DNA from: Gemmatimonadota bacterium | GTDB lineage: Bacteria; JBHIER01; G020348925 | DNA length: 64,000 nt | Reading direction: 5' to 3' | NCBI GenBank assembly: GCA_020348925.1 | Contig: CP070758.1 | Location: 2,556,259-2,620,258, forward strand | Shown: positions 1-64,000 of the stretch, piece by piece | How positions within the stretch are numbered: the stretch's first letter is position 1 | How the letters are laid out: each line of letters begins with the position of its first letter | Notes under the pieces: model-generated | What the model was told of the DNA's origin: nothing | Database searches by the model: none | What the model saw: only the letters and a program-made list of their open reading frames with translations | Position numbers and translations under genes: made by a program

Positions 1-297
1 CCACTCCCCACGGAATATGTTCTGGAGCAGAATTACCCCAACCCTTTTAACCCCACCACAGATGTTCGATACCAGATAGCAGATAGGGGATCGCCCGTCC
101 ACACCACCCTGAAGGTGTTCAACATGCTGGGGCAGGAGGTAAGAGTGCTCGTGGATAAGGTTCAGGAGCCCGGATATTACACGGCTACGTGGGATGGATG
201 TGACGAGCAAGGTATCGAGGTGGCCAGTGGCGTCTATTTCTATCGACTACAGTCCGGCGATTTTACTGCGAATAGGAGAATGGTATTATTGAAATGA
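1..297 (+). CDS. C-terminal end of a secreted protein with FlgD-like/type A sorting domain (partial)
   Basis: The frame is open from base 1 and ends at TGA 295-297, so only the last 98 residues are present. They contain the sequence LEQNYPNPFNPTT, then V..FNMLGQEV..LV, G.Y...WDG and SGVYFYRL, ending in RRMVLLK. This is the classic FlgD-Ig-like / T9SS type A C-terminal sorting domain found in secreted proteins of the FCB group. In that group such domains act as export or surface-attachment signals and are removed or anchored at the cell surface. The catalytic or binding part lies outside the window, so the protein's function cannot be told. It differs from the following genes, which end in dockerins instead. 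Confidence 0.85.
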   Translation, partial: PLPTEYVLEQNYPNPFNPTTDVRYQIADRGSPVHTTLKVFNMLGQEVRVLVDKVQEPGYYTATWDGCDEQGIEVASGVYFYRLQSGDFTANRRMVLLK

Positions 298-631
298 TTA
301 CAAAAATTCAAAAAAAGATCTATTCTTACTCTGAGACTTCGTTTTTTGTAAATGCCATATTAGGACTGACCTTTAGCCATTGTCCGCTGAGTATTGAAGT
401 GCAATGTCCGTCTTTTAGCCTCTCTTGCGACGATCCCGAAAGGGATGCGCTCCATGATTGCAGAATCTGCTCAGTGAACGATCACGGATCTCAATATGTT
501 ACTGAGAAGCGATCTTTGACAATCGGACAGCGTTACCCATAGAGGGTTTTAACGGCTGAACGACAAACCACTGGAGTAATAGCTCCAGTATCATTCTGAA
601 AAAGAATTTTCAATTGAAAGGTGGACGTAAA
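298..631. other. Intergenic region with small hairpin, no convincing gene
   Basis: This 334-nt gap holds no gene I can support. An 82-codon frame starts at 294, overlapping the previous stop, but it lacks a ribosome site and resembles no protein I know. A 7-bp hairpin (ACTGGAG / CTCCAGT, 6-nt loop) lies at 570-589 in the leader of the next gene. Confidence 0.5.
516..544 (+). promoter_or_regulatory. Candidate sigma70-like promoter for the LRR/TSP3/dockerin gene
   Basis: A perfect TTGACA (516-521) is followed after 17 nt by ATAGAG (539-544), a weak -10 match. It lies about 90 nt upstream of the ATG at 632. The two promoters further right in the window use the same TTGACA-17 nt layout. The call rests on the -35 box and is tentative. 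Confidence 0.35.
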
Positions 632-3600
632 ATGAAGGACATTTCAAGAGAATTGCTGTATGCGATTGTTGTGATAATGATCTTTGCAACAATTGTAGAT
701 TGGAGTTCCATCTCTTTTGCTCAATGTACGATTACGGTTACGTCACCCTCTGGTGGCGAGAATTGGCGAGAAGACAGTCAACACAGTATCACATGGACAG
801 CAGAGAATTGTGAGAGTGGGGAATTCAGAATTGAATATACAACTGATGGAGGGGGTACTTGGATCGTTGCTGCTACTGTGGGAGAAACCTCACTTATTTG
901 GACAGTACCATATACACCTTCTGATAATTGCATGATCAGAATTTGCTGCGTAGACGCTGATCCTGAATGCTGCAATACAAGTGTAGTATTTTACATCTGG
1001 GAACGGGCCCTGGAAGACCTGTACGTTGCGACAGGTGGGGATTTGTGGGATAGCAATGATTACTGGCTGTCAGAGAGTCACCCGATCTGGGACTGGTATG
1101 GTGTCATTTCACATCGCCACGGATGGGTTGACAGCCTCGATCTGTCACATAATGGACTTACAGGCGTCATACCGCTGGAAATCGGCGACCTTGACTCCTT
1201 GCGGATATTGAACCTTGCAGGAAAGGCACATCCTGATAGCATTCCAAATAACAGATTTTCAGGTGGCATTCCGACTACAATCAAAAACCTGAAATTCTTA
1301 CGGGAACTGGATCTTTCGAACACTCAACTTTCTGGTAGCATTCCACCTGAAATCGGAAGCTTGGATTCACTCCGGAAACTGAGCCTTCATGGCGACAGTC
1401 TCTATAATGGAATTCCCTATCAGATTGGCAATCTGAAGAAACTGGAGATATTGTCGCTTGGAGATAACGTGCTCTCTGGCACGATTCCACCGGAAGTCTG
1501 TAACTTGACGGCGTTGCAAGTTCTCTCCCTCACAGGAAACCGACTATCCGGTTCCATCCCTCTTGGAATAGGTAACTTGACAACTCTGCAGATATTATCA
1601 CTTGGGGGTAATCAGCTCGAAGATTCCATTCGATATGAAATCGGAAATCTGACAGAATTGAAGGTATTGTCACTTGGGGGCAATCTACTCTCAGGTATCA
1701 TCCCGACGAAAATTGTCAACCTGACAGATTTAGAGGCGTTGCAACTTGGCGGTAATCAGCTTACAGGTCCCATTCCACCTGGAATCGGAAGTCTGTCGAA
1801 ATTGAAGGTAATATCGCTGGGAAGTAATATGCTTTCGGGTCCCATTCCGGCTGGAATTAGTAGCCTGACACAATTGGAAGCCTTATATCTATTGGGCAAC
1901 CAACTTTCAGGTTCCATTCCTTCCGGAATAAATAACTTGATAAAATTGAAAGTAATGTACTTAGGGAGCAATCAACTCTCGGGTTCCATACCGGCTGGAA
2001 TCGGCAGCCTGGCGGAAATGGAGAACTTGCACCTTGGTGAAAACCAACTCTCCAGTACCATCCCGTCAAAAATTGGAGACCTGTTAAAATTAAAGAGATT
2101 GTATCTTCAAAATAACCAGTTATCCGGTCCGATCCCTTCAAGTTTCACAAATCTGACGGCTCTAATAGACAGCGTTAGCCTTCATGTCGGTTATAATAAA
2201 TTATTTAGTGATGAACCTACTGTGATTGACTTTCTGAATATAAAAGATCCAGACTGGGCACAGACCCAGACCGTGGCCCCGGCCAATATCATTTGTAGCA
2301 CCATTGAAATCACAAGGGTTGAATTGTCGTGGGACCCCATTCTGTACACGTGGGATAGTGGTGGGTATATCGTCTCCTATGGTTTGGAAATCGGGGGGCC
2401 CTATGATGTCGTTGACACTACTGCAGGCAAAACCGTAACAAACCTGACAGCCTTCGGCCTGAGTAAAAATACACAATACTATTTTTATATAACCACGCAT
2501 ACCCCGCCGCATGGCTTTCAACAGAATGATCTTATCAGCGCCCCAAGTGAAACACTATCAGTAAGAACTCTGCCCGATGCGGATGGAGATGGGATTGCGG
2601 ACGGCGATGATAACTGTCCAGACGATGCCAATCCTGATCAGGGTAATTCGGACACAGACTCTCATGGTGATTTGTGCGACAACTGTCCAAATGAGAACAA
2701 TGAAGATCAGGCTGACGATGATGGTGATGGTGTGGGCGATGCCTGCGACGTCTGCCCTGGCTATGACGACACGCAGGATGGCGACGGTGACGGAGTCCCG
2801 GATGATTGTGACAATTGTCTGAGTGATTACAACCCGGGACAGGAGAACGCGGATGGTGACGCTTTAGGGGATTCGTGCGACAACTGCCCGGAACATTACA
2901 ACGACCCTCCTCAGACGGACTCGGACGGAGACGGGGTTGGGGACCTCTGTGATCTCTGTCCTGGATTTGACGATACCCAGAACGCCGACACGGATACCAT
3001 TCCGAATGGATGTGACAATTGCGATGATGTCTACAACCCCGACCAGGCGAATTCAGATGCCGATACGCTGGGCGATGCCTGCGATAATTGTCCGGATGAT
3101 GACAACGACGACCAGGTCGACGGGGACAGCGACGGAGTGGGCGATGTGTGCGATAACTGCCCATTGGTGCCAAATCCCGGCCAGGGGGACGCCGACGGCG
3201 ACGGAGTAGGAGATCTCTGCGAGACGGACGCCGACGGAGACGGTATCGCCAATGATGAGGACAATTGCATGACCGTCCCGAATCCGGATCAAGCCGATGG
3301 GGATGGCGACGATGTGGGCGATGTGTGCGACAATTGCCCGGCAGTGTTCAATCCCCGCGATGTTGATATTGACGGCGACTTAATTCCTGATCAGCCCGAT
3401 TCAGACGCCGACTCAGTCGGCGATGGCTGCGACAACTGCCCGCTCGATTTCAATCCTATTCAGGAGGATATTGATGGCGATGACATGGGCGATTCGTGCG
3501 ACTACTGCTGGAATGATTTCATGAATGACGAGGATAGTGATGGAGTCTGCGGTGACGTGGACAACTGCCCCAGGATCTCAAATCCCGGCCAGGAGGATGG

Positions 3601-4210
3601 TGACCATGACGGCGTGGGCGATGTGTGCGATGGCTGTCCATCCGATTCGACAAAGACCGAGCCGGGCATCTGTGGCTGTGGCGTGCCTGATACTGACGGG
3701 GACGGTGATGGCCTCATACACTGCGACGACAATTGTCCGGACGAATATAACCCGACTCAGGCCGATGCGGACGGAGACAGTGTTGGCGATGTGTGCGATA
3801 ACTGTCCGGATATTGCCAACGCCGATCAGGCCAATTCGGACAGTGACAGCCTCGGTAATGATTGCGACAACTGTCCGACCGTGTATAATCCTGATCAGGT
3901 GGACAGTGACGGGGACGGGAGAGGCGACGCCTGTGAAGGTCTCAACGGCGATGTAAACGACGACGGGCGGATCGACATTCTGGATGCGCTGGCCTTAATT
4001 GACCACATTTTGGAGATCCAGCCCCTGGATGAATATGCTCTTAGTCTGGCAGACTGTAACGGTGACGGGGATATCGACATTCGGGACGTATTGGGCATCA
4101 TAAATGTTATTCTGGGGATTGGTGAGTGTACGCCGGGAGTCAGCAAACAGGAAACGGTCCATGAGACGACCCCTGAACCCAAGGAGTTTATGAAGCCGCT
4201 AGGGAAATAA
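632..4210 (+). CDS. Secreted LRR / thrombospondin type 3 / dockerin surface protein (1192 aa)
   Basis: The start is ATG 632, preceded by AAAGGTGG; an upstream in-frame TTG at 614 is less likely. A signal peptide covers about residues 1-30. An Ig-like domain of the Kre9/KNH kind follows (ITVTSPSGGENW...ITWT). Next come about 14 plant-type 24-residue leucine-rich repeats (LxxLxLxxNxLSGxIPxxIGxL, ~165-515), capped by a WYGV region. A fibronectin type III-like domain spans ~540-640. Many calcium-binding thrombospondin type 3 repeats (DxDGDGVGDxCDNCP) fill ~645-1095. A type I dockerin with two EF-hand-like loops (NGDVNDDGRIDILD and CNGDGDIDIRD) lies at ~1103-1165. The Asp-rich repeats probably form a rigid, Ca2+-stabilised stalk, with the LRR as the likely binding face. 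No catalytic domain is seen. The role is probably adhesion or scaffold-associated binding. The dockerin links it to the peptidases downstream. Confidence 0.85.
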   Translation: MKDISRELLYAIVVIMIFATIVDWSSISFAQCTITVTSPSGGENWREDSQHSITWTAENCESGEFRIEYTTDGGGTWIVAATVGETSLIWTVPYTPSDNCMIRICCVDADPECCNTSVVFYIWERALEDLYVATGGDLWDSNDYWLSESHPIWDWYGVISHRHGWVDSLDLSHNGLTGVIPLEIGDLDSLRILNLAGKAHPDSIPNNRFSGGIPTTIKNLKFLRELDLSNTQLSGSIPPEIGSLDSLRKLSLHGDSLYNGIPYQIGNLKKLEILSLGDNVLSGTIPPEVCNLTALQVLSLTGNRLSGSIPLGIGNLTTLQILSLGGNQLEDSIRYEIGNLTELKVLSLGGNLLSGIIPTKIVNLTDLEALQLGGNQLTGPIPPGIGSLSKLKVISLGSNMLSGPIPAGISSLTQLEALYLLGNQLSGSIPSGINNLIKLKVMYLGSNQLSGSIPAGIGSLAEMENLHLGENQLSSTIPSKIGDLLKLKRLYLQNNQLSGPIPSSFTNLTALIDSVSLHVGYNKLFSDEPTVIDFLNIKDPDWAQTQTVAPANIICSTIEITRVELSWDPILYTWDSGGYIVSYGLEIGGPYDVVDTTAGKTVTNLTAFGLSKNTQYYFYITTHTPPHGFQQNDLISAPSETLSVRTLPDADGDGIADGDDNCPDDANPDQGNSDTDSHGDLCDNCPNENNEDQADDDGDGVGDACDVCPGYDDTQDGDGDGVPDDCDNCLSDYNPGQENADGDALGDSCDNCPEHYNDPPQTDSDGDGVGDLCDLCPGFDDTQNADTDTIPNGCDNCDDVYNPDQANSDADTLGDACDNCPDDDNDDQVDGDSDGVGDVCDNCPLVPNPGQGDADGDGVGDLCETDADGDGIANDEDNCMTVPNPDQADGDGDDVGDVCDNCPAVFNPRDVDIDGDLIPDQPDSDADSVGDGCDNCPLDFNPIQEDIDGDDMGDSCDYCWNDFMNDEDSDGVCGDVDNCPRISNPGQEDGDHDGVGDVCDGCPSDSTKTEPGICGCGVPDTDGDGDGLIHCDDNCPDEYNPTQADADGDSVGDVCDNCPDIANADQANSDSDSLGNDCDNCPTVYNPDQVDSDGDGRGDACEGLNGDVNDDGRIDILDALALIDHILEIQPLDEYALSLADCNGDGDIDIRDVLGIINVILGIGECTPGVSKQETVHETTPEPKEFMKPLGK

Positions 4211-4246
4211 TTCCTCATGGTAATATAGCCGAATATAGCGGTATAG

Positions 4247-4266
4247 CCGGGTCGGACCAAGGTAAC
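4247..4266 (+). repeat. Partial third copy of the 4516/4796 direct repeat (20 bp)
   Basis: The sequence CCGGGTCGGACCAAGGTAAC matches the left edge of the downstream repeats (GTCGGATCAAGGTAAC and GTCGGGCCAAGGTAAC). After GGTAAC the sequence diverges. It lies 37 nt after the stop of the LRR/dockerin gene. Confidence 0.55.
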
Positions 4267-4515
4267 CTGCTGATAGTCAAAGGATATTGTCCCACATGTA
4301 GGCGTTTACAACCTTAAAACCCCATTTTCAGGGTCGAAATCACTGGTGTAAGCAACCTTCGGCTCTTTTCGCGGAAATGAATTCCCTTCACCATCTACAT
4401 GATACTCTTTGCCTCGGATGCCTGATTTTACTTTCGTCTCTGCCACAAATCCCTTATTTCCAATAGCTCTGCTCTCAGTCCATAGGCTGTCCCGAACAGC
4501 TTCCCTGCCAGCCGG

Positions 4516-4617
4516 GTCGGATCAAGGTAACTGATTGAAATGCAACGAAAATGTGTTGAAAATACTATCTGATTTCGCCTTAGAATGACAATTTTGACAT
4601 GAAAATAAGAGATTTAA
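4516..4617 (+). repeat. ~102-bp direct repeat, copy A
   Basis: This segment aligns along its whole length, without gaps, to 4796-4897, with scattered substitutions. Shared blocks include CAAGGTAACTGATTGA, AAATGTGTTGAAAATAC, CTGATTTCG and CAATTTTGACATGAAAAT. The unit does not look coding. It may be a short mobile or extragenic repeat of the genome. Confidence 0.75.
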
Positions 4618-4648
4618 CATCTCGGTAATTCTACGATTTCCGAGATGT
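4617..4648. repeat. Inverted repeat (9-bp arms)
   Basis: ACATCTCGG (4617-4625) and CCGAGATGT (4640-4648) are perfect reverse complements around a 14-nt spacer. The structure directly abuts direct-repeat copy A and is absent from copy B. It is not followed by a T-tract, so a terminator role is not supported. Confidence 0.6.
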
Positions 4649-4795
4649 ATCAGGGGATTTGGGGGAAAGGATACGCTTTCCCATAAGGGGTAACAGGATT
4701 TCGATGTGATCTGGCGGAGCATCTACATCCGCCATTTCCCGAAAGCTTTTTAATCGTAATTATAGCCTAACAATTGGATCAAGTAGTATGGCAGT

Positions 4796-4897
4796 GTCGG
4801 GCCAAGGTAACTGATTGATATGCAAGGTAAATGTGTTGAAAATACCCTCTGATTTCGTCTTAGAATAGCAATTTTGACATGAAAATGAGCTATTTAA
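4796..4897 (+). repeat. ~102-bp direct repeat, copy B
   Basis: This is the second copy of the unit at 4516-4617, offset by 280 bp. Conservation begins abruptly at GTCGG(A/G) and ends at TTTAA, so the repeat has defined edges. Confidence 0.75.
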
Positions 4898-6018
4898 AAG
4901 AGTGTGAAATCCGAAGTGGTTAAAAGGATGGTAACTGTATAGGAATGACCTGTGGTTGGTGGTAGGGAAGGGCAGTTTGGCGAAGAAAGGAAGCTGTCCC
5001 TGCAAAACTGCTCGTATCTGAGAGGTATGTATTTTACTCCCAAAAGAGTGCATTAAGCTATAAAAACATCCATATTTTAGATACTAACCACTGAATAGCA
5101 ACACGTTAGATTGGCCCGACTCCGGACGTCACATGATGCCGAAACAATATCAGACGCATGTGTACAATTGGAATCTCGAAAATTCATCCCCTCAAAAACA
5201 ACTTCCCATTCAATTTTTCCCTCTGTCGAAGCTTCTCCGTGTTCTTCAGAATATGAACCTGAGGCGTCTCTATTTACAATTTTTGTCTGTTCTAAAATGG
5301 TGTACAAAAAATTACTATCCATTGTATGGATATATACTGTAAAGTAATTAAATACTTAAAAAAATTCATATATTAATATATGTAAAAGTATGTCATTATT
5401 TGTATCAAAAATGAGGATATCCCTTCGATAATGTCACCATTCTGCTCTTGACAAATAAGAAAAAGTATGTAGTATTGAAACAGTTTCCTCAATTTTTTTG
5501 AGAATCACACCATTTTTATGGAAGAGGGATACAGGCAAAAGGAGATTTTCTTCGTTACAATTCAATAGCGTGTGGGTTATCCAGCTGTGAACAAATGAGG
5601 CACTTTCAGTGGCAGAATGGCCTCTCCCTTGGGGCAAGAGCATTCTCTGTCTCAGAGCTTATTGTTATTCTTTATCGGAATCCAGATGTGAACGGGATGA
5701 AGGATAAATTTCACTTTTTTTCAGAAGTTCAAAGAGAAGGGTCTGATAATGAGTTTTGTGCATTGCGGAACGCATAACCTAAAATTGCAGCCTGTTTCCC
5801 TTGAACCAGCTTCTGGTCAGCTGTGAAATGGTTTTCGACTGGATCTTCGGTAGGGAGTTCAAAAATTTCGTTCCCATCCTTTGTAGGTGGCAATATTTCA
5901 CTCGGCGATAGCGTGTCAAGAAATATATCGTACGAAAACGGGGTGGACTGCACATGAACAGACACCAATCGTAACTGCTCACGGCAAACAGAGAACAGTG
6001 AGCCCCATATCAGGGGAT

Positions 6019-6026
6019 AGGAGGAG
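6019..6026 (+). promoter_or_regulatory. Strong ribosome binding site of the HDC-like gene
   Basis: AGGAGGAG sits 5 nt before ATG 6032 and fixes the start of the decarboxylase. Confidence 0.7.
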
Positions 6027-6031
6027 AGAAA

Positions 6032-7999
6032 ATGTCCGATAACAAGAATATCGAGAAGAGTAAAGGCTGCGCGGATCCGGACGGCAATCCCAATATCCCG
6101 TATGGCCCCGAACAGAAGCCGTGGGGGGAGTTGGTGCCGGGGGGCGCGGATATTACCGGGCCCAGTGAGGACCCAATCGATGTGTACCCGCGTGTGCCGC
6201 CACCAAATTTGACAGAAAAATTTCCCGAGATTCACTACAGGAAGTTTGAAATCCCACCAAAGGGTCTGACAGACGGCCAACGAAAGGATGCTCTGAAGGA
6301 GTTCAGGGATTTTGCGGAGGAGCAGCACAGGTGGTTTACCGGTTACCAGACCAACCAGAACCAGCCATACTCTCTGCGCCTCTCGTGGCTTCTGGATATG
6401 CATACGAACAATGTTGGCGATCCCTTCCAAACCGGCATATTCACGCTGAATACCAAGTTCTGCGAGCGCGCTGTCCTGGACTACTTTGCCGCGTTGTGGA
6501 ATGCTCCGTGGCCGCACCACGACGATACCATCACAGAGAGGTATCCGGACCGTTACTGGGGCTATGTGTTGTCCATGGGCTCCACCGAAGCAAATGTCTA
6601 TGGGCTCTTCAACGCGCGCGACTACCTCAAGGGTCGTGCGCTCATTGAGGACCCTGAAACGGAGCCGCTGGAGAAGAAATTCATGTACGCCGATCCGCTT
6701 TCCAAGCCCGACAACCCGAATGCCTACAAACCCATCGTCTTCTATTCCCAGGATACGCACTATTCGGTGGTCAAGGCCGTCCGTATTTTGGAGTTGACCA
6801 CGTTCTACCAGGAAGGGCGCATGAAGTATCCGGGCCAATGTCCCATCACCGAGAATGGGGAATGGCCCAAGGAGGTCCCGTCGCAGGATATTGATAACGG
6901 CAATTCCGGGACGATCGATGTTTCAGCCCTGAAGGAGCTCGTTCACTTCTTCGTCAAGCGCGGTTACCCTCCCCTGATTGTGCTCAACTTTGGCTCGACG
7001 TGGAAGGGCGCTTATGACGAAGTGCCTGCCGTAAACACGATGCTCAGGGATTTGCGCTATGAGTTCCCCTGGGTGTGGGAGCGAAGGGTTCACTACGATC
7101 CCGACAGGCCCAAGCTCTATGACGTACGGCGTGGTTTCTGGCTGCACGTGGACGGTGCCCTGGGCGCGGGCTACATGCCCTTCGTCGAGATGGCCTATAA
7201 TCAGGGCAAGATCGAGTGGCGGGGTCCGATTTTCGATTTCCGCAACGAGGCGGTCATGAGCATCTGTACGTCAATGCACAAGTGGTTCGGTGCCCCGTGG
7301 CCTGGGTCGGTCTACCTGACGCGCACCGGCTACCAGCTCAGGCCGCCAACCACGCCCAGTTACATTGGCGCGGCGGATACAACCCTGGGCGGCTCACGAA
7401 ATGCGTTCTCGTCGGTGATCTTCTGGGACTACTTGTCGCGCCATAGCTACCAGGACAGCATGCATGAGGTCCTTGAGTGCGAGGAGGCTGCAAGCCACCT
7501 GGTGAGTGAATTGAAAAGCCTGGAGAGTGACCTGAAGAAAAAATTCGGTGACGAGGTCGATTTGTGGATCGCCCGCTCCAAGCTGTCCCTGGCCGTTCGC
7601 TTCCGCCTGGTGAACCCGACTATCAAATACAAGTTTACGGTCGACTCCGAGCGCCTGTGGGTACCCATTTCCGAAACTGAGGAACAGGAGCGCACGTACT
7701 CGCATGTCTACGTCATGCAGTCATTGATGGCAGAAAAAAAGAGGCCGGTGAAGGATGAAAAGAGGAAACCGGAGGCGGTGGAAAGGTATAGAATCATCGA
7801 CGAATTGATGAAGTCCATCCGGAAGGCCTGCAAGGATGACTGGCACCATGCGTTTCCCGAATGGGACGGCGACCAGCCCAATCCCGGACGCACGAAACCG
7901 ATCACCGCACCCGCTCGCGCCAAGGACAACGTCATCATGTTCGTCCCGCATGAAGGCCGGGGCCTGGGCTCGTTTGTGCATCCGTCCAAGCGCGGTTAG
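6032..7999 (+). CDS. PLP-dependent group II amino acid decarboxylase, histidine-decarboxylase-like (655 aa)
   Basis: The order and spacing of motifs match PLP decarboxylases of the histidine decarboxylase branch. NNVGDPFQ is followed by GSTEANVYGL in the phosphate-binding region. FYSQDTHYSVVKAVRIL has His243 stacking on the cofactor. HVDGALGAGY has Asp374, which pairs with the pyridine nitrogen. SMHKWFGAPWPG has Lys417, which forms the Schiff base. The enzyme should remove the carboxyl group of an amino acid to give an amine and CO2 in the cytoplasm; no signal peptide is present. It is clearly longer than typical bacterial histidine decarboxylases, with an N-terminal extension of about 100 residues, so histidine is only one candidate substrate. 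The gene stands alone with its own strong ribosome site, 235 nt before the channel gene. The family is certain; the substrate is not. Confidence 0.85.
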   Translation: MSDNKNIEKSKGCADPDGNPNIPYGPEQKPWGELVPGGADITGPSEDPIDVYPRVPPPNLTEKFPEIHYRKFEIPPKGLTDGQRKDALKEFRDFAEEQHRWFTGYQTNQNQPYSLRLSWLLDMHTNNVGDPFQTGIFTLNTKFCERAVLDYFAALWNAPWPHHDDTITERYPDRYWGYVLSMGSTEANVYGLFNARDYLKGRALIEDPETEPLEKKFMYADPLSKPDNPNAYKPIVFYSQDTHYSVVKAVRILELTTFYQEGRMKYPGQCPITENGEWPKEVPSQDIDNGNSGTIDVSALKELVHFFVKRGYPPLIVLNFGSTWKGAYDEVPAVNTMLRDLRYEFPWVWERRVHYDPDRPKLYDVRRGFWLHVDGALGAGYMPFVEMAYNQGKIEWRGPIFDFRNEAVMSICTSMHKWFGAPWPGSVYLTRTGYQLRPPTTPSYIGAADTTLGGSRNAFSSVIFWDYLSRHSYQDSMHEVLECEEAASHLVSELKSLESDLKKKFGDEVDLWIARSKLSLAVRFRLVNPTIKYKFTVDSERLWVPISETEEQERTYSHVYVMQSLMAEKKRPVKDEKRKPEAVERYRIIDELMKSIRKACKDDWHHAFPEWDGDQPNPGRTKPITAPARAKDNVIMFVPHEGRGLGSFVHPSKRG

Positions 8000-8234
8000 C
8001 GTCATACTGGAACTGATTGGATGACTGTCAGGTCTTCTGCCTGAGGAATAAAAAGGAGACACTCTTTACAATACAATTTACCACATAAGGTTACATGTAT
8101 TTTTTCTAAAGGCGGCAATCTTCTTTTCAGATTATCGTGGTTCGGTTGAAAGATTTGAGTGAAAAAGAACCATAGATTTTGAATCCCAGATGGACGAAAG
8201 AAAAAATGTATTTTCCAAATAGGAGGATGAGAAC
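8000..8234. other. Leader of the dCache-channel gene
   Basis: This 235-nt AT-rich spacer contains no gene. AGGAGGATGAG at 8221-8231 is the ribosome site for the GTG at 8235. No clear promoter or terminator is visible. Confidence 0.4.
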
Positions 8235-9065
8235 GTGATCCTGTGGATTCTAAGTTTCTTGGTCTTGGCTCTTCTGCTTCTTTTCATTGATTACAGAAAG
8301 TTGGCAGCTCTCAAAAAACTGGTATTGCCGTTTTTCATCGTATTGTGTCTGTCCTGCCTGATTTTAACAATAATCCTCATATACGCGCACCTTAGATATA
8401 AGAACGAAATCATTCAATCGACCAAGTCCAGCTTGATCAGCCTCACGGTCGAAGCAAGAAAAGGGATAGAAAGAATCCTGCAGGAAACTATGGACGCGGC
8501 CGAATCCATCGCGGATGACGTGACCTCGGGAAAACTGAAAGACGACGAGATACTCGACAGGCTCAAAACAACAGCAGAGCAAAACAAAAATTTTTACGGA
8601 ATCAACATAGCTTACAAACCATATGCCTATTCACCTGACAGGAAATTGTATTCACCGTACTTTGGAAAAAAAGGTGGCGTGCTTACGTTTTCACAACTTG
8701 ATAAGATTTACGACTACACCAAACCGGAGTACGAATGGTACACGCTCGCCATGGAGAAGGGACCGAGGTGGTGCGAACCATATTTCGGTGAGGCCGGGCT
8801 TACCTTGATCAGTACCTACTCTGCTCTTTTCTATGAAACCGATACTGCAGCGCAGAGAAAAGATCCCATAGGGGTCGTGACGATTGATATCTCCCTGGAT
8901 CAGATTGGGAAGATCATTCGCTCCCTGGACCTGGGACCGAGTGGCTTCGGGGCGCTGTTGTCTCAAAAAGGACGCTATCTGTACCATCCCAATAACGAGT
9001 ACGTGTTGAGCGGAAAGACGATCCTCGAGTTGGGCGAGGAGCTCAACGACGCAGACAGATTATAA
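8235..9065 (+). CDS. dCache-pLGIC fusion, N-terminal part (TM hairpin + dCache sensor), ended by in-frame TAA
   Basis: GTG 8235 follows AGGAGGATGAG. Two hydrophobic helices (residues 3-19 and 29-52) with a basic loop between them (YRKLAALKK) precede a periplasmic double-Cache domain (~55-276). It has the usual landmarks: NFYGINIAY, KPEYEWYTLA, EPYFGEAG, GVVTIDISLD and LYHPN. Amino-acid-binding dCache domains carry RxWY at the ligand site; here the motif reads YEWY (Tyr166, Trp168, Tyr169), so the carboxylate-binding Arg is missing. Asp218 lies in the conserved GVVxxD strand. The frame stops at TAA 9063-9065 in the middle of the membrane-distal-to-proximal Cache fold. It resumes at once in the same frame (next entry), so this is one gene split by a single stop. 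The cause could be assembly error, readthrough or a recent mutation. Confidence 0.8.
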   Translation: MILWILSFLVLALLLLFIDYRKLAALKKLVLPFFIVLCLSCLILTIILIYAHLRYKNEIIQSTKSSLISLTVEARKGIERILQETMDAAESIADDVTSGKLKDDEILDRLKTTAEQNKNFYGINIAYKPYAYSPDRKLYSPYFGKKGGVLTFSQLDKIYDYTKPEYEWYTLAMEKGPRWCEPYFGEAGLTLISTYSALFYETDTAAQRKDPIGVVTIDISLDQIGKIIRSLDLGPSGFGALLSQKGRYLYHPNNEYVLSGKTILELGEELNDADRL

Positions 9066-10427
9066 TTGGGCGAAAAAATATTGAAAGGGGAGCGGGGGAT
9101 TCTCGACCATGTCAGCTCCACAACCGGTCTGTCCGCATGGCTGATTTACGAACCCGTGCCCCTCAACGGCTGGTCGTTGAATAATACCTTTATCAAAAGC
9201 GATATAGAGATGAATGTGGATTCCCTCCGAAAACAGCTGGTGCGGATATGTGTTGTTGCACTCCTGTTCCTCTGGTCTCTGGCGTCAATTGTATTGGGAG
9301 TTCATCGAGGGAATGAGAAAAGACTTTGGTTGATGTCTGCAGTAACTGCCGTTCTATTTTTGGCTGGAATCGGATACGTCTGGCACTTAGCTCTGAGTTT
9401 CAACAGGGATAATGATGAAGATACTGTAAGAATCACAACCCAGCCGACCTTGAACACTCTCATGAACAAGTATACCGAAGAGTGCGCTGGACGACACACC
9501 GAGCCGCCGGTGTATATTCGCACCGGCATTTTTCTCGAATCGGTCAGGCTTACCGGTGCCTGTGACGTAGCCGTTTCGGGTTTCATCTGGCAAACATACA
9601 GTGACAGCATGCACGGGGGCTTGGCCCGTGAGTTTCAGATCGGCGATGCGCAAGATGTAAAAGTCACCGAGATCTATCGTCACAAGGAAGGGGATGAGGA
9701 GATCCTTCGATGGTCTTTTCAAGCAAGTCTGACCGAAGGTTTTGACGATTCCGAATATCCGCTGAATCAGGAGACAATCTCGATTCCACTCCTACACAAA
9801 GATTTAAACCATAACGTGGTCTTGGTTCCCGATCTGAGGGCCTATAGGGTGACCAGCCCAACCTCTCTTCCGGGCCTGGAGAAAGATATACTCGTTCCAG
9901 GATGGACGGTGATGCGATCCTTTTTCAATTTCAGAAAAAGGACGTACGATACTGATTTCGGAGTGGAGCGATCGGTCCTCAAGGAGAATTTTCCCGCACT
10001 CGCCTTGAGCGTGGTTGTCAGGAGAAATTTTCTGGATTCCTTCGTTTCATGTCTTACGCCCCTCATCGTTGTCGCCCTTCTTCTTTTCAGTATATTCTTT
10101 CTATCGACAAAAGATCCTGAGAAGATAAAGCTGCTCGGTGTGAGTCCTGGACGTTTTTTAGGGTTTTGCGCAGGTCTTTTCTTCGTCGTGGTGTTCAGTC
10201 ACATCGGAACGAGGGAGGCGGTTTCCGCAAAAGAGATCTTCTACCTGGAGTATTTCTACCTTGTGATGTATCTGACGCTGCTGTGGGTCTCGGTGAACGC
10301 CATTTTACATATCCTGGCGGATAAGATTCTCTTTATCCAGTACAGTGATAATCTCATTTCGAAGCTGCTCTATTGGCCCGTACTGCTTGCGCTCCTGTTC
10401 GGGATCACCGTAGTATTCTTTTATTAA
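9066..10427 (+). CDS. dCache-pLGIC fusion, C-terminal part: end of dCache, TM hairpin and pentameric ligand-gated ion channel
   Basis: This part continues the previous frame after TAA 9063-9065. LGEKILKGERGI to WSLNNTF (1-41) finishes the Cache domain. Helices ~58-79 and 88-111 flank a basic loop (RGNEKR). Residues ~147-320 look like the beta-sandwich of Cys-loop receptors: YIRTGIFLESV, GFIWQTYSD, YPLNQETISIPL in the place of FPxDxQ, and VLVPDL. Next is the VVVRR pre-M1 segment, then four helices: M1 ~325-347 (with LTPLIVV), M2 360-382, M3 391-413 and M4 430-452. As in other bacterial pLGICs, the disulfide Cys pair is absent. Basic loops predict a topology with both sensor domains in the periplasm. 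The protein is probably a homopentameric channel opened by a small ligand, perhaps an amine. No ribosome site precedes TTG 9066, so independent translation is unlikely. Confidence 0.8.
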   Translation: MGEKILKGERGILDHVSSTTGLSAWLIYEPVPLNGWSLNNTFIKSDIEMNVDSLRKQLVRICVVALLFLWSLASIVLGVHRGNEKRLWLMSAVTAVLFLAGIGYVWHLALSFNRDNDEDTVRITTQPTLNTLMNKYTEECAGRHTEPPVYIRTGIFLESVRLTGACDVAVSGFIWQTYSDSMHGGLAREFQIGDAQDVKVTEIYRHKEGDEEILRWSFQASLTEGFDDSEYPLNQETISIPLLHKDLNHNVVLVPDLRAYRVTSPTSLPGLEKDILVPGWTVMRSFFNFRKRTYDTDFGVERSVLKENFPALALSVVVRRNFLDSFVSCLTPLIVVALLLFSIFFLSTKDPEKIKLLGVSPGRFLGFCAGLFFVVVFSHIGTREAVSAKEIFYLEYFYLVMYLTLLWVSVNAILHILADKILFIQYSDNLISKLLYWPVLLALLFGITVVFFY

Positions 10428-10643
10428 GAGCACATCTGGAGACTCTGTGAAATGTATACGTTACCTGCGATGAAAGGCGGTCATGGTGGAAAAGACAGTG
10501 ATGGTAAAAATGGTGACGGTATCCTTATTGCGTGTGGGATAATGAGGATCGTCTGACTCTGTTCATTCCCAAATGATAGTTATTACAAGAGAATTTCTGA
10601 ATGAAAATACGTTTTCGTGAAATTGGAGAGAAAGGAGATTCAC
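10428..10643. other. Spacer between channel gene and tyrosine decarboxylase gene
   Basis: The 216 nt hold no supported gene. A 34-codon frame at 10452-10556 has no ribosome site. AAAGGAG at 10631-10637 is the ribosome site of the next gene. Confidence 0.4.
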
Positions 10644-12554
10644 ATGAAAAAGACAGACGTTGGTGCCCTGTTTTTGGGGCCGAAATCTGAAAATCACAAG
10701 TTTTTTAAGGAGATGCTCAATTTTCTCATCGATGAGCATATCCACTGGCGGCGGGATTTTCATCCTGATGATAAACCATACATAAGCTTCCCTGAACAAC
10801 ATGAGAAGCTGTTCCAGAGTACTATTGACAGGACGCAGGATGTATTGCTTAATCTTTCTTCCATGCTGAAGGCCAGTTCGGAGCCGTGGTTTTCCCCACG
10901 CTACCTGGGACAGATGAACAGCGATATTCTGATGTGTGCCGCCCTGGCCTATATGGCCACTGTTCTCTACAACCCGAATAACTGCGCCTACGAAGGTTCG
11001 CCGGCAACCACTCCAATGGAAATTGAAGTAGGGAAACAACTCGCAGAAATGCTGGGATATAATCTTGAAAATGCTTGGGGGCACATTACGGCCGACGGTA
11101 CGATTGCAAACTATGAGGGCCTGTGGTTCATGAGAAACATGAAATCATTCCCCCTTGCCATCCGAGAGGTGGACCCGAATTTTCCTGGCGTGAAAGGGAA
11201 GACGGAATGGCAGCTGTTGAACATGCCCACTCGCCGTATCCTGCAACTGATCACGGATACAGAGAAAGTTGGGAAAAATCAAGAGTTCTTTGAACGATGT
11301 CGCGACAGGTCTGTTCGTGGTACTGGAGAGACCGATGCCCTGGGCGTGCTTCTTGTCCCCCAGAGCAAACATTATTCCTGGACAAAAGCGGTGGATGTCC
11401 TCGGGATTGGTCGGCATAACCTCATACCCATTGACGTTACAGATAATTTTCGGATGGATATCGATGAGTTGAAAAAGGAGATTGAGAACCAAGCGGCTCA
11501 CAAGATTCCGATTCTGGGCGTCGTCTCCGTCGTAGGCACGACTGAGGAGGGAGCGGTTGATGAAGTCCATAGAGTTGCAGAGCTCCGCAGGAGGTACGAA
11601 AAACAGGGGGTTTCATTCTACTACCATCTCGATGCAGCCTACGGCGGGTATACCCGTACCATCTTTTTCGATGAAGAGAACAGTTTCATGCACTATGACG
11701 GCTTGAAGACGTTTTTACACGAGCAGGGCGTTATCCACCAGGATGTTGCGTGGCCTCCGAAGGACGTGTATGAGGCCTATAAAGCCATGCCTGAGGCTGA
11801 TTCCATCACAATCGATCCCCATAAGATGGGGTACGTTCCCTATCCAGCCGGGGCCATTGTCGTCAAGGATAAACGGGTCCGGGATCTTGTTTCCTACTTC
11901 GCTCCGTATGTCTTTGCTGAAGAGAAAGGGGAGGAAGATCCTCAGCTTCTCGGTGCATATATCATGGAGGGCTCAAAACCGGGTGCTGCGGCTGCATCTG
12001 TCTGGGCTGCGCATCGACTCGTCCCGCTCAATGTGACGGGGTACGGCAGACTTATCGGAAGGAGTGTTGAGGTGGCCCATCGATTCTACAATTCACTTCA
12101 CAAGCAAAGATCTTTCAAGGTTTCATATGAGGATAAGAAAGGGAAGAAGAGATATCGAACATTCAAGGTCGTGCCCCTAACCAGACCCGACTTTAATATG
12201 GTCTGCTGGGCATTTAACGAAGTGGGAAATACCAGCCTGAGGAGGATGAATGGCCTTACTTTAGCACTTTTTAAGAAATTTCAGTATATTGATGGTCCTG
12301 TCTATTATGACGACTTCTTGACATCTCATACCGAATTCACCCTTGAAAACTATGGCCAAGCCCCGGAAACATTCCTGAGAAAACTGGGCATTTCTACAAA
12401 AGGATACACTGATAAGCAAGGTGTCTGGGTGCTCCGCGCTTCCCTCTTGACCCCTTTTCTGGATGTCGAGAAGGTCTATAAAGACTATTGGACACGGTTT
12501 ATGAAAACCATAAAGAAGACCATAGCCGAAGTAACATCTGTACCGAGAAAATGA
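10644..12554 (+). CDS. tdc: Tyrosine decarboxylase (PLP-dependent, TyrDC family, 636 aa)
   Basis: ATG 10644 follows AAAGGAG by 6 nt and is preferred over an in-frame GTG at 10617. Length and motif order closely follow the Enterococcus/Lactobacillus tyrosine decarboxylases as I recall them: RYLGQMNSD, YEGSPATTPMEIEVG, GWGHITADGTIANYEGLW (written in that family with minor changes), VPQSKHYSWTKAVD with His243, HLDAAYGGY with Asp330, and SITIDPHKMGYVPY with the Schiff-base Lys394. The late block GAYIMEGSKPGAAAASVWAA is also shared. The expected reaction is L-tyrosine to tyramine plus CO2, with L-DOPA or phenylalanine as possible extra substrates. The enzyme is cytoplasmic. In the Firmicutes this gene pairs with a tyrosine/tyramine exchanger; no such transporter is seen here. 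Instead it sits between a ligand-gated channel gene and a channel fragment. Confidence 0.85.
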   Translation: MKKTDVGALFLGPKSENHKFFKEMLNFLIDEHIHWRRDFHPDDKPYISFPEQHEKLFQSTIDRTQDVLLNLSSMLKASSEPWFSPRYLGQMNSDILMCAALAYMATVLYNPNNCAYEGSPATTPMEIEVGKQLAEMLGYNLENAWGHITADGTIANYEGLWFMRNMKSFPLAIREVDPNFPGVKGKTEWQLLNMPTRRILQLITDTEKVGKNQEFFERCRDRSVRGTGETDALGVLLVPQSKHYSWTKAVDVLGIGRHNLIPIDVTDNFRMDIDELKKEIENQAAHKIPILGVVSVVGTTEEGAVDEVHRVAELRRRYEKQGVSFYYHLDAAYGGYTRTIFFDEENSFMHYDGLKTFLHEQGVIHQDVAWPPKDVYEAYKAMPEADSITIDPHKMGYVPYPAGAIVVKDKRVRDLVSYFAPYVFAEEKGEEDPQLLGAYIMEGSKPGAAAASVWAAHRLVPLNVTGYGRLIGRSVEVAHRFYNSLHKQRSFKVSYEDKKGKKRYRTFKVVPLTRPDFNMVCWAFNEVGNTSLRRMNGLTLALFKKFQYIDGPVYYDDFLTSHTEFTLENYGQAPETFLRKLGISTKGYTDKQGVWVLRASLLTPFLDVEKVYKDYWTRFMKTIKKTIAEVTSVPRK

Positions 12555-12563
12555 GATCGATGC

Positions 12564-12818
12564 GTGCGGGGTACTGGTGGGAAAACAGTCCGAAGATCAT
12601 CGAACTTTCCCAAAATATCCTATCCGACCTTTATGGATGGGATCATTAGCGGGGCATACATTTTTATGGCCCTGGCTGTGCTCGAAAATGTCACCTCCCA
12701 CGTTTTGCGAACGCGACATATGGGGAAACAAGCCCTGAGACTCGATCGCCTTTCAAGGTGGTTGTTCCCCATAGCGTATCTCACCTCGTGGATTGTTATG
12801 ACGCTCGTGTTTATGTAG
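12564..12818 (+). pseudogene. Fragment of a second pentameric ligand-gated ion channel (M3-M4 only)
   Basis: The 84-codon frame lies three codons after the tyrosine decarboxylase stop and in the same frame. It has no ribosome site. Its product begins, after a few unrelated residues, with NFPKISYPTFMDG, the M2-M3 loop of pLGICs (compare LPKTPYxTxxD in GLIC). A hydrophobic M3 follows (IISGAYIFMALAVLENV), then a short basic linker and RLDRLSRWLFPIAYL...MTLVFM, the typical pLGIC M4 pattern (D+xSRxxFPxxF). The extracellular domain, M1 and M2 are missing, so it cannot form a channel by itself. It is not a close copy of the channel at 8235-10427. The most likely origin is a deletion that removed the 5' part of a former channel gene next to the decarboxylase. 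A functional two-helix peptide is possible but less likely. Confidence 0.7.
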
Positions 12819-13356
12819 AATTACCTTTTCTTGATCCCCTTTGATATGAGACCGTGAAACGGTGGCCCTCACTGTTGGTTCGCTCCCCTTGATGAATCAA
12901 ACGCCGTTGCGTTATACTATCGATGGCTTGCTTATGAGACTGGTCTTAAGTGCCCGTCCCGTCTCGATTGAATTATCGATCCATAAAAGTTTGAATGAGT
13001 TATACCCATCAGAATTTCATTGTCAACGTATCATCCCAATAGAACAACAAAAAGCTTGACATGGGAAATAATTATCATAATATAATGATGTGTATTTTTA
13101 ATATGTTGAGGGATTGCTTGTATGTCAAGTTCAATGGCAAGGAATACATCATTAACGCTTCCCCTCGGGATTGTGAGTAACTCTCTGTAAGTGACAGATA
13201 GTTACGAATGCGTTTGATTATGAAGATCGATGATATCATGAACGTCTTTTTCCCGATTGACCGAAAAATGTGTGGAATCCCATTCTTTTTGCCTCAGGAA
13301 AAAAATAAGGAGCATCATCCGTTTGGATCCGTTGAACCGTAATTGCGGGGGGAACG
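12819..13356. other. Intergenic region upstream of the giant sensor gene
   Basis: This stretch of 538 nt has no supported gene. A 65-codon frame at 12862-13059 lacks a ribosome site and recognisable features. The region carries the promoter candidate at 13056-13083 and ends in a G-rich ribosome site (GGGGGGAAC) before GTG 13357. Confidence 0.4.
13056..13083 (+). promoter_or_regulatory. Sigma70-like promoter candidate for the giant sensor gene
   Basis: TTGACA (13056-13061) is followed after 16 nt by TAATAT (13078-13083), within an AT-rich, partly palindromic segment (ATTATCATAATATAATGATG). This leaves a leader of about 265 nt to GTG 13357. Confidence 0.5.
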
Positions 13357-16300
13357 GTGCCTAAAAAGAAGAGATCATCAGACCTTGCAAGGTCGCAAAA
13401 AGTGGCTGCGAAACTGCATCCTTCCCCTTGGATTCGCTATTTCGCTTCGATTCTCCTTCTTATCCTGGTTGGATTGGGGGGGTTCTATTTTATCATCGTC
13501 CAGGAGCGGAAGGACTTGCAGTCGCAATATCTGCTCCGTGTTCTCAGCACCGCCGGCCAGAATGTGGGAGAGACCATCACTGGTCTGCGGGGTAATGTTA
13601 AGAAGGCAGCAGAGACCAAGAAAGAAACCGACAAGACACTTCAAAAAACCATTGAGGGAAAACTGGCACTTATTCCCAATCTGATCAAGTATCCACAAAG
13701 CGACTTTGCCACATGGTCTGAATGGATAACACTGAAAGATCCTGACAGCTTGGAGAATCCCAAAGTCGATATAACGATCAATTACGAAAATGGAGAATAC
13801 GTTGTTACTTTTACGGTCAAAGCATGCACTCTCAAAACCGAAAAGAAAAGTTTCTCAGATACCCGTGAAAAATTCAAAGATGTTTTCCTGACCCACGCCA
13901 GACTCAGAGATCTGATTTTGCCCTCGCTTCCTGATGATGTCTTCGATGGGGGCGTTGTCGTGGCCCGAAGAAACGAAATGGTTCTCCTGCAAAAGGGTGG
14001 TGCAGCCGCCCACCTCGTGCAACTACCGAGAGCGAAAGTGACAGAGGAAGAGGCGTCCTCAGGCGTCACTGATTCCTGCGTCACCACCCAGATCCGCGAC
14101 GTCGAGATCGCCGGCGTCAAATACAAATTGTTTCTTCAACCCTTTTGTATCCCGGTGGATGTAAGATGGGTCGATTCAACTCAGGACACCACCCGCCATG
14201 CACCGGAAAAGGTCTGGTTTATGGGAGGACTTATCCCAAACGCGACCTTCAGGGCGAAAACAATGGCTGTCTCTCCGACCTTCGTCCTGTTCGTTGTGTT
14301 CCTGCTTGTCCTGGGGTTGCTCTGCCTGCCCTTTCTGCGAATCCGCTTCATTGGGTTGCGAGAAGGTCTGCGGGCCCACGATGTGTTGGTGCTGGCCGTC
14401 GCACTCATGGTGGGTTGTTCTCTCGTCACTTTTGCCGTCATCCATCTTTTCACAGCTTTGACGGAAAGGGAGACACGAGCACGTCACCTGACCATCATTG
14501 CCCGTAGAATCGATTGTTTGGTTTCGTCGGAACTGGACTCGTTGCACTTGGAACTTATCGAGTTGACGAACACGGCCAACACTCTGCGCAGACAAGGCAC
14601 CAGGCCCAACATTCTTGTTGAGGAAAAGGTCAGAAATCCCCATTTCGAGATGGTCTGGGGAATGGACAAAAACGGTTGGCAGACTTGGAAGTGGAGCGTT
14701 AAGAGTACGACGACTCCTGTGTCGAGTTTTCCTGAAAGAGAATATTTCAGGTATGCAAGAGATTATGATCTGAATCTGTTCTCTCCCCTTCACCATACAG
14801 GACGAAATGTGTTAGATGATACGACCAAGGACGTAAAATTTCTCAGGGGACGATATATCCAGTCGATTCGCTCAAAAACCACCGGTGAAGTGTACGCAAT
14901 TCTCTCGCTTCGAATGTCGAGTGAGGACTTCACAGGTTCGATTGTTTCCGTGATCGAGTCGCCGATGTTGAGCCTGATCGATCCCGTCATGCCCCCGGGA
15001 TACAGTTTCGCCGTCATCGATCGGAAGGGTGACGTACAATTCCATTCCGACAAGGATCGGAATCTGAGAGAGAATTTTTTTGTGGAACTCGGTTCGGACG
15101 AAGACGTGAGGGCCGCTGTTTTTTCAGGAACCGAGAAGAACGTGCGATTCAAATATCGAGCCGAGCCGCGAAGCGCTGTGGTAACACCCCTGACCCATAC
15201 ACCATGGACCCTCGTCGTATTTACGGACGACCGAATACTGAGCCATCTGGATCTTGAAACGATGACGTTGTCCCTCAGCCTTTTCGGCGCGTATCTGATT
15301 CTCTTTCTATTGTTCTGTCTCGTTCTGTCTCTGGTGTCCCTTGCAATCGCCTCATTTCGCCGTCGAGATAGAAACGATTCAGGGAAAATTCGTTCCGTAG
15401 GAGCGATCGACAGAATAGCCCGCTGGTGCGGGCGATGCGACATTGCCCCTGGCGAAGCCCGTTCCATGTGGTTTTGGCCTGATGGAACAAAGCAAAAACA
15501 TTACAGAATTCTGCTCTGGATCATGGCTTCGTTTATCGCCTTGTGGTGTGTCGGTTCTCAATGGCGACCCGCGTGGATGGTCTGGATATCACCGGCTCTG
15601 TCCCTGATTCTGATAGTGGTAGTATATGTTCTTATCCGATGGAAAAATGTTTCTCGTGGCGAAACGGATAAGGCTGGTGAGAGAATGACATCCCTGAAGG
15701 TGCGGTGGTTGTACGTGGTGACCATCATAGGATTTCTTTTCAATATCGCCATCCTGCCCGCTCTCAGTTTTTATCATCTGATCCATTCCGAAGAGGTCAT
15801 CCTGTACACAAAAATGCACCAACTCCAACTGGCTGAGTCTTTACGGAATAGGGTCGATCGCCATGTTGCGCGTTATCGAAAAATCGGGCTGAGCGATGAA
15901 AACGAACAATGTGTTCGGTTACGGCTCGCGCTTTCGGATATGCGTGAACTTTCTATCCAGAACGCACCCGATGTCTATACGTTGAACTCGTATGTCAAAG
16001 AATCCAGGAACGATTCTCAGTCTACGCCCCGGCGCGACAAGCATCAACCATCCGAAGAGCGTTTCAAACAGGTGTGGATCGACCGATTAAGTCAGGCGGG
16101 ATTGTTACCGAGTTACAACGAATTCGCCGCCGTGACCAGAACCCTGACCAGCTCACAGGACGGAGATCACAACAGAAGCTGGCAGTTCGTATCGCCAGAT
16201 AATTTGCTGAGATTGAACATCACGGATTTTCGGCCGTCCGTTCCTGTAGGCAGAATCGATAAGACACGCACCATTGAGAATACCCATCAGATCAACCTGA

Positions 16301-17532
16301 CCATAGAGACTCCCCTCGATTTTCAAAGGAGCGTGAATCCGTACTTGATTCTTCTTGCTCTCATCTTTGCCGTCATCGTGCTTCTGGTGATTGTTTGGAA
16401 TGTCGTCCGTATTGTCTTTGTGGCCAACGTCAGGTACCCGCGATCTCTTGACGGAGAGTGTTTTATCAAGGGTGCGGATGATTCTCTCAGGAAGCTCATA
16501 TTGCGCATACGATTTCCTCGGAAAGACAGCCCCTCGTCCATCTCCCAATTTCCATTTGAGATTGGCATACAGGACATCCGTGATGCTGAGTCGGCTCAGG
16601 ATATTCTTTCTCGTGTTCGGAACTCGCAAATCCAGGAAATCGTGCTGACCAACTTTGATTACGATCTGGACGATCCGCACATTGCACACAAAAAACTTGA
16701 GCTCCTCGAGGGCCTGGCAACGTTCAAGGAGAAACGAATCGTCATTGAGTCATCGATCGACCCCCTCTATCTCTTCACCGCGCGCGCACATGATTTTTGG
16801 GTTGACAAAGAGAAACAGCACATATCACTCGATCGTTGGTCCATGGTTCTACAGAAGTTCACGAAGTTACGCTGGAGAGCCACCGAAGGCGAATTTGATG
16901 CGTTGCGAAATAAATTCAACAAGGAGCTTGAGCAGCTCGAAAATTTCAAAAACATGTCGTCGGAGGTTCGAAGCGCCCTTGTCTCCGAGGGGTGGCCAAA
17001 CCGGATTCTCAGGGATTACGCAGAAACGTTAGTATCGTGCAAAGAACTCCAAGGGTATACCGCACATGATGTCGTCGACCAATTTCTCGACCTGGCCACG
17101 GCCCATTACCGGAGGATCTGGGCGACCTGCAGTACCGATGAGAAGGTTCTCTTGTATCGACTTGCCCAAGAAGGATTTGTGAATTGGCGAATGAGGAATA
17201 CGCTGCGCAGCTTGATTCGGCGAAGAATTGTCGTGGCCGCTCCGAACTTCCGGCTCATGAACGAGAGCTTCCGGCGGTTCGTCTTCAGAGCGGAGCGTCC
17301 CGAAATTTTCCAGGAATGGGAAAAGGCGGTTGAATCAAGCATGTGGTCCAGAATCAAAAAACCGCTCATTTTCTCCGGAATTGCTCTGGCCGTGTTCTTT
17401 TTTGCAACTCAGAGAGAGGTTTTCAATCGATCACTAGGAATGCTGGCAGCTGTGATGACCGGTGCGCCGGTTCTTATAAAGATCATCGGAATGTTGCTGC
17501 AGAATCGCCAGGTGACCTCCACCCATGACTGA
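13357..17532 (+). CDS. Giant multi-pass membrane sensor with Cache-like domains and NTPase/winged-helix-like tail (1391 aa)
   Basis: GTG 13357 follows a G-rich ribosome site. About eight membrane helices (~24-46, 309-327, 342-364, 636-666, 716-735, 741-761, 784-808, 996-1020) separate three extracytoplasmic segments. The second (~365-634) is clearly Cache-like: FPEREYFRYARDY, GYSFAVIDRKGDVQFHSD and TPWTLVVF. The first (~47-305) and third (~809-994) are less clear. The cytoplasmic tail (~1021-1335) resembles a P-loop NTPase without a visible Walker A. EIVLTNFDYDLDD (~1093) looks like a Walker B strand, and RIVIESSIDPLYLF like the next strand. A winged-helix-like segment follows (STDEKVLLYRLAQEGF, ~1260-1310), then a C-terminal helix pair (~1336-1381). 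No kinase, GGDEF or methyl-accepting domain is seen, so the output is unknown. It lies downstream of the amine genes, behind its own promoter. The architecture is described from sequence; the function is not established. Confidence 0.7.
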   Translation: MPKKKRSSDLARSQKVAAKLHPSPWIRYFASILLLILVGLGGFYFIIVQERKDLQSQYLLRVLSTAGQNVGETITGLRGNVKKAAETKKETDKTLQKTIEGKLALIPNLIKYPQSDFATWSEWITLKDPDSLENPKVDITINYENGEYVVTFTVKACTLKTEKKSFSDTREKFKDVFLTHARLRDLILPSLPDDVFDGGVVVARRNEMVLLQKGGAAAHLVQLPRAKVTEEEASSGVTDSCVTTQIRDVEIAGVKYKLFLQPFCIPVDVRWVDSTQDTTRHAPEKVWFMGGLIPNATFRAKTMAVSPTFVLFVVFLLVLGLLCLPFLRIRFIGLREGLRAHDVLVLAVALMVGCSLVTFAVIHLFTALTERETRARHLTIIARRIDCLVSSELDSLHLELIELTNTANTLRRQGTRPNILVEEKVRNPHFEMVWGMDKNGWQTWKWSVKSTTTPVSSFPEREYFRYARDYDLNLFSPLHHTGRNVLDDTTKDVKFLRGRYIQSIRSKTTGEVYAILSLRMSSEDFTGSIVSVIESPMLSLIDPVMPPGYSFAVIDRKGDVQFHSDKDRNLRENFFVELGSDEDVRAAVFSGTEKNVRFKYRAEPRSAVVTPLTHTPWTLVVFTDDRILSHLDLETMTLSLSLFGAYLILFLLFCLVLSLVSLAIASFRRRDRNDSGKIRSVGAIDRIARWCGRCDIAPGEARSMWFWPDGTKQKHYRILLWIMASFIALWCVGSQWRPAWMVWISPALSLILIVVVYVLIRWKNVSRGETDKAGERMTSLKVRWLYVVTIIGFLFNIAILPALSFYHLIHSEEVILYTKMHQLQLAESLRNRVDRHVARYRKIGLSDENEQCVRLRLALSDMRELSIQNAPDVYTLNSYVKESRNDSQSTPRRDKHQPSEERFKQVWIDRLSQAGLLPSYNEFAAVTRTLTSSQDGDHNRSWQFVSPDNLLRLNITDFRPSVPVGRIDKTRTIENTHQINLTIETPLDFQRSVNPYLILLALIFAVIVLLVIVWNVVRIVFVANVRYPRSLDGECFIKGADDSLRKLILRIRFPRKDSPSSISQFPFEIGIQDIRDAESAQDILSRVRNSQIQEIVLTNFDYDLDDPHIAHKKLELLEGLATFKEKRIVIESSIDPLYLFTARAHDFWVDKEKQHISLDRWSMVLQKFTKLRWRATEGEFDALRNKFNKELEQLENFKNMSSEVRSALVSEGWPNRILRDYAETLVSCKELQGYTAHDVVDQFLDLATAHYRRIWATCSTDEKVLLYRLAQEGFVNWRMRNTLRSLIRRRIVVAAPNFRLMNESFRRFVFRAERPEIFQEWEKAVESSMWSRIKKPLIFSGIALAVFFFATQREVFNRSLGMLAAVMTGAPVLIKIIGMLLQNRQVTSTHD

Positions 17533-17543
17533 GGTGCAGAGAT

Positions 17544-17573
17544 GAACCTCACCGGTGTGATCGGGTGAGGTTC
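17544..17573 (+). terminator. Hairpin after the giant sensor gene
   Basis: GAACCTCACC and GGTGAGGTTC pair perfectly over 10 bp with a 10-nt loop, 11 nt after the TGA. No long T-tract follows, so it may be a weak or protein-dependent terminator. Confidence 0.6.
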
Positions 17574-17963
17574 TTACACTTCGGTCTTGATCTCAGAGGA
17601 AATGGTCTTGAGACCACTGTAGGTTTTTTTCAATCCACCACTTTTTTTGCTCTACCCCTCACTCTGCTCTCAGATCTCATTTTATCACAAGATTTCCCGT
17701 TGAAGCCTGTTGAACATTTTTCGGATTTGGGACTCTGAACCGGTTCATACGGAAAGCTCAATACTCTCCGGTAGGTCGCGAATTTCACTGAAACTTGTGG
17801 ACTTACATTCTGTCTAATCTTTTTGAGGGTATTACAATGCTCCAAACCTCGTGGGAGGAGGGATGAACATATGACACGATTCTATTGAATTCTTTCGGAT
17901 AATCCTATCCTAAGGAGATCGAGGTGGTTCGTTACTTACTCACTTTTTCCGAGGAGGTGTCTG
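17574..17963. other. Leader region before the peptidase array
   Basis: These 390 nt hold no supported gene. GAGGAGGTG at 17951-17959 is the ribosome site for the first M28 gene. No clear TTGACA-type promoter is visible. Confidence 0.4.
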
Positions 17964-20942
17964 ATGTCCAAGTGTTTCCTTGCGACGCTGTTGGTTCTTC
18001 TCTCGTCACTCAGTTCGGCCGCTCTCGTTGAGGCCAGCCCGGATGTGCTGATTGCAGTTAATATTTCGGATTCCGGAGCGATGGGTACTTTGAGGGAAAT
18101 GCCGGTTTCTGTCAACTACCGGGGTTACGGATATCTCGTTGCCACGGTCGACACCGACGATATTGAGCGGCTGAAAAAGGCCGGAATTGAATATGAGGTT
18201 ATTGATGATGAGGCATGGTCCGAACCGTATTTTCTGATTACGAGACCGAAAGCGGAAGCGCTCGGTCAAATCCCGGATCAGGGGGAGGTTCTTTTTCAAA
18301 CCGAGAGTGAGGCCTTTGTTAAAATCACCCTGGAGGAAGTTCTTGAGTTCGGTCGAGCCGGCTTTCAACTGACGCGGATCTTTCCGAAATCGCTCCCCCT
18401 GTGGGAGGACCGAGCTGAAGAGAAGGGCCGTATTCGAGAGAACCTTCTCGCCAGCCGGCAGACGGAGGATGTCATCGGGGCCATCGTGAATCAGATATCT
18501 CAGGAGATCATGCGATCGGATGTGCAGCGGTTGCAGGATTTTCAGACGAGGCTGTGGGCCAGCGATTCGCTCTGGGCCTCTGCTCAATGGATCTACGACC
18601 GCTTCGTCGAGTACGGTTACACGGATGTCGTATTCGAGGATTTCGTCATATCCGGAAATGATCCTATCTGGTATCAGCAGGGATACGATGTCCCAGTGCG
18701 GAATGTCGTTGCGACAAAACCCGGCGTTCTCCATCCGGAAGACATCGTCATCATCGGTGGCCATTACGACTCGATTGTCTTTGACGGCACGAACCCGTTC
18801 GTCTGGGCTCCGGGTGCCGACGACAACGCCTCGGCCATAGCTGCTATGCTGGAGGCAGCCCGTATTCTGGCCGACGTCGATCTCGAGTGTACTGTCAAAT
18901 TTGCCTGCTGGACAGCGGAAGAGGTCGGCCTCTACGGCGCATGGTATCATGCAGCCCAGGCCTACGATCGTGGCGAGAACATTGTCCTGAATATCAACTT
19001 GGACATGATCTCGTACCAGCACGAGGGCGATCCTGAACGAGACGTCACCGTCTATTACAATCCCTCCGCCCAGGCCTATGCGGATCTGATGTCCGAGATG
19101 GCCAATACGTACACGACCCTTGTCCCTGTACCACGCTTTGCCGGCGGCGGCAGCGACCACGTGCCTTTCATGCAATACGGGTACGACATCGTCTACGCCG
19201 AGGAGGGTGATTTCTTTCTGACACCCCACTGGCATATAAGCACAGACGTTGTCGAAAACATGGACTTCGGCTATATGGGCGAGGTTGTCAAAATGAGTCT
19301 GGCCACTCTGGTTACTGTGGCCGGTCCTCCTGCAACATTGGTTGTGCCCGAACCTGTGCTTGGCTTCGAAAGTTACGTCATGGACGAAGATGATGAAGGC
19401 GGAAGTAGTGGTAATGAAAACGGATATTTCGATGCCGGTGAGACCATTCAGCTTTCCGTCACGCTCTCCAATCACGGTGATGCCCAGGCGACTGACGTCA
19501 CGGGTCGCTTAGCGATCGACGATCCCTATGTGACCGTTTTAGACGATGTGGTTCCTTATGAAAATATACCCCCTGGGGGAGCCGGAACGAGCCAGAGTCA
19601 GTTTCGGTTTCTCATATCGGAGGACTGCCCAAGTGGGCATTTTCTAAATTTCTCCCTTCATACGACAGCCTCAGGAGGGATTACGAATACGACGTATTTT
19701 TCGGTGCGTGTTATACAGCCGACCGTTGTCTATATCTCGTATGATCTTGAAGAGATGAGCGGGGACGGTGACGGGAATCCTGAACCCGGCGAGACGGTGG
19801 AGATGTCCCTGCTCTTGGGGAACGGCGGTTTGAGGGGTGCTTCGGGGATTGTTGCCGAACTCTCGACGGAAGATGGAGACATAACGGTTTTAAAGAGTGA
19901 GATTGTTTTCCCCGATATGGCCACTCAGAGTGTTGCTGAGAATACGGGCGAACGCTTCAGCTTCTCGGTGAATGCAGCGGCAGCACTTCATACTGTCGAT
20001 TTTACGGTTCGCCTGTCCGAGGGAAAAGGGTATTATCGGATCGATATTCCCATTCGCTGGCTTATGGGACAGGGTACGGTCCGACTTGTGGCTGACGACG
20101 GCGGGGGATACTTTGGCTACTACATCGAAGCGCTTCAAAATGTGGGCGTCCCCTTCGATATCGATGAAATCCAGGGCGTACCTTTGCCCCACTCCGTGGA
20201 TCTCAAGGATTATGCGGAGGTGATCTGGTTCACGGGTGCCGATGAGAGCAATACATTGACACCCGAGGATCAGAACGACCTGCAGGATTTTCTTGATAAT
20301 GGTGGGAGGTTGCTTCTTTCCGGATGTATGATCGGGTATGAGATCGGGACGACACCCTTTTACCGGAATTACTTGCACGGAAGCTACGTTTCCTTTATGA
20401 CGATGCTCCATCATCTCAACAGTGCGGCCTCGAATCCGGTCCAGAGTGACATAGACATTACTCTGGCTAGAGATGGGTATAACGGACAAGCTTTCACGGG
20501 GGAGGTTGATCCCATCAGCCCGGCCGTTTCGATTTTCGATTACGACCGAAGTACTGAGGAAGGACCTGGGATCGTCAGATCGAGCGGCAGTGGTGCCCTC
20601 GCTGTGGAAACCTCGGTATACAAGCTCGCCTATTTCTCTTTCGGTCTGGAAGGTATTGTCCCGACGGAGGATTGTGCGCAGGTGATTGCTGATGTGTTGG
20701 CGTGGTTTAAAGAGCCGGGTATCGATAAGGGGGACGTTGATGGCAACGGAGCGACGGACATCATCGATGCAGTTGTGGCGGTGAACATTGTTCTGGGTAT
20801 GCACCAACCCGATGAAGACCAAATGGTTCGGGCTGACATGAATTATGACGGAGCCATAGACATCATCGATGTCGTCAGAGTCGTCAACGCCGTGCTGGGA
20901 ACGAGTGGAAGAGCAGTTCATGACAATGACACGGATATGTAG
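17964..20942 (+). CDS. Secreted M28 metallopeptidase with GATase-like and dockerin modules, array member 1 (992 aa)
   Basis: A signal peptide (about 1-25, ending near ALVEAS) and a ~200-residue pro-region precede the di-zinc M28 domain (~235-455). Metal and catalytic residues are in place: GGHYDS (His267), GADDNAS (Asp287), TAEEVGLYG (Glu319/Glu320), NLDM (Asp347) and HWHISTD (His424). Two Ig-like modules follow (~468-580 and ~588-695), each opening with an acidic G-N-x-N-G-Y-x-D-x-GET motif. A Rossmann/GATase-like domain without a visible catalytic Cys spans ~702-915. A type I dockerin lies at ~922-980 with loops DVDGNGATDIID and DMNYDGAIDIID. It probably releases N-terminal amino acids from peptides outside the cell while held by a cohesin partner. 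This is the first gene of the array; the next starts 38 nt downstream, so they are probably co-transcribed. Confidence 0.9.
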   Translation: MSKCFLATLLVLLSSLSSAALVEASPDVLIAVNISDSGAMGTLREMPVSVNYRGYGYLVATVDTDDIERLKKAGIEYEVIDDEAWSEPYFLITRPKAEALGQIPDQGEVLFQTESEAFVKITLEEVLEFGRAGFQLTRIFPKSLPLWEDRAEEKGRIRENLLASRQTEDVIGAIVNQISQEIMRSDVQRLQDFQTRLWASDSLWASAQWIYDRFVEYGYTDVVFEDFVISGNDPIWYQQGYDVPVRNVVATKPGVLHPEDIVIIGGHYDSIVFDGTNPFVWAPGADDNASAIAAMLEAARILADVDLECTVKFACWTAEEVGLYGAWYHAAQAYDRGENIVLNINLDMISYQHEGDPERDVTVYYNPSAQAYADLMSEMANTYTTLVPVPRFAGGGSDHVPFMQYGYDIVYAEEGDFFLTPHWHISTDVVENMDFGYMGEVVKMSLATLVTVAGPPATLVVPEPVLGFESYVMDEDDEGGSSGNENGYFDAGETIQLSVTLSNHGDAQATDVTGRLAIDDPYVTVLDDVVPYENIPPGGAGTSQSQFRFLISEDCPSGHFLNFSLHTTASGGITNTTYFSVRVIQPTVVYISYDLEEMSGDGDGNPEPGETVEMSLLLGNGGLRGASGIVAELSTEDGDITVLKSEIVFPDMATQSVAENTGERFSFSVNAAAALHTVDFTVRLSEGKGYYRIDIPIRWLMGQGTVRLVADDGGGYFGYYIEALQNVGVPFDIDEIQGVPLPHSVDLKDYAEVIWFTGADESNTLTPEDQNDLQDFLDNGGRLLLSGCMIGYEIGTTPFYRNYLHGSYVSFMTMLHHLNSAASNPVQSDIDITLARDGYNGQAFTGEVDPISPAVSIFDYDRSTEEGPGIVRSSGSGALAVETSVYKLAYFSFGLEGIVPTEDCAQVIADVLAWFKEPGIDKGDVDGNGATDIIDAVVAVNIVLGMHQPDEDQMVRADMNYDGAIDIIDVVRVVNAVLGTSGRAVHDNDTDM

Positions 20943-20980
20943 ATCGATCACGAATTTCTTATCAAAGGGGGGCAACAGTT

Positions 20981-23938
20981 ATGCGAAGTGTACGTGTCGT
21001 TTTGATGCTGATCGTCTTGTTCTGTTTGACCGGTCGTCCTCATGCGATTCTTCAGAACGGGAAACCGTATTTGGTGACGATCCCCAGGACCGATCCTGCC
21101 GTCACCTCATTCCTTCAGGATCAAAAGATCCCTGTCTGTTTTCAAACGGACGCATGGTATTTTGCCCAGGCGGGGGAGGCCGATCTTGAACGATTTGAGG
21201 CGGCAGGGCTTGCCTGGGATATCATCGATGACGAGGCATGGTCCGAATCGTACTTCTTTATCACGAAACTTCGTGGAGAGGACCTCGGAGAGATCCCTCA
21301 TCTGGGGAACGTCCTTTTTAGAACTGAGAAAGAAGCTCTTGTCAAAGCCGGTTTACGGCAAGCTCTGGAGTTTGCAGAGGCGGGCTTTCAATTAACCCGA
21401 ATCTTTCCGAATGCGCTTCCCCTTCGTGAAGATCAGATTGAAAAAGACGAACGTATCAAAGACAAACTGAGATTTCAAAGTCGAACGGACGATGTCATCG
21501 GGGCCATCGTGAATCAGGTCTCTTTGGAAATCGTTCAATCGTACGTTCAGCGGTTGCAGGATTTTCGGACGCGGTTCTTTGCCAGCGATTCGATCTGGGC
21601 GGCCGGACAATGGCTCTACGATCGGTTCGTCGAGTTCGGGTACACGGATGTTGTCTTCGACAATTTCGTTGAGTCAGAATACGGTGTGCCGGTCAGGAAT
21701 GTGATTGCCACGAAACCTGGTGCTCTCTATCCCGACAGCGTCATCATCATCGGTGGGCACTATGATACCATCGTGTACGATGCCTCGGACTATTTTGTCT
21801 GGGCACCAGGGGCGGATGACGATGCATCGGGTGTCGTCGGGGTGCTGGAAGCGGCTCGAATTTTGGCCAATGTCGATCTTGACTGCACGGTGAAATTCGC
21901 CTGTTGGACTGCCGAGGAAATAGGTTTGTACGGAGCTTGGCATTACGCGACGGAGGCCTATGATCGGAGAGAGAGAATCGGGTTGTACATCAATTATGAC
22001 ATGCTTGGAAACCTGGACGAGAACGATCCGTCGAGAAATGTCACCATTTATTTGAATGCCACTGCCCAAGCATATGCCGATCTCATGGCTGAGATGGCCA
22101 CCGAATATACCAGTTTGGTCCCCGAGCAGTTTCCGGCTTTTACCGCCGGCAGCGATCATGCTCCTTTCATGTTACATGGATACAACATCCTCTACGCGCA
22201 GGAGGGTGATTTCAGCCCGTACATCCATACTGGTTTTGATGTTACAGATAATATGAACTTCCCTTATATGTGTGAAGTCGTTAAAATGGGGCTGGGTACT
22301 TTGGCCGCAGTTGCCGGTCCTCCAGCTTCAATCTCTGTTACCGAACCAGTTATTACTCTCGAAAGTTACGACATTGATGATGATGCGCAGGGTGGGAGTA
22401 TCGGGAACGGGAACGGCTACTTGGATACAGGTGAGACAATTGAAGTGACAATCGCTTTGTATAATTACAGTGATTCAGATGCACATGGGGTCAGGGCTCG
22501 CCTTGTAACAGATGACGCATATGTCTCCATTGTTCACGATGAGATCTCTTTTGGAGATATTCCCAGCGATGGAATGGGTTCAAGCCATGATCAATTCCTT
22601 TTCGTTATTTCAGAAGATTGTCCTGTGGGCCATTTCTTGGATTTTTCTGTGGAGGTCACTACGACAGATGGATTTGGTTGGATGAGCTATTTCACCGAGC
22701 GCGTTGTGCAGCCTTCTATTTTGTATGTCACATTCAGTATTGAAGACACCGATGGAAATGGCAATGGAGCCGCTGATCCAGGTGAGACAGTAGATATGTA
22801 TCTTCTTATGGGGAATGGTGGATTGAGAAGTACCTCTGGAACGGTGATTGAACTTGCGACCGAGGATCCTGATGTAACGATCATTGACAATGAGATCATG
22901 TTTCCAGATATGGACATTGGCACTGTGGCTGAGAATACGGATGATGCCTTCGTCTTTTCCCTTGACGAGGCGGCGGACGTTCACACTGTCCCCTTTACGC
23001 TGCATATTTCAGAGGGACAGGGATATTATCAGATCAGCATACCTTTTTATGTGCTCATAAAGCAGGGAACAGTCCGACTGGTTGATGACGACGGCGGGAC
23101 GGACAAACTCTATTTCTACCTCGAAGCCCTCCAACTCGCTGGCGTTCCGTATGACATCGAACACATTAACGGACTGGCCATGCCCCATTCCGATGATCTG
23201 GACGATTATTCAGAGGTGCTCTGGTATACGGGTACTGTGGAGACCAATACACTGACAACGGACGAGCAGAGTGATATCGAGGCCTTTCTCAATGGAGGCG
23301 GGAGACTTCTCCTGTCCGGAAGTATGATCGGTTACGAGATCGGCGATTCCCCGTTTTACAGAAATTATCTGCACGGAGATTACGTCTCCTTTCTGACGCT
23401 GCTTCATCATCTGAACGGTGTCCCTTCAAATCCCGTCGTCGGCGATATGGATATAACCTTGGCCACGACTGGGCTTTGTGCTCAGGGGTTTGCCGGTGAG
23501 ACGGATCCTATCAGTCCGGCCGGTTCAATTTTCGATTACGATCGAAGTACGCAGGAGGGACCTGGGACCGTCAGATCGAGCGGGAGTGGGGCCTTGGCCG
23601 TGGAGACCTCGGTGCACAAACTCGTCTACGTCTCCTTTGGTGTCGAAGGTATTGTGCCTGTTGAGGACATGGCCCAGGTGCTGGCTGATGTCTTGGCGTG
23701 GTTCAAGGAGCCGGGGGTGGACAAGGGCGATGTGGATGGGAACGGATCGACGGACATCATCGATGCGGTCGTGGCGGTGAATATTGTCCTGGGCATGCAT
23801 CAACCGGATGAGGGGCAGAGAGCTCGGGCAGACATGAACTACGACGGGTCGATAGATATTATCGATGTTGTAAAAGTTGTCAACGCTGTGCTGGGTAGTA
23901 GCGGTAAAGTCTCTGCTATTGGTTCCAAAGACATGTGA
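20981..23938 (+). CDS. Secreted M28 metallopeptidase with dockerin, array member 2 (985 aa)
   Basis: ATG 20981 is preceded by AAAGGGGGG. The layout matches array member 1: signal peptide, pro-region, M28 domain, two Ig-like modules (~460 and ~580), GATase-like domain (~694-908) and dockerin (~915-975). Zinc-site motifs are intact: GGHYDT (His260), GADDDASG, TAEEIGLYG (Glu312/Glu313), NYDM and the final HTGFDVTDN. The dockerin-coding DNA contains a 93-nt block (23726-23818) identical to one in the gene at 25428, evidence of recent gene conversion. The specificity is unknown; changes around the last His ligand, compared with HWHxxTD in its neighbours, may alter it. Confidence 0.9.
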   Translation: MRSVRVVLMLIVLFCLTGRPHAILQNGKPYLVTIPRTDPAVTSFLQDQKIPVCFQTDAWYFAQAGEADLERFEAAGLAWDIIDDEAWSESYFFITKLRGEDLGEIPHLGNVLFRTEKEALVKAGLRQALEFAEAGFQLTRIFPNALPLREDQIEKDERIKDKLRFQSRTDDVIGAIVNQVSLEIVQSYVQRLQDFRTRFFASDSIWAAGQWLYDRFVEFGYTDVVFDNFVESEYGVPVRNVIATKPGALYPDSVIIIGGHYDTIVYDASDYFVWAPGADDDASGVVGVLEAARILANVDLDCTVKFACWTAEEIGLYGAWHYATEAYDRRERIGLYINYDMLGNLDENDPSRNVTIYLNATAQAYADLMAEMATEYTSLVPEQFPAFTAGSDHAPFMLHGYNILYAQEGDFSPYIHTGFDVTDNMNFPYMCEVVKMGLGTLAAVAGPPASISVTEPVITLESYDIDDDAQGGSIGNGNGYLDTGETIEVTIALYNYSDSDAHGVRARLVTDDAYVSIVHDEISFGDIPSDGMGSSHDQFLFVISEDCPVGHFLDFSVEVTTTDGFGWMSYFTERVVQPSILYVTFSIEDTDGNGNGAADPGETVDMYLLMGNGGLRSTSGTVIELATEDPDVTIIDNEIMFPDMDIGTVAENTDDAFVFSLDEAADVHTVPFTLHISEGQGYYQISIPFYVLIKQGTVRLVDDDGGTDKLYFYLEALQLAGVPYDIEHINGLAMPHSDDLDDYSEVLWYTGTVETNTLTTDEQSDIEAFLNGGGRLLLSGSMIGYEIGDSPFYRNYLHGDYVSFLTLLHHLNGVPSNPVVGDMDITLATTGLCAQGFAGETDPISPAGSIFDYDRSTQEGPGTVRSSGSGALAVETSVHKLVYVSFGVEGIVPVEDMAQVLADVLAWFKEPGVDKGDVDGNGSTDIIDAVVAVNIVLGMHQPDEGQRARADMNYDGSIDIIDVVKVVNAVLGSSGKVSAIGSKDM

Positions 23939-24333
23939 GATCTGATGTGCGGGTTACGTGCAATTTTTGAAACATAGAGGAGTAATACCGTAGAAATGTT
24001 TTAACAAGTGAGTTGAATGGAGTATTATCCCTGTCTCGTCGTTGGTTGAAAGTCCACTTATTTCGAGGTGTAAAATCTCGTTTTCACAATGTAAAAAATT
24101 CAAAAACTGTCCGTTTTCGGATACACCCTGTACCACCAGCGGACACTTCACATAGTGCGTTCTGTGCGGAACCGTGTCTACTGTATCACAAGAGAACGTG
24201 AACGTACCGGCATGTTCTTTGCTTTTTCTACACTAAGAATGTATGTTGAGAGCATTCTCTGAATACACGGCAGAATGAAGGGCACTTTTGTGCTCTTCAG
24301 TTGAACGTTTTCATGTGTTCGAAGGAGGTGACC
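23939..24333. other. Intergenic region with leader hairpin
   Basis: The region contains no supported gene. A 9-bp hairpin with a TTTT loop (GAAGGGCAC / GTGCTCTTC, one G-U pair) lies at 24277-24298, just upstream of the ribosome site of the M28 pseudogene. AAGGAGGTG at 24322-24330 is that ribosome site. Confidence 0.5.
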
Positions 24334-25274
24334 ATGATGAAGTGTTTTCATCTTCTTCTCACTCTGGTACTTCTTTCTTGCCTTGTCGTTGCCGTCGAAG
24401 CATCGCCACAGGAAGCACACCCCTATCTCATCAAAATATCCCGGGCTGATTCGAACGTCGTTACGGTTCTTCAAGAACGAAATATTCCTGTCTATTTGAA
24501 ATTGAAGAAATGGTACTTCGCAGGAGCACATGCACCCGATTTCATTTATCTCAGGGAGAAGGGAATAGAGTATGATGTGATTGATGAGGAGGCGTGGTCG
24601 AAACCGTACTATTTAATAACCAGACCTCGGAGAGGGGAGCTCGGTGTTATTCCCGAGGTCGGCAGAATTCTTTTTCAGGAGGATAAGGAGGCGATTCTCA
24701 AAAAAGGTAGCAATCAATTTCTCGAACTGGTCAGTGCCGGGTATACATTGACGCGGCTTTTTCAGAGATCGCACCCAATCTTGGAAAGGAAACACAGTAC
24801 ATTACCTTCAATTGTCTGGGAAGCCGGGTCAGACGACGTAATCGAGACTATCGTCAATAATGTTTCCGAGGACAGTCTTCGATCATATGTTCAGCGTTTG
24901 CAGGATTTTCAGACCCGGTATTTCGAAACAGATTCGATCAAGGCATGTGCTCGCTGGTTCCGAAACACCCTTCTCGATTTCGGATACACCGATGTTGTCT
25001 TCGATACGTTAACCAATCAGCCACTTGATCATGCAATCTGGAACGTAATCGCCACCAAGCCCGGTTTTTTCTATCCTGACAGTATCGTCATAATAGGTGG
25101 CCACTTTGATTCCATCGTTCGTGATGGGACGAATCCGTATGTCTGGGCGCCCGGGGCAGGCGATAACGCCTCCGGGACGCGGTGGTGACGGTCAATATCG
25201 TCTGGGGTATGCATGAGCCTGATGAGGGGGAAACGACACGGGCTGATTTGCAGTACAGGTATGATATTCTATAA
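24334..25274 (+). pseudogene. M28 metallopeptidase-dockerin pseudogene with internal deletion
   Basis: A good ribosome site and ATG 24334 lead into a signal peptide, the usual pro-region and the first part of the M28 domain (GGHFDSIV, then GAGDNASGT). The frame then ends at TGA 25186-25188. Immediately after the break, in another frame, the sequence reads VVTVNIVWGMHEPDEGETTRAD up to TAA 25272-25274. This is the middle of a dockerin and is closest to the dockerin of the gene at 28520. So roughly 2 kb (the rest of M28, the Ig-like and GATase-like domains and the dockerin start) has been lost, and the rest has drifted. A GGGACG motif occurs at both expected deletion ends (microhomology). The first 295 residues may still be translated, but they lack the EE, Asp and final His ligands, so no activity is expected. 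Confidence 0.85.
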
Positions 25275-25376
25275 TCAAACATTGATAAAAATTGCTCTTA
25301 TTGTGAGGTGAAAATGCGGATGTATCTTTCGTTCCCCAGTGTTTGCGTATGAACACTGAGGGTTCCCAGTTGTGAT

Positions 25377-25403
25377 GAGACAGTACCCTGTCGCGCCTGT
25401 CTT
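25377..25403 (+). promoter_or_regulatory. Leader hairpin of M28 subfamily B, copy 1
   Basis: GAGACAG pairs with CTGTCTT around a short loop, followed by ATTCTTTGAAAGGAGGG and the ATG at 25428. The same arrangement, with a longer perfect stem, precedes the paralogue at 41380. It could be a terminator of upstream transcription or a leader element. Confidence 0.45.
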
Positions 25404-25427
25404 ATTCTTTGAAAGGAGGGAGTCACA

Positions 25428-28373
25428 ATGAGGACAAAAGTGCTCACCGTGCTGTCACTTCTGTTTTTGACAGTGGTTGCTTTCTGTCCCAAGGGAGTGG
25501 ACTCTGCAGATGCTGACGATCTGTTCATGATCTCTGTATCACTCCATAACAGGGACTACCTGCAGCATGTCAAAAACACAAGTGTATCATACGGCCACAT
25601 AGACAATCAGACGGCCGTCGTCCTTGTTCGGGAGAAAGACCAGTCAATATATCAAAAGGAGGGAATCGCCTATGAGATTTTAGGTACAGTAACAGATAAC
25701 TGGCAATACGTTCTCGTCTCTTTTCGGGATCAGTACCAAAAGAAAAAGCTTGAGCACATTGGACGAATTGTTACAATCGGTGAAAACCGGGCTCTCATCA
25801 GAGTCAAAAACGATTGGGATCGTTTCGGGCCGAAATATGGAATTGAGTTGATCAACGCGTTTTTTATTCCCCAGGTGAAATCTATTCGGAAACTGTCCGA
25901 TGTCTCCCCTTCCCCTCTTCTCAATGACATCATCCACCAGGTATCGCCTGTCATGATTTACAATTACATCCTTGATCTTCAAAATTTCCAGACGCGCTTC
26001 GGCTATGCTGATGGGTGCAGCCTGGCGGCGGATTATCTCAAAGATCAGTTCGAAAGCTGGGGACTGGATGTGACCGAGCACTGGTTTATCAATGAAGGGT
26101 GGATCGAGGTCGGATATCCGGCCGATCCTCAGCGAAACATCATCGCCACGCTCCCTGGTACGATATATCCGGATGAGATTGTTGCCATATGCGCCCATTA
26201 TGATTCCCGGTCGGATGATAATTGGAACTTTGCGCCAGGAGCCGACGACGATGCCAGTGGTACGGCGGCCGTGCTTGAGATGGCCCGCATTCTGAGCCAA
26301 TATGGTTCTGAAAGGACTCTGCAGTTTATATGCTTTGGTGGGGAGGAGCAGTGGATGATAGGGTCGTACGCCTATGTTGAAGAAAGGAAAGCTGCCGGAG
26401 ATAATTTTGTGGCCGTTATCAACAATGATATGATCGCATATACTGCGGACGGTCAATTCGAGGATATCGAAGTTGATTGTATTCCGGAGACCGAATGGCT
26501 GGCCGACGAGGTTATGGCTCTCGCGTCAGATTTCGTGACATATCCTGTGTCGAAGAACGTCGGCTGGGAGAATGTTTCCGATCATACACCCTTCTGGGAG
26601 AATGAATACCCGGCCATCGAATTGGCGGAAGACGAGGCCGATGATGTTTGGGGTGGTACGAATCCCTTCTACCATACTACGGGAGATGTGATCGAAACGT
26701 TGAACATGGAATTTGCCACGCAGATTGTGAAAATGAATGCTGCAGCCCTGGCATCATTAGCAGGTGTCGAAGTGTCCGGTGCTGTTGTGGTCTGCGCGGA
26801 GCATACAATGGATGACGACGATCTCGGTGAAAGCCTGGGAAATGGAAACGGATACGTGGATCCCGGAGAGGCTATCGAACTTGGATTGTCGCTGAATAAT
26901 ATAGGTCACGTTGATGTTTCAGGAGTGAGTGCGACGCTGGAATCGGAGGATGACCATGTTATCATCGTGCGAAACACGGTTGAATTCGGTGATATACTTT
27001 CGGGTGGTTCGGCTACGGGGCAGAATACCTACAGCGTTCACGTCTCCCAGGATTGCCCCAACGGCCATCAGATACTCTTCTCCGTCACAATTCAAGATGA
27101 TCAGTCAAGATCGTGGGGAGGTGGTTTTGTTGTCGAAGTGCTTCAGCCTACTTTCGTGTTTCAAGCTCACTCCTTTGAGGAAGTGGAAGGGAATGGCAAC
27201 ACTGTGATCAATCCTGGTGAGACAATAAACCTGTTTGTTCTCATAGAAAATGCCGGTTTGCGTGGTGCTTCTGGCATAACGGCTCGGCTTGAAACGAATG
27301 ATTCTGACATAACGATTGCGGACAGCGAGGCTCTTTTGCCCGACATAGATGTGACGGGTGTTGCTGAGAACAGAAACGATCCTTTCACGTTTACGGTGAA
27401 TGAGGAAGCTGACTCCCATTCGGTAACCTTCACCATGCATCTGACCGAAGGTCAGGGCTATTACCACATTGACATGACTGTTCAATTGATCATCGGACAG
27501 GGAAAGATTCTCTTCGTGGTTGACGACGAGGGGAATGACAATCAAAATTATTACATGGAGGTCTTTGAGCTTTTGGGTATTTCATATGACGTCTGGGATG
27601 TACAGGGGAGAGCCAAGGTTGTTTCCGATACACTTCTAAACTATCCAGAAGTGATTTGGTTTACAGGGCCTGTCGAGAAAAACACGTTGACTCCTGAGGA
27701 TCAGAGTGCGTTGGATACGTATCTCAATGGTGGTGGAAGAATTTTACTGTCCGGAAACCTTATCGGTTCGGATATAGGAAATACATCTTTTTACAGAAAT
27801 TTTTTGCACGGATACTATATCTCCTTTATGACCATGCTGCACCACCTCAACGGGACGCTCAATAATCCGGTGAGTGGCGAAGTGGATATTGCACTGGCAT
27901 CAACGGGGAATACAGCCCAGACTTTTGCTGGGGAAACCGATCCAATAAGCCCGGCCATATCAGTATTCGATTATGATCGGGATACTGAAGAGGGACCCGG
28001 TCTCATCAGGTCAAGTGGCAGCGGCGCTTTGGCGATGGAAAACTCGATCTATAAAGTTGTCTATTTCTCCTTTGGAGTAGAAGGAATTGAACCTCTGGAT
28101 GATCGGGTGCAGGTTTTGCTGGATGTGCTCACATGGTTCAAGGAGCCGGGGGTGGATAAAGGCGATGTGGATGGGAACGGATCGACGGACATCATCGATG
28201 CGGTCGTGGCGGTGAATATTGTCCTGGGCATGCATCAACCGGATGAGGGGCAGATGGCACGGGCCGACATGAATTACGATGGAGCGATTGACATCATCGA
28301 TGTCGTGAAGGTCGTCAACGCTGTGCTGGGAACCAGCGGGAAAGCCTCTGTTGTTCATTCTAAAGACATGTAA
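25428..28373 (+). CDS. Secreted M28 metallopeptidase, subfamily B, with dockerin (981 aa)
   Basis: The N-terminus differs from most array members: signal peptide MRTKVLTVLSLLFLTVVAF, then a pro-region starting DDLFMISVSLHNRD. The M28 site is complete but of another subtype: CAHYDSR (His257), GADDDASGT, GGEEQWMIGS, NNDM and FYHTTGD. A conserved SDHTPFWENEYPAIELAEDE segment lies between the last two. Two Ig-like modules, a GATase-like domain (~690-903) and a dockerin (~911-970) complete it. Only the gene at 41380 shares this head. The dockerin DNA carries the 93-nt block (28161-28253) identical to member 2. The changed active-site surroundings suggest a different peptide preference. Confidence 0.9.
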   Translation: MRTKVLTVLSLLFLTVVAFCPKGVDSADADDLFMISVSLHNRDYLQHVKNTSVSYGHIDNQTAVVLVREKDQSIYQKEGIAYEILGTVTDNWQYVLVSFRDQYQKKKLEHIGRIVTIGENRALIRVKNDWDRFGPKYGIELINAFFIPQVKSIRKLSDVSPSPLLNDIIHQVSPVMIYNYILDLQNFQTRFGYADGCSLAADYLKDQFESWGLDVTEHWFINEGWIEVGYPADPQRNIIATLPGTIYPDEIVAICAHYDSRSDDNWNFAPGADDDASGTAAVLEMARILSQYGSERTLQFICFGGEEQWMIGSYAYVEERKAAGDNFVAVINNDMIAYTADGQFEDIEVDCIPETEWLADEVMALASDFVTYPVSKNVGWENVSDHTPFWENEYPAIELAEDEADDVWGGTNPFYHTTGDVIETLNMEFATQIVKMNAAALASLAGVEVSGAVVVCAEHTMDDDDLGESLGNGNGYVDPGEAIELGLSLNNIGHVDVSGVSATLESEDDHVIIVRNTVEFGDILSGGSATGQNTYSVHVSQDCPNGHQILFSVTIQDDQSRSWGGGFVVEVLQPTFVFQAHSFEEVEGNGNTVINPGETINLFVLIENAGLRGASGITARLETNDSDITIADSEALLPDIDVTGVAENRNDPFTFTVNEEADSHSVTFTMHLTEGQGYYHIDMTVQLIIGQGKILFVVDDEGNDNQNYYMEVFELLGISYDVWDVQGRAKVVSDTLLNYPEVIWFTGPVEKNTLTPEDQSALDTYLNGGGRILLSGNLIGSDIGNTSFYRNFLHGYYISFMTMLHHLNGTLNNPVSGEVDIALASTGNTAQTFAGETDPISPAISVFDYDRDTEEGPGLIRSSGSGALAMENSIYKVVYFSFGVEGIEPLDDRVQVLLDVLTWFKEPGVDKGDVDGNGSTDIIDAVVAVNIVLGMHQPDEGQMARADMNYDGAIDIIDVVKVVNAVLGTSGKASVVHSKDM

Positions 28374-28519
28374 GAATTAATATTTTATGAGCTTAGTGTA
28401 TTTACAGTGTAAGTCATACTATATGAAATGTATTGACGAGTGAAGAGCATTTCTTGGATAAAAGGTACCTGAGAGAATGTTCATGAGTTGAGCATTTTAA
28501 ATTGCTGAGGGAGGTGACC

Positions 28520-31480
28520 ATGATGAAGTATGTTCATCCTCTTTTTGCTCCGGTCCTTCTTTCTTGCCTTGTCCTTCTCGTCGGAGCATCATCACAGGAA
28601 AAAAAACCCTATCTCATCAAAATACCCCGGGCTGAGTCCACCGTCGTTATGGTACTTCGAGACCGAGCAATTCCCGTGTATGGGAAAGTAGAGGGATGGT
28701 ACTTCGGGGGAGCGGATAGGAAGGATTTACGTGAACTCAGTGCGGCGGGAATAGAGTATGATGTGGTTGACGAGGAAGCCTGGTCGGAACCGTACTCCCT
28801 GATCTACAGATGTTGGAAAGGGGAACGAGATCTTCTTCCTCGTGCGGGCAGAGTGGTCTTTCAGGATGATCATACGATGCTGGTGAAGATCGCCGATGAG
28901 GACGTCCTCGAGATCATTCAAGCGGGTTTTCATCCAACTCGGCTTTACCCACATCCGCTTCCTGTGACTGACGAGCGAAAGGAAGGGATAGTGCCGCCTG
29001 TATTGGACCGCGGACCGGAAGAGGTCATCGAGGCCCTTGTGCATCGGATTTCCGAAGATTCCCTGAGATCATATATCCAGCGGTTGCAAGATTTTCAGAC
29101 ACGCTATATCGGTACCGATTCGAACGAGGCTGCTGCCCAGTGGATCACCGACAAGTTTTACGAGTTTGGATACGAGTTGGTGGAGACTCCGCGCAGCCAT
29201 GTTTATGGAACACTCGTCGACGTGAATAGTGTGATCGCTGTAAAGCTCGGCATCCTTTATCAGGACAGTGTTTTCATCATTGGCGCCCACTTCGATTCCG
29301 TCGTCAGGGACGTTACCGACCCTCACACCTGGGCCCCAGGTGCTGATGACAAAGCTACAGGAGTTGCCGCCGTTTTGGAGGCAGCCCGCATTGTAGCCGA
29401 CATCGATTTCGATTATACGGTTAAATTTGCCTGCTGGAACGATGAGGAGGTTTCGCTTTCTGGCAGTGGTTGGTATGCGGGTAGTGCGTATTTTGATGGA
29501 CAAAAGATCGGTCTCTATATCAACTTGGATATGATCGGATTCCTCGATGAAAAGATACCGCTCAGGGATATCAATATCTTGCGAAATCCATCAGCTCAGG
29601 CACAGGCATGTGCGGAATTCATGGCTGAAATGGCCGATCGATACGCCACACTGGTTCCTGTACACATTGAAACGGAATGGGGTGGCAGCGACCATTCCTA
29701 TTTTATGTGGCATGGGTACGATATTCTCTGGGTGTGGGAGAGCAACTTTGATGATTATAAGACCAATCCCCACTATCACACGGCTACCGATGTTATTGAT
29801 CACGTGGACATGTCGTATGTCTATGACGTGGCCAAAATGAGTCTGGCCTCGTTTTTCGCTCTGGCCGGTCCACCTGAGTCGCTTCCGCAACCTTCAATAG
29901 TCCTTGAGAACTACCATATGGATGACACCGGTAAAAATGGGAGTGCAGGGAACGGAAATGGTTATATAGATCCAGGGGAAACGATTCAGCTGTCCGTGTC
30001 TGTTTTGAATGACGGTGATGCTCAGGCCAGGGATGTACATGGCCGTCTCTTCACAGGAGATCCCTCTGTCATCCTCATTGATGGTGAGACTCCTTTTGGG
30101 GACATCCCCCCCCGTGGATCGAGCATGGGCCGGAGTCCGTTTCGTTTCGCTATCTCTGAGGATTGTCCGAACGGGCGATATGTAACTTTTTCCCTGGAGG
30201 CCAGTGCCGCCGGGGGGTACGAGTGGACGACCTCCTTCGCCGTTCGCGTCACACAACCTGACATTTTCTACAAGACATTTACTTTTGAAGAGGTGGTGGG
30301 TGATGACGATGGCGTTCCCGATCCCGGTGAGATCCTAAATCTCTATCTGTTTCTGGGCAACGATGGCTTGAGGGACGCTTCGGGGATCACAGCCGAACTT
30401 GATACCGACGATCCAGACGTATCGATTACGGATAGTCGGGCTGTTTTTCCTGACATGGCCCTTGATGCTGCAATTGAGAACAGCGATCCCTTCACTTTTT
30501 TTGTTAGCGGAGATGCTGATTATCGTGCCATTGTTTTTGCCGTGCATCTCTCCGAGGGAGAGGGCTATTATGAGAGGGACCTGACCTTCCGATTGCTTAT
30601 GGGGCAGGGTATCGTGCTGTTTTTCCCTGATGACGGCGAAACCGGAAACGAAGAGTATTACATTGATGCATTTCAAACTTTGGGTGTACCGTATGAAATA
30701 GGTGAAATTCTGGGTACTGCCAAATCCGCCCCCAACGAATTGCTCGACTATTCCGAGGTGATCTGGTTCACAGGCAGTGAAGAGAGCAACACGCTCACAT
30801 CCGATGATCAGAGCGATCTTGAAGCGTTTCTCTGCAACGGTGGAAGGTTGCTTCTATCCGGGAATATGATCGGTTATGATATCGGTGATTCTCCTTTTTA
30901 TAGAGACTATCTGCACGGACACTATATTTCCTTTATGACCATGCTGCATCACCTCAATGGGACGCCATCAAATCCCGTTGTAGATGGGATGGACATAACG
31001 CTCTCATCAGAGGGTAGCAACGCTCAGGGATTTGCCGGAGAGACGGATCCCATCAGTCCGGCCGTATCGATTTTCGATTACGATCGAAATACTGAGGAGG
31101 GACCTGGGACCGTTGCATCGAGTGGTAGTGGCGCTGTGGCGGTGGAGAACTCTGTCTCTAAAGTTGTCTATTTTTCCTTTGGAGTAGAGGGAATTGAACC
31201 TTTGGAGGATCGTCTGCGGGTTTTGCTGGATGTGCTTGCATGGTTCAAGGAGCCTGGTATTGATAAAGGCGATGTGGACGGCAACGGGACGACGGACATC
31301 ATCGATGCCGTCATGGCGGTCAATATCGTCTTGGGTATGCATCAGCCTGATGAGGGGGAAACGGCCCGGGCTGATATGAATTACGACGGGTCTCTTGACA
31401 TCATCGATGTCGTGAAAATCGTCAACGCTGTGCTGGGGATCGGCGGCAAAGCAACGGTTGGAGATGTTACGGACATGTGA
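28520..31480 (+). CDS. Secreted M28 metallopeptidase with dockerin, divergent active-site loops (986 aa)
   Basis: GGGAGGTGACC precedes ATG 28520 (ATG 28523 is equally possible). The protein is the closest relative of the pseudogene at 24334: they share the MMK...LLSCLV signal peptide and the YLIKIxRA start of the pro-region. The M28 ligands are kept (GAHFDS with His257, GADDKATG, NDEEVSLSGS, NLDM, HYHTATD), but the loops differ from the other subfamily A members; for example WTAEEIGLYG has become WNDEEVSLSGS. Two Ig-like modules, the GATase-like domain and a dockerin (~916-975) follow. A weak promoter candidate (TTGACG 28433, GATAAA 28457, 18-nt spacing) lies in the 146-nt gap upstream. Confidence 0.88.
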   Translation: MMKYVHPLFAPVLLSCLVLLVGASSQEKKPYLIKIPRAESTVVMVLRDRAIPVYGKVEGWYFGGADRKDLRELSAAGIEYDVVDEEAWSEPYSLIYRCWKGERDLLPRAGRVVFQDDHTMLVKIADEDVLEIIQAGFHPTRLYPHPLPVTDERKEGIVPPVLDRGPEEVIEALVHRISEDSLRSYIQRLQDFQTRYIGTDSNEAAAQWITDKFYEFGYELVETPRSHVYGTLVDVNSVIAVKLGILYQDSVFIIGAHFDSVVRDVTDPHTWAPGADDKATGVAAVLEAARIVADIDFDYTVKFACWNDEEVSLSGSGWYAGSAYFDGQKIGLYINLDMIGFLDEKIPLRDINILRNPSAQAQACAEFMAEMADRYATLVPVHIETEWGGSDHSYFMWHGYDILWVWESNFDDYKTNPHYHTATDVIDHVDMSYVYDVAKMSLASFFALAGPPESLPQPSIVLENYHMDDTGKNGSAGNGNGYIDPGETIQLSVSVLNDGDAQARDVHGRLFTGDPSVILIDGETPFGDIPPRGSSMGRSPFRFAISEDCPNGRYVTFSLEASAAGGYEWTTSFAVRVTQPDIFYKTFTFEEVVGDDDGVPDPGEILNLYLFLGNDGLRDASGITAELDTDDPDVSITDSRAVFPDMALDAAIENSDPFTFFVSGDADYRAIVFAVHLSEGEGYYERDLTFRLLMGQGIVLFFPDDGETGNEEYYIDAFQTLGVPYEIGEILGTAKSAPNELLDYSEVIWFTGSEESNTLTSDDQSDLEAFLCNGGRLLLSGNMIGYDIGDSPFYRDYLHGHYISFMTMLHHLNGTPSNPVVDGMDITLSSEGSNAQGFAGETDPISPAVSIFDYDRNTEEGPGTVASSGSGAVAVENSVSKVVYFSFGVEGIEPLEDRLRVLLDVLAWFKEPGIDKGDVDGNGTTDIIDAVMAVNIVLGMHQPDEGETARADMNYDGSLDIIDVVKIVNAVLGIGGKATVGDVTDM

Positions 31481-31516
31481 GTGATCTCTGCGTCGAGTCG
31501 GTTTTCCGTCACAGTG

Positions 31517-31578
31517 AGAGAGGGAGCTCTTCCGCACGACGACACAGGACGTGGCGTCGGAGGAGGAGCTCTCTTTTT
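31517..31578 (+). terminator. Rho-independent terminator, cassette copy 1
   Basis: A long stem formed by AGAGAGGGAGCTC and GAGCTCTCTTTTT ends in a T-run, 37 nt after the TGA of the preceding peptidase gene. A homologous structure stands after the next peptidase gene. Confidence 0.8.
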
Positions 31579-31678
31579 GTATTCAGAAAGAGAATTTCCA
31601 CGATATCTCTGGGAACGATAGTGGAAGCGCTGGGCTCGGGAAATGTGGCGGGTCTCGATTCTCAAAGAATGAAATATC

Positions 31679-31707
31679 TTGACAGCTCGCAGGTGGTGCA
31701 CTAATTT
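31679..31707 (+). promoter_or_regulatory. Sigma70-like promoter, cassette copy 1
   Basis: TTGACA (31679-31684), 17 nt, TAATTT (31702-31707), followed by TAATGCGCCGTAATGGGAGAGGCGA. The same sequence with substitutions lies at 35023-35051 before the next gene. Conservation between the two paralogous leaders supports a functional promoter for the gene at 31856. Confidence 0.7.
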
Positions 31708-31855
31708 TAATGCGCCGTAATGGGAGAGGCGACATTGGGAGTATTCATGCCTCCCGGAGTGCTCCCGGTATTCCAAAGGGCGTCATTGTATCAAACCATT
31801 GTGCAGCATTGCTCTTTGGTCCGAACTTCGAATCTCTTGGAAAGGAGATGAGGTG

Positions 31856-34822
31856 ATGAGGTGTTTCCGCATCGGTATCGTTTGTATTCTTCTTGCTGTT
31901 CTTTTTTTCACATTGAGTACGATCGCCCAGAGCGCGAGACCTTTTTTGGTGAAGGTCTCCCGGGACAATCCGTCCGCAGTTTCAGTGCTTCGAGAACAGG
32001 GAACTCCGGTTCACTATAAATTCGAAAAATGGTTCATTGCTCAAGCCGGCGCAGCCGATCTTGAGCAATTCGAAAGCCATGGGATAGAATTCGACGTGCT
32101 TGATGAAACGGCGTGGACGCAACCGTATTATGTGCTCCAGAGACCTCAGCGAAAGGAGCTTGGTGTCCTTCCCGATTTGGGCCGAATTCTATTCCAAGAT
32201 AGGATCCAGGCTCTTGTCAAGATCGAGAGTGATGACGCCCTTGAGCTGGCCCGGGCAGGCTTTCAGTTGACAAAAATTTTTCAAAAAGGGCTCCCTCTTT
32301 TTGGAGAGCGTTCGGAAAGGGCGCCTCGTTTACGGGCGAAACGGCACACTGAAGATGTCATCGGAGCTCTTGTCAATCAGGTCTCTCAGGAGAGTGTGCA
32401 GTCGTATGTCCAGACCCTTCAGGATTTTCAGACGAGGCTGTGGGCCAGTGAGCCGATCTGGCCGGCATCTCAGTGGATATACGATACATTCGTCGAATTG
32501 GGCTACGCGGACGTCGCGTTTGAAAACTTCGTCGTACCCGGACAGGCAAATGTGTGGTTTCAACCCGGTTACGATGTTACTGTGCGAAATGTCGTGGCCA
32601 CAAAGCCCGGAATCCTTTATCCGGATATCGTGTATATTATCGGCGGCCATTATGACTCCATTAATCTTGACGGGATAGACACGTTCGTCTGGGCTCCCGG
32701 TGCTGACGACAACGCCTCCGGTGCGGTGGGAGCTCTCGAGGCGGCTCGCGTTCTGGCGGATATCCAACTCGATTGTACGGTGAAATTTGCCTGCTGGACC
32801 GCTGAGGAGATCGGTCTTCGCGGCAGCCGCCATTATGCTGAGAACGCCTACGATCAAGGGGAGAATATCGCCCTTTACATCAATTACGATATGATCGGAA
32901 ATCTTAGTGAGAACGATCCTGTACGCGATATCAATATCGGCATGAGTTCGGGCGCCCAAGAGCACTGTGATCTCATGGTGCAGATGATCAATCAATACAC
33001 GACACTGGTGCCGAATACGTATGTGACTTACGGTGGCGGCAGCGATCACAGTCCTTTTATCCAGTACGGCTTCGATATCCTCTACGCCGAGGAGGGAGAC
33101 TTCAGTCCTCACTGGCACCGGTCGACGGACATCGTTGAGAATATGGATATCCCGTATTTCTGCGAAGTGGTCAAAATGGGTCTGGCCACGCTGGCCGCAG
33201 CCGCCGGCCCTCCCGAATCCTATCCTGAGCCTGTTCTCGCATATGACAGCTCGATCATGGATGATGACAATGAAGGCGGGAGCTGCGGCAATCATAACGG
33301 CTACTTTGACCCGGGGGAGACAGTCCAGATCTCCGTTGCCTTAATCAACTACGGAGGTTCGCCAGCGAATGATGTGCATGGTGCACTTGACATAAACGAT
33401 CCCTATGTCAGTCTCGTCGATTGTGAGGGATCTTTTGGAGATATCAGTTCAGGGGCATCGAGTACGAGCCTGAAGCAATTCTGTTTTGATATATCGGAGC
33501 ATTGTCCGATTGGACATTGCCTCAATTTCAGTCTCGATGTTACCGCCGCCGGAGGGTACGAATGGACGACGTATTTCACCGTGCAGGTCACACTGCCTGA
33601 CATTGTTTACAATTCTTTCAGTTTTGAAGAGATCGCAGGAAACGGTGATGGCATGCTCAACCCCGGAGAGACGGTGAACCTCAAGATTCTTTTAAACAAC
33701 AGAGGTTTACGAGGAGCGTCCGGAATCACCCTTGAGCTTGAAACTGATGACCCGGATATAACGGTTTCGGATAGGATGTCCCTTTTCCCTGATATCGGCA
33801 TTGATGCGGTTGTCACGAACAGCGATGATCCTTTCACTTTTTCTGTCAGTGAAGATGCGGAGTGCCTTCCCGTTGTCTTCACCCTCCATCTCACAGAGGG
33901 AGACGGATATTACGAGACGGACCTGACGTTTCGGTTGCTCGTCGGACAGTGTCTGGTTCTTCTGGTACCTGATGACGGTGGCGCCAACAACGGTGCATCC
34001 TACATTGAAGCCTTTCGAAACTTAGGTGTTCCTTTTGTCGTCGACGAGCTTCACGGTACCGTTGACACCCGTTTCAACAGATTGAGTGACTATTCGGAGG
34101 TCATCTGGTTCACCGGAGCCGAGGAGAGCAATACACTCTCTCAAGAGGATCAGAACAACCTTGAGGCCTTTCTTGATGGCGGTGGCAGATTGTTCATATC
34201 CGGGAGCATGATAGGTTATGAAATGGGGCATACACCATTCTATCGAAACTATCTCCACGGGGATCATGTTTCCTTCCTGACGATGCTTCATCACTTGGAC
34301 GGTTCGGCCTCGAACCCGGTCGTCGGGGAGAGAGAAATCAGGCTGGCGTCGTTTGGCAGGAACGCTCAGGGATTTGCCGGTGAGACAGACCCCATCAGTC
34401 CGGCCGTTTCAATATTCGATTATGATCGGGCTACAGAGGAGGGGTCTGGCATTATCAGATCAAGCGGGAGTGGCGCATTGGCGGTGGAGACGGCGGTGTA
34501 CAAGGTCGTCTATTTCTCCTTTGGCCTGGAAGGTGTTGAACCCTTCGAGGATCGCGTTCGGGTCTTGGCCGATGTGTTGGCCTGGTTCAAGGAACCGGGT
34601 ATAGCTAAGGGCGATGTGGACGGGAATGGTACGACTGATATTATTGATGCTGTACTGACAGTGAATATTGTCTTGGGTGTGCATCAACCGGACGAAGGGG
34701 AATCGGCCCGTGCTGACATGAATTACGATGGTGCCATTGACGTTCTTGATGCGATCAAAGTCGTCAGCGCCGTCCTTGGCAGCAGCGCAAAAGGTGCCCT
34801 TAGCGCTTCAAAGGATTCGTAA
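31856..34822 (+). CDS. Secreted M28 metallopeptidase with dockerin (988 aa)
   Basis: ATG 31856 follows AAAGGAGATGAGGTG; the frame is open to 31799, but no ribosome site supports an earlier start. The signal peptide is MRCFRIGIVCILLAVLFFTL. The M28 site is complete: GGHYDS (His265), GADDNASG, TAEEIGLRGS, NYDM and HWHRSTD. Two Ig-like modules, the GATase-like domain and a dockerin (~918-978) follow. In the dockerin's second loop IIDVVKVVNA is replaced by VLDAIKVVSA. Dockerin recognition helices decide cohesin choice, so this change might matter. The gene has its own promoter and terminator and so forms a single-gene unit. Its closest neighbour in sequence is the gene at 35202. Confidence 0.9.
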   Translation: MRCFRIGIVCILLAVLFFTLSTIAQSARPFLVKVSRDNPSAVSVLREQGTPVHYKFEKWFIAQAGAADLEQFESHGIEFDVLDETAWTQPYYVLQRPQRKELGVLPDLGRILFQDRIQALVKIESDDALELARAGFQLTKIFQKGLPLFGERSERAPRLRAKRHTEDVIGALVNQVSQESVQSYVQTLQDFQTRLWASEPIWPASQWIYDTFVELGYADVAFENFVVPGQANVWFQPGYDVTVRNVVATKPGILYPDIVYIIGGHYDSINLDGIDTFVWAPGADDNASGAVGALEAARVLADIQLDCTVKFACWTAEEIGLRGSRHYAENAYDQGENIALYINYDMIGNLSENDPVRDINIGMSSGAQEHCDLMVQMINQYTTLVPNTYVTYGGGSDHSPFIQYGFDILYAEEGDFSPHWHRSTDIVENMDIPYFCEVVKMGLATLAAAAGPPESYPEPVLAYDSSIMDDDNEGGSCGNHNGYFDPGETVQISVALINYGGSPANDVHGALDINDPYVSLVDCEGSFGDISSGASSTSLKQFCFDISEHCPIGHCLNFSLDVTAAGGYEWTTYFTVQVTLPDIVYNSFSFEEIAGNGDGMLNPGETVNLKILLNNRGLRGASGITLELETDDPDITVSDRMSLFPDIGIDAVVTNSDDPFTFSVSEDAECLPVVFTLHLTEGDGYYETDLTFRLLVGQCLVLLVPDDGGANNGASYIEAFRNLGVPFVVDELHGTVDTRFNRLSDYSEVIWFTGAEESNTLSQEDQNNLEAFLDGGGRLFISGSMIGYEMGHTPFYRNYLHGDHVSFLTMLHHLDGSASNPVVGEREIRLASFGRNAQGFAGETDPISPAVSIFDYDRATEEGSGIIRSSGSGALAVETAVYKVVYFSFGLEGVEPFEDRVRVLADVLAWFKEPGIAKGDVDGNGTTDIIDAVLTVNIVLGVHQPDEGESARADMNYDGAIDVLDAIKVVSAVLGSSAKGALSASKDS

Positions 34823-34856
34823 GCGATATGGATATAGCTGTTGCCGGATCACATCT

Positions 34857-34920
34857 GAGAGAGGGAGTTCTGTCGCACGACGAGACAAAGCATGGCTTCG
34901 CAGGACGAGCTCTCTTTTTT
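34857..34920 (+). terminator. Rho-independent terminator, cassette copy 2
   Basis: GAGAGAGGGAGTTC pairs with GAGCTCTCTTTTTT, ending in a T-run, 35 nt after the stop. The stem and the inner loop (CGCACGACGA) are homologous to 31517-31578. Confidence 0.8.
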
Positions 34921-35022
34921 ATATTTCAAAAGGCAAGATACCGGCTTTTGTTTCGGACGGTGTTGTAAAAGCAGTACTTGGGTCAAGGGACCGATCGCAG
35001 ATTTCGAAATATTGGAAAAACC

Positions 35023-35051
35023 TTGACATCCAAGGAGGCGCGCTATAATTT
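35023..35051 (+). promoter_or_regulatory. Sigma70-like promoter, cassette copy 2
   Basis: TTGACA (35023-35028), 17 nt, TAATTT (35046-35051) overlapping a perfect TATAAT (35044-35049). The region downstream (GTGCGCCATGAAGGGAGAGGCGA) matches cassette copy 1. It drives the gene at 35202 with a leader of about 145 nt. Confidence 0.7.
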
Positions 35052-35201
35052 TAGTGCGCCATGAAGGGAGAGGCGATCCTGGGAGTATACAATCCCCTAC
35101 TTTACTCCCCTGTATTTAAAGGACTTCGCTGTTTTATTCCAGAGACGAAAGCGTTGTTCTTTCAATCATATTTCTCATTTTTCACGAAAGGAGAGGACGT
35201 G

Positions 35202-38168
35202 ATGAGGTGTTTCCGTATGGCTGTTCCTTTTGTTCTTCTGACCATTCTTTTTTCTGTCCTTGGAGCGGTTTCTGAGGGGGAGAGACCTTTTCTGGTAAAA
35301 ATTTCCAGGAGTGATCCCTCCGCCGTGACAGTGCTTCGAGAGCGGGGAATCCCGGTACATTTCAAGTTGCAAAAATGGTATATCGCCAGCGCTGAGAAAG
35401 CCGATCTCGAGCGGTTCGAGGCGGTTGGCATGGTCTATGATGTCCTTGATGAGGAGGCCTGGACACAACCCTATTATGTGATGAACAGGCCCGGCAGACA
35501 AGAACTTGGGAGCCTTCCTGATGTTGGCACGGTGCTGTTTCAAGACAATATGAAAGCTCTGGTGAAAATCGGGAGCGACGAAGCGCTGGAACTGGCTCGC
35601 TCCGGTTTTCAGTTCACGAAAATTTTCCAAAAAGCACTTCCGCTGTTCGATCCGGAGACCGAAGAGGCGCCTCGCATACGAGCGAGGCGTCAGACCGAAA
35701 ACGTCATCGGAGCCATAGTCAATCAGGTCTCGCAGGCGACTATTCAGTCGTATGTCCAGAGTCTTCAGGATTTTCAGACGAGGCTGTGGGCCAGCGAACC
35801 GATCTGGCCGGCGTCTCAGTGGATCTATGACAAATTCATCGAGTTCGGGTACACGGATGTCGTCTTCGAAGAGTTTATCGTATCCGGTGAGGACTATGTC
35901 TGGTATCAACCCGGTTATGATGTGGCCGTGCGGAATGTCATTGCCACAAAACCCGGGGTGCTCTATCCGGATATCGTTTATATCATCGGCGGCCATTATG
36001 ATTCCATTGTCATCGACGGGGTGACAGATCCGTACGTTTGGGCTCCTGGGGCCAACGACAATGCCACCGGCACTGTGGGTGCCATGGAGGCGGCTCGGAT
36101 TTTGGCCGATGTCGATCTCGATTGCACGGTGAAATTTGCGGCCTGGACCGCCGAAGAGATTGGCCTTTACGGTGCGGAGTATTATGCTGAGAACGCGCAC
36201 CAGCGGGGGGAGAATATTGCGCTGTACATCAATTACGATATGATCGCAAATCTCGACGAGAGCGATCCCGTCCGGGACATTAATATTGGTAGGAGTTCGG
36301 GCGCGGAAGCTTACAGCGATCTCATGGTGCAGATGATCAATCAATACACAACGCTGGTTCCAGATCCCTACATCACAGGAAGCGGCGGGAGTGATCACGG
36401 TCCTTTTATGCAGTACGGCTACGATATCCTGTACGCGTCGGAGGGCGACTTCAGTCCCCACTGGCACGAGCCGACGGACGTTGTCGACAATATGGATATC
36501 CCTTACTTTTGTGAGGTGGTCAAAATGGGATTGGCCACCTTGGCCACCCTGGCCGGACCGCCTGAGTCGTTTCCGGAACCACTGATTGCTTTTGAGGACT
36601 ACGAGATGGATGACGACGATGAGGGAGGGAGCACGGGGAACGAGAACGGCTATTTTGATGCCGGTGAAACCGTTCAGGTTTCACTCGCCTTGCACAACTA
36701 CGGTGATGCTCAGGCAAATAATGTGAGCGGTCGGCTGTATACCGACGATCCACTCGTGACCGTTTTGGACGACGAGGTCTCTTTCGGAAATATTCCTTCA
36801 GGCGGATCTGTGATGAGCCAGGGACAATTTCGCTTTGCCATATCTGAGGAGTGTCCGAACGGTCGGTATCTCAATTTTTCCCTCGATGCCAGCGCAAGTG
36901 ATGGATACGAATGGACGACATACTTCACCGCACGCGTCGCCCAGCCTGATTTTGTGTACCATACGTTCGATTTCGAAGAAACGGTTGGAGATGGAGATGG
37001 CGTTCTCGATCCCGGTGAGACCATAAGCTTGAAACTTTTCATTGGGAACACGGGATTGCGAGGCGGTTCGGGTATTACTGCTGAGCTTGAGACCGATGAT
37101 GCGGACGTATCGATTACGGACAACGAGGCAGTTTTTCCTGACTTGGCCCTTGGTGCTACGGTAGAGAATAGTGATCCCTTCAAATTTTCTATCAGTCAGG
37201 ACGCTGCATTTCACGCCATTCTTTTTACCGTTCGTCTTTCCGAAGGGGAAGGATATTATGAGACGGAATTGAATTTTCGCTTGCTCATAGGCCAGGGTCC
37301 AGTGCTGCTTGTTCCCGACGACGGTGGTACCGGTAACGAAGGGTATTACATTGAGGCGTTTCAAAGCCTGGGTGTTCCGTATGAAGTTGCTGAAGTCCAG
37401 GGTGTTGCCAAGACCGTTTCGAGTGGACTTCTTGACTATTCGGAAGTGATCTGGTTCACCGGCGCTGCGGAGAGCAACACCCTGACCCCTGATGATCAGA
37501 GCGATCTTGAAACCTTTCTCAACGGCGGTGGCAGGCTGCTTCTCTCCGGGAGCATGATCGGTTATGAAACTGGGAACACTTCGTTCTACAGGGAATATCT
37601 CCACGGTGACTACGTCTCTTTCATCACAATGCTTCATCACCTCAATGGTGTGCCGTCAAACCCCGTGGTGGGCGGATATACCATTACGCTCACAGCGGAG
37701 GGTTCGAACGCTCAGGGGTTTGCCGGTGAGACGGATCCCATCAGTCCAGCCGTTTCGATTTTCAATTATGATCGGAGCACAGAGGAGGGACCGGGTCTCA
37801 TCAGGTCGAGCGGCAGCGGTGCGTTGACAGTGGAGACGTCGGTTTACAAAGTCGTCTATTTCTCATTTGGCGTCGAAGGGATCGAGCCACTGGAGGATCG
37901 CGTCCAAGTTTTGGCGGATGTCTTATCGTGGTTCAAGGAGCCGGGAGTGAACAAAGGCGATGTGGACGGGAACGGGACGACGGATATCATTGATGCTGTT
38001 GTCGCCGTGAATATTGTCCTGGGGATGCTGCAACCGGATGAAGGGCAGAGGGCTCGGGCTGATATGAATTACGATGGTGCGATTGATATCCTCGATGTTG
38101 TCAAAGTCGTGAACGCCGTGTTGGGAAGTAGTGGAAAAGTCGCAGGTGGTGTGTCCACGGATATGTAA
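35202..38168 (+). CDS. Secreted M28 metallopeptidase with dockerin (988 aa)
   Basis: ATG 35202 is chosen because AAAGGAGAGGACGTG precedes it and a signal peptide (MRCFRMAVPFVLLTILFSVL) starts there. The open frame reaches back to 35061, but those 47 codons fall over the leader. The M28 ligands are intact: GGHYDS (His265), GANDNATG, TAEEIGLYGA, NYDM and HWHEPTD. Two Ig-like modules, the GATase-like domain and a dockerin (~918-978) follow. It is a recent paralogue of the gene at 31856, with shared leader, terminator and N-terminus. A strong terminator closes the unit. Confidence 0.9.
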   Translation: MRCFRMAVPFVLLTILFSVLGAVSEGERPFLVKISRSDPSAVTVLRERGIPVHFKLQKWYIASAEKADLERFEAVGMVYDVLDEEAWTQPYYVMNRPGRQELGSLPDVGTVLFQDNMKALVKIGSDEALELARSGFQFTKIFQKALPLFDPETEEAPRIRARRQTENVIGAIVNQVSQATIQSYVQSLQDFQTRLWASEPIWPASQWIYDKFIEFGYTDVVFEEFIVSGEDYVWYQPGYDVAVRNVIATKPGVLYPDIVYIIGGHYDSIVIDGVTDPYVWAPGANDNATGTVGAMEAARILADVDLDCTVKFAAWTAEEIGLYGAEYYAENAHQRGENIALYINYDMIANLDESDPVRDINIGRSSGAEAYSDLMVQMINQYTTLVPDPYITGSGGSDHGPFMQYGYDILYASEGDFSPHWHEPTDVVDNMDIPYFCEVVKMGLATLATLAGPPESFPEPLIAFEDYEMDDDDEGGSTGNENGYFDAGETVQVSLALHNYGDAQANNVSGRLYTDDPLVTVLDDEVSFGNIPSGGSVMSQGQFRFAISEECPNGRYLNFSLDASASDGYEWTTYFTARVAQPDFVYHTFDFEETVGDGDGVLDPGETISLKLFIGNTGLRGGSGITAELETDDADVSITDNEAVFPDLALGATVENSDPFKFSISQDAAFHAILFTVRLSEGEGYYETELNFRLLIGQGPVLLVPDDGGTGNEGYYIEAFQSLGVPYEVAEVQGVAKTVSSGLLDYSEVIWFTGAAESNTLTPDDQSDLETFLNGGGRLLLSGSMIGYETGNTSFYREYLHGDYVSFITMLHHLNGVPSNPVVGGYTITLTAEGSNAQGFAGETDPISPAVSIFNYDRSTEEGPGLIRSSGSGALTVETSVYKVVYFSFGVEGIEPLEDRVQVLADVLSWFKEPGVNKGDVDGNGTTDIIDAVVAVNIVLGMLQPDEGQRARADMNYDGAIDILDVVKVVNAVLGSSGKVAGGVSTDM

Positions 38169-38209
38169 GTTTGAGTCCGTCGTTTGAAGAACATTTTGTA
38201 CAATCCAAG

Positions 38210-38276
38210 AAGGGGGTATACTTTTACAACGCCTTCCGAAGTGATGATGTAGAAGTACACCCCTTTCCTTTTTTTC
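38210..38276 (+). terminator. Strong rho-independent terminator
   Basis: A stem of about 17 bp with one mismatch (AAGGGGGTATACTTTTAC / GTAGAAGTACACCCCTTT) is followed by CCTTTTTTT. It ends the transcript of the gene at 35202. Confidence 0.85.
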
Positions 38277-38360
38277 AACGTATTTGAAAAAAGGTGAAGG
38301 AAGGAAATCGAAAGAGCTGTTTGTGCACGAGGGATCAAGATCCCCAGAAGGAGACATACG

Positions 38361-41303
38361 ATGCCCAAGAATGCGGGCCTTATTCTGAGACGAATTTTCG
38401 CATGCTGCTTCGTCAGTGTGATGTGTGTTCTGACGCTTGCCGCACAGGAATCTCGGCCGTATTTGGTCAAGGTTTCTCGGGGTGATGCGTCTTCAGTTTC
38501 AACACTCCGGGACCGTGGGATTCCGGTTCATTTTAAGTTGGAGCAATGGTACATAGCGAGCGCTGGCCAGGACGATCTTGAACGGTTCGAACAACAGGGG
38601 ATAGACTACGGCGTGCTTGATGAGGAAGCCTGGAGCCAATCATATTACCTGATAAACAGGCCGGATAGGAAAGAGCTCGGCACCATGCCTGACGTCGGCA
38701 CGGTGGTTTTTCAGGACTCTGTCAAGGCCATTGTAAAGATCGATCGTCAGGGTGCTGTGGACCTGGCCCGGTCGGATTTTCAGCTGACAAGAATTTATCA
38801 GAAAGCACTTCCTCTTCTCGACGATCAGGAGCGCGAGACAGTACGCCTCAAAGAGAGGCATCGCACCGAGGATGTCATAGGGGCGATTGTCAACCAAGTT
38901 TCACAAGCAACGATTCAGTCGTATGTCCAACGACTCCAGGATTACGGGACGAGGCTGTACGCCAGCGATTCAATCTGGGTGGCCTCTCAGTGGATGTACG
39001 ATCTCTTCATCGAGTTCGGTTACACGGATGTTGTCTTCGACGATTTCATCATACCCGAAGAGGAAGACGACTACTATCAGCCCGGATACGATGTTCCGGT
39101 TCGAAATGTGGTTGCGACGAAACCCGGGGTTCTCTATCCTGATGTCGTTATCATCATTGGGGGTCATTACGACTCCATTGTTTTTGACGGAACAGATCCG
39201 TACGTCTGGGCCCCGGGAGCGAACGACAATGCCTCTGGGACGGTAGGAGCATTGGAGGCAGCCCGAATACTGGCCGATATCGACCTTGATTGTACGGTCA
39301 AATTTGCCTGCTGGACCGCGGAAGAGATCGGCCTCGAGGGTGCCTGGCATTATGCTGAAAATGCCTACAATCGAGGGGAGAACATTGTCCTCTATATCAA
39401 TTACGATATGATCGCGAATCTCGACGAGAGCGATCCTGTGCGGGATATTAACATTGGCAGAAGTTCCGGCGCCCAAACCTTCGGTGATCTCATGGTGCAG
39501 ATGGCCCATCAGTACACGTCATTGGTTCCGAGTCCTTATGTCACTTCAGGAGGCGGCAGCGATCATGCTCCTTTTATCCAGTACGATTACGATATCCTGT
39601 ACGCTTCGGAGGGTGATTTCAGCCCCCACTGGCACAGGGCGACGGATGTCGTCGAAAATATGGACATCCCCTACTTTTCTGAAGCGGTCAAAATGGGTTT
39701 GGCCACTCTGGTATCCGTCGCCGGTCCGCCGGAATCCTTTCCCGATCCCATGATTGCTTTTCATGACTATGAGATGGATGATGATAGTGAGGGCGGCAGT
39801 GTCGGCAATGGAAATGGGTACTTTGATGCTGGTGAGACGATTCAGGTGACCCTGACATTGCATAATTACGGGGACACTCAGGCTGATGATGTGAGCGGAA
39901 TTTTATCGACGAACAATACCCATGTCACGCTCTTGGACGATGTCCAGACCTTTGGAGACATCCCCTCAGGGGAGACACGGGAGAGCGCGGGACAATTTCG
40001 TTTCGCCATCTCGCAGAATGCACCGAATGGACGATATATCAATTTCTCCGTTGATGCAACGTCTTCGAGCGGTCAGAGCTGGACGACGTATTTTTCAGTG
40101 CGCATCGAGCAACCTTCTTTTATGTACCATACCTATGGCTACGACGAGATCGAGGGGAATGGTGATGGTGTCCTCGATGCCGGTGAGACCGTGGATGTGT
40201 ATGTGCTCATAGAGAATACAGGACTCAGGAGTACCTCTGGAATATCGGTTGCCCTGGAGTCCGACGATCCAGACGTGACGATCTTGGATGATCAGGCGGT
40301 ATTTCCTGATATGGGGGTGCATGTTCAGGCTGACAACAGAAGTGATCCCTTCACGTTTTCTTTGAGTCGAGATGCGGCTCCTCATGCCATCGAGTTTGCC
40401 GTGCACGTCTCCGAAGGAGAGGGATACTTTCAGACAGATATACCCTTTCGCATACTCATCGGCCAAGGAACGGTTTTGCTCGTCGTGGATGACGGAGGCG
40501 TGGATAATTCGGAGTATTATACTCAGGCACTGAAACACATGGGTGTCATGTATGACGTGCGCACCATGGAAGCACGGGGTAAGATTGTGGTGGATGATCT
40601 GTCCGAATATGATGACGTCATTTGGTTTACAGGGGCCATCGGGATGGAGACGTTGACCGAGGAAGATCAGGTGACATTGGCCGATTACCTTGATGGCGGA
40701 GGGCATCTTTTTCTCTCAGGTAATTTGATCGGCTTTGATATCGGTACGACGCCTTTCTATCATGACTATCTCCACGCCAAGTACGTTCATTTCTTCACCC
40801 GTCTTCATCATCTCAAGGGTGTTTCTTCCAATCCGGTGGTCGATAATATGCCCATCATGTTAGCCGCAGACGGTGAAAACCTGCAGTCCTTTACCGGAGA
40901 GACGGATCCTGTTCCACCTGCGTTCTCAGTCTTCAATTACGATCGGGAGACTGATGAAGGCCCGGGAGATATTCGCTCCTCGGGGAGTGGAGCCTTGGCC
41001 TTTGAGAATGAGCAGTACAAACTCGTGTATTGTTCCTTCGGTTTTGAGGGCGTAGAACCTTTTGAACAACGAGTGGCTCTTTTGAGCAAGGTCTTGACCT
41101 GGTTCAGAGCACCTGTGATGGTGAGGGGCGATGTGAACGGCGATGGCCTGTTCAACGTTTTGGACGTGGTCTTCTGCGTGAAGATTTCCTTGGAACTGTA
41201 TGATCCCAGCCGTGAGGAATTTACACAGAGCGATGTGAATTACGATGGATCTGTGGATGTCTTTGATGTTATGGGAATAGTATACCGAAGCATTCACAAA
41301 TGA
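38361..41303 (+). CDS. Secreted M28 metallopeptidase with atypical dockerin (980 aa)
   Basis: AGAAGGAGACATACG precedes ATG 38361. The head is subfamily A with an intact metal site: GGHYDS (His269), GANDNASG, TAEEIGLEGA, NYDM and HWHRATD. Two Ig-like modules and a GATase-like domain follow. The domain departs from the others (DYDDVIWFTGAIGMETLTEED, HFFTRLHHLKG). The dockerin (~922-978) is also unlike its neighbours: DVNGDGLFNVLD and DVNYDGSVDVFD, with CVKISLELYDPSREEF between the loops. It lacks the DIIDAVVAVNIVLGMHQP consensus. If dockerin sequence decides cohesin choice, this enzyme may dock elsewhere. Confidence 0.9.
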   Translation: MPKNAGLILRRIFACCFVSVMCVLTLAAQESRPYLVKVSRGDASSVSTLRDRGIPVHFKLEQWYIASAGQDDLERFEQQGIDYGVLDEEAWSQSYYLINRPDRKELGTMPDVGTVVFQDSVKAIVKIDRQGAVDLARSDFQLTRIYQKALPLLDDQERETVRLKERHRTEDVIGAIVNQVSQATIQSYVQRLQDYGTRLYASDSIWVASQWMYDLFIEFGYTDVVFDDFIIPEEEDDYYQPGYDVPVRNVVATKPGVLYPDVVIIIGGHYDSIVFDGTDPYVWAPGANDNASGTVGALEAARILADIDLDCTVKFACWTAEEIGLEGAWHYAENAYNRGENIVLYINYDMIANLDESDPVRDINIGRSSGAQTFGDLMVQMAHQYTSLVPSPYVTSGGGSDHAPFIQYDYDILYASEGDFSPHWHRATDVVENMDIPYFSEAVKMGLATLVSVAGPPESFPDPMIAFHDYEMDDDSEGGSVGNGNGYFDAGETIQVTLTLHNYGDTQADDVSGILSTNNTHVTLLDDVQTFGDIPSGETRESAGQFRFAISQNAPNGRYINFSVDATSSSGQSWTTYFSVRIEQPSFMYHTYGYDEIEGNGDGVLDAGETVDVYVLIENTGLRSTSGISVALESDDPDVTILDDQAVFPDMGVHVQADNRSDPFTFSLSRDAAPHAIEFAVHVSEGEGYFQTDIPFRILIGQGTVLLVVDDGGVDNSEYYTQALKHMGVMYDVRTMEARGKIVVDDLSEYDDVIWFTGAIGMETLTEEDQVTLADYLDGGGHLFLSGNLIGFDIGTTPFYHDYLHAKYVHFFTRLHHLKGVSSNPVVDNMPIMLAADGENLQSFTGETDPVPPAFSVFNYDRETDEGPGDIRSSGSGALAFENEQYKLVYCSFGFEGVEPFEQRVALLSKVLTWFRAPVMVRGDVNGDGLFNVLDVVFCVKISLELYDPSREEFTQSDVNYDGSVDVFDVMGIVYRSIHK

Positions 41304-41304
41304 A

Positions 41305-41323
41305 CCCTGCGGCATCCGCAGGG
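41305..41323 (+). terminator. Short hairpin after array member 38361
   Basis: CCCTGCGG / CCGCAGGG with a CAT loop begins 2 nt after the stop codon and is followed by AAAA rather than T. It may protect the 3' end or act with the next hairpin. Confidence 0.5.
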
Positions 41324-41328
41324 AAAAC

Positions 41329-41356
41329 GAGACAGCACCTCTGTCCGTGCTGTCTC
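41329..41356 (+). promoter_or_regulatory. Leader hairpin of M28 subfamily B, copy 2
   Basis: GAGACAGCAC and GTGCTGTCTC pair perfectly over 10 bp with an 8-nt loop. ACTCTTTGAAAGAGAGG and ATG 41380 follow. It is homologous to 25377-25403 before the paralogue at 25428. Confidence 0.55.
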
Positions 41357-41379
41357 ACTCTTTGAAAGAGAGGATACCG

Positions 41380-44328
41380 ATGAAAACAAAAGCGTTCAGA
41401 GCGGGAATATGCCTTCTTTTGACCGTCATGCTGTTCTGCTCTGACAGGCCGTGCTGCGCCAAGACCGAAGATCTCCTGATGATCTCGTTGTCGGCCCTCA
41501 CAAGAGAGCAGATACAGTTCGTAGAAGGGGAGTGCGTGTCCTACGGTCATATAGACGATCAGACCATTGTGGCCCTGACGAAGGAAGAGGAATTGGCCGC
41601 GTATCAGAACGAGGGTCTGGCCTATGAGATCCTGGGTGATTTCGCCGACGGCAGTCGGTTCTTTCTTGTCTCGTTTGTGTCTTTCGAGCAACGTGACAAG
41701 CTTGATGAAATAGGGCAGGTCGTGTTCATCCAGGGGGATCGAGCGCTCTTGCGTGTGGAAGCCCATTGGGATCGCACACTGCCCAAATATGGAATCGAAT
41801 TGGTCAAAGCGTTTTTTGTCCCGAAGCAGGCTGTTCATCAAAAGCGGTTGCCTGTGAGCCGTTCTCCCCTCCTCAGTGACATCGTTCACGAGGTGTCGCC
41901 TGTGAGAATTTATAATTTCATACTCGATCTACAAAACTTCCAAACGCGGTTTGCCTACGCTGAGGAGTGCAGTTTGGCGGCGAACTACCTTATCGAACAA
42001 TTCGAGAGCTGGGGCCTTGAGGTGACGGAACACTGGTTTTTCAATTCCGCTTGGATCAGTTATCAGGATCCCCAGCGGAACATCATCGCCACACTCCCTG
42101 GGACAACGTACCCGGATGAGATTGTCGCCATATGCGCTCACTACGATTCCTATTCGGAGGAGGATCCGTGGAATTACGCTCCGGGGGCCGATGATAATGC
42201 CAGCGGTACGGCGGCCGTGCTTGAGACCGCGAGGATTTTGAGTCAATATGGTTCGGAACGGACCTTACAGTTTATTTGCTTTGGTGGCGAAGAGCAGTGG
42301 ATGATAGGCTCATACGCGTACGTCGAGGAGCGAAGGGCTGCCGGAGACAATTTTGTGGCTGTCATCAACAATGATATGATCGCATATACCGGTGAGGGGA
42401 AATTCGAGGACATCGAGGTGGACTGCATACCGGAGACCGAGTGGATGGCCGATGATGTTATGGCCCTGGCGTCGGATTTTGTGACGTACCCTATGACGAA
42501 GAACGTCGACTGGGGAAATGTCTCCGACCACACACCTTTTTGGGAAAACGGGTATCCTGCTATCGAGCTGGCGGAGGATGAGGCCAATGAGGTCTGGGGC
42601 GGGACAAGTCCGTACTACCATACACCCGGAGATGTTATCGAGACATTGAATTTTGAATTTGCCACACAGATTGTGAAGATGAATGCTGCGGCCCTGGCTT
42701 CGTGGGCAGATGTGAGTGTGACCGGATCTGCTGTAGCCTGTGGGGAACATATGATAGATGATGACGATCTCGGTGAGAGTCAGGGAAACGGGAATGGATA
42801 CGTAGATCCCGGAGAGACGATTGAACTTGTAGTCTTCCTGAATAATATAGGTGTTAGTAATGTTTCAGGAGTGAGTGGTACGCTACAGACTGACGATGAG
42901 TACGTCACTCTCATCAGAAGTACAGTTGCATTCGGCGACATAGGTGCCGGCGGCTCAATCCCGGGACAGGATCCCTTCACCTTCACCGTCTCACAGAATT
43001 GCCCCAATGGTCACCAGATACTCTTTTCACTCACTATTGAGGATGATCAGGCGAGAGTGTGGGAGGGCGGGCTCGTCGTGGAAGTCCTTCAACCGATATT
43101 CGTGTTCCACTCTCATTCCTTTGAGGAGGTTGGAGGAAATGGAGACAGCGTCCTCGATCCCGGTGAGACAGCAAACCTCTACGTTTTTTTGGAAAACATC
43201 GGTTTCCGGGGTGCTTCGGGAATCACGGCTCATCTCGAAACGGATGATCCTGACGTATCGATTGCCGACGGAGAAGCTGTTTTCCCTGATATTGCGGTCG
43301 GTGAGCATTCCGGGAACACGGCCGCTCCATTCACGTTCTCGGTGCAGGAAACAGCGTCCCTCCATACGATTCTCTTCACCGTGCATGTCTCTGAAGGGAT
43401 GGGCTGTTCCCACGCTGATGTGACCGTTCGGTTGCTTATTGGACAAGGGACTGTCCTCCTCATACCGGACGACGGCGGGATCGGGAACGAAAATTACTAC
43501 ATTGACGCATTCCGATATTTGGGCGTTCCATATGAGATTGGCGACGTTCAGGGCGTGCCCAAACCTGTTTCCGATGGGCTTCTCGATTATTCGGAGGTCA
43601 TATGGTTCACAGGGGCGGGAGAGAGGAACACACTGATGCCGGAGGATCAGAGCAGCCTGGAGAGTTTTCTCAATGAGGGTGGGAAACTGCTTTTATCCGG
43701 GAGCATGATCGGTTACGATGTGGGCAACACTTCTTTTTACAGAAGCTATTTACATGGGCACTATGTTTCCTTTATGACGATGCTCCACCATCTCAATGGG
43801 GCTCCGTCGAACCCGGTGGTCGGTGAGATGGATATAGCACTTTCATCAACTGGGAATAACGCTCAGTCGTTTGCTGGGGAGATCGATGCGATCCCCCCGG
43901 CCGTATCAATCTTTGAATATGATCGTGCCACGGAAGAGGGGTCGGGTGTTATCAGATCGAGCGGGAGCGGTGCACTCGCTGTGGAAACGTCGGTCTACAA
44001 GGTGGCCTATTTCTCATTCGGTATCGAGGGTATCGAACCTGTGGAGGATCGTGCCCAGGTCTTGGCGGATGTCCTGCTCTGGTTCAAGGCACCTGGAATT
44101 GACAAGGGTGATGTGGACGGAAATGGGACCATCGATATTATTGATGCTGTTGTAGGGGTGAATATTGTTATCGGTCTTCATCAGCCGAGTGAGGAAGAGA
44201 TCGCCCGGGCCGACATGAATTATGACGGGGAAGTCAATATTGTTGATGTGGTTAAAATCGTGAATGCTGTCCTGGGGAGTAGTGGCAAGGCGATGGGTGT
44301 CCGCGTTACGAAGAATGAGATTCGATAG
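41380..44328 (+). CDS. Secreted M28 metallopeptidase, subfamily B, with dockerin (982 aa)
   Basis: ATG 41380 follows AAAGAGAGG; an upstream in-frame GTG at 41347 lies inside the leader hairpin and is rejected. The signal peptide starts MKTKAFRAGICLLLTVMLF and the pro-region EDLLMISLSALTRE. The metal site is complete: CAHYDS (His254), GADDNASGT, GGEEQWMIGS, NNDM and YYHTPGD. The head is nearly the same as that of the gene at 25428, more than 13 kb upstream, while the genes between them are subfamily A. Two Ig-like modules, the GATase-like domain and a dockerin (~909-968) follow, with loops DVDGNGTIDIID and DMNYDGEVNIVD. Confidence 0.9.
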   Translation: MKTKAFRAGICLLLTVMLFCSDRPCCAKTEDLLMISLSALTREQIQFVEGECVSYGHIDDQTIVALTKEEELAAYQNEGLAYEILGDFADGSRFFLVSFVSFEQRDKLDEIGQVVFIQGDRALLRVEAHWDRTLPKYGIELVKAFFVPKQAVHQKRLPVSRSPLLSDIVHEVSPVRIYNFILDLQNFQTRFAYAEECSLAANYLIEQFESWGLEVTEHWFFNSAWISYQDPQRNIIATLPGTTYPDEIVAICAHYDSYSEEDPWNYAPGADDNASGTAAVLETARILSQYGSERTLQFICFGGEEQWMIGSYAYVEERRAAGDNFVAVINNDMIAYTGEGKFEDIEVDCIPETEWMADDVMALASDFVTYPMTKNVDWGNVSDHTPFWENGYPAIELAEDEANEVWGGTSPYYHTPGDVIETLNFEFATQIVKMNAAALASWADVSVTGSAVACGEHMIDDDDLGESQGNGNGYVDPGETIELVVFLNNIGVSNVSGVSGTLQTDDEYVTLIRSTVAFGDIGAGGSIPGQDPFTFTVSQNCPNGHQILFSLTIEDDQARVWEGGLVVEVLQPIFVFHSHSFEEVGGNGDSVLDPGETANLYVFLENIGFRGASGITAHLETDDPDVSIADGEAVFPDIAVGEHSGNTAAPFTFSVQETASLHTILFTVHVSEGMGCSHADVTVRLLIGQGTVLLIPDDGGIGNENYYIDAFRYLGVPYEIGDVQGVPKPVSDGLLDYSEVIWFTGAGERNTLMPEDQSSLESFLNEGGKLLLSGSMIGYDVGNTSFYRSYLHGHYVSFMTMLHHLNGAPSNPVVGEMDIALSSTGNNAQSFAGEIDAIPPAVSIFEYDRATEEGSGVIRSSGSGALAVETSVYKVAYFSFGIEGIEPVEDRAQVLADVLLWFKAPGIDKGDVDGNGTIDIIDAVVGVNIVIGLHQPSEEEIARADMNYDGEVNIVDVVKIVNAVLGSSGKAMGVRVTKNEIR

Positions 44329-44490
44329 AGTGGTATCGCACTGAGAATGTGTTTAAAGTGAAAATATTGAATTCCGAATGAATCATGTGAGCGGCGACCC
44401 CTGACGTGCATTGTTTCGCCATTCTTTTGTTACATAATGAGATACCGTCATCGAAGAGATTGCGTCGGACGGCTTGAAAGGAGAAAACCC

Positions 44491-47442
44491 ATGAGCCGGA
44501 AAAATTTTTTTCTCGCGTTGATCGTTCTTTCTGCGATCTGTCTTGGGTCAGGCTTCCTGTGGGCTTGGGACGATTCGAAGGATGTGCCTCTTACCGAACG
44601 ATCCAGGGAAGAGCTATCCCGGTATTTTCACGAATACCGTGATGATTTTCACGCAATGAAGACTGAGGAATTGAGCCGGAAGTATTATGAGGCATATAAA
44701 ACCTTCGCCGATTCAGCCCATGCCTACGATGTGCTTCACTATGAGCTCGATATTGTCTTTGACATCCCTGACCCTTCTCTCTCAGGTGTCGTCATTGTAC
44801 GGTGTCGAAGTAATGAATCCGGTCTTTCAAATATCAGTCTGCACTTCGTTGCTCTCACTGTGGATGGAGTCCGGAGAGATGGAATGTCAGTGGGGTACGA
44901 CCATGTGAATGGGGAACTCTATATCGATTTGAACGGAACCTTTGATGCCGGCGAGGAATTTGAAGTTGCAGTGACCTATCTCGGGACGCCGGCGGCCGGG
45001 TACTGGCACGGGAATGATTTTTTCTTCACGTCTGTGGAACCGAGCCTGTCCAGGTATTGGTGGCCGTGTTTTGACGAGCCCTGGGATAAGGCCACCGCCG
45101 ATATCTCTGCGACTGTGCCGGCCGGATATATCGTCGCGTCCAACGGTGTGTTAATCGAGACAATCGAAAATACCGTTGACAATACCATCACCTACTCATG
45201 GTCTGAATCCTATCCCATCGCGACCTATCTCGTCTCCGTAGCTATTGCACGGTATGTGACCTTCAGCGACACCTACTATCCTGTGACCGGCGGCGATCCC
45301 ATGGAGGTTATTTTCTATACGCCTTCATATCTGTTCAGTGCCTCCCAATACGATTTTGGTCGAACGGTGGAGATGATTGAGTGCTTTGTGCCCTTGTTCG
45401 GTGAGTACCCTTTCTTGGATGAGAAGTACGGCACGGCTGTGGCCCCTATGAGTGGGGCTATGGAACACCAGACCTGTACGACATGGATGAACGGCTGGGT
45501 GACCGGAGATAGGGAGCGTGAGTGGACTGTCGCCCACGAGCTGGCCCATCAATGGTGGGGGGATATGGTGACCCTGTTGGATTGGCGCCACATGTGGCTT
45601 AACGAAGGCTTTGCTGTCTATTCGGAAGCCCTGTGGGCGGAATATCTATATGGGGAAGAGGGTCTTCGGATATATACCGAGCTGGCGATTCAAGAGTACT
45701 TTCAAAACTGGGAGGACAGTTCCCCTGCCAACCGACATCCCATTTATGATCCTCCTCCGGGAGCGCTCTTTTCTCCGGCCCAGTATGAAAAGGGCGGAAG
45801 CGTTCTTCACATGCTCAGGTTTGTGGTGGGCACCGATCTCTTTTTTGAGAGTATCCGGACATACGGCCAGCGCTATATGTACGGCAACGCCACGACGGAT
45901 GATCTGAAGGCGGTGTTCGAAGAGGTGACTGGAGAAGAACTCGATTGGTTCTTTGAGCAGTGGATTTACTCGCCGGGCTATCCCGAATATCAGTTTATGT
46001 GGGAAACGGAGGATATTGGCGGCGGAATGCATGAGGTGACAGTTCACGTGAACCAGATTCAGACGAACGCCCCCGTCTTCACCATGCCGGTGGAGTTCAA
46101 TGTCTTCACGAGGAACGGCGAGGTGATCGACACGGTCGTCATCGATCAGGCTTTTCAATCGTTCCAGATCACAGTAGACGCCGCACCGGATAGCGTCTTT
46201 CTCGATCGGTTCGGCTGGATATTAAAAGACGTCACAACCATCACATCACCACTCCTTTCCTATACCGAGTATTCCGTAGATGATGAGGCCGGCAACAGTG
46301 ATGGTCGTCCGGACCCGGGAGAGACCGTTCATCTTACGGTCAGTCTGCGCAACACCGGTGTCGATGCCACAGGTGTGGTGGTTACCCTGGTGACTCAGGA
46401 TCCCGATATTATGATCACGGACAATGTCTCTGAGTACGGAAGTATAGCATACGGGGAGATTGGTACGAATGCGGACGACCCTTTCGTTTTCCAGGTTGAG
46501 AGCGAATGCTTGAGCAAAATGGCCCTTTTTATCGTGACCGTCAGCAGTGATAACGGATACACAGCTTCGGATTCAATCTATCTCTCCGTTGGACCCGCCA
46601 CTATTCTTATTGTTGATGATGATTTCGGGGAGATGTATGAAGAGTACTATACGAAAGGATTTGCCACCATTTATCCAATTGATGTGTGGGATGTGGCCCT
46701 TGAGGGCGTGCCTGTAAATACCCTTCCTGATTATGAAGCCGTCGTCTGGTTTACCGGTGATGATCGAACATCGACGCTCACGTCCGAGGAACAGGCCGTT
46801 CTCAAGGAGTATCTTGATGGCGGCGGCAACCTGCTGGTAACCGGGCAGAACATCGGATACGATCTCGTAGGAGAAGGATCGATCGAGGACGCTGTGTTTT
46901 ATCACGACTACCTCCACGCCGAGTATGTGAGTGATACTGCACCCGGAGATATTGTGACCGGGGTGGACGGGGATCCGATCTCCGGGGACATCGTCTTTTT
47001 GAGCTTGGGCGCTGGAGGTGCAGGCAACCAGAATTCACCCAGCGTCATCGAGCCGTTTCCTGGGGCAACACCTGTTTTTACGTATCAGGGTTATGGCGAG
47101 GCAGCGGCTGTCCGATACAGCGGTGAGCATAAGGTCGTATACTTTGCCTTTGGCTACGAGGGCGTTGGTGCTTTCGGTGCCGATCACGCCAAAGTGCGGA
47201 CTTCTCTTATGGATCATGTCGTCCGGTGGTTTCGGCACGAACCACAGAAGGGGGATGTCAATGAGGATGGTACCGTCAATATCCTCGATGTGGTCGTTGC
47301 TGTCAACATTATCCTGGGATTGGTGGAACCGACCGAGGGACAATATTGGGCGGCGGATTATACCGAAAACGGTGAGGTTGATATTCTGGATGTCGTGAAT
47401 ATTGTGAACGCAATTCTCGGATCACCGACATCTGTGAAATGA
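44491..47442 (+). CDS. Secreted M1 family aminopeptidase with GATase-like domain and dockerin (983 aa)
   Basis: GAAAGGAG precedes ATG 44491 and the signal peptide MSRKNFFLALIVLSAICLGSG. The catalytic domain (~60-600) shows the M1 hallmarks: SGAMEH in the exopeptidase GAMEN position, HELAHQWWGD (His349, Glu350, His353) with the third zinc ligand Glu372 in LNEGF, and the catalytic Tyr in YEKGGSVLHM. It should cleave N-terminal residues from peptides. One Ig-like module (~600-700), the GATase-like domain (~702-915) and a dockerin (~920-978, DVNEDGTVNILD and YTENGEVDILD) follow. The tail is homologous to that of the M28 genes although the head is unrelated, clear evidence of module exchange. GAMEH in place of GAMEN may affect N-terminus recognition. 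Confidence 0.9.
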   Translation: MSRKNFFLALIVLSAICLGSGFLWAWDDSKDVPLTERSREELSRYFHEYRDDFHAMKTEELSRKYYEAYKTFADSAHAYDVLHYELDIVFDIPDPSLSGVVIVRCRSNESGLSNISLHFVALTVDGVRRDGMSVGYDHVNGELYIDLNGTFDAGEEFEVAVTYLGTPAAGYWHGNDFFFTSVEPSLSRYWWPCFDEPWDKATADISATVPAGYIVASNGVLIETIENTVDNTITYSWSESYPIATYLVSVAIARYVTFSDTYYPVTGGDPMEVIFYTPSYLFSASQYDFGRTVEMIECFVPLFGEYPFLDEKYGTAVAPMSGAMEHQTCTTWMNGWVTGDREREWTVAHELAHQWWGDMVTLLDWRHMWLNEGFAVYSEALWAEYLYGEEGLRIYTELAIQEYFQNWEDSSPANRHPIYDPPPGALFSPAQYEKGGSVLHMLRFVVGTDLFFESIRTYGQRYMYGNATTDDLKAVFEEVTGEELDWFFEQWIYSPGYPEYQFMWETEDIGGGMHEVTVHVNQIQTNAPVFTMPVEFNVFTRNGEVIDTVVIDQAFQSFQITVDAAPDSVFLDRFGWILKDVTTITSPLLSYTEYSVDDEAGNSDGRPDPGETVHLTVSLRNTGVDATGVVVTLVTQDPDIMITDNVSEYGSIAYGEIGTNADDPFVFQVESECLSKMALFIVTVSSDNGYTASDSIYLSVGPATILIVDDDFGEMYEEYYTKGFATIYPIDVWDVALEGVPVNTLPDYEAVVWFTGDDRTSTLTSEEQAVLKEYLDGGGNLLVTGQNIGYDLVGEGSIEDAVFYHDYLHAEYVSDTAPGDIVTGVDGDPISGDIVFLSLGAGGAGNQNSPSVIEPFPGATPVFTYQGYGEAAAVRYSGEHKVVYFAFGYEGVGAFGADHAKVRTSLMDHVVRWFRHEPQKGDVNEDGTVNILDVVVAVNIILGLVEPTEGQYWAADYTENGEVDILDVVNIVNAILGSPTSVK

Positions 47443-47472
47443 AATTGACACTCTTTGAAAAGGGGGGACGTT

Positions 47473-49893
47473 GTGCACCGTGTTATTACTGTTCTTGTAC
47501 TTATGCTTTTTGCAACCGCTACTCTCACCCATTCGGAGGTTAAGAAACTTGTACGGGTTGACTTGAGCAATCAATCGGAAGCAAAAATCCTCGATTTCAT
47601 GCGTCTTCATCCTGATGTAACCTTCTACGGACGGGAGGGACGACTGGTGGACGTGGTGGCACCGCTTTCCCACCTTGAAGCGTATCGCAACCTTGGATTT
47701 CCCATTGAAGTTCAGATTGAGGATGTCGATGAATATACGCAGGCATTGAAGCAACAGGGATACTTCGATCATTTTCACGATTACGATAGGGCCTTGGCTG
47801 AAATGCAGGCTGTTGAAGCCGCCCATCCTGAGATTGCACAACTCTATGATATTGGGGATGGCTGGGAGAAAACCCAGGGTCTGGCCGATCGGGACATCTG
47901 GGCGATCAAGATTTCCGATAATGTAACCACGGAGGAAGCTGATGAGCCGGAGGTGCTGTATATGGCCTGTCACCATGCCCGGGAGATCATTACCCCGGAA
48001 ATTGTCCTCTATTTTATGAACTACCTCGTGGATAACTACGGCAGTGATCCTGAGGTGACGGATATTGTGAACAATCGTCAACTCTGGCTCATACCCCTCG
48101 TAAACCCTGACGGTCATGCGGTCGTGTTTACGGGGACTGACTGGCGCAAGAATAAGCGGGATAATAATGGAAACGGCCAATTCGATCTCAGCACCGATGG
48201 TGTTGATCTCAACAGGAATTACGGCTTCGCTTGGGGGTATGATAATATCGGCTCCAGTCCTGATCCTGCGAACTGGTTGTATCGAGGTCCATCACCCTTT
48301 TCAGAGCCGGAGACACAGGTCATTCGGGATTTTGTCGAAGCCCACAGCTTTGTTATTTCACTTTCCTATCATTCGTACAGCAACTTGTGGCTGTACCCGT
48401 GGGCGTATCGGGCTCAAAACACGCCGGATCATGAGATATTCGTCGAGATAGCAGATAGTTGTGTCGCTTACAACGGATATGAACCGGGGAACACCTTATC
48501 GGGTACGATTTACGTCGTTAATGGTGAAACTGATGATTGGATGTACGGTGAGCAGACGACGAAATGCAAGACATACGCGTTCACTCCCGAGGTGGGTGGC
48601 CCTGCGGACGGTTTCTACCCGGACACATCGCGGAGAATACCCCTTATCCTCGAAAACCTGGGGCCGAATCTGTATGTGGCCCGGGCAGCCGAAAAATACA
48701 CGCAACCGGCCATTTCCTATCTTGGTTTCAGCTTGGAGGAGGTCTCCGGTAACGGGGACGGTATCCTCGATCCTGGAGAGATGGTGAATCTCTTCATCCG
48801 AATCGAAAACAAGGGGTTGGGAGGTGTCTCGGAGATATCGGTTGTTCTTGAGACAGCCGATACTGATGTAACGATCAGCCACAGTGAAGTCACGTATCCA
48901 GGTATGGGGTGCAGTGCTCTCGCCGAAAACTCGGAGGACCCCTTCACCATTTCGGTGAGCGATGAAGCACAGCCGCATGGTATCGTCTTCTCACTGCATC
49001 TCTCAGAGATTGAGGGAACGTATCAGGAGGATGTGACGTTTCAGTTGCTCATCGGCCAGGGAACGGTATTACTGGTTGCTGACGATGGTGGGCTTGATAA
49101 CGAAAATTACTACATTGATGCTTTTCAACACCTGGGGATTCCCTACGAGATCCTGGACGTTCATGGAATGAGCAAGCCTCCCTCCAACGTTTTATTCGAC
49201 TACTCAGAGGTGATCTGGTTCACAGGATCTTCGGAGCAGAACACGCTGACGCCGGAGGATCAGAGTGATCTTGCGGCGTATCTCAATAATGGCGGACGGT
49301 TGCTTCTGTCCGGAAGTATGATCGGTTATGAGATCGGAACCACACCTTTTTACAGGAATTACCTCCACGCCAGGTTTGTTTCCTTTTTGACACTGCTTCA
49401 TCATCTCAACGGAACGCCAACGAATCCCATCGGCGGTGGGATGAATATTGCATTGGCTTCAGGTGGAAGCAATGGACAGGGATTTGCCGGAGAGACCGAT
49501 CCCATCAGCCCGGCTGTTTCCGTATTCAATTATGACCGGAGCACCGAGGAGGGACCTGGAATCGTCTCTTCAAGTGGCAGCGGGGTCTTGGCTGTTGAAA
49601 CGGCAGAGTACAAGGTGGTGTACGCGTCCTTCGGTTTGGAGGGGATCGAGCCTTTGGAGGACCGAGTGCAGGTGTTGGCGGATGTGTTAGCGTGGTTCAA
49701 GAAACCCGGCGTGGATAAGGGTGATGTGGACGGCAACGGCACGACGGACATCATCGACGCTGTGATGGCGGTCAATATTGTGTTGGGATTGCATCAGCCG
49801 GAAGAGGATGAGATTGCCCGGGCGGACATGAACTACGACGGAGCGATTGACATCATCGATGTGGTCAATGTCGTCAACGCTGTTCTTGGATGA
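47473..49893 (+). CDS. Secreted M14 zinc carboxypeptidase with GATase-like domain and dockerin (806 aa)
   Basis: GTG 47473 is preferred: AAAAGGGGGGAC lies just upstream and the signal peptide (HRVITVLVLMLFATATLTHS) begins there. An earlier TTG at 47455 is in frame. After a ~90-residue pro-region comes the M14 domain (~95-405): HHARE with zinc ligands His168 and Glu171, DGVDLNRNYGF with the substrate-binding Asn-Arg, SYHSYSN with His300, and FTPEVGG with the catalytic Glu373. It should remove C-terminal residues, complementing the aminopeptidases around it. One Ig-like module (~415-520), the GATase-like domain (~528-742) and a dockerin (~749-806) complete it. It starts 30 nt after the M1 gene, so the two are probably one operon. 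Confidence 0.9.
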   Translation: MHRVITVLVLMLFATATLTHSEVKKLVRVDLSNQSEAKILDFMRLHPDVTFYGREGRLVDVVAPLSHLEAYRNLGFPIEVQIEDVDEYTQALKQQGYFDHFHDYDRALAEMQAVEAAHPEIAQLYDIGDGWEKTQGLADRDIWAIKISDNVTTEEADEPEVLYMACHHAREIITPEIVLYFMNYLVDNYGSDPEVTDIVNNRQLWLIPLVNPDGHAVVFTGTDWRKNKRDNNGNGQFDLSTDGVDLNRNYGFAWGYDNIGSSPDPANWLYRGPSPFSEPETQVIRDFVEAHSFVISLSYHSYSNLWLYPWAYRAQNTPDHEIFVEIADSCVAYNGYEPGNTLSGTIYVVNGETDDWMYGEQTTKCKTYAFTPEVGGPADGFYPDTSRRIPLILENLGPNLYVARAAEKYTQPAISYLGFSLEEVSGNGDGILDPGEMVNLFIRIENKGLGGVSEISVVLETADTDVTISHSEVTYPGMGCSALAENSEDPFTISVSDEAQPHGIVFSLHLSEIEGTYQEDVTFQLLIGQGTVLLVADDGGLDNENYYIDAFQHLGIPYEILDVHGMSKPPSNVLFDYSEVIWFTGSSEQNTLTPEDQSDLAAYLNNGGRLLLSGSMIGYEIGTTPFYRNYLHARFVSFLTLLHHLNGTPTNPIGGGMNIALASGGSNGQGFAGETDPISPAVSVFNYDRSTEEGPGIVSSSGSGVLAVETAEYKVVYASFGLEGIEPLEDRVQVLADVLAWFKKPGVDKGDVDGNGTTDIIDAVMAVNIVLGLHQPEEDEIARADMNYDGAIDIIDVVNVVNAVLG

Positions 49894-50311
49894 CGTGCCC
49901 AGCTCAAGAAAGAAATCTTGCGTTCGGTAGATTCGAAATTCACAACAAGATTGAAATATCCTGAATGGAGAATTAAGCCGATAGCGTTCAGACATTCTCA
50001 TGGGAGATGGGATGTTGGATGTGGGGATTCCGTTTCTAGCTCTACCGCTCAAAGTCTATAGAGTTGTATTCAGGCAGACGTGGATTCTGTTCAACGGTTG
50101 ATCATGAGATGCTGGAAGAGTAACATTTCGATGGTCATACTCTGCATGGAGCTTTTACATATTGAAACTTCTGATGCACAAGTGTGACTAATGAGGCAGT
50201 TACTCTGCAATGGAGGCAGAACGGATCCGCAAAGATACTGTTGTGATCCAGCCGGAGTATGTTCTGATCCTCATTCTCGGATTTAAATCCCATTCACGCA
50301 GGAGGTGACCT
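49894..50311. other. Intergenic region before the C25 peptidase gene
   Basis: These 418 nt contain no supported gene, promoter match or strong hairpin. GGAGGTGACC at 50301-50310 is the ribosome site of the next gene. Confidence 0.4.
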
Positions 50312-53300
50312 ATGGTGCACCGTTATTACGGAAGAACCTTCGTTCTTTCGGTTCTTGTTGTGTGTCTGCTCTTGGCGCATGGCAGGAGCATCTCGGGGGA
50401 GATAACGACCTCGATCTCTTTTTCACCGTCGGATCTCTCAGTGACTGAGAATGGTGAGTACGATGTGCTCTCTATGACCGATTGTGATATTTCGAGGGAG
50501 GTGGGGGAACCGCAGATCCCGGTAACACTCCTTCACGTAGTCTTGCCTGCGGGGGCAGACGTTAACCGCGTCGAGGTGCTCTCAACGCAAAGTGAGGCGC
50601 TTGAAGGGATCTTTCGCCTGTACCCTGTTCAGCCGCCTCAGCCGTACGGTGCGCCCGGGAAACCGACGATCGAAATCGAGTTTTTCCGGCCCAAAGCAGA
50701 TGTCTATGGATCCACCGAATTGTATCCAACGGAGATTGTGGAGGCGGGGAAAGCCGGCTCCAGGGCCGGTTATCGATTGGCCGGGCTGCTCGTCTATCCG
50801 ATTCAGTACATTCCGGCCGAGGGAAAGCTTCTCTTTCACAGGCGCATCGACGTCCGGATTCATTATTCCTCGAATCAGGTTGAACGGAGATCCTTCAAGA
50901 AACCTGCGGCTCGATCCCATGCTGTTCTGCGGCGGTCCGTCGAACGGGCCGTGCTCAACCCTGAGGATGTGTCTGATCGCTCCGGTTTGAGGGGTGATGT
51001 TTTTTCCGCCGTTCCACCCGGTTCTTACGAATATGTGATCGTTACTGATGAGGACTACGCCGCAGATTTTCAACCGTTGGCCGATTGGAAGACGAAGAAA
51101 GGGGTACCGGCGAATACTGTGACGACAGACTGGATCTACGCAACCTACCCGGGTGTTGATCATCAGGAACAGATTCGCAATTTCATTCGCGATGCCTATG
51201 AGAATTGGGGCACACTCTGGGTTCTCTTAGGGGGTGACTGCAGTGACTTGACTTATGGCCCGAGCCCGCCGCAGGCGCACGTGGTTCCGGCGAGAATAGT
51301 CTGGGCCATGGATTGCGAATTTGACCCCGAGAATCATCCCGATGAGAACGACATCCGGGCGGACTTGTATTACTCGGATCTTGACGGGACGTGGGACGAT
51401 AACGGCAACGGCATCTATGGTGAAGTGGCGGACAACGTCGATCTCTACCCAGACGTTTATGTCGGCCGTGCTTCGGTCAATACGACGGAAGAAGTGAACA
51501 CCTTTGTGAACAAAATTCTGACCTACGAGAAACCCACAGTCACGGACCGGTTCAAGAAGCTCCTTTTCCTGGGAGAGATCATGTGGACCGATCCCTACAC
51601 CGATGGCGGTGAGGGGAAGAATATGATCGACGACGAGTGCATTCCGCCCAGATTCGATCCCATCACGAAACTCTACCAGTCGGAGGGGAACGAAAATACC
51701 GAGTCCGTCATGGCCGCTGTGAATGAGGGGCATCACTTCATCAATCACGACGGCCATTGTATGTGGTATATTATGGGTATGGGCAACGGATCCTTTTATG
51801 CTCAGCATATGGATGCCTTAACGAACGACCCGGCATACTCCATCATTTACTCCATCGGGTGCTGGCCGGCGGCCTTCGACTACGACTGCGTGGCCGAGCA
51901 CTTTATCACCAATCCTCACGGTGGTGGTGTGGCCTTTGTCGGGAACTCTCGGTATGGTTGGGGATCGCCCGGCAATCCCGGTTACGGCTATTCGGATCGG
52001 ATCGATCACCGGTTCCTCTATAACATCTACATGGACGATATCTACCATATTGGCGAGGCCATCGATCTGGCCAAGGCGTATTATGTTCCCTACTCTCAAA
52101 TGGCCAACGTCTACCGCATTCATCAGTATCAGGTCAATCTTCTGGGAGATCCGGAGATGCCCATCTGGACCGATGATCCCGCGGAGTTGACAGTCATCCA
52201 TCCGTCCAGTGTCGTCGTCGGGTCGAACCGGGTTATCGTGACCGTCACCGACGGGACCGAGCCTGTCGGTGATGCCCTGGTATGCCTGCACAAAGGAAGC
52301 GATGTCTATACGTTTGGAAGAACCGATGCTCAGGGACAGGTTTCCCTCGATATCACGCCTTCTTCAAACGGAACAATGGATATCACCGTCACCGGACACA
52401 ATGTGCTGCCGTTTGAGGGAACGATCACCGTCACTGGTTCCGGTGCCCAATTGAGCCATGTCGGTTGCGATCTTTCCGATGACGGTGGAAACGGCGACGG
52501 CCTCATGAATCCGGGCGAGACCGTCTCCCTCGGTGTAGCTTTCGCAAATCAAGGAAATGAAACAGCCTATGGCGTCACTGTGACAATGTCTTCGGATGAC
52601 GATCTCGTCACCGTTCTTGATGGGGATAAAACATGCGGTGATGTGGCATCTGGAGAGGAGATTCCTGCACACCTTGACGATTTTTCATTCATGATTTCGT
52701 CCGAGGCGACCAACGGTCATGTCCTGTATGTGACCTTTACCCTAACCGATCAATCGAGCAACGTCTGGACGAGTACCCTGGGTCTGCCGGTCTGTACGCC
52801 GGTGCTCAGCTATGTTGCCCATGAGATTGACGACGCCGGGGGAAACGGGAACGGCTTCGCCGAGCCGGGGGAGACGGTTGATATGGTGGTCACTTTTTCC
52901 AACACGGGTTTGGGCAACGCCGTGGGTGTCACGGCAACCATTGCGACCAGCACTCCGCACGTCACTATTGCTGGAAATCCGCTCAATGTGGGGAACATTG
53001 GGCCTGACGAAGAAAATCAAGGGACCTTCTCCGTCACCATTGATCACAGCTGTCCGGCCATATATTTCCCGATCCTGACCTTTACACTGTCGACACAGGA
53101 TGGCTATACTTTTGAAAGCGGTTGCCTCGTGTCCATCGGGCCCATGGGGTTCGGCGACAACATGGAGAGTGGCCAGGGCGAGTGGACTAACGAGGGAGAA
53201 GGGAATATGTGGCATCTCAGTGATTATCGGTCCCACTCAGGGAACTGGAGCTGGTACTGCGGCGATGAACAGACCCACCAGTACGACTTTGGTTGGGACT

Positions 53301-54874
53301 GCCCTCTGGTGACGCCCGCTTTTGGTTTGAGCCCCCATTCCACCCTCTCCTTCTGGGTTTGGTTTGAAGTTGCCACCTACGGTGTGTTCGGCATCACCGT
53401 CGAGGTCAAATCGGGTTTGGGCTGGAAGAAGATCGATTTTATCGGCAGTGGTGGAGCCCTGGGGCCCAGTGGCGAGACGGAAGTGAGATGCGATTGGATG
53501 AAATACGAGTACGACCTCTCCTCGATTCCCGTCGGGGAGGCTCAGCTGCGGTTTCGATTTTTCAGTATACCCGACTCCTACTGGGACGGTGAGTACATCT
53601 GGGAGGGGGTTTATCTTGATGACGTCACAATTACCCCGTCGGGACAGGCGGATCTTGAATCGATGCAGCCTGATATCCGGTATGCCTCTTTTTCGATCGA
53701 GGACAGTGAAGGAAATGGTGACGGGCTCGTCGATCCTGGCGAGCAGTGTCAGCTGTTGGTCACCCTTCACAACCAAGGATTACGAGACGCCTCCAACGTC
53801 GTTCTTTATCTGAGCACGGACGATCCGGATGCGAACATTACGGATGGTGAAGCCTTCATCGAAAACATCTATATCGGCGATACAATTGAGAATGTGGCCA
53901 ATCCGTTCAGTCTCCAGACAGGGCCAGAGGTGTCGCTTCATGTTATTCCCTTCACGCTGAGCATATTTGAGGGTGACGCCTATTACTCGACGGTGGTACA
54001 GTTTCATGTGCGCATGGGTCAGGGGAAGGTGCTCATTGTGGAGGATGACAACGGTTCAGCGTTATCATCCTACTATGAGGATGCACTCCAGGCTGTTTTT
54101 GTGCAGTATGACATGTGGGACACGGAAGAGGATGATCTCATTCCCACCCATGTTCTCGAAGAATACGATGATGTGCTCTGGGTAACCGGTCCAACCCAGG
54201 AGACGCTGAGTGAGGACGAACAGCAGAATCTCCGGACTTTTCTGGACAATGGTGGGAACCTGCTTCTGTCCGGAAACATGATTGGGTATGCGCTGCGCAA
54301 TACCCCGTTTTTTTCGAATTACTTGCATGCCGATTACGTGAACTTTATGACCAGGCTTCATCACCTCAATGCGGTTCCTGGGAATCCGATTCTTCAGGAT
54401 ATGGACATCACAATAGCCGCATCCGGGCAGACTGGACAAGGATTTACCGGGGAGATCGATCCACTTCCGCCTGCGTTCTCATTCTATACTTACGACCGGA
54501 CCACAGAGGAGGGACTGGGTGATATTCGTTCCTCGGGCAGTGGTGCCGTCGCCTTCGGAAACGGGACGTACAAAGTTGTCTATTTCAGCTTCGGCATCGA
54601 GGGCATTGAGCCGCCCGAAACGAGAACGGCCGTGCTGGATGCCATACTGAACTGGTTCCGGACGACCATTGAGGTTGGGAATGGAGATGTGAACCTCGAC
54701 GGAAACGTTAACATCATCGATGTCGTCTGGGCGGTAAACATCGTTCTGGGAACGCACCAGCCGACCGAGCAGGAAAGAAAGAACGCCGACTTGAACGGTG
54801 ACGGGCAGGTGAACGTCATCGACGTTATCGGAATCGTCAATCTTATTCTGCACGGAGGAGCTGCCGCGAAATAA
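50312..54874 (+). CDS. Secreted C25 (gingipain-like) cysteine peptidase with multiple Ig-like domains and dockerin (1520 aa)
   Basis: A signal peptide (~1-29) and a gingipain-type pro-region (~30-235; GEPQIPVTLLHVVLP, AGYRLAGLLVYPIQY) precede the C25 catalytic domain (~245-630). His482 lies in FINHDGHCMW and the nucleophile Cys517 in SIIYSIGCWPAAFDYD. Their spacing of 35 residues is close to that of Arg-gingipain. YVGRASV and the HQYQVNLLGDPEMPIW block at the domain end are also typical. After the Ig domain of the C25 fold come two Ig-like modules (~710-910), a MAM/jelly-roll-like module (~920-1115, GFGDNMESGQGEW...YLDDVTI), another Ig-like module, a GATase-like domain (~1230-1450) and a dockerin (~1458-1515). 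It probably acts as an endopeptidase that opens proteins for the exopeptidases of the array. Arg or Lys preference cannot be read from the sequence. Confidence 0.9.
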   Translation: MVHRYYGRTFVLSVLVVCLLLAHGRSISGEITTSISFSPSDLSVTENGEYDVLSMTDCDISREVGEPQIPVTLLHVVLPAGADVNRVEVLSTQSEALEGIFRLYPVQPPQPYGAPGKPTIEIEFFRPKADVYGSTELYPTEIVEAGKAGSRAGYRLAGLLVYPIQYIPAEGKLLFHRRIDVRIHYSSNQVERRSFKKPAARSHAVLRRSVERAVLNPEDVSDRSGLRGDVFSAVPPGSYEYVIVTDEDYAADFQPLADWKTKKGVPANTVTTDWIYATYPGVDHQEQIRNFIRDAYENWGTLWVLLGGDCSDLTYGPSPPQAHVVPARIVWAMDCEFDPENHPDENDIRADLYYSDLDGTWDDNGNGIYGEVADNVDLYPDVYVGRASVNTTEEVNTFVNKILTYEKPTVTDRFKKLLFLGEIMWTDPYTDGGEGKNMIDDECIPPRFDPITKLYQSEGNENTESVMAAVNEGHHFINHDGHCMWYIMGMGNGSFYAQHMDALTNDPAYSIIYSIGCWPAAFDYDCVAEHFITNPHGGGVAFVGNSRYGWGSPGNPGYGYSDRIDHRFLYNIYMDDIYHIGEAIDLAKAYYVPYSQMANVYRIHQYQVNLLGDPEMPIWTDDPAELTVIHPSSVVVGSNRVIVTVTDGTEPVGDALVCLHKGSDVYTFGRTDAQGQVSLDITPSSNGTMDITVTGHNVLPFEGTITVTGSGAQLSHVGCDLSDDGGNGDGLMNPGETVSLGVAFANQGNETAYGVTVTMSSDDDLVTVLDGDKTCGDVASGEEIPAHLDDFSFMISSEATNGHVLYVTFTLTDQSSNVWTSTLGLPVCTPVLSYVAHEIDDAGGNGNGFAEPGETVDMVVTFSNTGLGNAVGVTATIATSTPHVTIAGNPLNVGNIGPDEENQGTFSVTIDHSCPAIYFPILTFTLSTQDGYTFESGCLVSIGPMGFGDNMESGQGEWTNEGEGNMWHLSDYRSHSGNWSWYCGDEQTHQYDFGWDCPLVTPAFGLSPHSTLSFWVWFEVATYGVFGITVEVKSGLGWKKIDFIGSGGALGPSGETEVRCDWMKYEYDLSSIPVGEAQLRFRFFSIPDSYWDGEYIWEGVYLDDVTITPSGQADLESMQPDIRYASFSIEDSEGNGDGLVDPGEQCQLLVTLHNQGLRDASNVVLYLSTDDPDANITDGEAFIENIYIGDTIENVANPFSLQTGPEVSLHVIPFTLSIFEGDAYYSTVVQFHVRMGQGKVLIVEDDNGSALSSYYEDALQAVFVQYDMWDTEEDDLIPTHVLEEYDDVLWVTGPTQETLSEDEQQNLRTFLDNGGNLLLSGNMIGYALRNTPFFSNYLHADYVNFMTRLHHLNAVPGNPILQDMDITIAASGQTGQGFTGEIDPLPPAFSFYTYDRTTEEGLGDIRSSGSGAVAFGNGTYKVVYFSFGIEGIEPPETRTAVLDAILNWFRTTIEVGNGDVNLDGNVNIIDVVWAVNIVLGTHQPTEQERKNADLNGDGQVNVIDVIGIVNLILHGGAAAK

Positions 54875-54904
54875 ATTTTTCTTCTGGAGAAAATCTGATT
54901 TTTA

Positions 54905-54929
54905 TAGGGCACGGCGCGCCGTGCCCCTA
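54905..54929. repeat. GC-rich perfect palindrome between convergent genes
   Basis: GGGCACGGCGCGCCGTGCCC (54907-54926) is a perfect 20-nt palindrome, flanked by TA and CTA. It stands out against AT-rich surroundings. It lies 33 nt after the C25 stop and may form a bidirectional terminator for the two convergent genes, or be an extragenic palindromic repeat. It is the only copy in the window. Confidence 0.7.
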
Positions 54930-54971
54930 CAATTTTATTCGTATTTAATGCTGCTAATTTTTCAAACACCT

Positions 54972-54988
54972 GAAGTCTTCAAGACTTC
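54972..54988. repeat. Short inverted repeat
   Basis: GAAGTCTT and AAGACTTC are perfect reverse complements around a single C. The repeat lies between the palindrome and the 3' end of the deiminase gene and could help terminate either transcript. Confidence 0.5.
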
Positions 54989-55056
54989 GAGTGTCTCGGC
55001 ACGGTATGCTATGAAGAAGGAAGTTGATTTAAAGAGAACTTGACGTGACGATGTAT

Positions 55057-56793
55057 TTAGGGACAGTCATCCAGTCCCAGAATGAGGTTCACGATTTTCA
55101 CGGCATCCAGGATATTGACAACACCGTCGCCGTCACAATTGCCCGAGGGTCCGTTACAATCGATTCTCAGGGATTGATCCGGTTCAGGTTCGTGTAATTC
55201 GAGAATCGTGTTTATGACGAAGAGGGCGTCCATGATGTCGACGACGCAATCGTGATTCGCATCGCCTTTTATGTTTTCACAGACGGTGATCGTCAGGGCG
55301 TCAGTATCTTTTGCCAGAGGGTCGGATTGAGCGGTGGCCGTGAGCGTGACCGTGTTCACCATTCCCTCCGTGGCAGTTGTAGGAATAAGACACATGATCT
55401 CAAGGGTGGTATCCGTGCATGCCTGAAGAGAGAGCGCAAATGAGTCGGGATTCAAAGTCCAACCTCGAGTATCTGTCGCTGTCACCTCGTATGTGAATGT
55501 CCGGGCCTCGGGATTCGTAATGGCGAAGGAAGGGAAGAGAGTATCTCCGATTGATCCCCCTAAAGTGGAAACAGCCAGGACTGAGACTTCGGGAGGGTGG
55601 ATGGATTCGGGAATTTCCCGGGTGATACAATGGATGGCGCCGCCGAAGCGTGGGGCGAAGTGGAGACAGCTGATGGGAATAATCTCATAATCCGGTAGAG
55701 CCGTTTGATACGTCGCAAGTGCTTCTGAGTCGGTGGGACTGTCGTACACCGGCACAAAGACCTGCTTGTCGAGGATGAGTGAATTCACATATGTGCAATA
55801 ACTTGAAACCGAATTCACTTTGTACATGGGAACGCGAAGGACGTCAAATGTGCTTCCAGTGTAAGTCTTCAGCGTGCTGAAAATAGTGGCAGCATTTTCC
55901 AGGAGAGCGTACTCCACAGCCTCGGTATCCATAAATTTTGCCACTAAAACTGTGTTGGCATTTAAAAATTTGGCCCACATGTCAATATGGGCAAGATTTG
56001 CGCATTCCTCAAACACCTGAAAAACGAGGAACCGGTCACAACCGAAGTACGTTGCCATCAAAGAATCTGCCTGTTCAGAGGTTAACTCTGGATTTTTGTT
56101 GTGAAAGTAGTCTGTGGAAACAAGTAATCCCTTGCCGTCCGTCATAAAATTTCCCCCGTCGTATTTAAAATCGAAATCGTAGCAATCGAAGCAGTAGTGT
56201 TGGCAAAAAAAGGGAGGAAGACCGTCAGATGCAGTTAATCTTTCGATATATTTTGTATCAATTCCCACCAAACGGTCGTCTGAATCATAGACGAAAAAGG
56301 GTCCGCAGTCCCGCATCCAGAATAGATTACTTGAATACGTGAAAAATGAGATATTATCCAAAGCGCAATGCTCATTGATAAGCAGACTCTCGACGGTATT
56401 GAAATTCTGTTCATTGCGCACACCAATGAATATCGTGTTTTCAGGATCGATGTGTTGGACCATCGATAATAGAATTCTGTCCAATACTCCAGCAAATTCA
56501 TGATCCCAGTAAATGAGGACGCCCTGGCAGGGCTCGAACTCGGCCGGAGTTCGGACGGGTGAAGAAGGTGGCTGTTGAATGCCCTCGAATTCAACCGTCA
56601 TCGGGGTAATAGGAAATTCTCTGTTCAAAAATTCTTTCAACCAGGGCAGAGCTTCGAGTTCGATGTGTTTGTAGCCTGTTGTTTCTGTTGCAGTTGAGGA
56701 TACCGTGGTGCTTACAAGCGGGTCGGGAGAAACGTATACTGAGCTGAGTATGATCAAACACACCACGGTATTTCGAGCGGATCTGGGAATCAT
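55057..56793 (-). CDS. Secreted arginine-deiminase-superfamily enzyme (PAD_porph / agmatine deiminase type) with dockerin (578 aa)
   Basis: The start is ATG at 56793 on the minus strand, preceded by GGAGGACAAGGAAAA; the 38 codons upstream have no ribosome site. A signal peptide (MIPRSARNTVVCLIILSSVYV) is followed by the alpha/beta-propeller deiminase domain (~65-400): WMRDCGPFF, YDGGNFM, LAHIDMWAKF and GGAIHC with the catalytic Cys389. An Ig-like module (~405-500) and a dockerin (~507-578) follow. Agmatine deiminases are cytosolic and lack such additions, so this resembles the secreted peptidylarginine deiminase of Porphyromonas more closely. It would convert arginine groups (peptide C-terminal arginine or agmatine) to citrulline or carbamoyl groups with release of ammonia. 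It is convergent with the C25 peptidase gene, which echoes the gingipain/deiminase partnership. The substrate is inferred. Confidence 0.82.
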   Translation of the reverse strand: MIPRSARNTVVCLIILSSVYVSPDPLVSTTVSSTATETTGYKHIELEALPWLKEFLNREFPITPMTVEFEGIQQPPSSPVRTPAEFEPCQGVLIYWDHEFAGVLDRILLSMVQHIDPENTIFIGVRNEQNFNTVESLLINEHCALDNISFFTYSSNLFWMRDCGPFFVYDSDDRLVGIDTKYIERLTASDGLPPFFCQHYCFDCYDFDFKYDGGNFMTDGKGLLVSTDYFHNKNPELTSEQADSLMATYFGCDRFLVFQVFEECANLAHIDMWAKFLNANTVLVAKFMDTEAVEYALLENAATIFSTLKTYTGSTFDVLRVPMYKVNSVSSYCTYVNSLILDKQVFVPVYDSPTDSEALATYQTALPDYEIIPISCLHFAPRFGGAIHCITREIPESIHPPEVSVLAVSTLGGSIGDTLFPSFAITNPEARTFTYEVTATDTRGWTLNPDSFALSLQACTDTTLEIMCLIPTTATEGMVNTVTLTATAQSDPLAKDTDALTITVCENIKGDANHDCVVDIMDALFVINTILELHEPEPDQSLRIDCNGPSGNCDGDGVVNILDAVKIVNLILGLDDCP

Positions 56794-57113
56794 TTTTCCT
56801 TGTCCTCCTCGGTTCCCTATTGTGGACATAATCCTGACTGCATGCGACCGTTCCCTATGATGAGATGGGATTTTTGTCTCAGACACAGGTCCTTTGGAAG
56901 CAGCCAACAGTTCTGATTGATATGAAACCTCATGGGTATATTTTTTAATGTCTCGAATAGGTTCGACACACTCCGTGGGATCATAGTTTCATTGGGCTCA
57001 CAGACATGATTTTTTTCGAGCACTTTCTTTCATTTTATCTCAAAAAATTCGTGCCAAGTTTTCTTTTGAGTATTAAATTAGGTTCAATGATCCATTTATG
57101 AAAGGAGGAAAGA
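56794..57113. other. Divergent intergenic region
   Basis: This 320-nt region lies between the deiminase start (minus) and the SH3b gene (plus) and must hold both promoters, but no clear consensus boxes are seen. GAAAGGAGGAAAG before 57114 is the ribosome site for the right-hand gene. Confidence 0.4.
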
Positions 57114-57581
57114 ATGAAAAAAATATATTTATGTCTACTATTGCTGATCGGGAGCTTGCTCTGGGCTCAAACCCTCACCATCAAGGTGAAGGAGACGCGG
57201 GTTCGCTCCTCGCCCAAGTTCTATGCGAAGTCTATCTATCGTGCGAACCGAGGCGATACACTGGAAAAGATGGGGGAGCAGAAAGGATGGTATGAGGTGA
57301 AGATACCCAGTGGTGATGTCGGATGGGTTCATTCGAGCGCGGTGGAGACCAAGAAGCTGAAACTCGATTCCGGCGAGTGGGTCGAAACCGAGGCGACTCC
57401 AGAAGAAGTTGCGCTTGCGGGAAAGGGATTCAACATGGAAGTTGAAGCCGAATACAAAAGAAACCATCCTGATCTCGATTTCACATGGGTCGACAGAATG
57501 GAGAGCATCGAGATATCGGAGGAGGAAATGGTGGCTTTTCTGAAAAAAGGAAAGCTTGGCGAATATGGAGGGGAGCAATGA
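57114..57581 (+). CDS. Exported SH3b-domain protein (155 aa)
   Basis: A signal peptide (MKKIYLCLLLLIGSLLWAQ) is followed by one bacterial SH3 domain (~20-80): VRSSPKFYAKSIYRANRGDT, then GWYEVKIPSGDVGWVHSSAV. Bacterial SH3 domains usually bind peptidoglycan peptides. The remaining ~75 residues are charged and predicted helical. The stop overlaps the start of the M48 peptidase gene (ATGA), so the two are translationally coupled and probably work together in the envelope. Confidence 0.8.
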   Translation: MKKIYLCLLLLIGSLLWAQTLTIKVKETRVRSSPKFYAKSIYRANRGDTLEKMGEQKGWYEVKIPSGDVGWVHSSAVETKKLKLDSGEWVETEATPEEVALAGKGFNMEVEAEYKRNHPDLDFTWVDRMESIEISEEEMVAFLKKGKLGEYGGEQ

Positions 57582-58468
57582 AAAGGCTCATTCTTCTCTT
57601 TTTGGGATTATGTCTCCTCGGATGTAAGGCCGCCGGTCAATTTGCCGAGCGGGGTCTGGGTGAAATAGTGGGCGAGGAGAAAGCGGAATCGATTATAAAG
57701 GTGGCCGAGGCGGCGCGGAAGGGGTTTGAGGACCTGACCCCGCAGGAGGAGTACTATATCGGAAGAGCCGTGTCAGCGAACATTCTTCAAAAGTACACCG
57801 TCTACGAAAACGAACGCTTCACATGCTATGTAAATAAAGTGGGGATGACGGTCGCCTGGGCTTCGGATCGACCTGAAACCTACGGTGGATATCATTATCT
57901 CGTTTTGGATACAACGGATCCCTTGGCCTATTCTGCACCCGGCGGGTTCATCTTTGTCAGCCGGGGGCTTGTGGCCCTGATGAAGAATGAGGAGGAACTG
58001 GCTGGTGTTCTCGCCCACGAAGTGGCCCACGTTAGTCAAAAACACGGTCTGAGTGCCATCAAGCAATCCCGACTCATGGATGCCTTTTCCATCCTTGTTG
58101 CCGAGGGAAAGAAATATTCGTCGGATGAGGTGAAAAAATTGGCCAAGATCTACGAGGGAACGCTGGATGATATCGTCACAATGCTCGTCGAAAAGGGGTA
58201 CAGCCGGAAGCAGGAGAGTGAAGCTGATCAATTCGGTGTTTTGTACGCTTTCGGGGCAGGATACGATCCGAAGGGTCTCACTTCCTTCTTAGACATATTA
58301 CAGAAGTATGAGAAGGAAACCTCCGAGATAGGTTTGATCAAAAGCCATCCGGATCCAGGTGGTCGGGGTGCCGCACTCAAGCAGTATATGCAGCAGGAAG
58401 ACATGGGCGGAAGAACCGAACAGGTCAGAACATCGAGATTCGAACTGATGAAAAAAATGGTGGGATAG
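57578..58468 (+). CDS. M48 family metallopeptidase, lipoprotein (296 aa)
   Basis: ATG 57578 overlaps the previous stop by 4 nt; GGAGGGGAGC lies just upstream. The signal peptide MKRLILLFLGLCLLGC ends in a lipobox, so the mature protein is lipid-anchored at Cys16. The zinc site is HEVAH (His147, Glu148, His151) with a downstream Glu in QESEADQFG. The order AYSAPGGFIFVSRGLV before HEVAH is typical of the periplasmic M48 branch (BepA/LoiP type) that handles misfolded outer-membrane proteins. It is followed after 9 nt by the channel gene and may belong to an envelope-stress operon. Confidence 0.9.
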   Translation: MKRLILLFLGLCLLGCKAAGQFAERGLGEIVGEEKAESIIKVAEAARKGFEDLTPQEEYYIGRAVSANILQKYTVYENERFTCYVNKVGMTVAWASDRPETYGGYHYLVLDTTDPLAYSAPGGFIFVSRGLVALMKNEEELAGVLAHEVAHVSQKHGLSAIKQSRLMDAFSILVAEGKKYSSDEVKKLAKIYEGTLDDIVTMLVEKGYSRKQESEADQFGVLYAFGAGYDPKGLTSFLDILQKYEKETSEIGLIKSHPDPGGRGAALKQYMQQEDMGGRTEQVRTSRFELMKKMVG

Positions 58469-58477
58469 AGACGCCTC

Positions 58478-59725
58478 ATGGAAAATATAGCTTTAGGGAT
58501 CATCTGTGCTCTCCTGTTCCTGGGGGTGACGGAATTCGTCCTCATGAAACTGAGACGCTTCGGATTCATCAAGAAGATCACGCCAGCGGTCACTCTGCTT
58601 CTTTTCTATTTCGCCTACCTCATTCTCGAAATCTTCTACCCTGTTCCTATGGGTCCGAAGCTGTCCCGATCCGTCGAAGCCCTGGCCCTGTTTCTGGGGC
58701 TGTTTACGCTGATCCTCGTTTTCGAGACGATTATTGTCGATTATGCCTACCCCTTGCGAAAAAAGACCCCGCCGCCTTCCCTGCTCAGAGATATCATTCG
58801 CTGGGTCTTGGTGATCGTCATTCTCTTTGCTCTGTTCCAGAATATCCTGAACATCGACGTCAGTTCGATTGTCTTTACCTCCGCCGCTGTCACCATCGTC
58901 GTGGGGCTGGCCCTTCAGGATCTCCTCGGAAACCTGTTTGCCGGGATTACCCTGAATATGAGCCGACCGTTTAAAATTGGTGACTGGCTATTGATCGGAT
59001 CCTGTGAGGGGCAGGTGGTGAATATGACATGGAGAGAGACCGGATTGAAAACCCTGGATGCCGACTATGTGATCATTCCCAATTCCACGGTTTCCAAGGA
59101 GATACTCATCAACTGCTCTTCTCCAGATAAGCTCGACGCCCGCCACATCAAAGTAGGTGTGAGCTACGAGGCTCCGCCGAATACGGTCAAGGATGTCATG
59201 GCCGAGGCCGCGCTGCAATCAAAAGGTGTCCTGGCGCAGCCGGCCCCTGAAGTGTGGCTGGTCGATTTCGGTGATTTTGCCATTACCTATGAATTGAAAT
59301 TCTGGATTGACGATTATGAGTTCCACAATCAGATCGAGGATGAGGTCCACACGCGGATCTGGTATGCCTTCAGACGACACGGGATTCATATTCCTTTTCC
59401 CATCAGGAACATTTACATGCGGAGGGTCCCCAGGGAAGAGGAAGCGGTGGTTCGGGAGCGGGACATCGCCGAGAAGGTTTCGGCCATGCGCCCAATCGAA
59501 ATTCTGCAACCCCTGAGCGACGAGGAGCTGCTGCTCCTAGCCTCGAAGGTCAGAAAACAGCACTTCGGAAGGAAAGAGGTGCTCGTCAGACAAGGGGAAG
59601 AAGGTGATTCCTTCTTCATCATCATGAGTGGTCGGTGGCCGTGTCGGCTCAGGACGTACACGGGCGGAGTACCATCATCGCCCACCTTGAAAAAGGCGAC
59701 TTCTTCGGGGAGGGTTCTCTGCTAA
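58478..59725 (+). CDS. MscS-type mechanosensitive channel with cyclic-nucleotide-binding domain, frameshifted (main part)
   Basis: Four or so N-terminal helices lead into the MscS core. The pore-lining segment and beta domain are recognisable: VVGLALQDLLGNLFAGI, RPFKIGDWLLIG, VVNMTWRETGLKTLDADYVIIPNS. A C-terminal cNMP-binding domain begins at about residue 340 (LSDEELLLLASKVRK, VLVRQGEEGDSFFIIMSG). At SG, near 59633-59636, the frame is lost: 59624-59638 reads ATG AGT GGT CGG TGG, while the family pattern SGxVAVS needs one more G. The following residues to 59725 are out of frame and meaningless. The true gene runs to 59973 (next entry), about 498 residues. MscS proteins with cNMP domains are described as cyclic-nucleotide-gated relatives, which fits the adenylate cyclase just downstream. 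Confidence 0.85.
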   Translation: MENIALGIICALLFLGVTEFVLMKLRRFGFIKKITPAVTLLLFYFAYLILEIFYPVPMGPKLSRSVEALALFLGLFTLILVFETIIVDYAYPLRKKTPPPSLLRDIIRWVLVIVILFALFQNILNIDVSSIVFTSAAVTIVVGLALQDLLGNLFAGITLNMSRPFKIGDWLLIGSCEGQVVNMTWRETGLKTLDADYVIIPNSTVSKEILINCSSPDKLDARHIKVGVSYEAPPNTVKDVMAEAALQSKGVLAQPAPEVWLVDFGDFAITYELKFWIDDYEFHNQIEDEVHTRIWYAFRRHGIHIPFPIRNIYMRRVPREEEAVVRERDIAEKVSAMRPIEILQPLSDEELLLLASKVRKQHFGRKEVLVRQGEEGDSFFIIMSGRWPCRLRTYTGGVPSSPTLKKATSSGRVLC

Positions 59726-59973
59726 CGGGCGAACCACGATCAGCCACAGTTACGGTTATCCAGGATACGAAGGTTATTATTGTTGATAAGTTCAGTTTCT
59801 CAGAAATCTTAAAGCAAAATCCGTCTATTGCCGAGAGCCTCTCCCATATTCTTGAACAGAGGCTAAAAGAGCTCGCTGAGAAGAAAGCTGTCTCAGAGGA
59901 AGCGGCCGGCAAAGAACCTGTTGAACCGTTTACGGTACTGCTCAATAAGATAAAAAATTTCTTCGGGATATAA
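59635..59973 (+). CDS. C-terminal part of the MscS-cNMP channel after the frameshift
   Basis: In the shifted frame, VAVSAQDVHGRSTIIAHLEKGDFFGEGSLLTGEPRSATVTV is the phosphate-binding cassette of a cNMP domain (FGEGSLLTGEPRSAT, with the Glu and Arg that hold the cyclic phosphate and ribose). A helical tail to KIKNFFGI follows. No ribosome site precedes GTG 59635, so it is not a separate gene. Restoring one base near 59634 joins it to the channel. Confidence 0.8.
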   Translation: MAVSAQDVHGRSTIIAHLEKGDFFGEGSLLTGEPRSATVTVIQDTKVIIVDKFSFSEILKQNPSIAESLSHILEQRLKELAEKKAVSEEAAGKEPVEPFTVLLNKIKNFFGI

Positions 59974-59995
59974 ACCAATTTCCTGTCTGTTCTCT

Positions 59996-62137
59996 ATGCG
60001 TCTTCAACCTGTTTTGAAACATTCAGTTGGTCGCGGAGTAGGGGTGGGTCTCTGTGTCACCCTGGCCATCGTTCTTTTTCACTCCACGGGTCTCTTCGAA
60101 CCTTTCGAATTGAAGACGTTGGACTGGCGATTCAAGGTGCTTGCTTCGCCCGAGAAAGCATCGGACGACATCGTGATCGTCGCCGTTGATCAGAAGAGTC
60201 TCGATTATTACGAGGAGATGGAATCGCTTCCCTGGCCGTGGCCGAGAGGATTGTATGAGGCCGTCATCGAATTCGTTAACAGGGGCGGTGCTCAAGTTGT
60301 CCTTTTCGATATACTCTTCACCGAGAGATCCGGATTTGGCTATGAGGATGACGAACATTTCACCGAGGCGGTGAAGAATGGAAGGAATGTCTATATGCCT
60401 TTCTTTCTGAGCCAGAAGGATCGTTCCGTGGACGAAACGTTGAAAGAGATGCTGCTGACAGAGAGATCGCTCGAGATGCACGACGCATCGCAGATTCGCT
60501 GGTGGACGGCTCAGTCCGTTGTACTTCCTCTTGATGCATTGATCGAAAATGCTCAGGGACTGGGAAATGTTATGATGGTACCTGATGCTGATGGCGTCTA
60601 CAGACGAGTTCCACTTTTCTTCAAATATGAGAATCGTTACTTTCCATCGCTGCCTTTGGCAGCCATACAAGACATACTCGGCGTCGGGCAAGTTACCGTT
60701 GACAATTCGAACACGCTTCACCTTGGTCCCAGGAGTGTGCCTCTCCAGGACGATGGCACCATGCTGCTGAAATATCATGGGGGTGCTGCGACGTATGCGT
60801 ATTATTCCATCGCCAGTGTCATCCAGTCTTACGTAAGACTCGAGGCAGGGGAGAGACCGATTATTGAGCCCGAGGAGTTCAAGGATAAGATTGTGTTCGT
60901 CGGTTTGATTGCTCCCGGTCTGTTTGACCTCAAACCGACCCCCCTCAGTTCCGTCTATCCCGGAGTTGAAGTCCATGCAACGGCGACCGATAATATTCTG
61001 AACGGAGATTTCCTGACACGGCTTCCTGTCTTCACGCTCTTTCTATTTATCTTTGTGTTCAATATTCTTTGTGGTATAGGCGTTTCCTCCTTTGACACAC
61101 TGAGAGTATCCATACCTCTTCTCTGCGTTTTTCTTGTCGTCCCGTTCCTCTGCGCACTTCTTTTTTTTCAGGGGAACCTCTGGTTCGATTTCGTGACGCC
61201 GGAGGTGGGTGTGCTTGTGACCTTTGCACTCACATCGGTTGTGAGTTATGCGACGGAGGGAAAGCAGAGAAAATTTATAAAGAGCGCTTTTAAATACTAT
61301 CTCAGTCCTGCCGTCATCGATAAACTTCTGAAGAATCCGGAGAGCTTGAAATTGGGAGGTGAGAAAAAGGAAATGACTGTTCTTTTTTCAGATATAGCAG
61401 GATTCACAACCATTTCAGAACAGCTTGATCCGGAACAACTCGCTCAGTTGCTCAACGAGTATCTCTCCCGGATGACAGATGTTATCCTTTCCTACGGTGG
61501 GACCGTGGATAAGTATGAGGGTGATGCGATCATGGCTTTCTGGGGTGCTCCCTTGCCCCAGACGGACCACGCCCTCCGGGCCTGTTTGGCAGCACTTGAA
61601 TGCCGATCGGCATTGGAAGATGTATGCGAAGAATTTCAACGGAAGGGGTGGCCGCGGTTACAAGCGAGGATTGGCATGAACACCGGGGATATGATCGTTG
61701 GGAACATGGGATCGAGAGAACGGTTTGACTATACTGTTATTGGCGATGAGGTCAATCTCGGCTCGCGGCTTGAGGGGGCGAATAAAGAGTATGGCACGTG
61801 GATCATGATATCTGAAAGTACCTGTAAGTGTGTCCAAGATGAGGTTGAGGCCAGAGAACTTGACTTGATTCGAGTCAAAGGGAAGGAGAGTCCCGTTCGA
61901 GTATATGAACTCTTAGCGAGAAAGGGTCAACTTCCTGAAGAGAACGTGGACTGTGTTCACATGTTTGCGAAAGGACTCGCACTCTACCGAGAGCGGAAAT
62001 GGGACAAGGCTCTTGAGATTTTTGAAGAGATTCAGGACGATCCCCCGTCTGCTGTGTTTCGAAGCCGATGCGTGGAATTCCTGAACGCACCACCATCTGA
62101 GGATTGGGACGGTGTGTATATCATGAGAACGAAATAA
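59996..62137 (+). CDS. CHASE2-domain class III adenylate cyclase (713 aa)
   Basis: An N-terminal helix, an extracytoplasmic CHASE2 sensor (~35-340, with KTLDWRFK and DIVIVAVDQKSLD), three membrane helices (~345-415) and a class III cyclase domain (~455-640) are visible. The two metal-binding Asp are present: Asp466 in LFSDIAGFTT and Asp510 in DKYEGDAIMAF. The Lys of DKYEGD and the Asp of RFDYTVIG are the ATP-selecting pair. Asn and Arg in EVNLGSRLEG stabilise the transition state. A short C-terminal tail looks TPR-like (FAKGLALYRERKWDKALEIF). It should make cAMP in response to an envelope signal. There is no clear ribosome site before ATG 59996. It lies 22 nt after the cNMP-gated channel, which is its likely effector. 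Confidence 0.9.
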   Translation: MRLQPVLKHSVGRGVGVGLCVTLAIVLFHSTGLFEPFELKTLDWRFKVLASPEKASDDIVIVAVDQKSLDYYEEMESLPWPWPRGLYEAVIEFVNRGGAQVVLFDILFTERSGFGYEDDEHFTEAVKNGRNVYMPFFLSQKDRSVDETLKEMLLTERSLEMHDASQIRWWTAQSVVLPLDALIENAQGLGNVMMVPDADGVYRRVPLFFKYENRYFPSLPLAAIQDILGVGQVTVDNSNTLHLGPRSVPLQDDGTMLLKYHGGAATYAYYSIASVIQSYVRLEAGERPIIEPEEFKDKIVFVGLIAPGLFDLKPTPLSSVYPGVEVHATATDNILNGDFLTRLPVFTLFLFIFVFNILCGIGVSSFDTLRVSIPLLCVFLVVPFLCALLFFQGNLWFDFVTPEVGVLVTFALTSVVSYATEGKQRKFIKSAFKYYLSPAVIDKLLKNPESLKLGGEKKEMTVLFSDIAGFTTISEQLDPEQLAQLLNEYLSRMTDVILSYGGTVDKYEGDAIMAFWGAPLPQTDHALRACLAALECRSALEDVCEEFQRKGWPRLQARIGMNTGDMIVGNMGSRERFDYTVIGDEVNLGSRLEGANKEYGTWIMISESTCKCVQDEVEARELDLIRVKGKESPVRVYELLARKGQLPEENVDCVHMFAKGLALYRERKWDKALEIFEEIQDDPPSAVFRSRCVEFLNAPPSEDWDGVYIMRTK

Positions 62138-62169
62138 TCTCAAATCCATATTCTTACATATAAGACGGT

Positions 62170-63021
62170 ATGCACATGAAAGTACGGTTCTGGGGGACAA
62201 GGGGATCTATACCAACACCGGGGGAGACGTTTTTGAAATACGGTGGAAATACACCGTGCCTGGAAATTACTTTCGATAAGAGTGATGATATTTTCATCTT
62301 AGACGCCGGTACCGGCATCAGGCAATTGGGCCTCGAGGTGATGAATCGATATGACAGGATGAAAATCCACCTGTTTCTGACCCACTTCCACTGGGACCAT
62401 CTCCAAGGTATTCCTTTTTTTGCCCCTCTCTATTCTGAAAAGTGTGAATGCACGTTTATCGGGTGCGATACTGTGGAGGGGAATCTGAAGAAGAGGTTGC
62501 ACGATTCAGTGTGTCCGCCATATTTCCCTGTAGATTTTGATGTGTTCAAAGCAAAGATGAACTTCATTGATCAATGTGAAGGTGACCTCAATATTGGTGA
62601 CATTAACATTAGTGTGACCGAGGTGAATCATCCCGGAGGAGCTATTGCTTTCAAAATCAATGAGACCGAAAAAAGTTTAATTTATATGACGGATAATGAG
62701 CTAGATTTTTCTGGGAATAATAAAGATTCTCGGGAGAAGCTTGTCGATTTCTGTGAAGAGGTTGATCTATTCATCCACGATGCTCAGTACACATCTGACG
62801 AATACAGGAGTAAGAAAGGGTGGGGACATTCCTCGCATGTCGAAGCGGTCAATTTTGCTCTGGCTTGCGGGGCGAAGCGACTGACTCTTTTCCATCATGA
62901 CCCGGAGCATAATGATAAAAAAATAGATGATATCGTCGCAGAGTGTCACACCCTCCTTTCCCAGCACACTGCTTCCATGGAATGCTTCGGTGCCCGAGAA
63001 GGTGCAGAATTTACATTATAA
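62170..63021 (+). CDS. MBL-fold metallohydrolase (283 aa), possible phosphodiesterase
   Basis: The protein starts MHMKVRFWGTRGSIPTPG; ATG 62176 is an alternative start. It has the metallo-beta-lactamase motif THFHWDHLQG (His72, His74, Asp76, His77), a later HPGGAIAF, IYMTDNE with the bridging Asp, FIHDAQY, and a final LFHHDPEH His. This layout is that of the PhnP / tRNase Z-like phosphodiesterase branch rather than of beta-lactamases. It follows the adenylate cyclase gene by 32 nt on the same strand. A role in cyclic nucleotide turnover is therefore tempting but unproven; the family acts on many phosphodiesters. Confidence 0.75.
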   Translation: MHMKVRFWGTRGSIPTPGETFLKYGGNTPCLEITFDKSDDIFILDAGTGIRQLGLEVMNRYDRMKIHLFLTHFHWDHLQGIPFFAPLYSEKCECTFIGCDTVEGNLKKRLHDSVCPPYFPVDFDVFKAKMNFIDQCEGDLNIGDINISVTEVNHPGGAIAFKINETEKSLIYMTDNELDFSGNNKDSREKLVDFCEEVDLFIHDAQYTSDEYRSKKGWGHSSHVEAVNFALACGAKRLTLFHHDPEHNDKKIDDIVAECHTLLSQHTASMECFGAREGAEFTL

Positions 63022-63290
63022 TCTGGAAGAGCGTGGGTTTGAAATGAGAGGAGGAAAATATCCGGAGGAAAAATAACCGCACGTTCGTATCATGAAATGT
63101 TATGAGGATCAGACCTTAATTCATTTTCAAATATCAAAGGATGAAAAAAATATGCTCAATTGTAGCGTGTCTCAAAGTGGGCGACTTTCTAATGTTTTTT
63201 TAAGGAAACACAAACACTGACTTATATTGTTGATGCTGATTCCCTTAGAGTCAAATAATGTCAATCATTTTGTGATTACAGATCTTGCGA
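63022..63290. other. Short gap between convergent genes
   Basis: The 269 nt are AT-rich and hold no supported gene or clear terminator hairpin. Confidence 0.4.
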
Positions 63291-63536
63291 TTAATAATCG
63301 TAGTAATCCTGCTCGTCCTCGAAGTGGTATCCCTCGTCCTCCGTTTCCCATCGCTCCTTGATTTTCTTGGTTCGGTGTATTTTTATGAGAAAGGCAAGGA
63401 TGAAAAGAAGAGCAATTCCAATCCAGAGATAGAAGGAGTTCGTGAAGAGAGAGATCCAACCGTATTTGCTCCCGACGTACTTGTACCACCGGCCTTCAAA
63501 TTCACCGAAGCGGAGACCCAGGACTTCGGTTAAGGC
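63291..63536 (-). pseudogene. Downstream continuation of the peptidase-MA gene after the in-frame TGA
   Basis: Reading on in the same minus-strand frame past TGA 63539-63537 gives ALTEVLGLRFGEFEGRWYKY, the usual end of a peptidase-MA domain. A membrane helix (ISLFTNSFYLWIGIALLFIL) and an acidic, Tyr-rich tail follow, ending at TAA 63293-63291. It has no start of its own. It is the membrane anchor of the gene in the next entry, cut off by a single stop codon. Confidence 0.7.
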
Positions 63537-64000
63537 TCAGACAATATCTCCGGTTTTGGCTAAGGTTCGAACGATGTCATGAAATTTCTCGAGGCCGTAT
63601 TCTTTAATAAGATAGGAAACTGCCAGAAGGCTCTGTGCGTAAGCCAACTGGGCCTTTTCGCGATTGAAGGACAGGACGTAATCAATGCGTTTCAATGGTA
63701 TGATGGAGCGTGTGAAAACGGCCTTGGCCATGATGAAACTCTGATTGAAGTCCCATTCGTGAGATTCGTACATGGCCAAACCTTCGTCGAACCAGCGGGG
63801 AGCTCTTTTGCCGCGGAGTGCTTGACCGAGGACGACGTGGGTGAGCTCATGAACGGCTATCTGATTGAGCCTGCCCCCGGAAACCGTTTCGGGCTCGGCT
63901 TTGAGAACAATGAGCCATGAATCCGGAAAGGCGCACCCGATACCCCAGTCGGGCAGTGCGTTGCGAGTCAAAGTTTGAAATTCTCGGTCTGAAATAGTGA
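63537..64000 (-). CDS. Peptidase-MA-like metallopeptidase (partial, ended by in-frame TGA)
   Basis: The frame is open to the right edge of the window, so the N-terminus is missing. The visible part has IAVHELTHVVLGQ (the HExxH zinc motif), then PRWFDEGLAMYES with the third Glu ligand. An AYAQSLLAVSYLIKEYG helix and FHDIVRTLAKTGDIV follow. This is the gluzincin family known as peptidase MA-like. The gene stops at TGA 63539-63537, but homologous sequence continues in frame to 63291. The complete protein would be a membrane-anchored surface peptidase with its catalytic domain outside. Confidence 0.8.
   Translation of the reverse strand, partial: TISDREFQTLTRNALPDWGIGCAFPDSWLIVLKAEPETVSGGRLNQIAVHELTHVVLGQALRGKRAPRWFDEGLAMYESHEWDFNQSFIMAKAVFTRSIIPLKRIDYVLSFNREKAQLAYAQSLLAVSYLIKEYGLEKFHDIVRTLAKTGDIV

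What the first reader, a model, noticed from the sequence alone, without database searches (positions are those of the whole stretch)
6032..17532. Candidate bacterial biogenic-amine making and sensing locus
Seen: two PLP amino acid decarboxylases (histidine-decarboxylase-like and tyrosine-decarboxylase-like) alternate with a dCache-pLGIC fusion, a second pLGIC fragment and a giant Cache-type sensor, with no unrelated gene between them. Known: such decarboxylases make histamine- or tyramine-like amines; ELIC, a bacterial pLGIC, is opened by primary amines; dCache domains bind amino acids and amines. Inference: the cell makes an amine and reads it, or a foreign amine, through a channel and a Cache sensor, a layout resembling transmitter synthesis plus receptor.
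Basis: partly seen in the sequence, partly recalled or inferred. Interest (0 to 1): 0.85.

Follow-up and report, generated by a model that had tools for sequence, protein, structure and literature searches.

The report
Decarboxylases beside broken receptor-type channels
A bacterium with no close sequenced relatives keeps two intact amine-making enzymes next to its only two genes of the nerve-receptor channel family, but both channel genes are broken and the arrangement was not found in other genomes, so it is at best the relic of a system that made and sensed an amine.

Summary
The cluster is real. 6032-7999 is an intact group II PLP decarboxylase nearest L-methionine decarboxylase, not histidine decarboxylase. 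10617-12554 is an intact tyrosine-decarboxylase-type enzyme. Between them lies a dCache plus pentameric-channel (pLGIC) gene cut by an in-frame TAA (9063-9065); profile tests confirm the channel. Directly after the second enzyme lies only the M3-M4 end of a second, GLIC-like pLGIC. The 'giant Cache sensor' is an orphan multi-pass protein; Cache identity was not confirmed. These are two of the genome's three PF00282 genes and the only two pLGIC loci found; uniform placement in one 7-kb stretch has probability about 4e-8, calculated after seeing the cluster. Against a working transmitter-receptor pair: both channel genes are broken, gaps are about 190-235 bp, no exporter is adjacent, and no MCP signalling domain was found in the genome. 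None of 24 other pLGIC loci checked has a decarboxylase of this kind nearby, and none of 9 other TyrDC/MetDC loci has a pLGIC. Cache-pLGIC fusions (2004) and a decarboxylase beside ELIC (2011) are already published. Best reading: a decaying amine-making and amine-sensing locus; amino-acid catabolism fed by the adjacent secreted-peptidase array is a close rival.

The parts
6032..7999 (+). Intact group II PLP decarboxylase, 655 aa, L-methionine-decarboxylase-like
   Evidence: 7cif 411 bits, E 8e-122; HDC equivalog 175 bits, cut-off 305; PF00282 36.7 bits. GC3 0.735 against 0.51-0.60 in the other genes measured.
8235..9065 (+). First part of the channel gene: membrane segments and most of a dCache domain, ending at an in-frame TAA (9063-9065)
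   Evidence: MCP-like_PDC_1 63 bits, dCache_1 45.1 bits; stop in frame with the next ORF; homologues continue without a stop here.
9066..10427 (+). Second part of the channel gene: end of the dCache domain, two membrane segments, pLGIC ligand-binding domain and four channel membrane segments
   Evidence: pLGIC HMM 67.6 bits, E 3e-20; hhalign 99.2%; GLIC chimeras in PDB E 6e-4; membrane segments.
10617..12554 (+). Intact tyrosine-decarboxylase-type PLP enzyme, 645 aa (a likelier start, after a good ribosome-binding site, is the ATG at 10644)
   Evidence: TIGR03811 740 bits, cut-off 905; 7cwx 616 bits; 49% identical to a Photobacterium protein.
12555..12818 (+). Remnant of a second, GLIC-like pLGIC: M2-M3 linker to end of M4
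   Evidence: GLIC E 4e-7, LGIC_1 29.8 bits, A3 profile positions 252-321 of 323; no further piece in the intergenic regions scanned.
13357..17532 (+). Orphan 1391-aa multi-pass membrane protein, possible sensor; membership in the locus uncertain
   Evidence: About ten predicted membrane segments; no family, PDB or plasmid match and only one marginal hit in 385 other genomes.

Best explanation
The locus is what remains of an amine-making and amine-sensing module. Two PLP decarboxylases, taken to be cytosolic, turn amino acids (one aliphatic, probably methionine-like; one aromatic, probably tyrosine) into primary amines. An amine that leaves the cell, or a similar foreign one, would be caught outside by the dCache and ligand-binding domains of the fused receptor channel and by a second GLIC-like channel, letting ions flow. 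In this genome the enzymes are intact but both channel genes are disrupted, so the sensing arm is probably lost or reduced. Shown: identity and integrity of the enzymes, pLGIC and dCache identity, both disruptions, clustering. Inferred: substrates, amine as ligand, export, and the functional link between enzymes and channels.
For: Two of three PF00282 genes and both pLGIC loci found in 5.04 Mb lie within 7 kb, about 4e-8 under uniform placement. The two channels are from different pLGIC branches, so a simple tandem duplication does not explain the pair. All genes are on one strand. The Cache pocket lacks the carboxylate-binding Arg and keeps W168, Y169, D218 (PMC10104139). ELIC, opened by primary amines, also has a decarboxylase gene in its operon (PMC3119659).
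Against: No such neighbourhood at 24 other pLGIC loci or 9 other decarboxylase loci. Both channels broken. Gaps of about 190-235 bp, so no tight operon. First decarboxylase has a different codon composition (GC3 0.735), perhaps a later arrival. No exporter adjacent. The probability was calculated after the cluster was seen.
Confidence: 0.42

Rival explanations
1. The decarboxylases serve amino-acid catabolism (proton consumption, pH or energy balance), fed by the secreted peptidases encoded just downstream. The channel genes are unrelated passengers in a decaying stretch.
For: Downstream 17964-56907 encodes secreted peptidases, most with dockerins: M28 repeated, M1, M14, C25, and a peptidyl-arginine deiminase. 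Both enzymes are intact while both channels are broken. No linkage of decarboxylases with pLGICs elsewhere. TyrDC elsewhere sits in catabolic operons.
Against: It does not explain why the only two pLGIC loci found, from different branches, lie beside two of the three decarboxylases. The usual partners of a tyramine operon (antiporter, tyrS, nhaC) are absent here.
Confidence: 0.38
2. The Cache-pLGIC senses an imported nutrient or other solute, as its transporter-linked relatives may do, and its place beside decarboxylases is accidental.
For: In Vibrio sp. THAF64 the Cache-pLGIC homologue follows a solute-binding protein gene and a permease gene; Tasneem et al. reported PBP-II and Cache neighbours of pLGICs (PMC549065).
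Against: No transporter gene was identified between 4.2 and 17.5 kb here; the Cache pocket has lost the canonical amino-acid carboxylate contact.
Confidence: 0.12
3. The stop at 9063-9065 is a sequencing or assembly error, or translation restarts after it, and the channel (whole or without its Cache domain) is functional.
For: The downstream frame stays open for 453 codons with intact pLGIC landmarks; in-frame start codons follow the stop; the other large genes of the window are intact, so errors are rare but possible.
Against: No good ribosome-binding site directly before the restart; the second channel is truncated independently, which suggests real decay.
Confidence: 0.25

Closest known systems
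ELIC of Dickeya/Erwinia chrysanthemi with the amino-acid decarboxylase gene in its operon (PMC3119659)
   Same: A bacterial pLGIC gene next to a PLP amino-acid decarboxylase; primary amines proposed as ligands.
   Different: Here two decarboxylases of other subfamilies (MetDC-type, TyrDC-type) and two pLGIC genes, one fused to dCache and both disrupted; no tight operon; no ligand data.
Cache-fused bacterial pLGICs (ART-LGICs) described by Tasneem et al. 2004 (PMC549065)
   Same: Cache sensor domain N-terminal to the pLGIC ligand-binding domain and four membrane segments.
   Different: The reported examples have solute-binding, Cache or symporter neighbours, not decarboxylases; the window copy has an in-frame stop.
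GLIC (Gloeobacter proton-gated channel)
   Same: The fragment 12555-12818 aligns with GLIC from the M2-M3 linker to the end of M4.
   Different: Ligand-binding domain, M1 and M2 are missing.
Bacterial tyrosine decarboxylase operons (Enterococcus, Tetragenococcus, Photobacterium)
   Same: TyrDC about 45-49% identical over nearly its full length.
   Different: No antiporter, tyrS or nhaC beside it (compare); counterpart of H98 is Gln.
Streptomyces L-methionine decarboxylase (7cif)
   Same: Alignment over residues 56-567 with 411 bits.
   Different: Longer N- and C-terminal ends; substrate not tested.

Membership tests
Pentameric ligand-gated ion channel (9066-10427) | Sequence homology over ligand-binding domain and channel segments | tested here: met
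   HMM of four independent pLGICs E 3e-20; hhalign 99.2%; PDB GLIC chimeras E 6e-4.
Pentameric ligand-gated ion channel (9066-10427) | Four C-terminal membrane segments after an extracellular domain | tested here: met
   Hydropathy segments 603-621, 636-654, 676-694, 711-729 of the read-through.
Pentameric ligand-gated ion channel (9066-10427) | Pentamer, ion conduction, gating ligand | not testable with these tools
   AlphaFold monomer pLDDT 44; no experiment.
Pentameric ligand-gated ion channel (9066-10427) | Intact reading frame for the whole Cache-channel protein | tested here: not met
   In-frame TAA at 9063-9065.
GLIC-type pLGIC (12555-12818) | Complete ligand-binding domain and M1-M4 | tested here: not met
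   Only profile positions 252-321 of 323 present.
dCache_1 amino-acid sensor (dCache_1AA) | Arg equivalent to PctA R126 that binds the carboxylate | tested here: not met
   Counterpart is Y166 in the alignment to PctA.
dCache_1 amine sensor (dCache_1AM) | Aromatic pair and Asp (PctD F188, Y189, D235), other motif residues (W155, M215, S217, R103) | tested here: inconclusive
   W168, Y169, D218 present; the other positions could not be aligned with confidence. PMC10104139 reports that single mismatches abolish binding.
Histidine decarboxylase (NF002748) | Score over the equivalog cut-off | tested here: not met
   175 bits against 305 for 6032-7999.
L-methionine decarboxylase type (6032-7999) | Full-domain similarity to the characterised enzyme; substrate | tested here: inconclusive
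   411 bits over 512 residues; the residue changed in the 7cig variant is conserved in the alignment; substrate not testable.
Bacterial tyrosine decarboxylase (10617-12554) | Full-length match including the C-terminal domain and key active-site residues | tested here: met
   TIGR03811 740 bits (below its cut-off of 905), PF21391 130 bits; counterparts of H241, K392, Y398, S586 present, H98 is Gln (positions counted, roles from PMC4904194).
Tyramine (tdc) operon | Adjacent tyrosine/tyramine antiporter, tyrS, nhaC | tested here: not met
   Present in Tetragenococcus and Photobacterium, absent here; permeases lie elsewhere.
Cache-type sensor (13357-17532) | Recognisable Cache domain | tested here: inconclusive
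   No Pfam Cache match, hhalign to this clade's Cache profile 0.3%, AlphaFold pLDDT 34; a Cache-like pattern by eye in the second loop only.

The most novel reading that the evidence does not exclude
The ancestor of this lineage had a compact transmitter locus in which two decarboxylases made two different amines and two different pLGIC-type receptors, one with an added dCache amine pocket, read them: a bacterial parallel to transmitter synthesis plus ionotropic receptor.
Probability: 0.2. Interest if true: 0.85.

Novelty: new variant of a known kind. Interest (0 to 1): 0.42.

Why it matters
What bacterial pLGICs do, and what opens most of them in nature, is poorly known. A second independent case, after ELIC, of pLGIC genes beside amino-acid decarboxylases would point to amines made by the cell or its neighbours as natural ligands. 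Because both channel genes are disrupted and the arrangement is not conserved in what could be searched, this locus alone cannot carry the claim; intact homologues elsewhere offer a direct test.

Tried and rejected
AlphaFold of the read-through channel with one homologue (pLDDT 44) and of the second loop of the giant protein alone (pLDDT 34) was too poor for a fold search, so none was run. Pfam Neur_chan_LBD finds nothing in this genome, and its control genomes were silent too; family profiles built here were needed. The giant protein has no relative in plasmids and one marginal hit in 385 other genomes. Considered and set aside: a recoded TAA (the same gene ends at a TAA and neighbouring genes end normally); the two channels being a tandem duplicate (different branches); chemotaxis as output (no MCP signalling domain in the genome); further channel pieces in the 4.2-6.0-kb gap (none). 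Literature searches for gene-neighbourhood studies of Cache-pLGICs found nothing beyond the two papers cited.
Full report
What is there. The window lies in a 5.04-Mb single-contig genome with no close relative among the genomes held. From 6.0 to 17.5 kb all genes are on the + strand. 6032-7999 encodes a 655-aa group II PLP decarboxylase. Its best solved relative is the L-methionine decarboxylase of Streptomyces (7cif, 411 bits, residues 56-567). Against the histidine decarboxylase equivalog it scores 175 bits, below the cut-off of 305. 10617-12554 encodes a 645-aa enzyme that matches bacterial tyrosine decarboxylases end to end (TIGR03811 740 bits, below its cut-off of 905; 7cwx 616 bits; 49% identical to a Photobacterium protein). 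Positions counted from the alignment show the PLP lysine and the counterparts of H241, Y398 and S586 of the L. brevis enzyme (roles in PMC4904194). H98 is replaced by Gln; the alanine mutant there kept about 40% activity.

The channel. 8235-9065 and 9066-10427 are one frame cut by TAA. The first part carries most of a dCache domain. The second carries its end, two membrane segments and a region with no convincing Pfam hit. That region is a pLGIC. The family alignment compared with four bacterial pLGICs gives 99.2% probability, E 1.3e-19. An HMM of those four hits it at E 3e-20. The family profile finds GLIC chimeras in the PDB at E 6e-4. The predicted order is membrane segments, Cache, two membrane segments, ligand-binding domain, M1-M4, which would place both sensor domains outside. 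Six relatives, roughly 25-35% identical, in other families' genomes read through the region where the window has its stop. One of them is itself interrupted, between M2 and M3, by what looks like a transposase gene.

The second channel piece. 12555-12818 begins directly after the stop codon of the second decarboxylase, in the same frame. It matches GLIC from the M2-M3 linker to the end of M4 (E 4e-7). It fits the classical pLGIC profile and not the Cache-fused one, and no other piece of it lies in the intergenic regions scanned.

The giant protein. 13357-17532 is a 1391-aa multi-pass protein. It has no Pfam family over cut-off, no PDB match and no plasmid match, and one marginal hit in 385 other genomes. 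Segment by segment, neither Pfam nor profile comparison finds a Cache domain. The second loop looks Cache-like by eye, which is not a test. I leave it as a possible sensor.

Is the cluster more than chance? The genome has three PF00282 genes (the third, 569721-571196, resembles aromatic amino-acid decarboxylases by eye) and two pLGIC loci found. Two and two of these fall within 7 kb. Under uniform placement two of three decarboxylases fall within 4.6 kb with probability 0.0055, and all four in such a stretch with about 4e-8. This was computed after seeing the cluster and ignores gene islands. It argues against plain coincidence better than it proves function.

Is the neighbourhood conserved? 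In a sample of 386 genomes the pLGIC profile rang in 14 including this one, the TyrDC-type enzyme in 6 including this one, and the MetDC-type enzyme only here. I fetched 17 pLGIC loci outside the window and 7 more from plasmid records; two of these seven, from Streptomyces, rest on tblastn alone. No group II decarboxylase was found in any flank by tblastn with three queries, or in annotation where present. Several flanks are cut short by contig ends. With 0 of 22 profile-confirmed loci the 95% upper bound on linkage is about 13%. Five TyrDC loci from the sample, two from plasmid records (Photobacterium, Tetragenococcus) and two MetDC loci from Nostoc plasmids have no pLGIC. Elsewhere pLGIC genes stand beside solute-binding and permease genes (Vibrio) or CheW/MCP genes (Azospirillum), in line with Tasneem et al. 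(PMC549065). TyrDC elsewhere stands with transporters, tyrS and, in Tetragenococcus, nhaC. None of these partners is here. The one published parallel I found is the amino-acid decarboxylase in the ELIC operon (PMC3119659).

Could the Cache domain sense an amine? In the alignment to PctA the carboxylate-binding R126 of amino-acid sensors corresponds to Y166, while W128, Y129, Y144 and D173 correspond to W168, Y169, Y183 and D218. According to PMC10104139, amine sensors do not conserve that arginine and share the aromatic pair and the aspartate. The remaining motif positions could not be aligned with confidence. A canonical amino-acid sensor is therefore unlikely; an amine sensor is possible but unproven.

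How it most likely works. The decarboxylases, taken as cytosolic because no signal sequence is evident, make an aliphatic and an aromatic amine. In an ancestor these, or similar outside amines, were probably read by the two channels. In the sequenced genome the receptors are broken. The chief rival is amino-acid catabolism: directly downstream, 17964-56907 encodes secreted peptidases, most with dockerins (M28 repeated, M1, M14, C25), and a peptidyl-arginine deiminase, an obvious source of free amino acids. The genome shows no MCP signalling domain, so chemotaxis is not the likely output. The evidence separates the two readings only weakly.

Verdict. Enzymes and channels are real, the clustering is unusual, and standard family models miss the channel. 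Each ingredient is known, and the special claim, a working make-and-sense circuit, is not supported in this genome.

Noticed in passing
window 17964-56907: A run of about a dozen secreted proteins, most with C-terminal dockerins: M28 peptidases (four confirmed, one of them cut short at 24301-25188; further similar ORFs not scanned), M1, M14, C25 and a Porphyromonas-type peptidyl-arginine deiminase.
   Followed up: partly
window 13357-17532: A 1391-aa multi-pass membrane protein with three large loops and a C-terminal soluble part, without any recognised family or convincing relative in 385 genomes.
   Followed up: partly
window 4511-4617 and 4791-4897, with a shorter copy at 4245-4287: An intergenic direct repeat of 107 bases, 86% identical between copies, 280 bases apart, in a 1.8-kb gap without long genes.
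   Followed up: no
L030 9495-12880: A Cache-pLGIC gene in another genome is interrupted between M2 and M3 by what looks like a transposase gene: a second broken member of this clade.
   Followed up: no
L074 8835-11744 and L075 7071-10562: Very long ORFs (969 and 1163 aa) with a pLGIC match and an N-terminus that looks like a PBP-I amino-acid-binding domain, as in the known PBP-I fusions.
   Followed up: no
L088 9782-14280 (Azospirillum sp. B510 plasmid): A pLGIC gene annotated as hypothetical protein directly before a CheW gene and an MCP-type gene: context for a chemotaxis role of some bacterial pLGICs.
   Followed up: no
window 59996-62137: A CHASE2 plus adenylate/guanylate cyclase protein next to an MscS-type channel gene at 58478-59725.
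   Followed up: no
window 614-4210: A secreted protein with leucine-rich repeats, about ten thrombospondin type 3 repeats and a dockerin.
   Followed up: no

Follow-up and report, generated by a model that had tools for sequence, protein, structure and literature searches.

The window analysed here, 64,000 nucleotides (contig positions 2556259-2620258) of a complete-looking genome on a single 5.04-Mb contig, contains a tandem array of peptidases whose intact genes all end in type I dockerins. We consider it probable that these are exported enzymes on a common chassis that originally ended in a T9SS sorting tail and now ends in a dockerin, and that they plug, in a calcium-dependent manner, into cohesins of surface proteins in which the T9SS tail was retained, either directly or via three-cohesin adaptors with a terminal dockerin of their own. 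The outer surface would then show a mixture of amino-, carboxy- and endopeptidases (M28/M1, M14 and C25, respectively) plus a deiminase. Docking to T9SS-tailed cohesins would restore surface display of enzymes that lack a signal of their own, and the released peptides may serve as food.

Composition of the array

Pfam searches of the window ORFs bore out the content given in a preliminary description of this DNA: eight intact and one broken M28 peptidase, one peptidase each of families M1, M14 and C25, and a deiminase. The intact M28 genes, all on the forward strand, are M28a (17964-20942; Pfam M28, 2.6e-33; Dockerin_1, 1.3e-6), M28b (20981-23938), M28c (25428-28373), M28d (28502-31480), M28e (31799-34822), M28f (35061-38168), M28g (38361-41303) and M28h (41347-44328). 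Each consists of a peptidase head, the chassis and a dockerin. The same layout is seen in the M1 peptidase (44437-47442; motif HELAH-18-E), the M14 carboxypeptidase (47455-49893; Pfam M14, 4.4e-70) and a gingipain-type C25 peptidase with a propeptide (50312-54874; Pfam C25, 3.3e-66), which follow on the forward strand. A Porphyromonas-type peptidyl-arginine deiminase with a dockerin (55057-56907; Pfam PAD_porph, 9e-47) lies on the reverse strand. Dockerin_1 scored over the cut-off in all intact array genes, as the description of type I dockerin tails had implied, and the broken M28 retains a remnant. This broken copy (24301-25188, forward strand) comprises the N-terminal part and the beginning of the catalytic domain (only positions 1-37 of Pfam M28 are matched), inside which it stops; the dockerin remnant DAVVTVNIVWGMHEPDEGETTRAD then follows in another frame (25173-25245, forward strand, limits approximate; three-frame translation), which fits an internal deletion.

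Directly upstream of the array is an ORF of 1391 amino acids (13357-17532) with an N-terminal membrane segment, a hydrophobic C-terminus and no Pfam match. Also upstream are a PLP enzyme resembling tyrosine decarboxylases (10617-12554) and, outside the array range, a protein with LRR and TSP3 domains and a dockerin of the general pool described below (614-4210, forward strand; Pfam). A T9SS type A sorting tail at 34-285 belongs to a protein cut by the window start.

All eight M28 heads have kept their zinc ligands and catalytic residues, and the active-site residues of the M1, M14, C25 and deiminase proteins are likewise intact, judged from motifs, alignments and reading of the sequences; when tested, the catalytic and metal-binding residues of families M28, M1, M14 and C25 were present. 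The M28 heads fall into two lineages, which share 15-36% identity across their N-terminal and catalytic parts. M28c and M28h make up the second lineage and are 86% identical in the catalytic part; the closest solved structures to M28h in the PDB are leucine aminopeptidases. That the M28 family has grown to eight intact copies, with heads that diverge, suggests that substrate range has been under selection.

A shared chassis under unrelated heads

The M28 tails are 51-72% identical among themselves. Identity to the M28 tails is 50-66% for M14, 42-47% for C25 and approximately 35% for M1, so that four unrelated heads (M28, M14, C25 and M1) sit on one chassis. A structure model of moderate confidence (pLDDT 69) indicates two Ig-like domains and an α/β domain, with the dockerin next; an example is M28d residues 586-921 (30257-31264, forward strand). 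We propose that the α/β domain is glutamine-amidotransferase-like. A fold search with the same model returned generic Ig-like matches alone.

The chassis is present in approximately 30 ORFs in the 1.65 Mb of the genome that were scanned. The heads are often peptidases (M28, M14, C25, M1, S8, M6 and C39), and other chassis-bearing proteins contain Omp28, β-helix or Kelch domains. At one such locus (L129, 6494-10321), two neighbouring Omp28-domain proteins each have a chassis and a dockerin. Beyond this genome, the chassis profile had matches in 70 of the 290 genomes sampled, where the heads are M28 and other peptidases. In one of these (G102, contig C13, 17401-28495), three or more chassis genes lie near one another; tandem chassis expansion is therefore not unique to the present genome.

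Dockerins of the array and the genome

The dockerin assignments are far beyond chance, with Pfam E-values reaching 1e-10, and reversed ORFs gave zero matches to our local dockerin and cohesin models. A profile of the array dockerins retrieved mainly dockerin-bearing chains from the PDB, plus one EF-hand protein. The calcium-ligand pattern is kept in loop 1 of all ten array dockerins measured and in loop 2 of nine of them. In a dockerin tree, the dockerins of seven array M28 copies, of M14 and of a remote M28 group tightly, within 0.30 substitutions per site of M28d; the remaining dockerins are at least 1.24 substitutions per site from M28d. The divergent dockerin of M28g and those of M1, C25 and the deiminase fall in the general pool. 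Duplication or gene conversion homogenising the tails accounts for the tight group equally well as selection for one socket. The near-identical dockerins in seven M28 copies and M14, together with the one pseudogene, could be taken to mean that the array is a recent amplification of little functional meaning, produced by tandem duplication, gene conversion of the tails and decay. We regard this as extremely improbable: the heads have diverged to 15-86% identity and all have kept their catalytic residues, which needs long-term selection.

The genome has at least 148 Pfam dockerins, a lower bound obtained from 150 scored candidates, and our local model finds 221 dockerin ORFs in 1.65 Mb. In 168 dockerin proteins scanned outside the window, the heads encountered most often are non-catalytic: FG-GAP, PKD, LamG, TSP3 and HYDIN-type Ig-like domains. 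A cellulosome in the strict sense has mainly enzymes for plant polysaccharides, along with cellulose-binding modules; here, no glycoside hydrolase is among the 25 commonest families in each of three batches of dockerin heads. The predominance of non-catalytic heads is what would be expected if the cohesin-dockerin network were a structural surface layer or an adhesive matrix, in which the peptidases are minor passengers, engaged for example in processing surface proteins, and there is no food-degrading machine. We consider this unlikely, given that head scans count at least 17 more dockerin peptidases of several families outside the window, and that the divergent heads of the eight intact M28 copies point to selection on substrate range. 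Among the stretches examined, the window holds the largest peptidase cluster of the dockerin system.

A dockerin in the place of a sorting tail

Evidence on a tail replacement comes from chassis proteins of other organisms, sampled as 19 external loci, one per genome. Eighteen had a readable end, and reading these ends by eye we found a T9SS-type tail in 17; none of the 19 loci has a dockerin. One of these proteins, L169, is a full-length M28 homologue of M28b (28% identity over 937 columns); the homology stops where the dockerin of M28b starts, and L169 has a T9SS tail there. The array proteins end at or just past the dockerin, and all lack a T9SS tail of their own. Most simply read, these comparisons mean that this lineage exchanged the T9SS tail for the dockerin, a direction favoured by the wide spread of the T9SS-tailed form. 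The homologue comparison indicates that one and the same enzyme can have a dockerin substituted for its T9SS sorting tail.

Comparison with close relatives was attempted by two routes: a phylum-wide search of the sampled genomes returned the present genome alone, and a contig scan yielded only one distant Zixiibacteriota M28 and unrelated clostridial dockerins. A literature search, covering mostly papers outside subscription journals, found none on dockerins replacing T9SS tails.

Separately, 78 listed ORFs have a dockerin shortly ahead of a T9SS-like tail; 44 of the 78 are of a 'VNHIL' dockerin class, which is perhaps a separate plug type.

Cohesins and scaffoldins outside the window

A search of the window ORFs found no cohesin, in agreement with the preliminary description, which had placed the scaffold elsewhere if it existed at all and had named a complete genome free of cohesins as the outcome that would refute its reading. 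The genome-wide search gave 81 cohesin matches, 73 of them over the Pfam cut-off, in 50 ORFs of the 5.04-Mb contig; a cellulosome-like assembly is therefore well supported. The proposed cellulosome-like machine for protein stands as far as its scaffolds are concerned; because the commonest dockerin heads genome-wide are non-catalytic, the system looks more like a general surface-assembly system than a machine only for protein. Fifteen of the 50 cohesin ORFs are multi-cohesin scaffoldins with two to five Pfam-cutoff cohesins each. Our local model counts 82 cohesin ORFs in 1.65 Mb, a liberal number for which the Pfam count is the safer substitute. These are divergent cohesins, with 8e-8 for the best PDB match, and some could be non-binding Ig-like domains; the PDB chains matched by a profile of 14 of them were all cellulosomal or cohesin chains.

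Many genomes have dockerins without cohesins, and the dockerin here occupies the position of the secretion signal in the homologues. Both points would suit dockerins that act as a calcium-dependent stabilising cap or as a tail for a secretion route, with no cohesin binding. The cohesin number of this genome makes that very unlikely, as it is an outlier and includes multi-cohesin proteins with dockerins of their own. Among 58 other sampled bacteria, 12 have a cohesin over the cut-off, with a maximum of 11 matches, and 12 further chassis-carrying genomes have 0-14 cohesin matches each.

The closest cohesin genes begin 6.6 kb beyond the window end, in a cohesin-T9SS cluster at contig positions 2626821-2635763. 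Its proximity to the array was weighed and judged not significant: with approximately 50 cohesin genes in 5 Mb, a distance of 14 kb could be chance. The cluster and the array do not form one operon, and they are separated by an iron-sulphur/cysteine gene cluster on the opposite strand. Another cluster (4334161-4340957) comprises genes for one protein of six cohesins and a T9SS tail and for two proteins that each have three cohesins and a terminal dockerin (cohesin numbers from the local model). This layout is that expected of anchor and adaptor scaffoldins, and suggests a tiered assembly into which the array dockerins would plug.

Anchoring and export

The scaffoldin anchor that we found is the T9SS sorting tail, where the preliminary description had pointed to SLH-type anchors; scaffoldins of cellulosomes in the strict sense are anchored by SLH domains or by sortase. 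A type A sorting tail closes approximately 40 of the 50 cohesin ORFs, and T9SS tails (TIGR04183-type) number at least 150 in the genome, which also has SprA (1e-44) and the sortase PorU (E-value, 6e-222). A signal-peptide-like start is present in 90% of complete ORFs with a C-terminal dockerin, compared with 51% of other ORFs. Type II secretion was considered as the route across the outer membrane, but the search for secretins gave a single one, which looks pilus-like from its sequence and neighbours. That the array enzymes are without a T9SS signal and that the sole secretin looks pilus-like count against the proposed surface display. We tentatively suggest, while thinking it somewhat unlikely, that the dockerin enzymes already bind T9SS-tailed cohesin proteins before they leave the periplasm and, as their passengers, pass the outer membrane through the SprA channel. 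If true, cohesin-dockerin pairing would stand in for both the secretion signal and the anchor. The main alternative is a separate export route.

Comparison with known systems

The genome is a source of peptidase modules that could be used for surface display in diderms, and the system makes it testable how cargo without a T9SS signal gets to the cell surface. The gingipains and the peptidyl-arginine deiminase (PPAD) of Porphyromonas are secreted by T9SS and carry the T9SS tail themselves. The same C25 and PAD_porph heads are found here, with a dockerin where the T9SS tail stands in Porphyromonas.

The cohesin-dockerin repertoire of the present genome is among the larger ones recorded. Pseudobacteroides cellulosolvens has a repertoire of comparable size, with 78 cohesins, 212 dockerin ORFs and tiered scaffoldins (PMC5590126). 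Dockerin-bearing peptidases by themselves are not unusual, as 71 of its dockerins are on putative peptidases (PMC5590126). P. cellulosolvens differs in being clostridial, in its SLH-type anchoring, and in having about half of its dockerins on carbohydrate-active enzymes. The planctosome of Nemodlikiaceae (Planctomycetes) is a cohesin-dockerin assembly proposed to degrade polypeptides, with peptidases of families M14 and M12B (PMC6461901). Compared with the system described here it is simple, is tethered by a lamin-tail domain, and no T9SS has been described for it.

The closest precedent is Ca. Stygibacter (Cloacimonadota), for which T9SS-anchored scaffoldins with dockerin peptidases have already been proposed (PMC8542988). 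Its predicted scaffoldin has tandem cohesins and a C-terminal T9SS-type sorting domain, and dockerins are found on C25 and S8 peptidases; there is one large scaffoldin with carbohydrate-binding domains, and the few enzymes include glycoside hydrolases (PMC8542988). A cohesin scaffoldin with a T9SS-type tail and dockerin-tailed peptidases, C25 among them, are thus common to both organisms. The genome described here differs in its approximately 50 cohesin genes, its tiered adaptors, its tandem M28/M1/M14/C25 array and the documented difference in tails, and it is the tail swap that constitutes the main new evidence.
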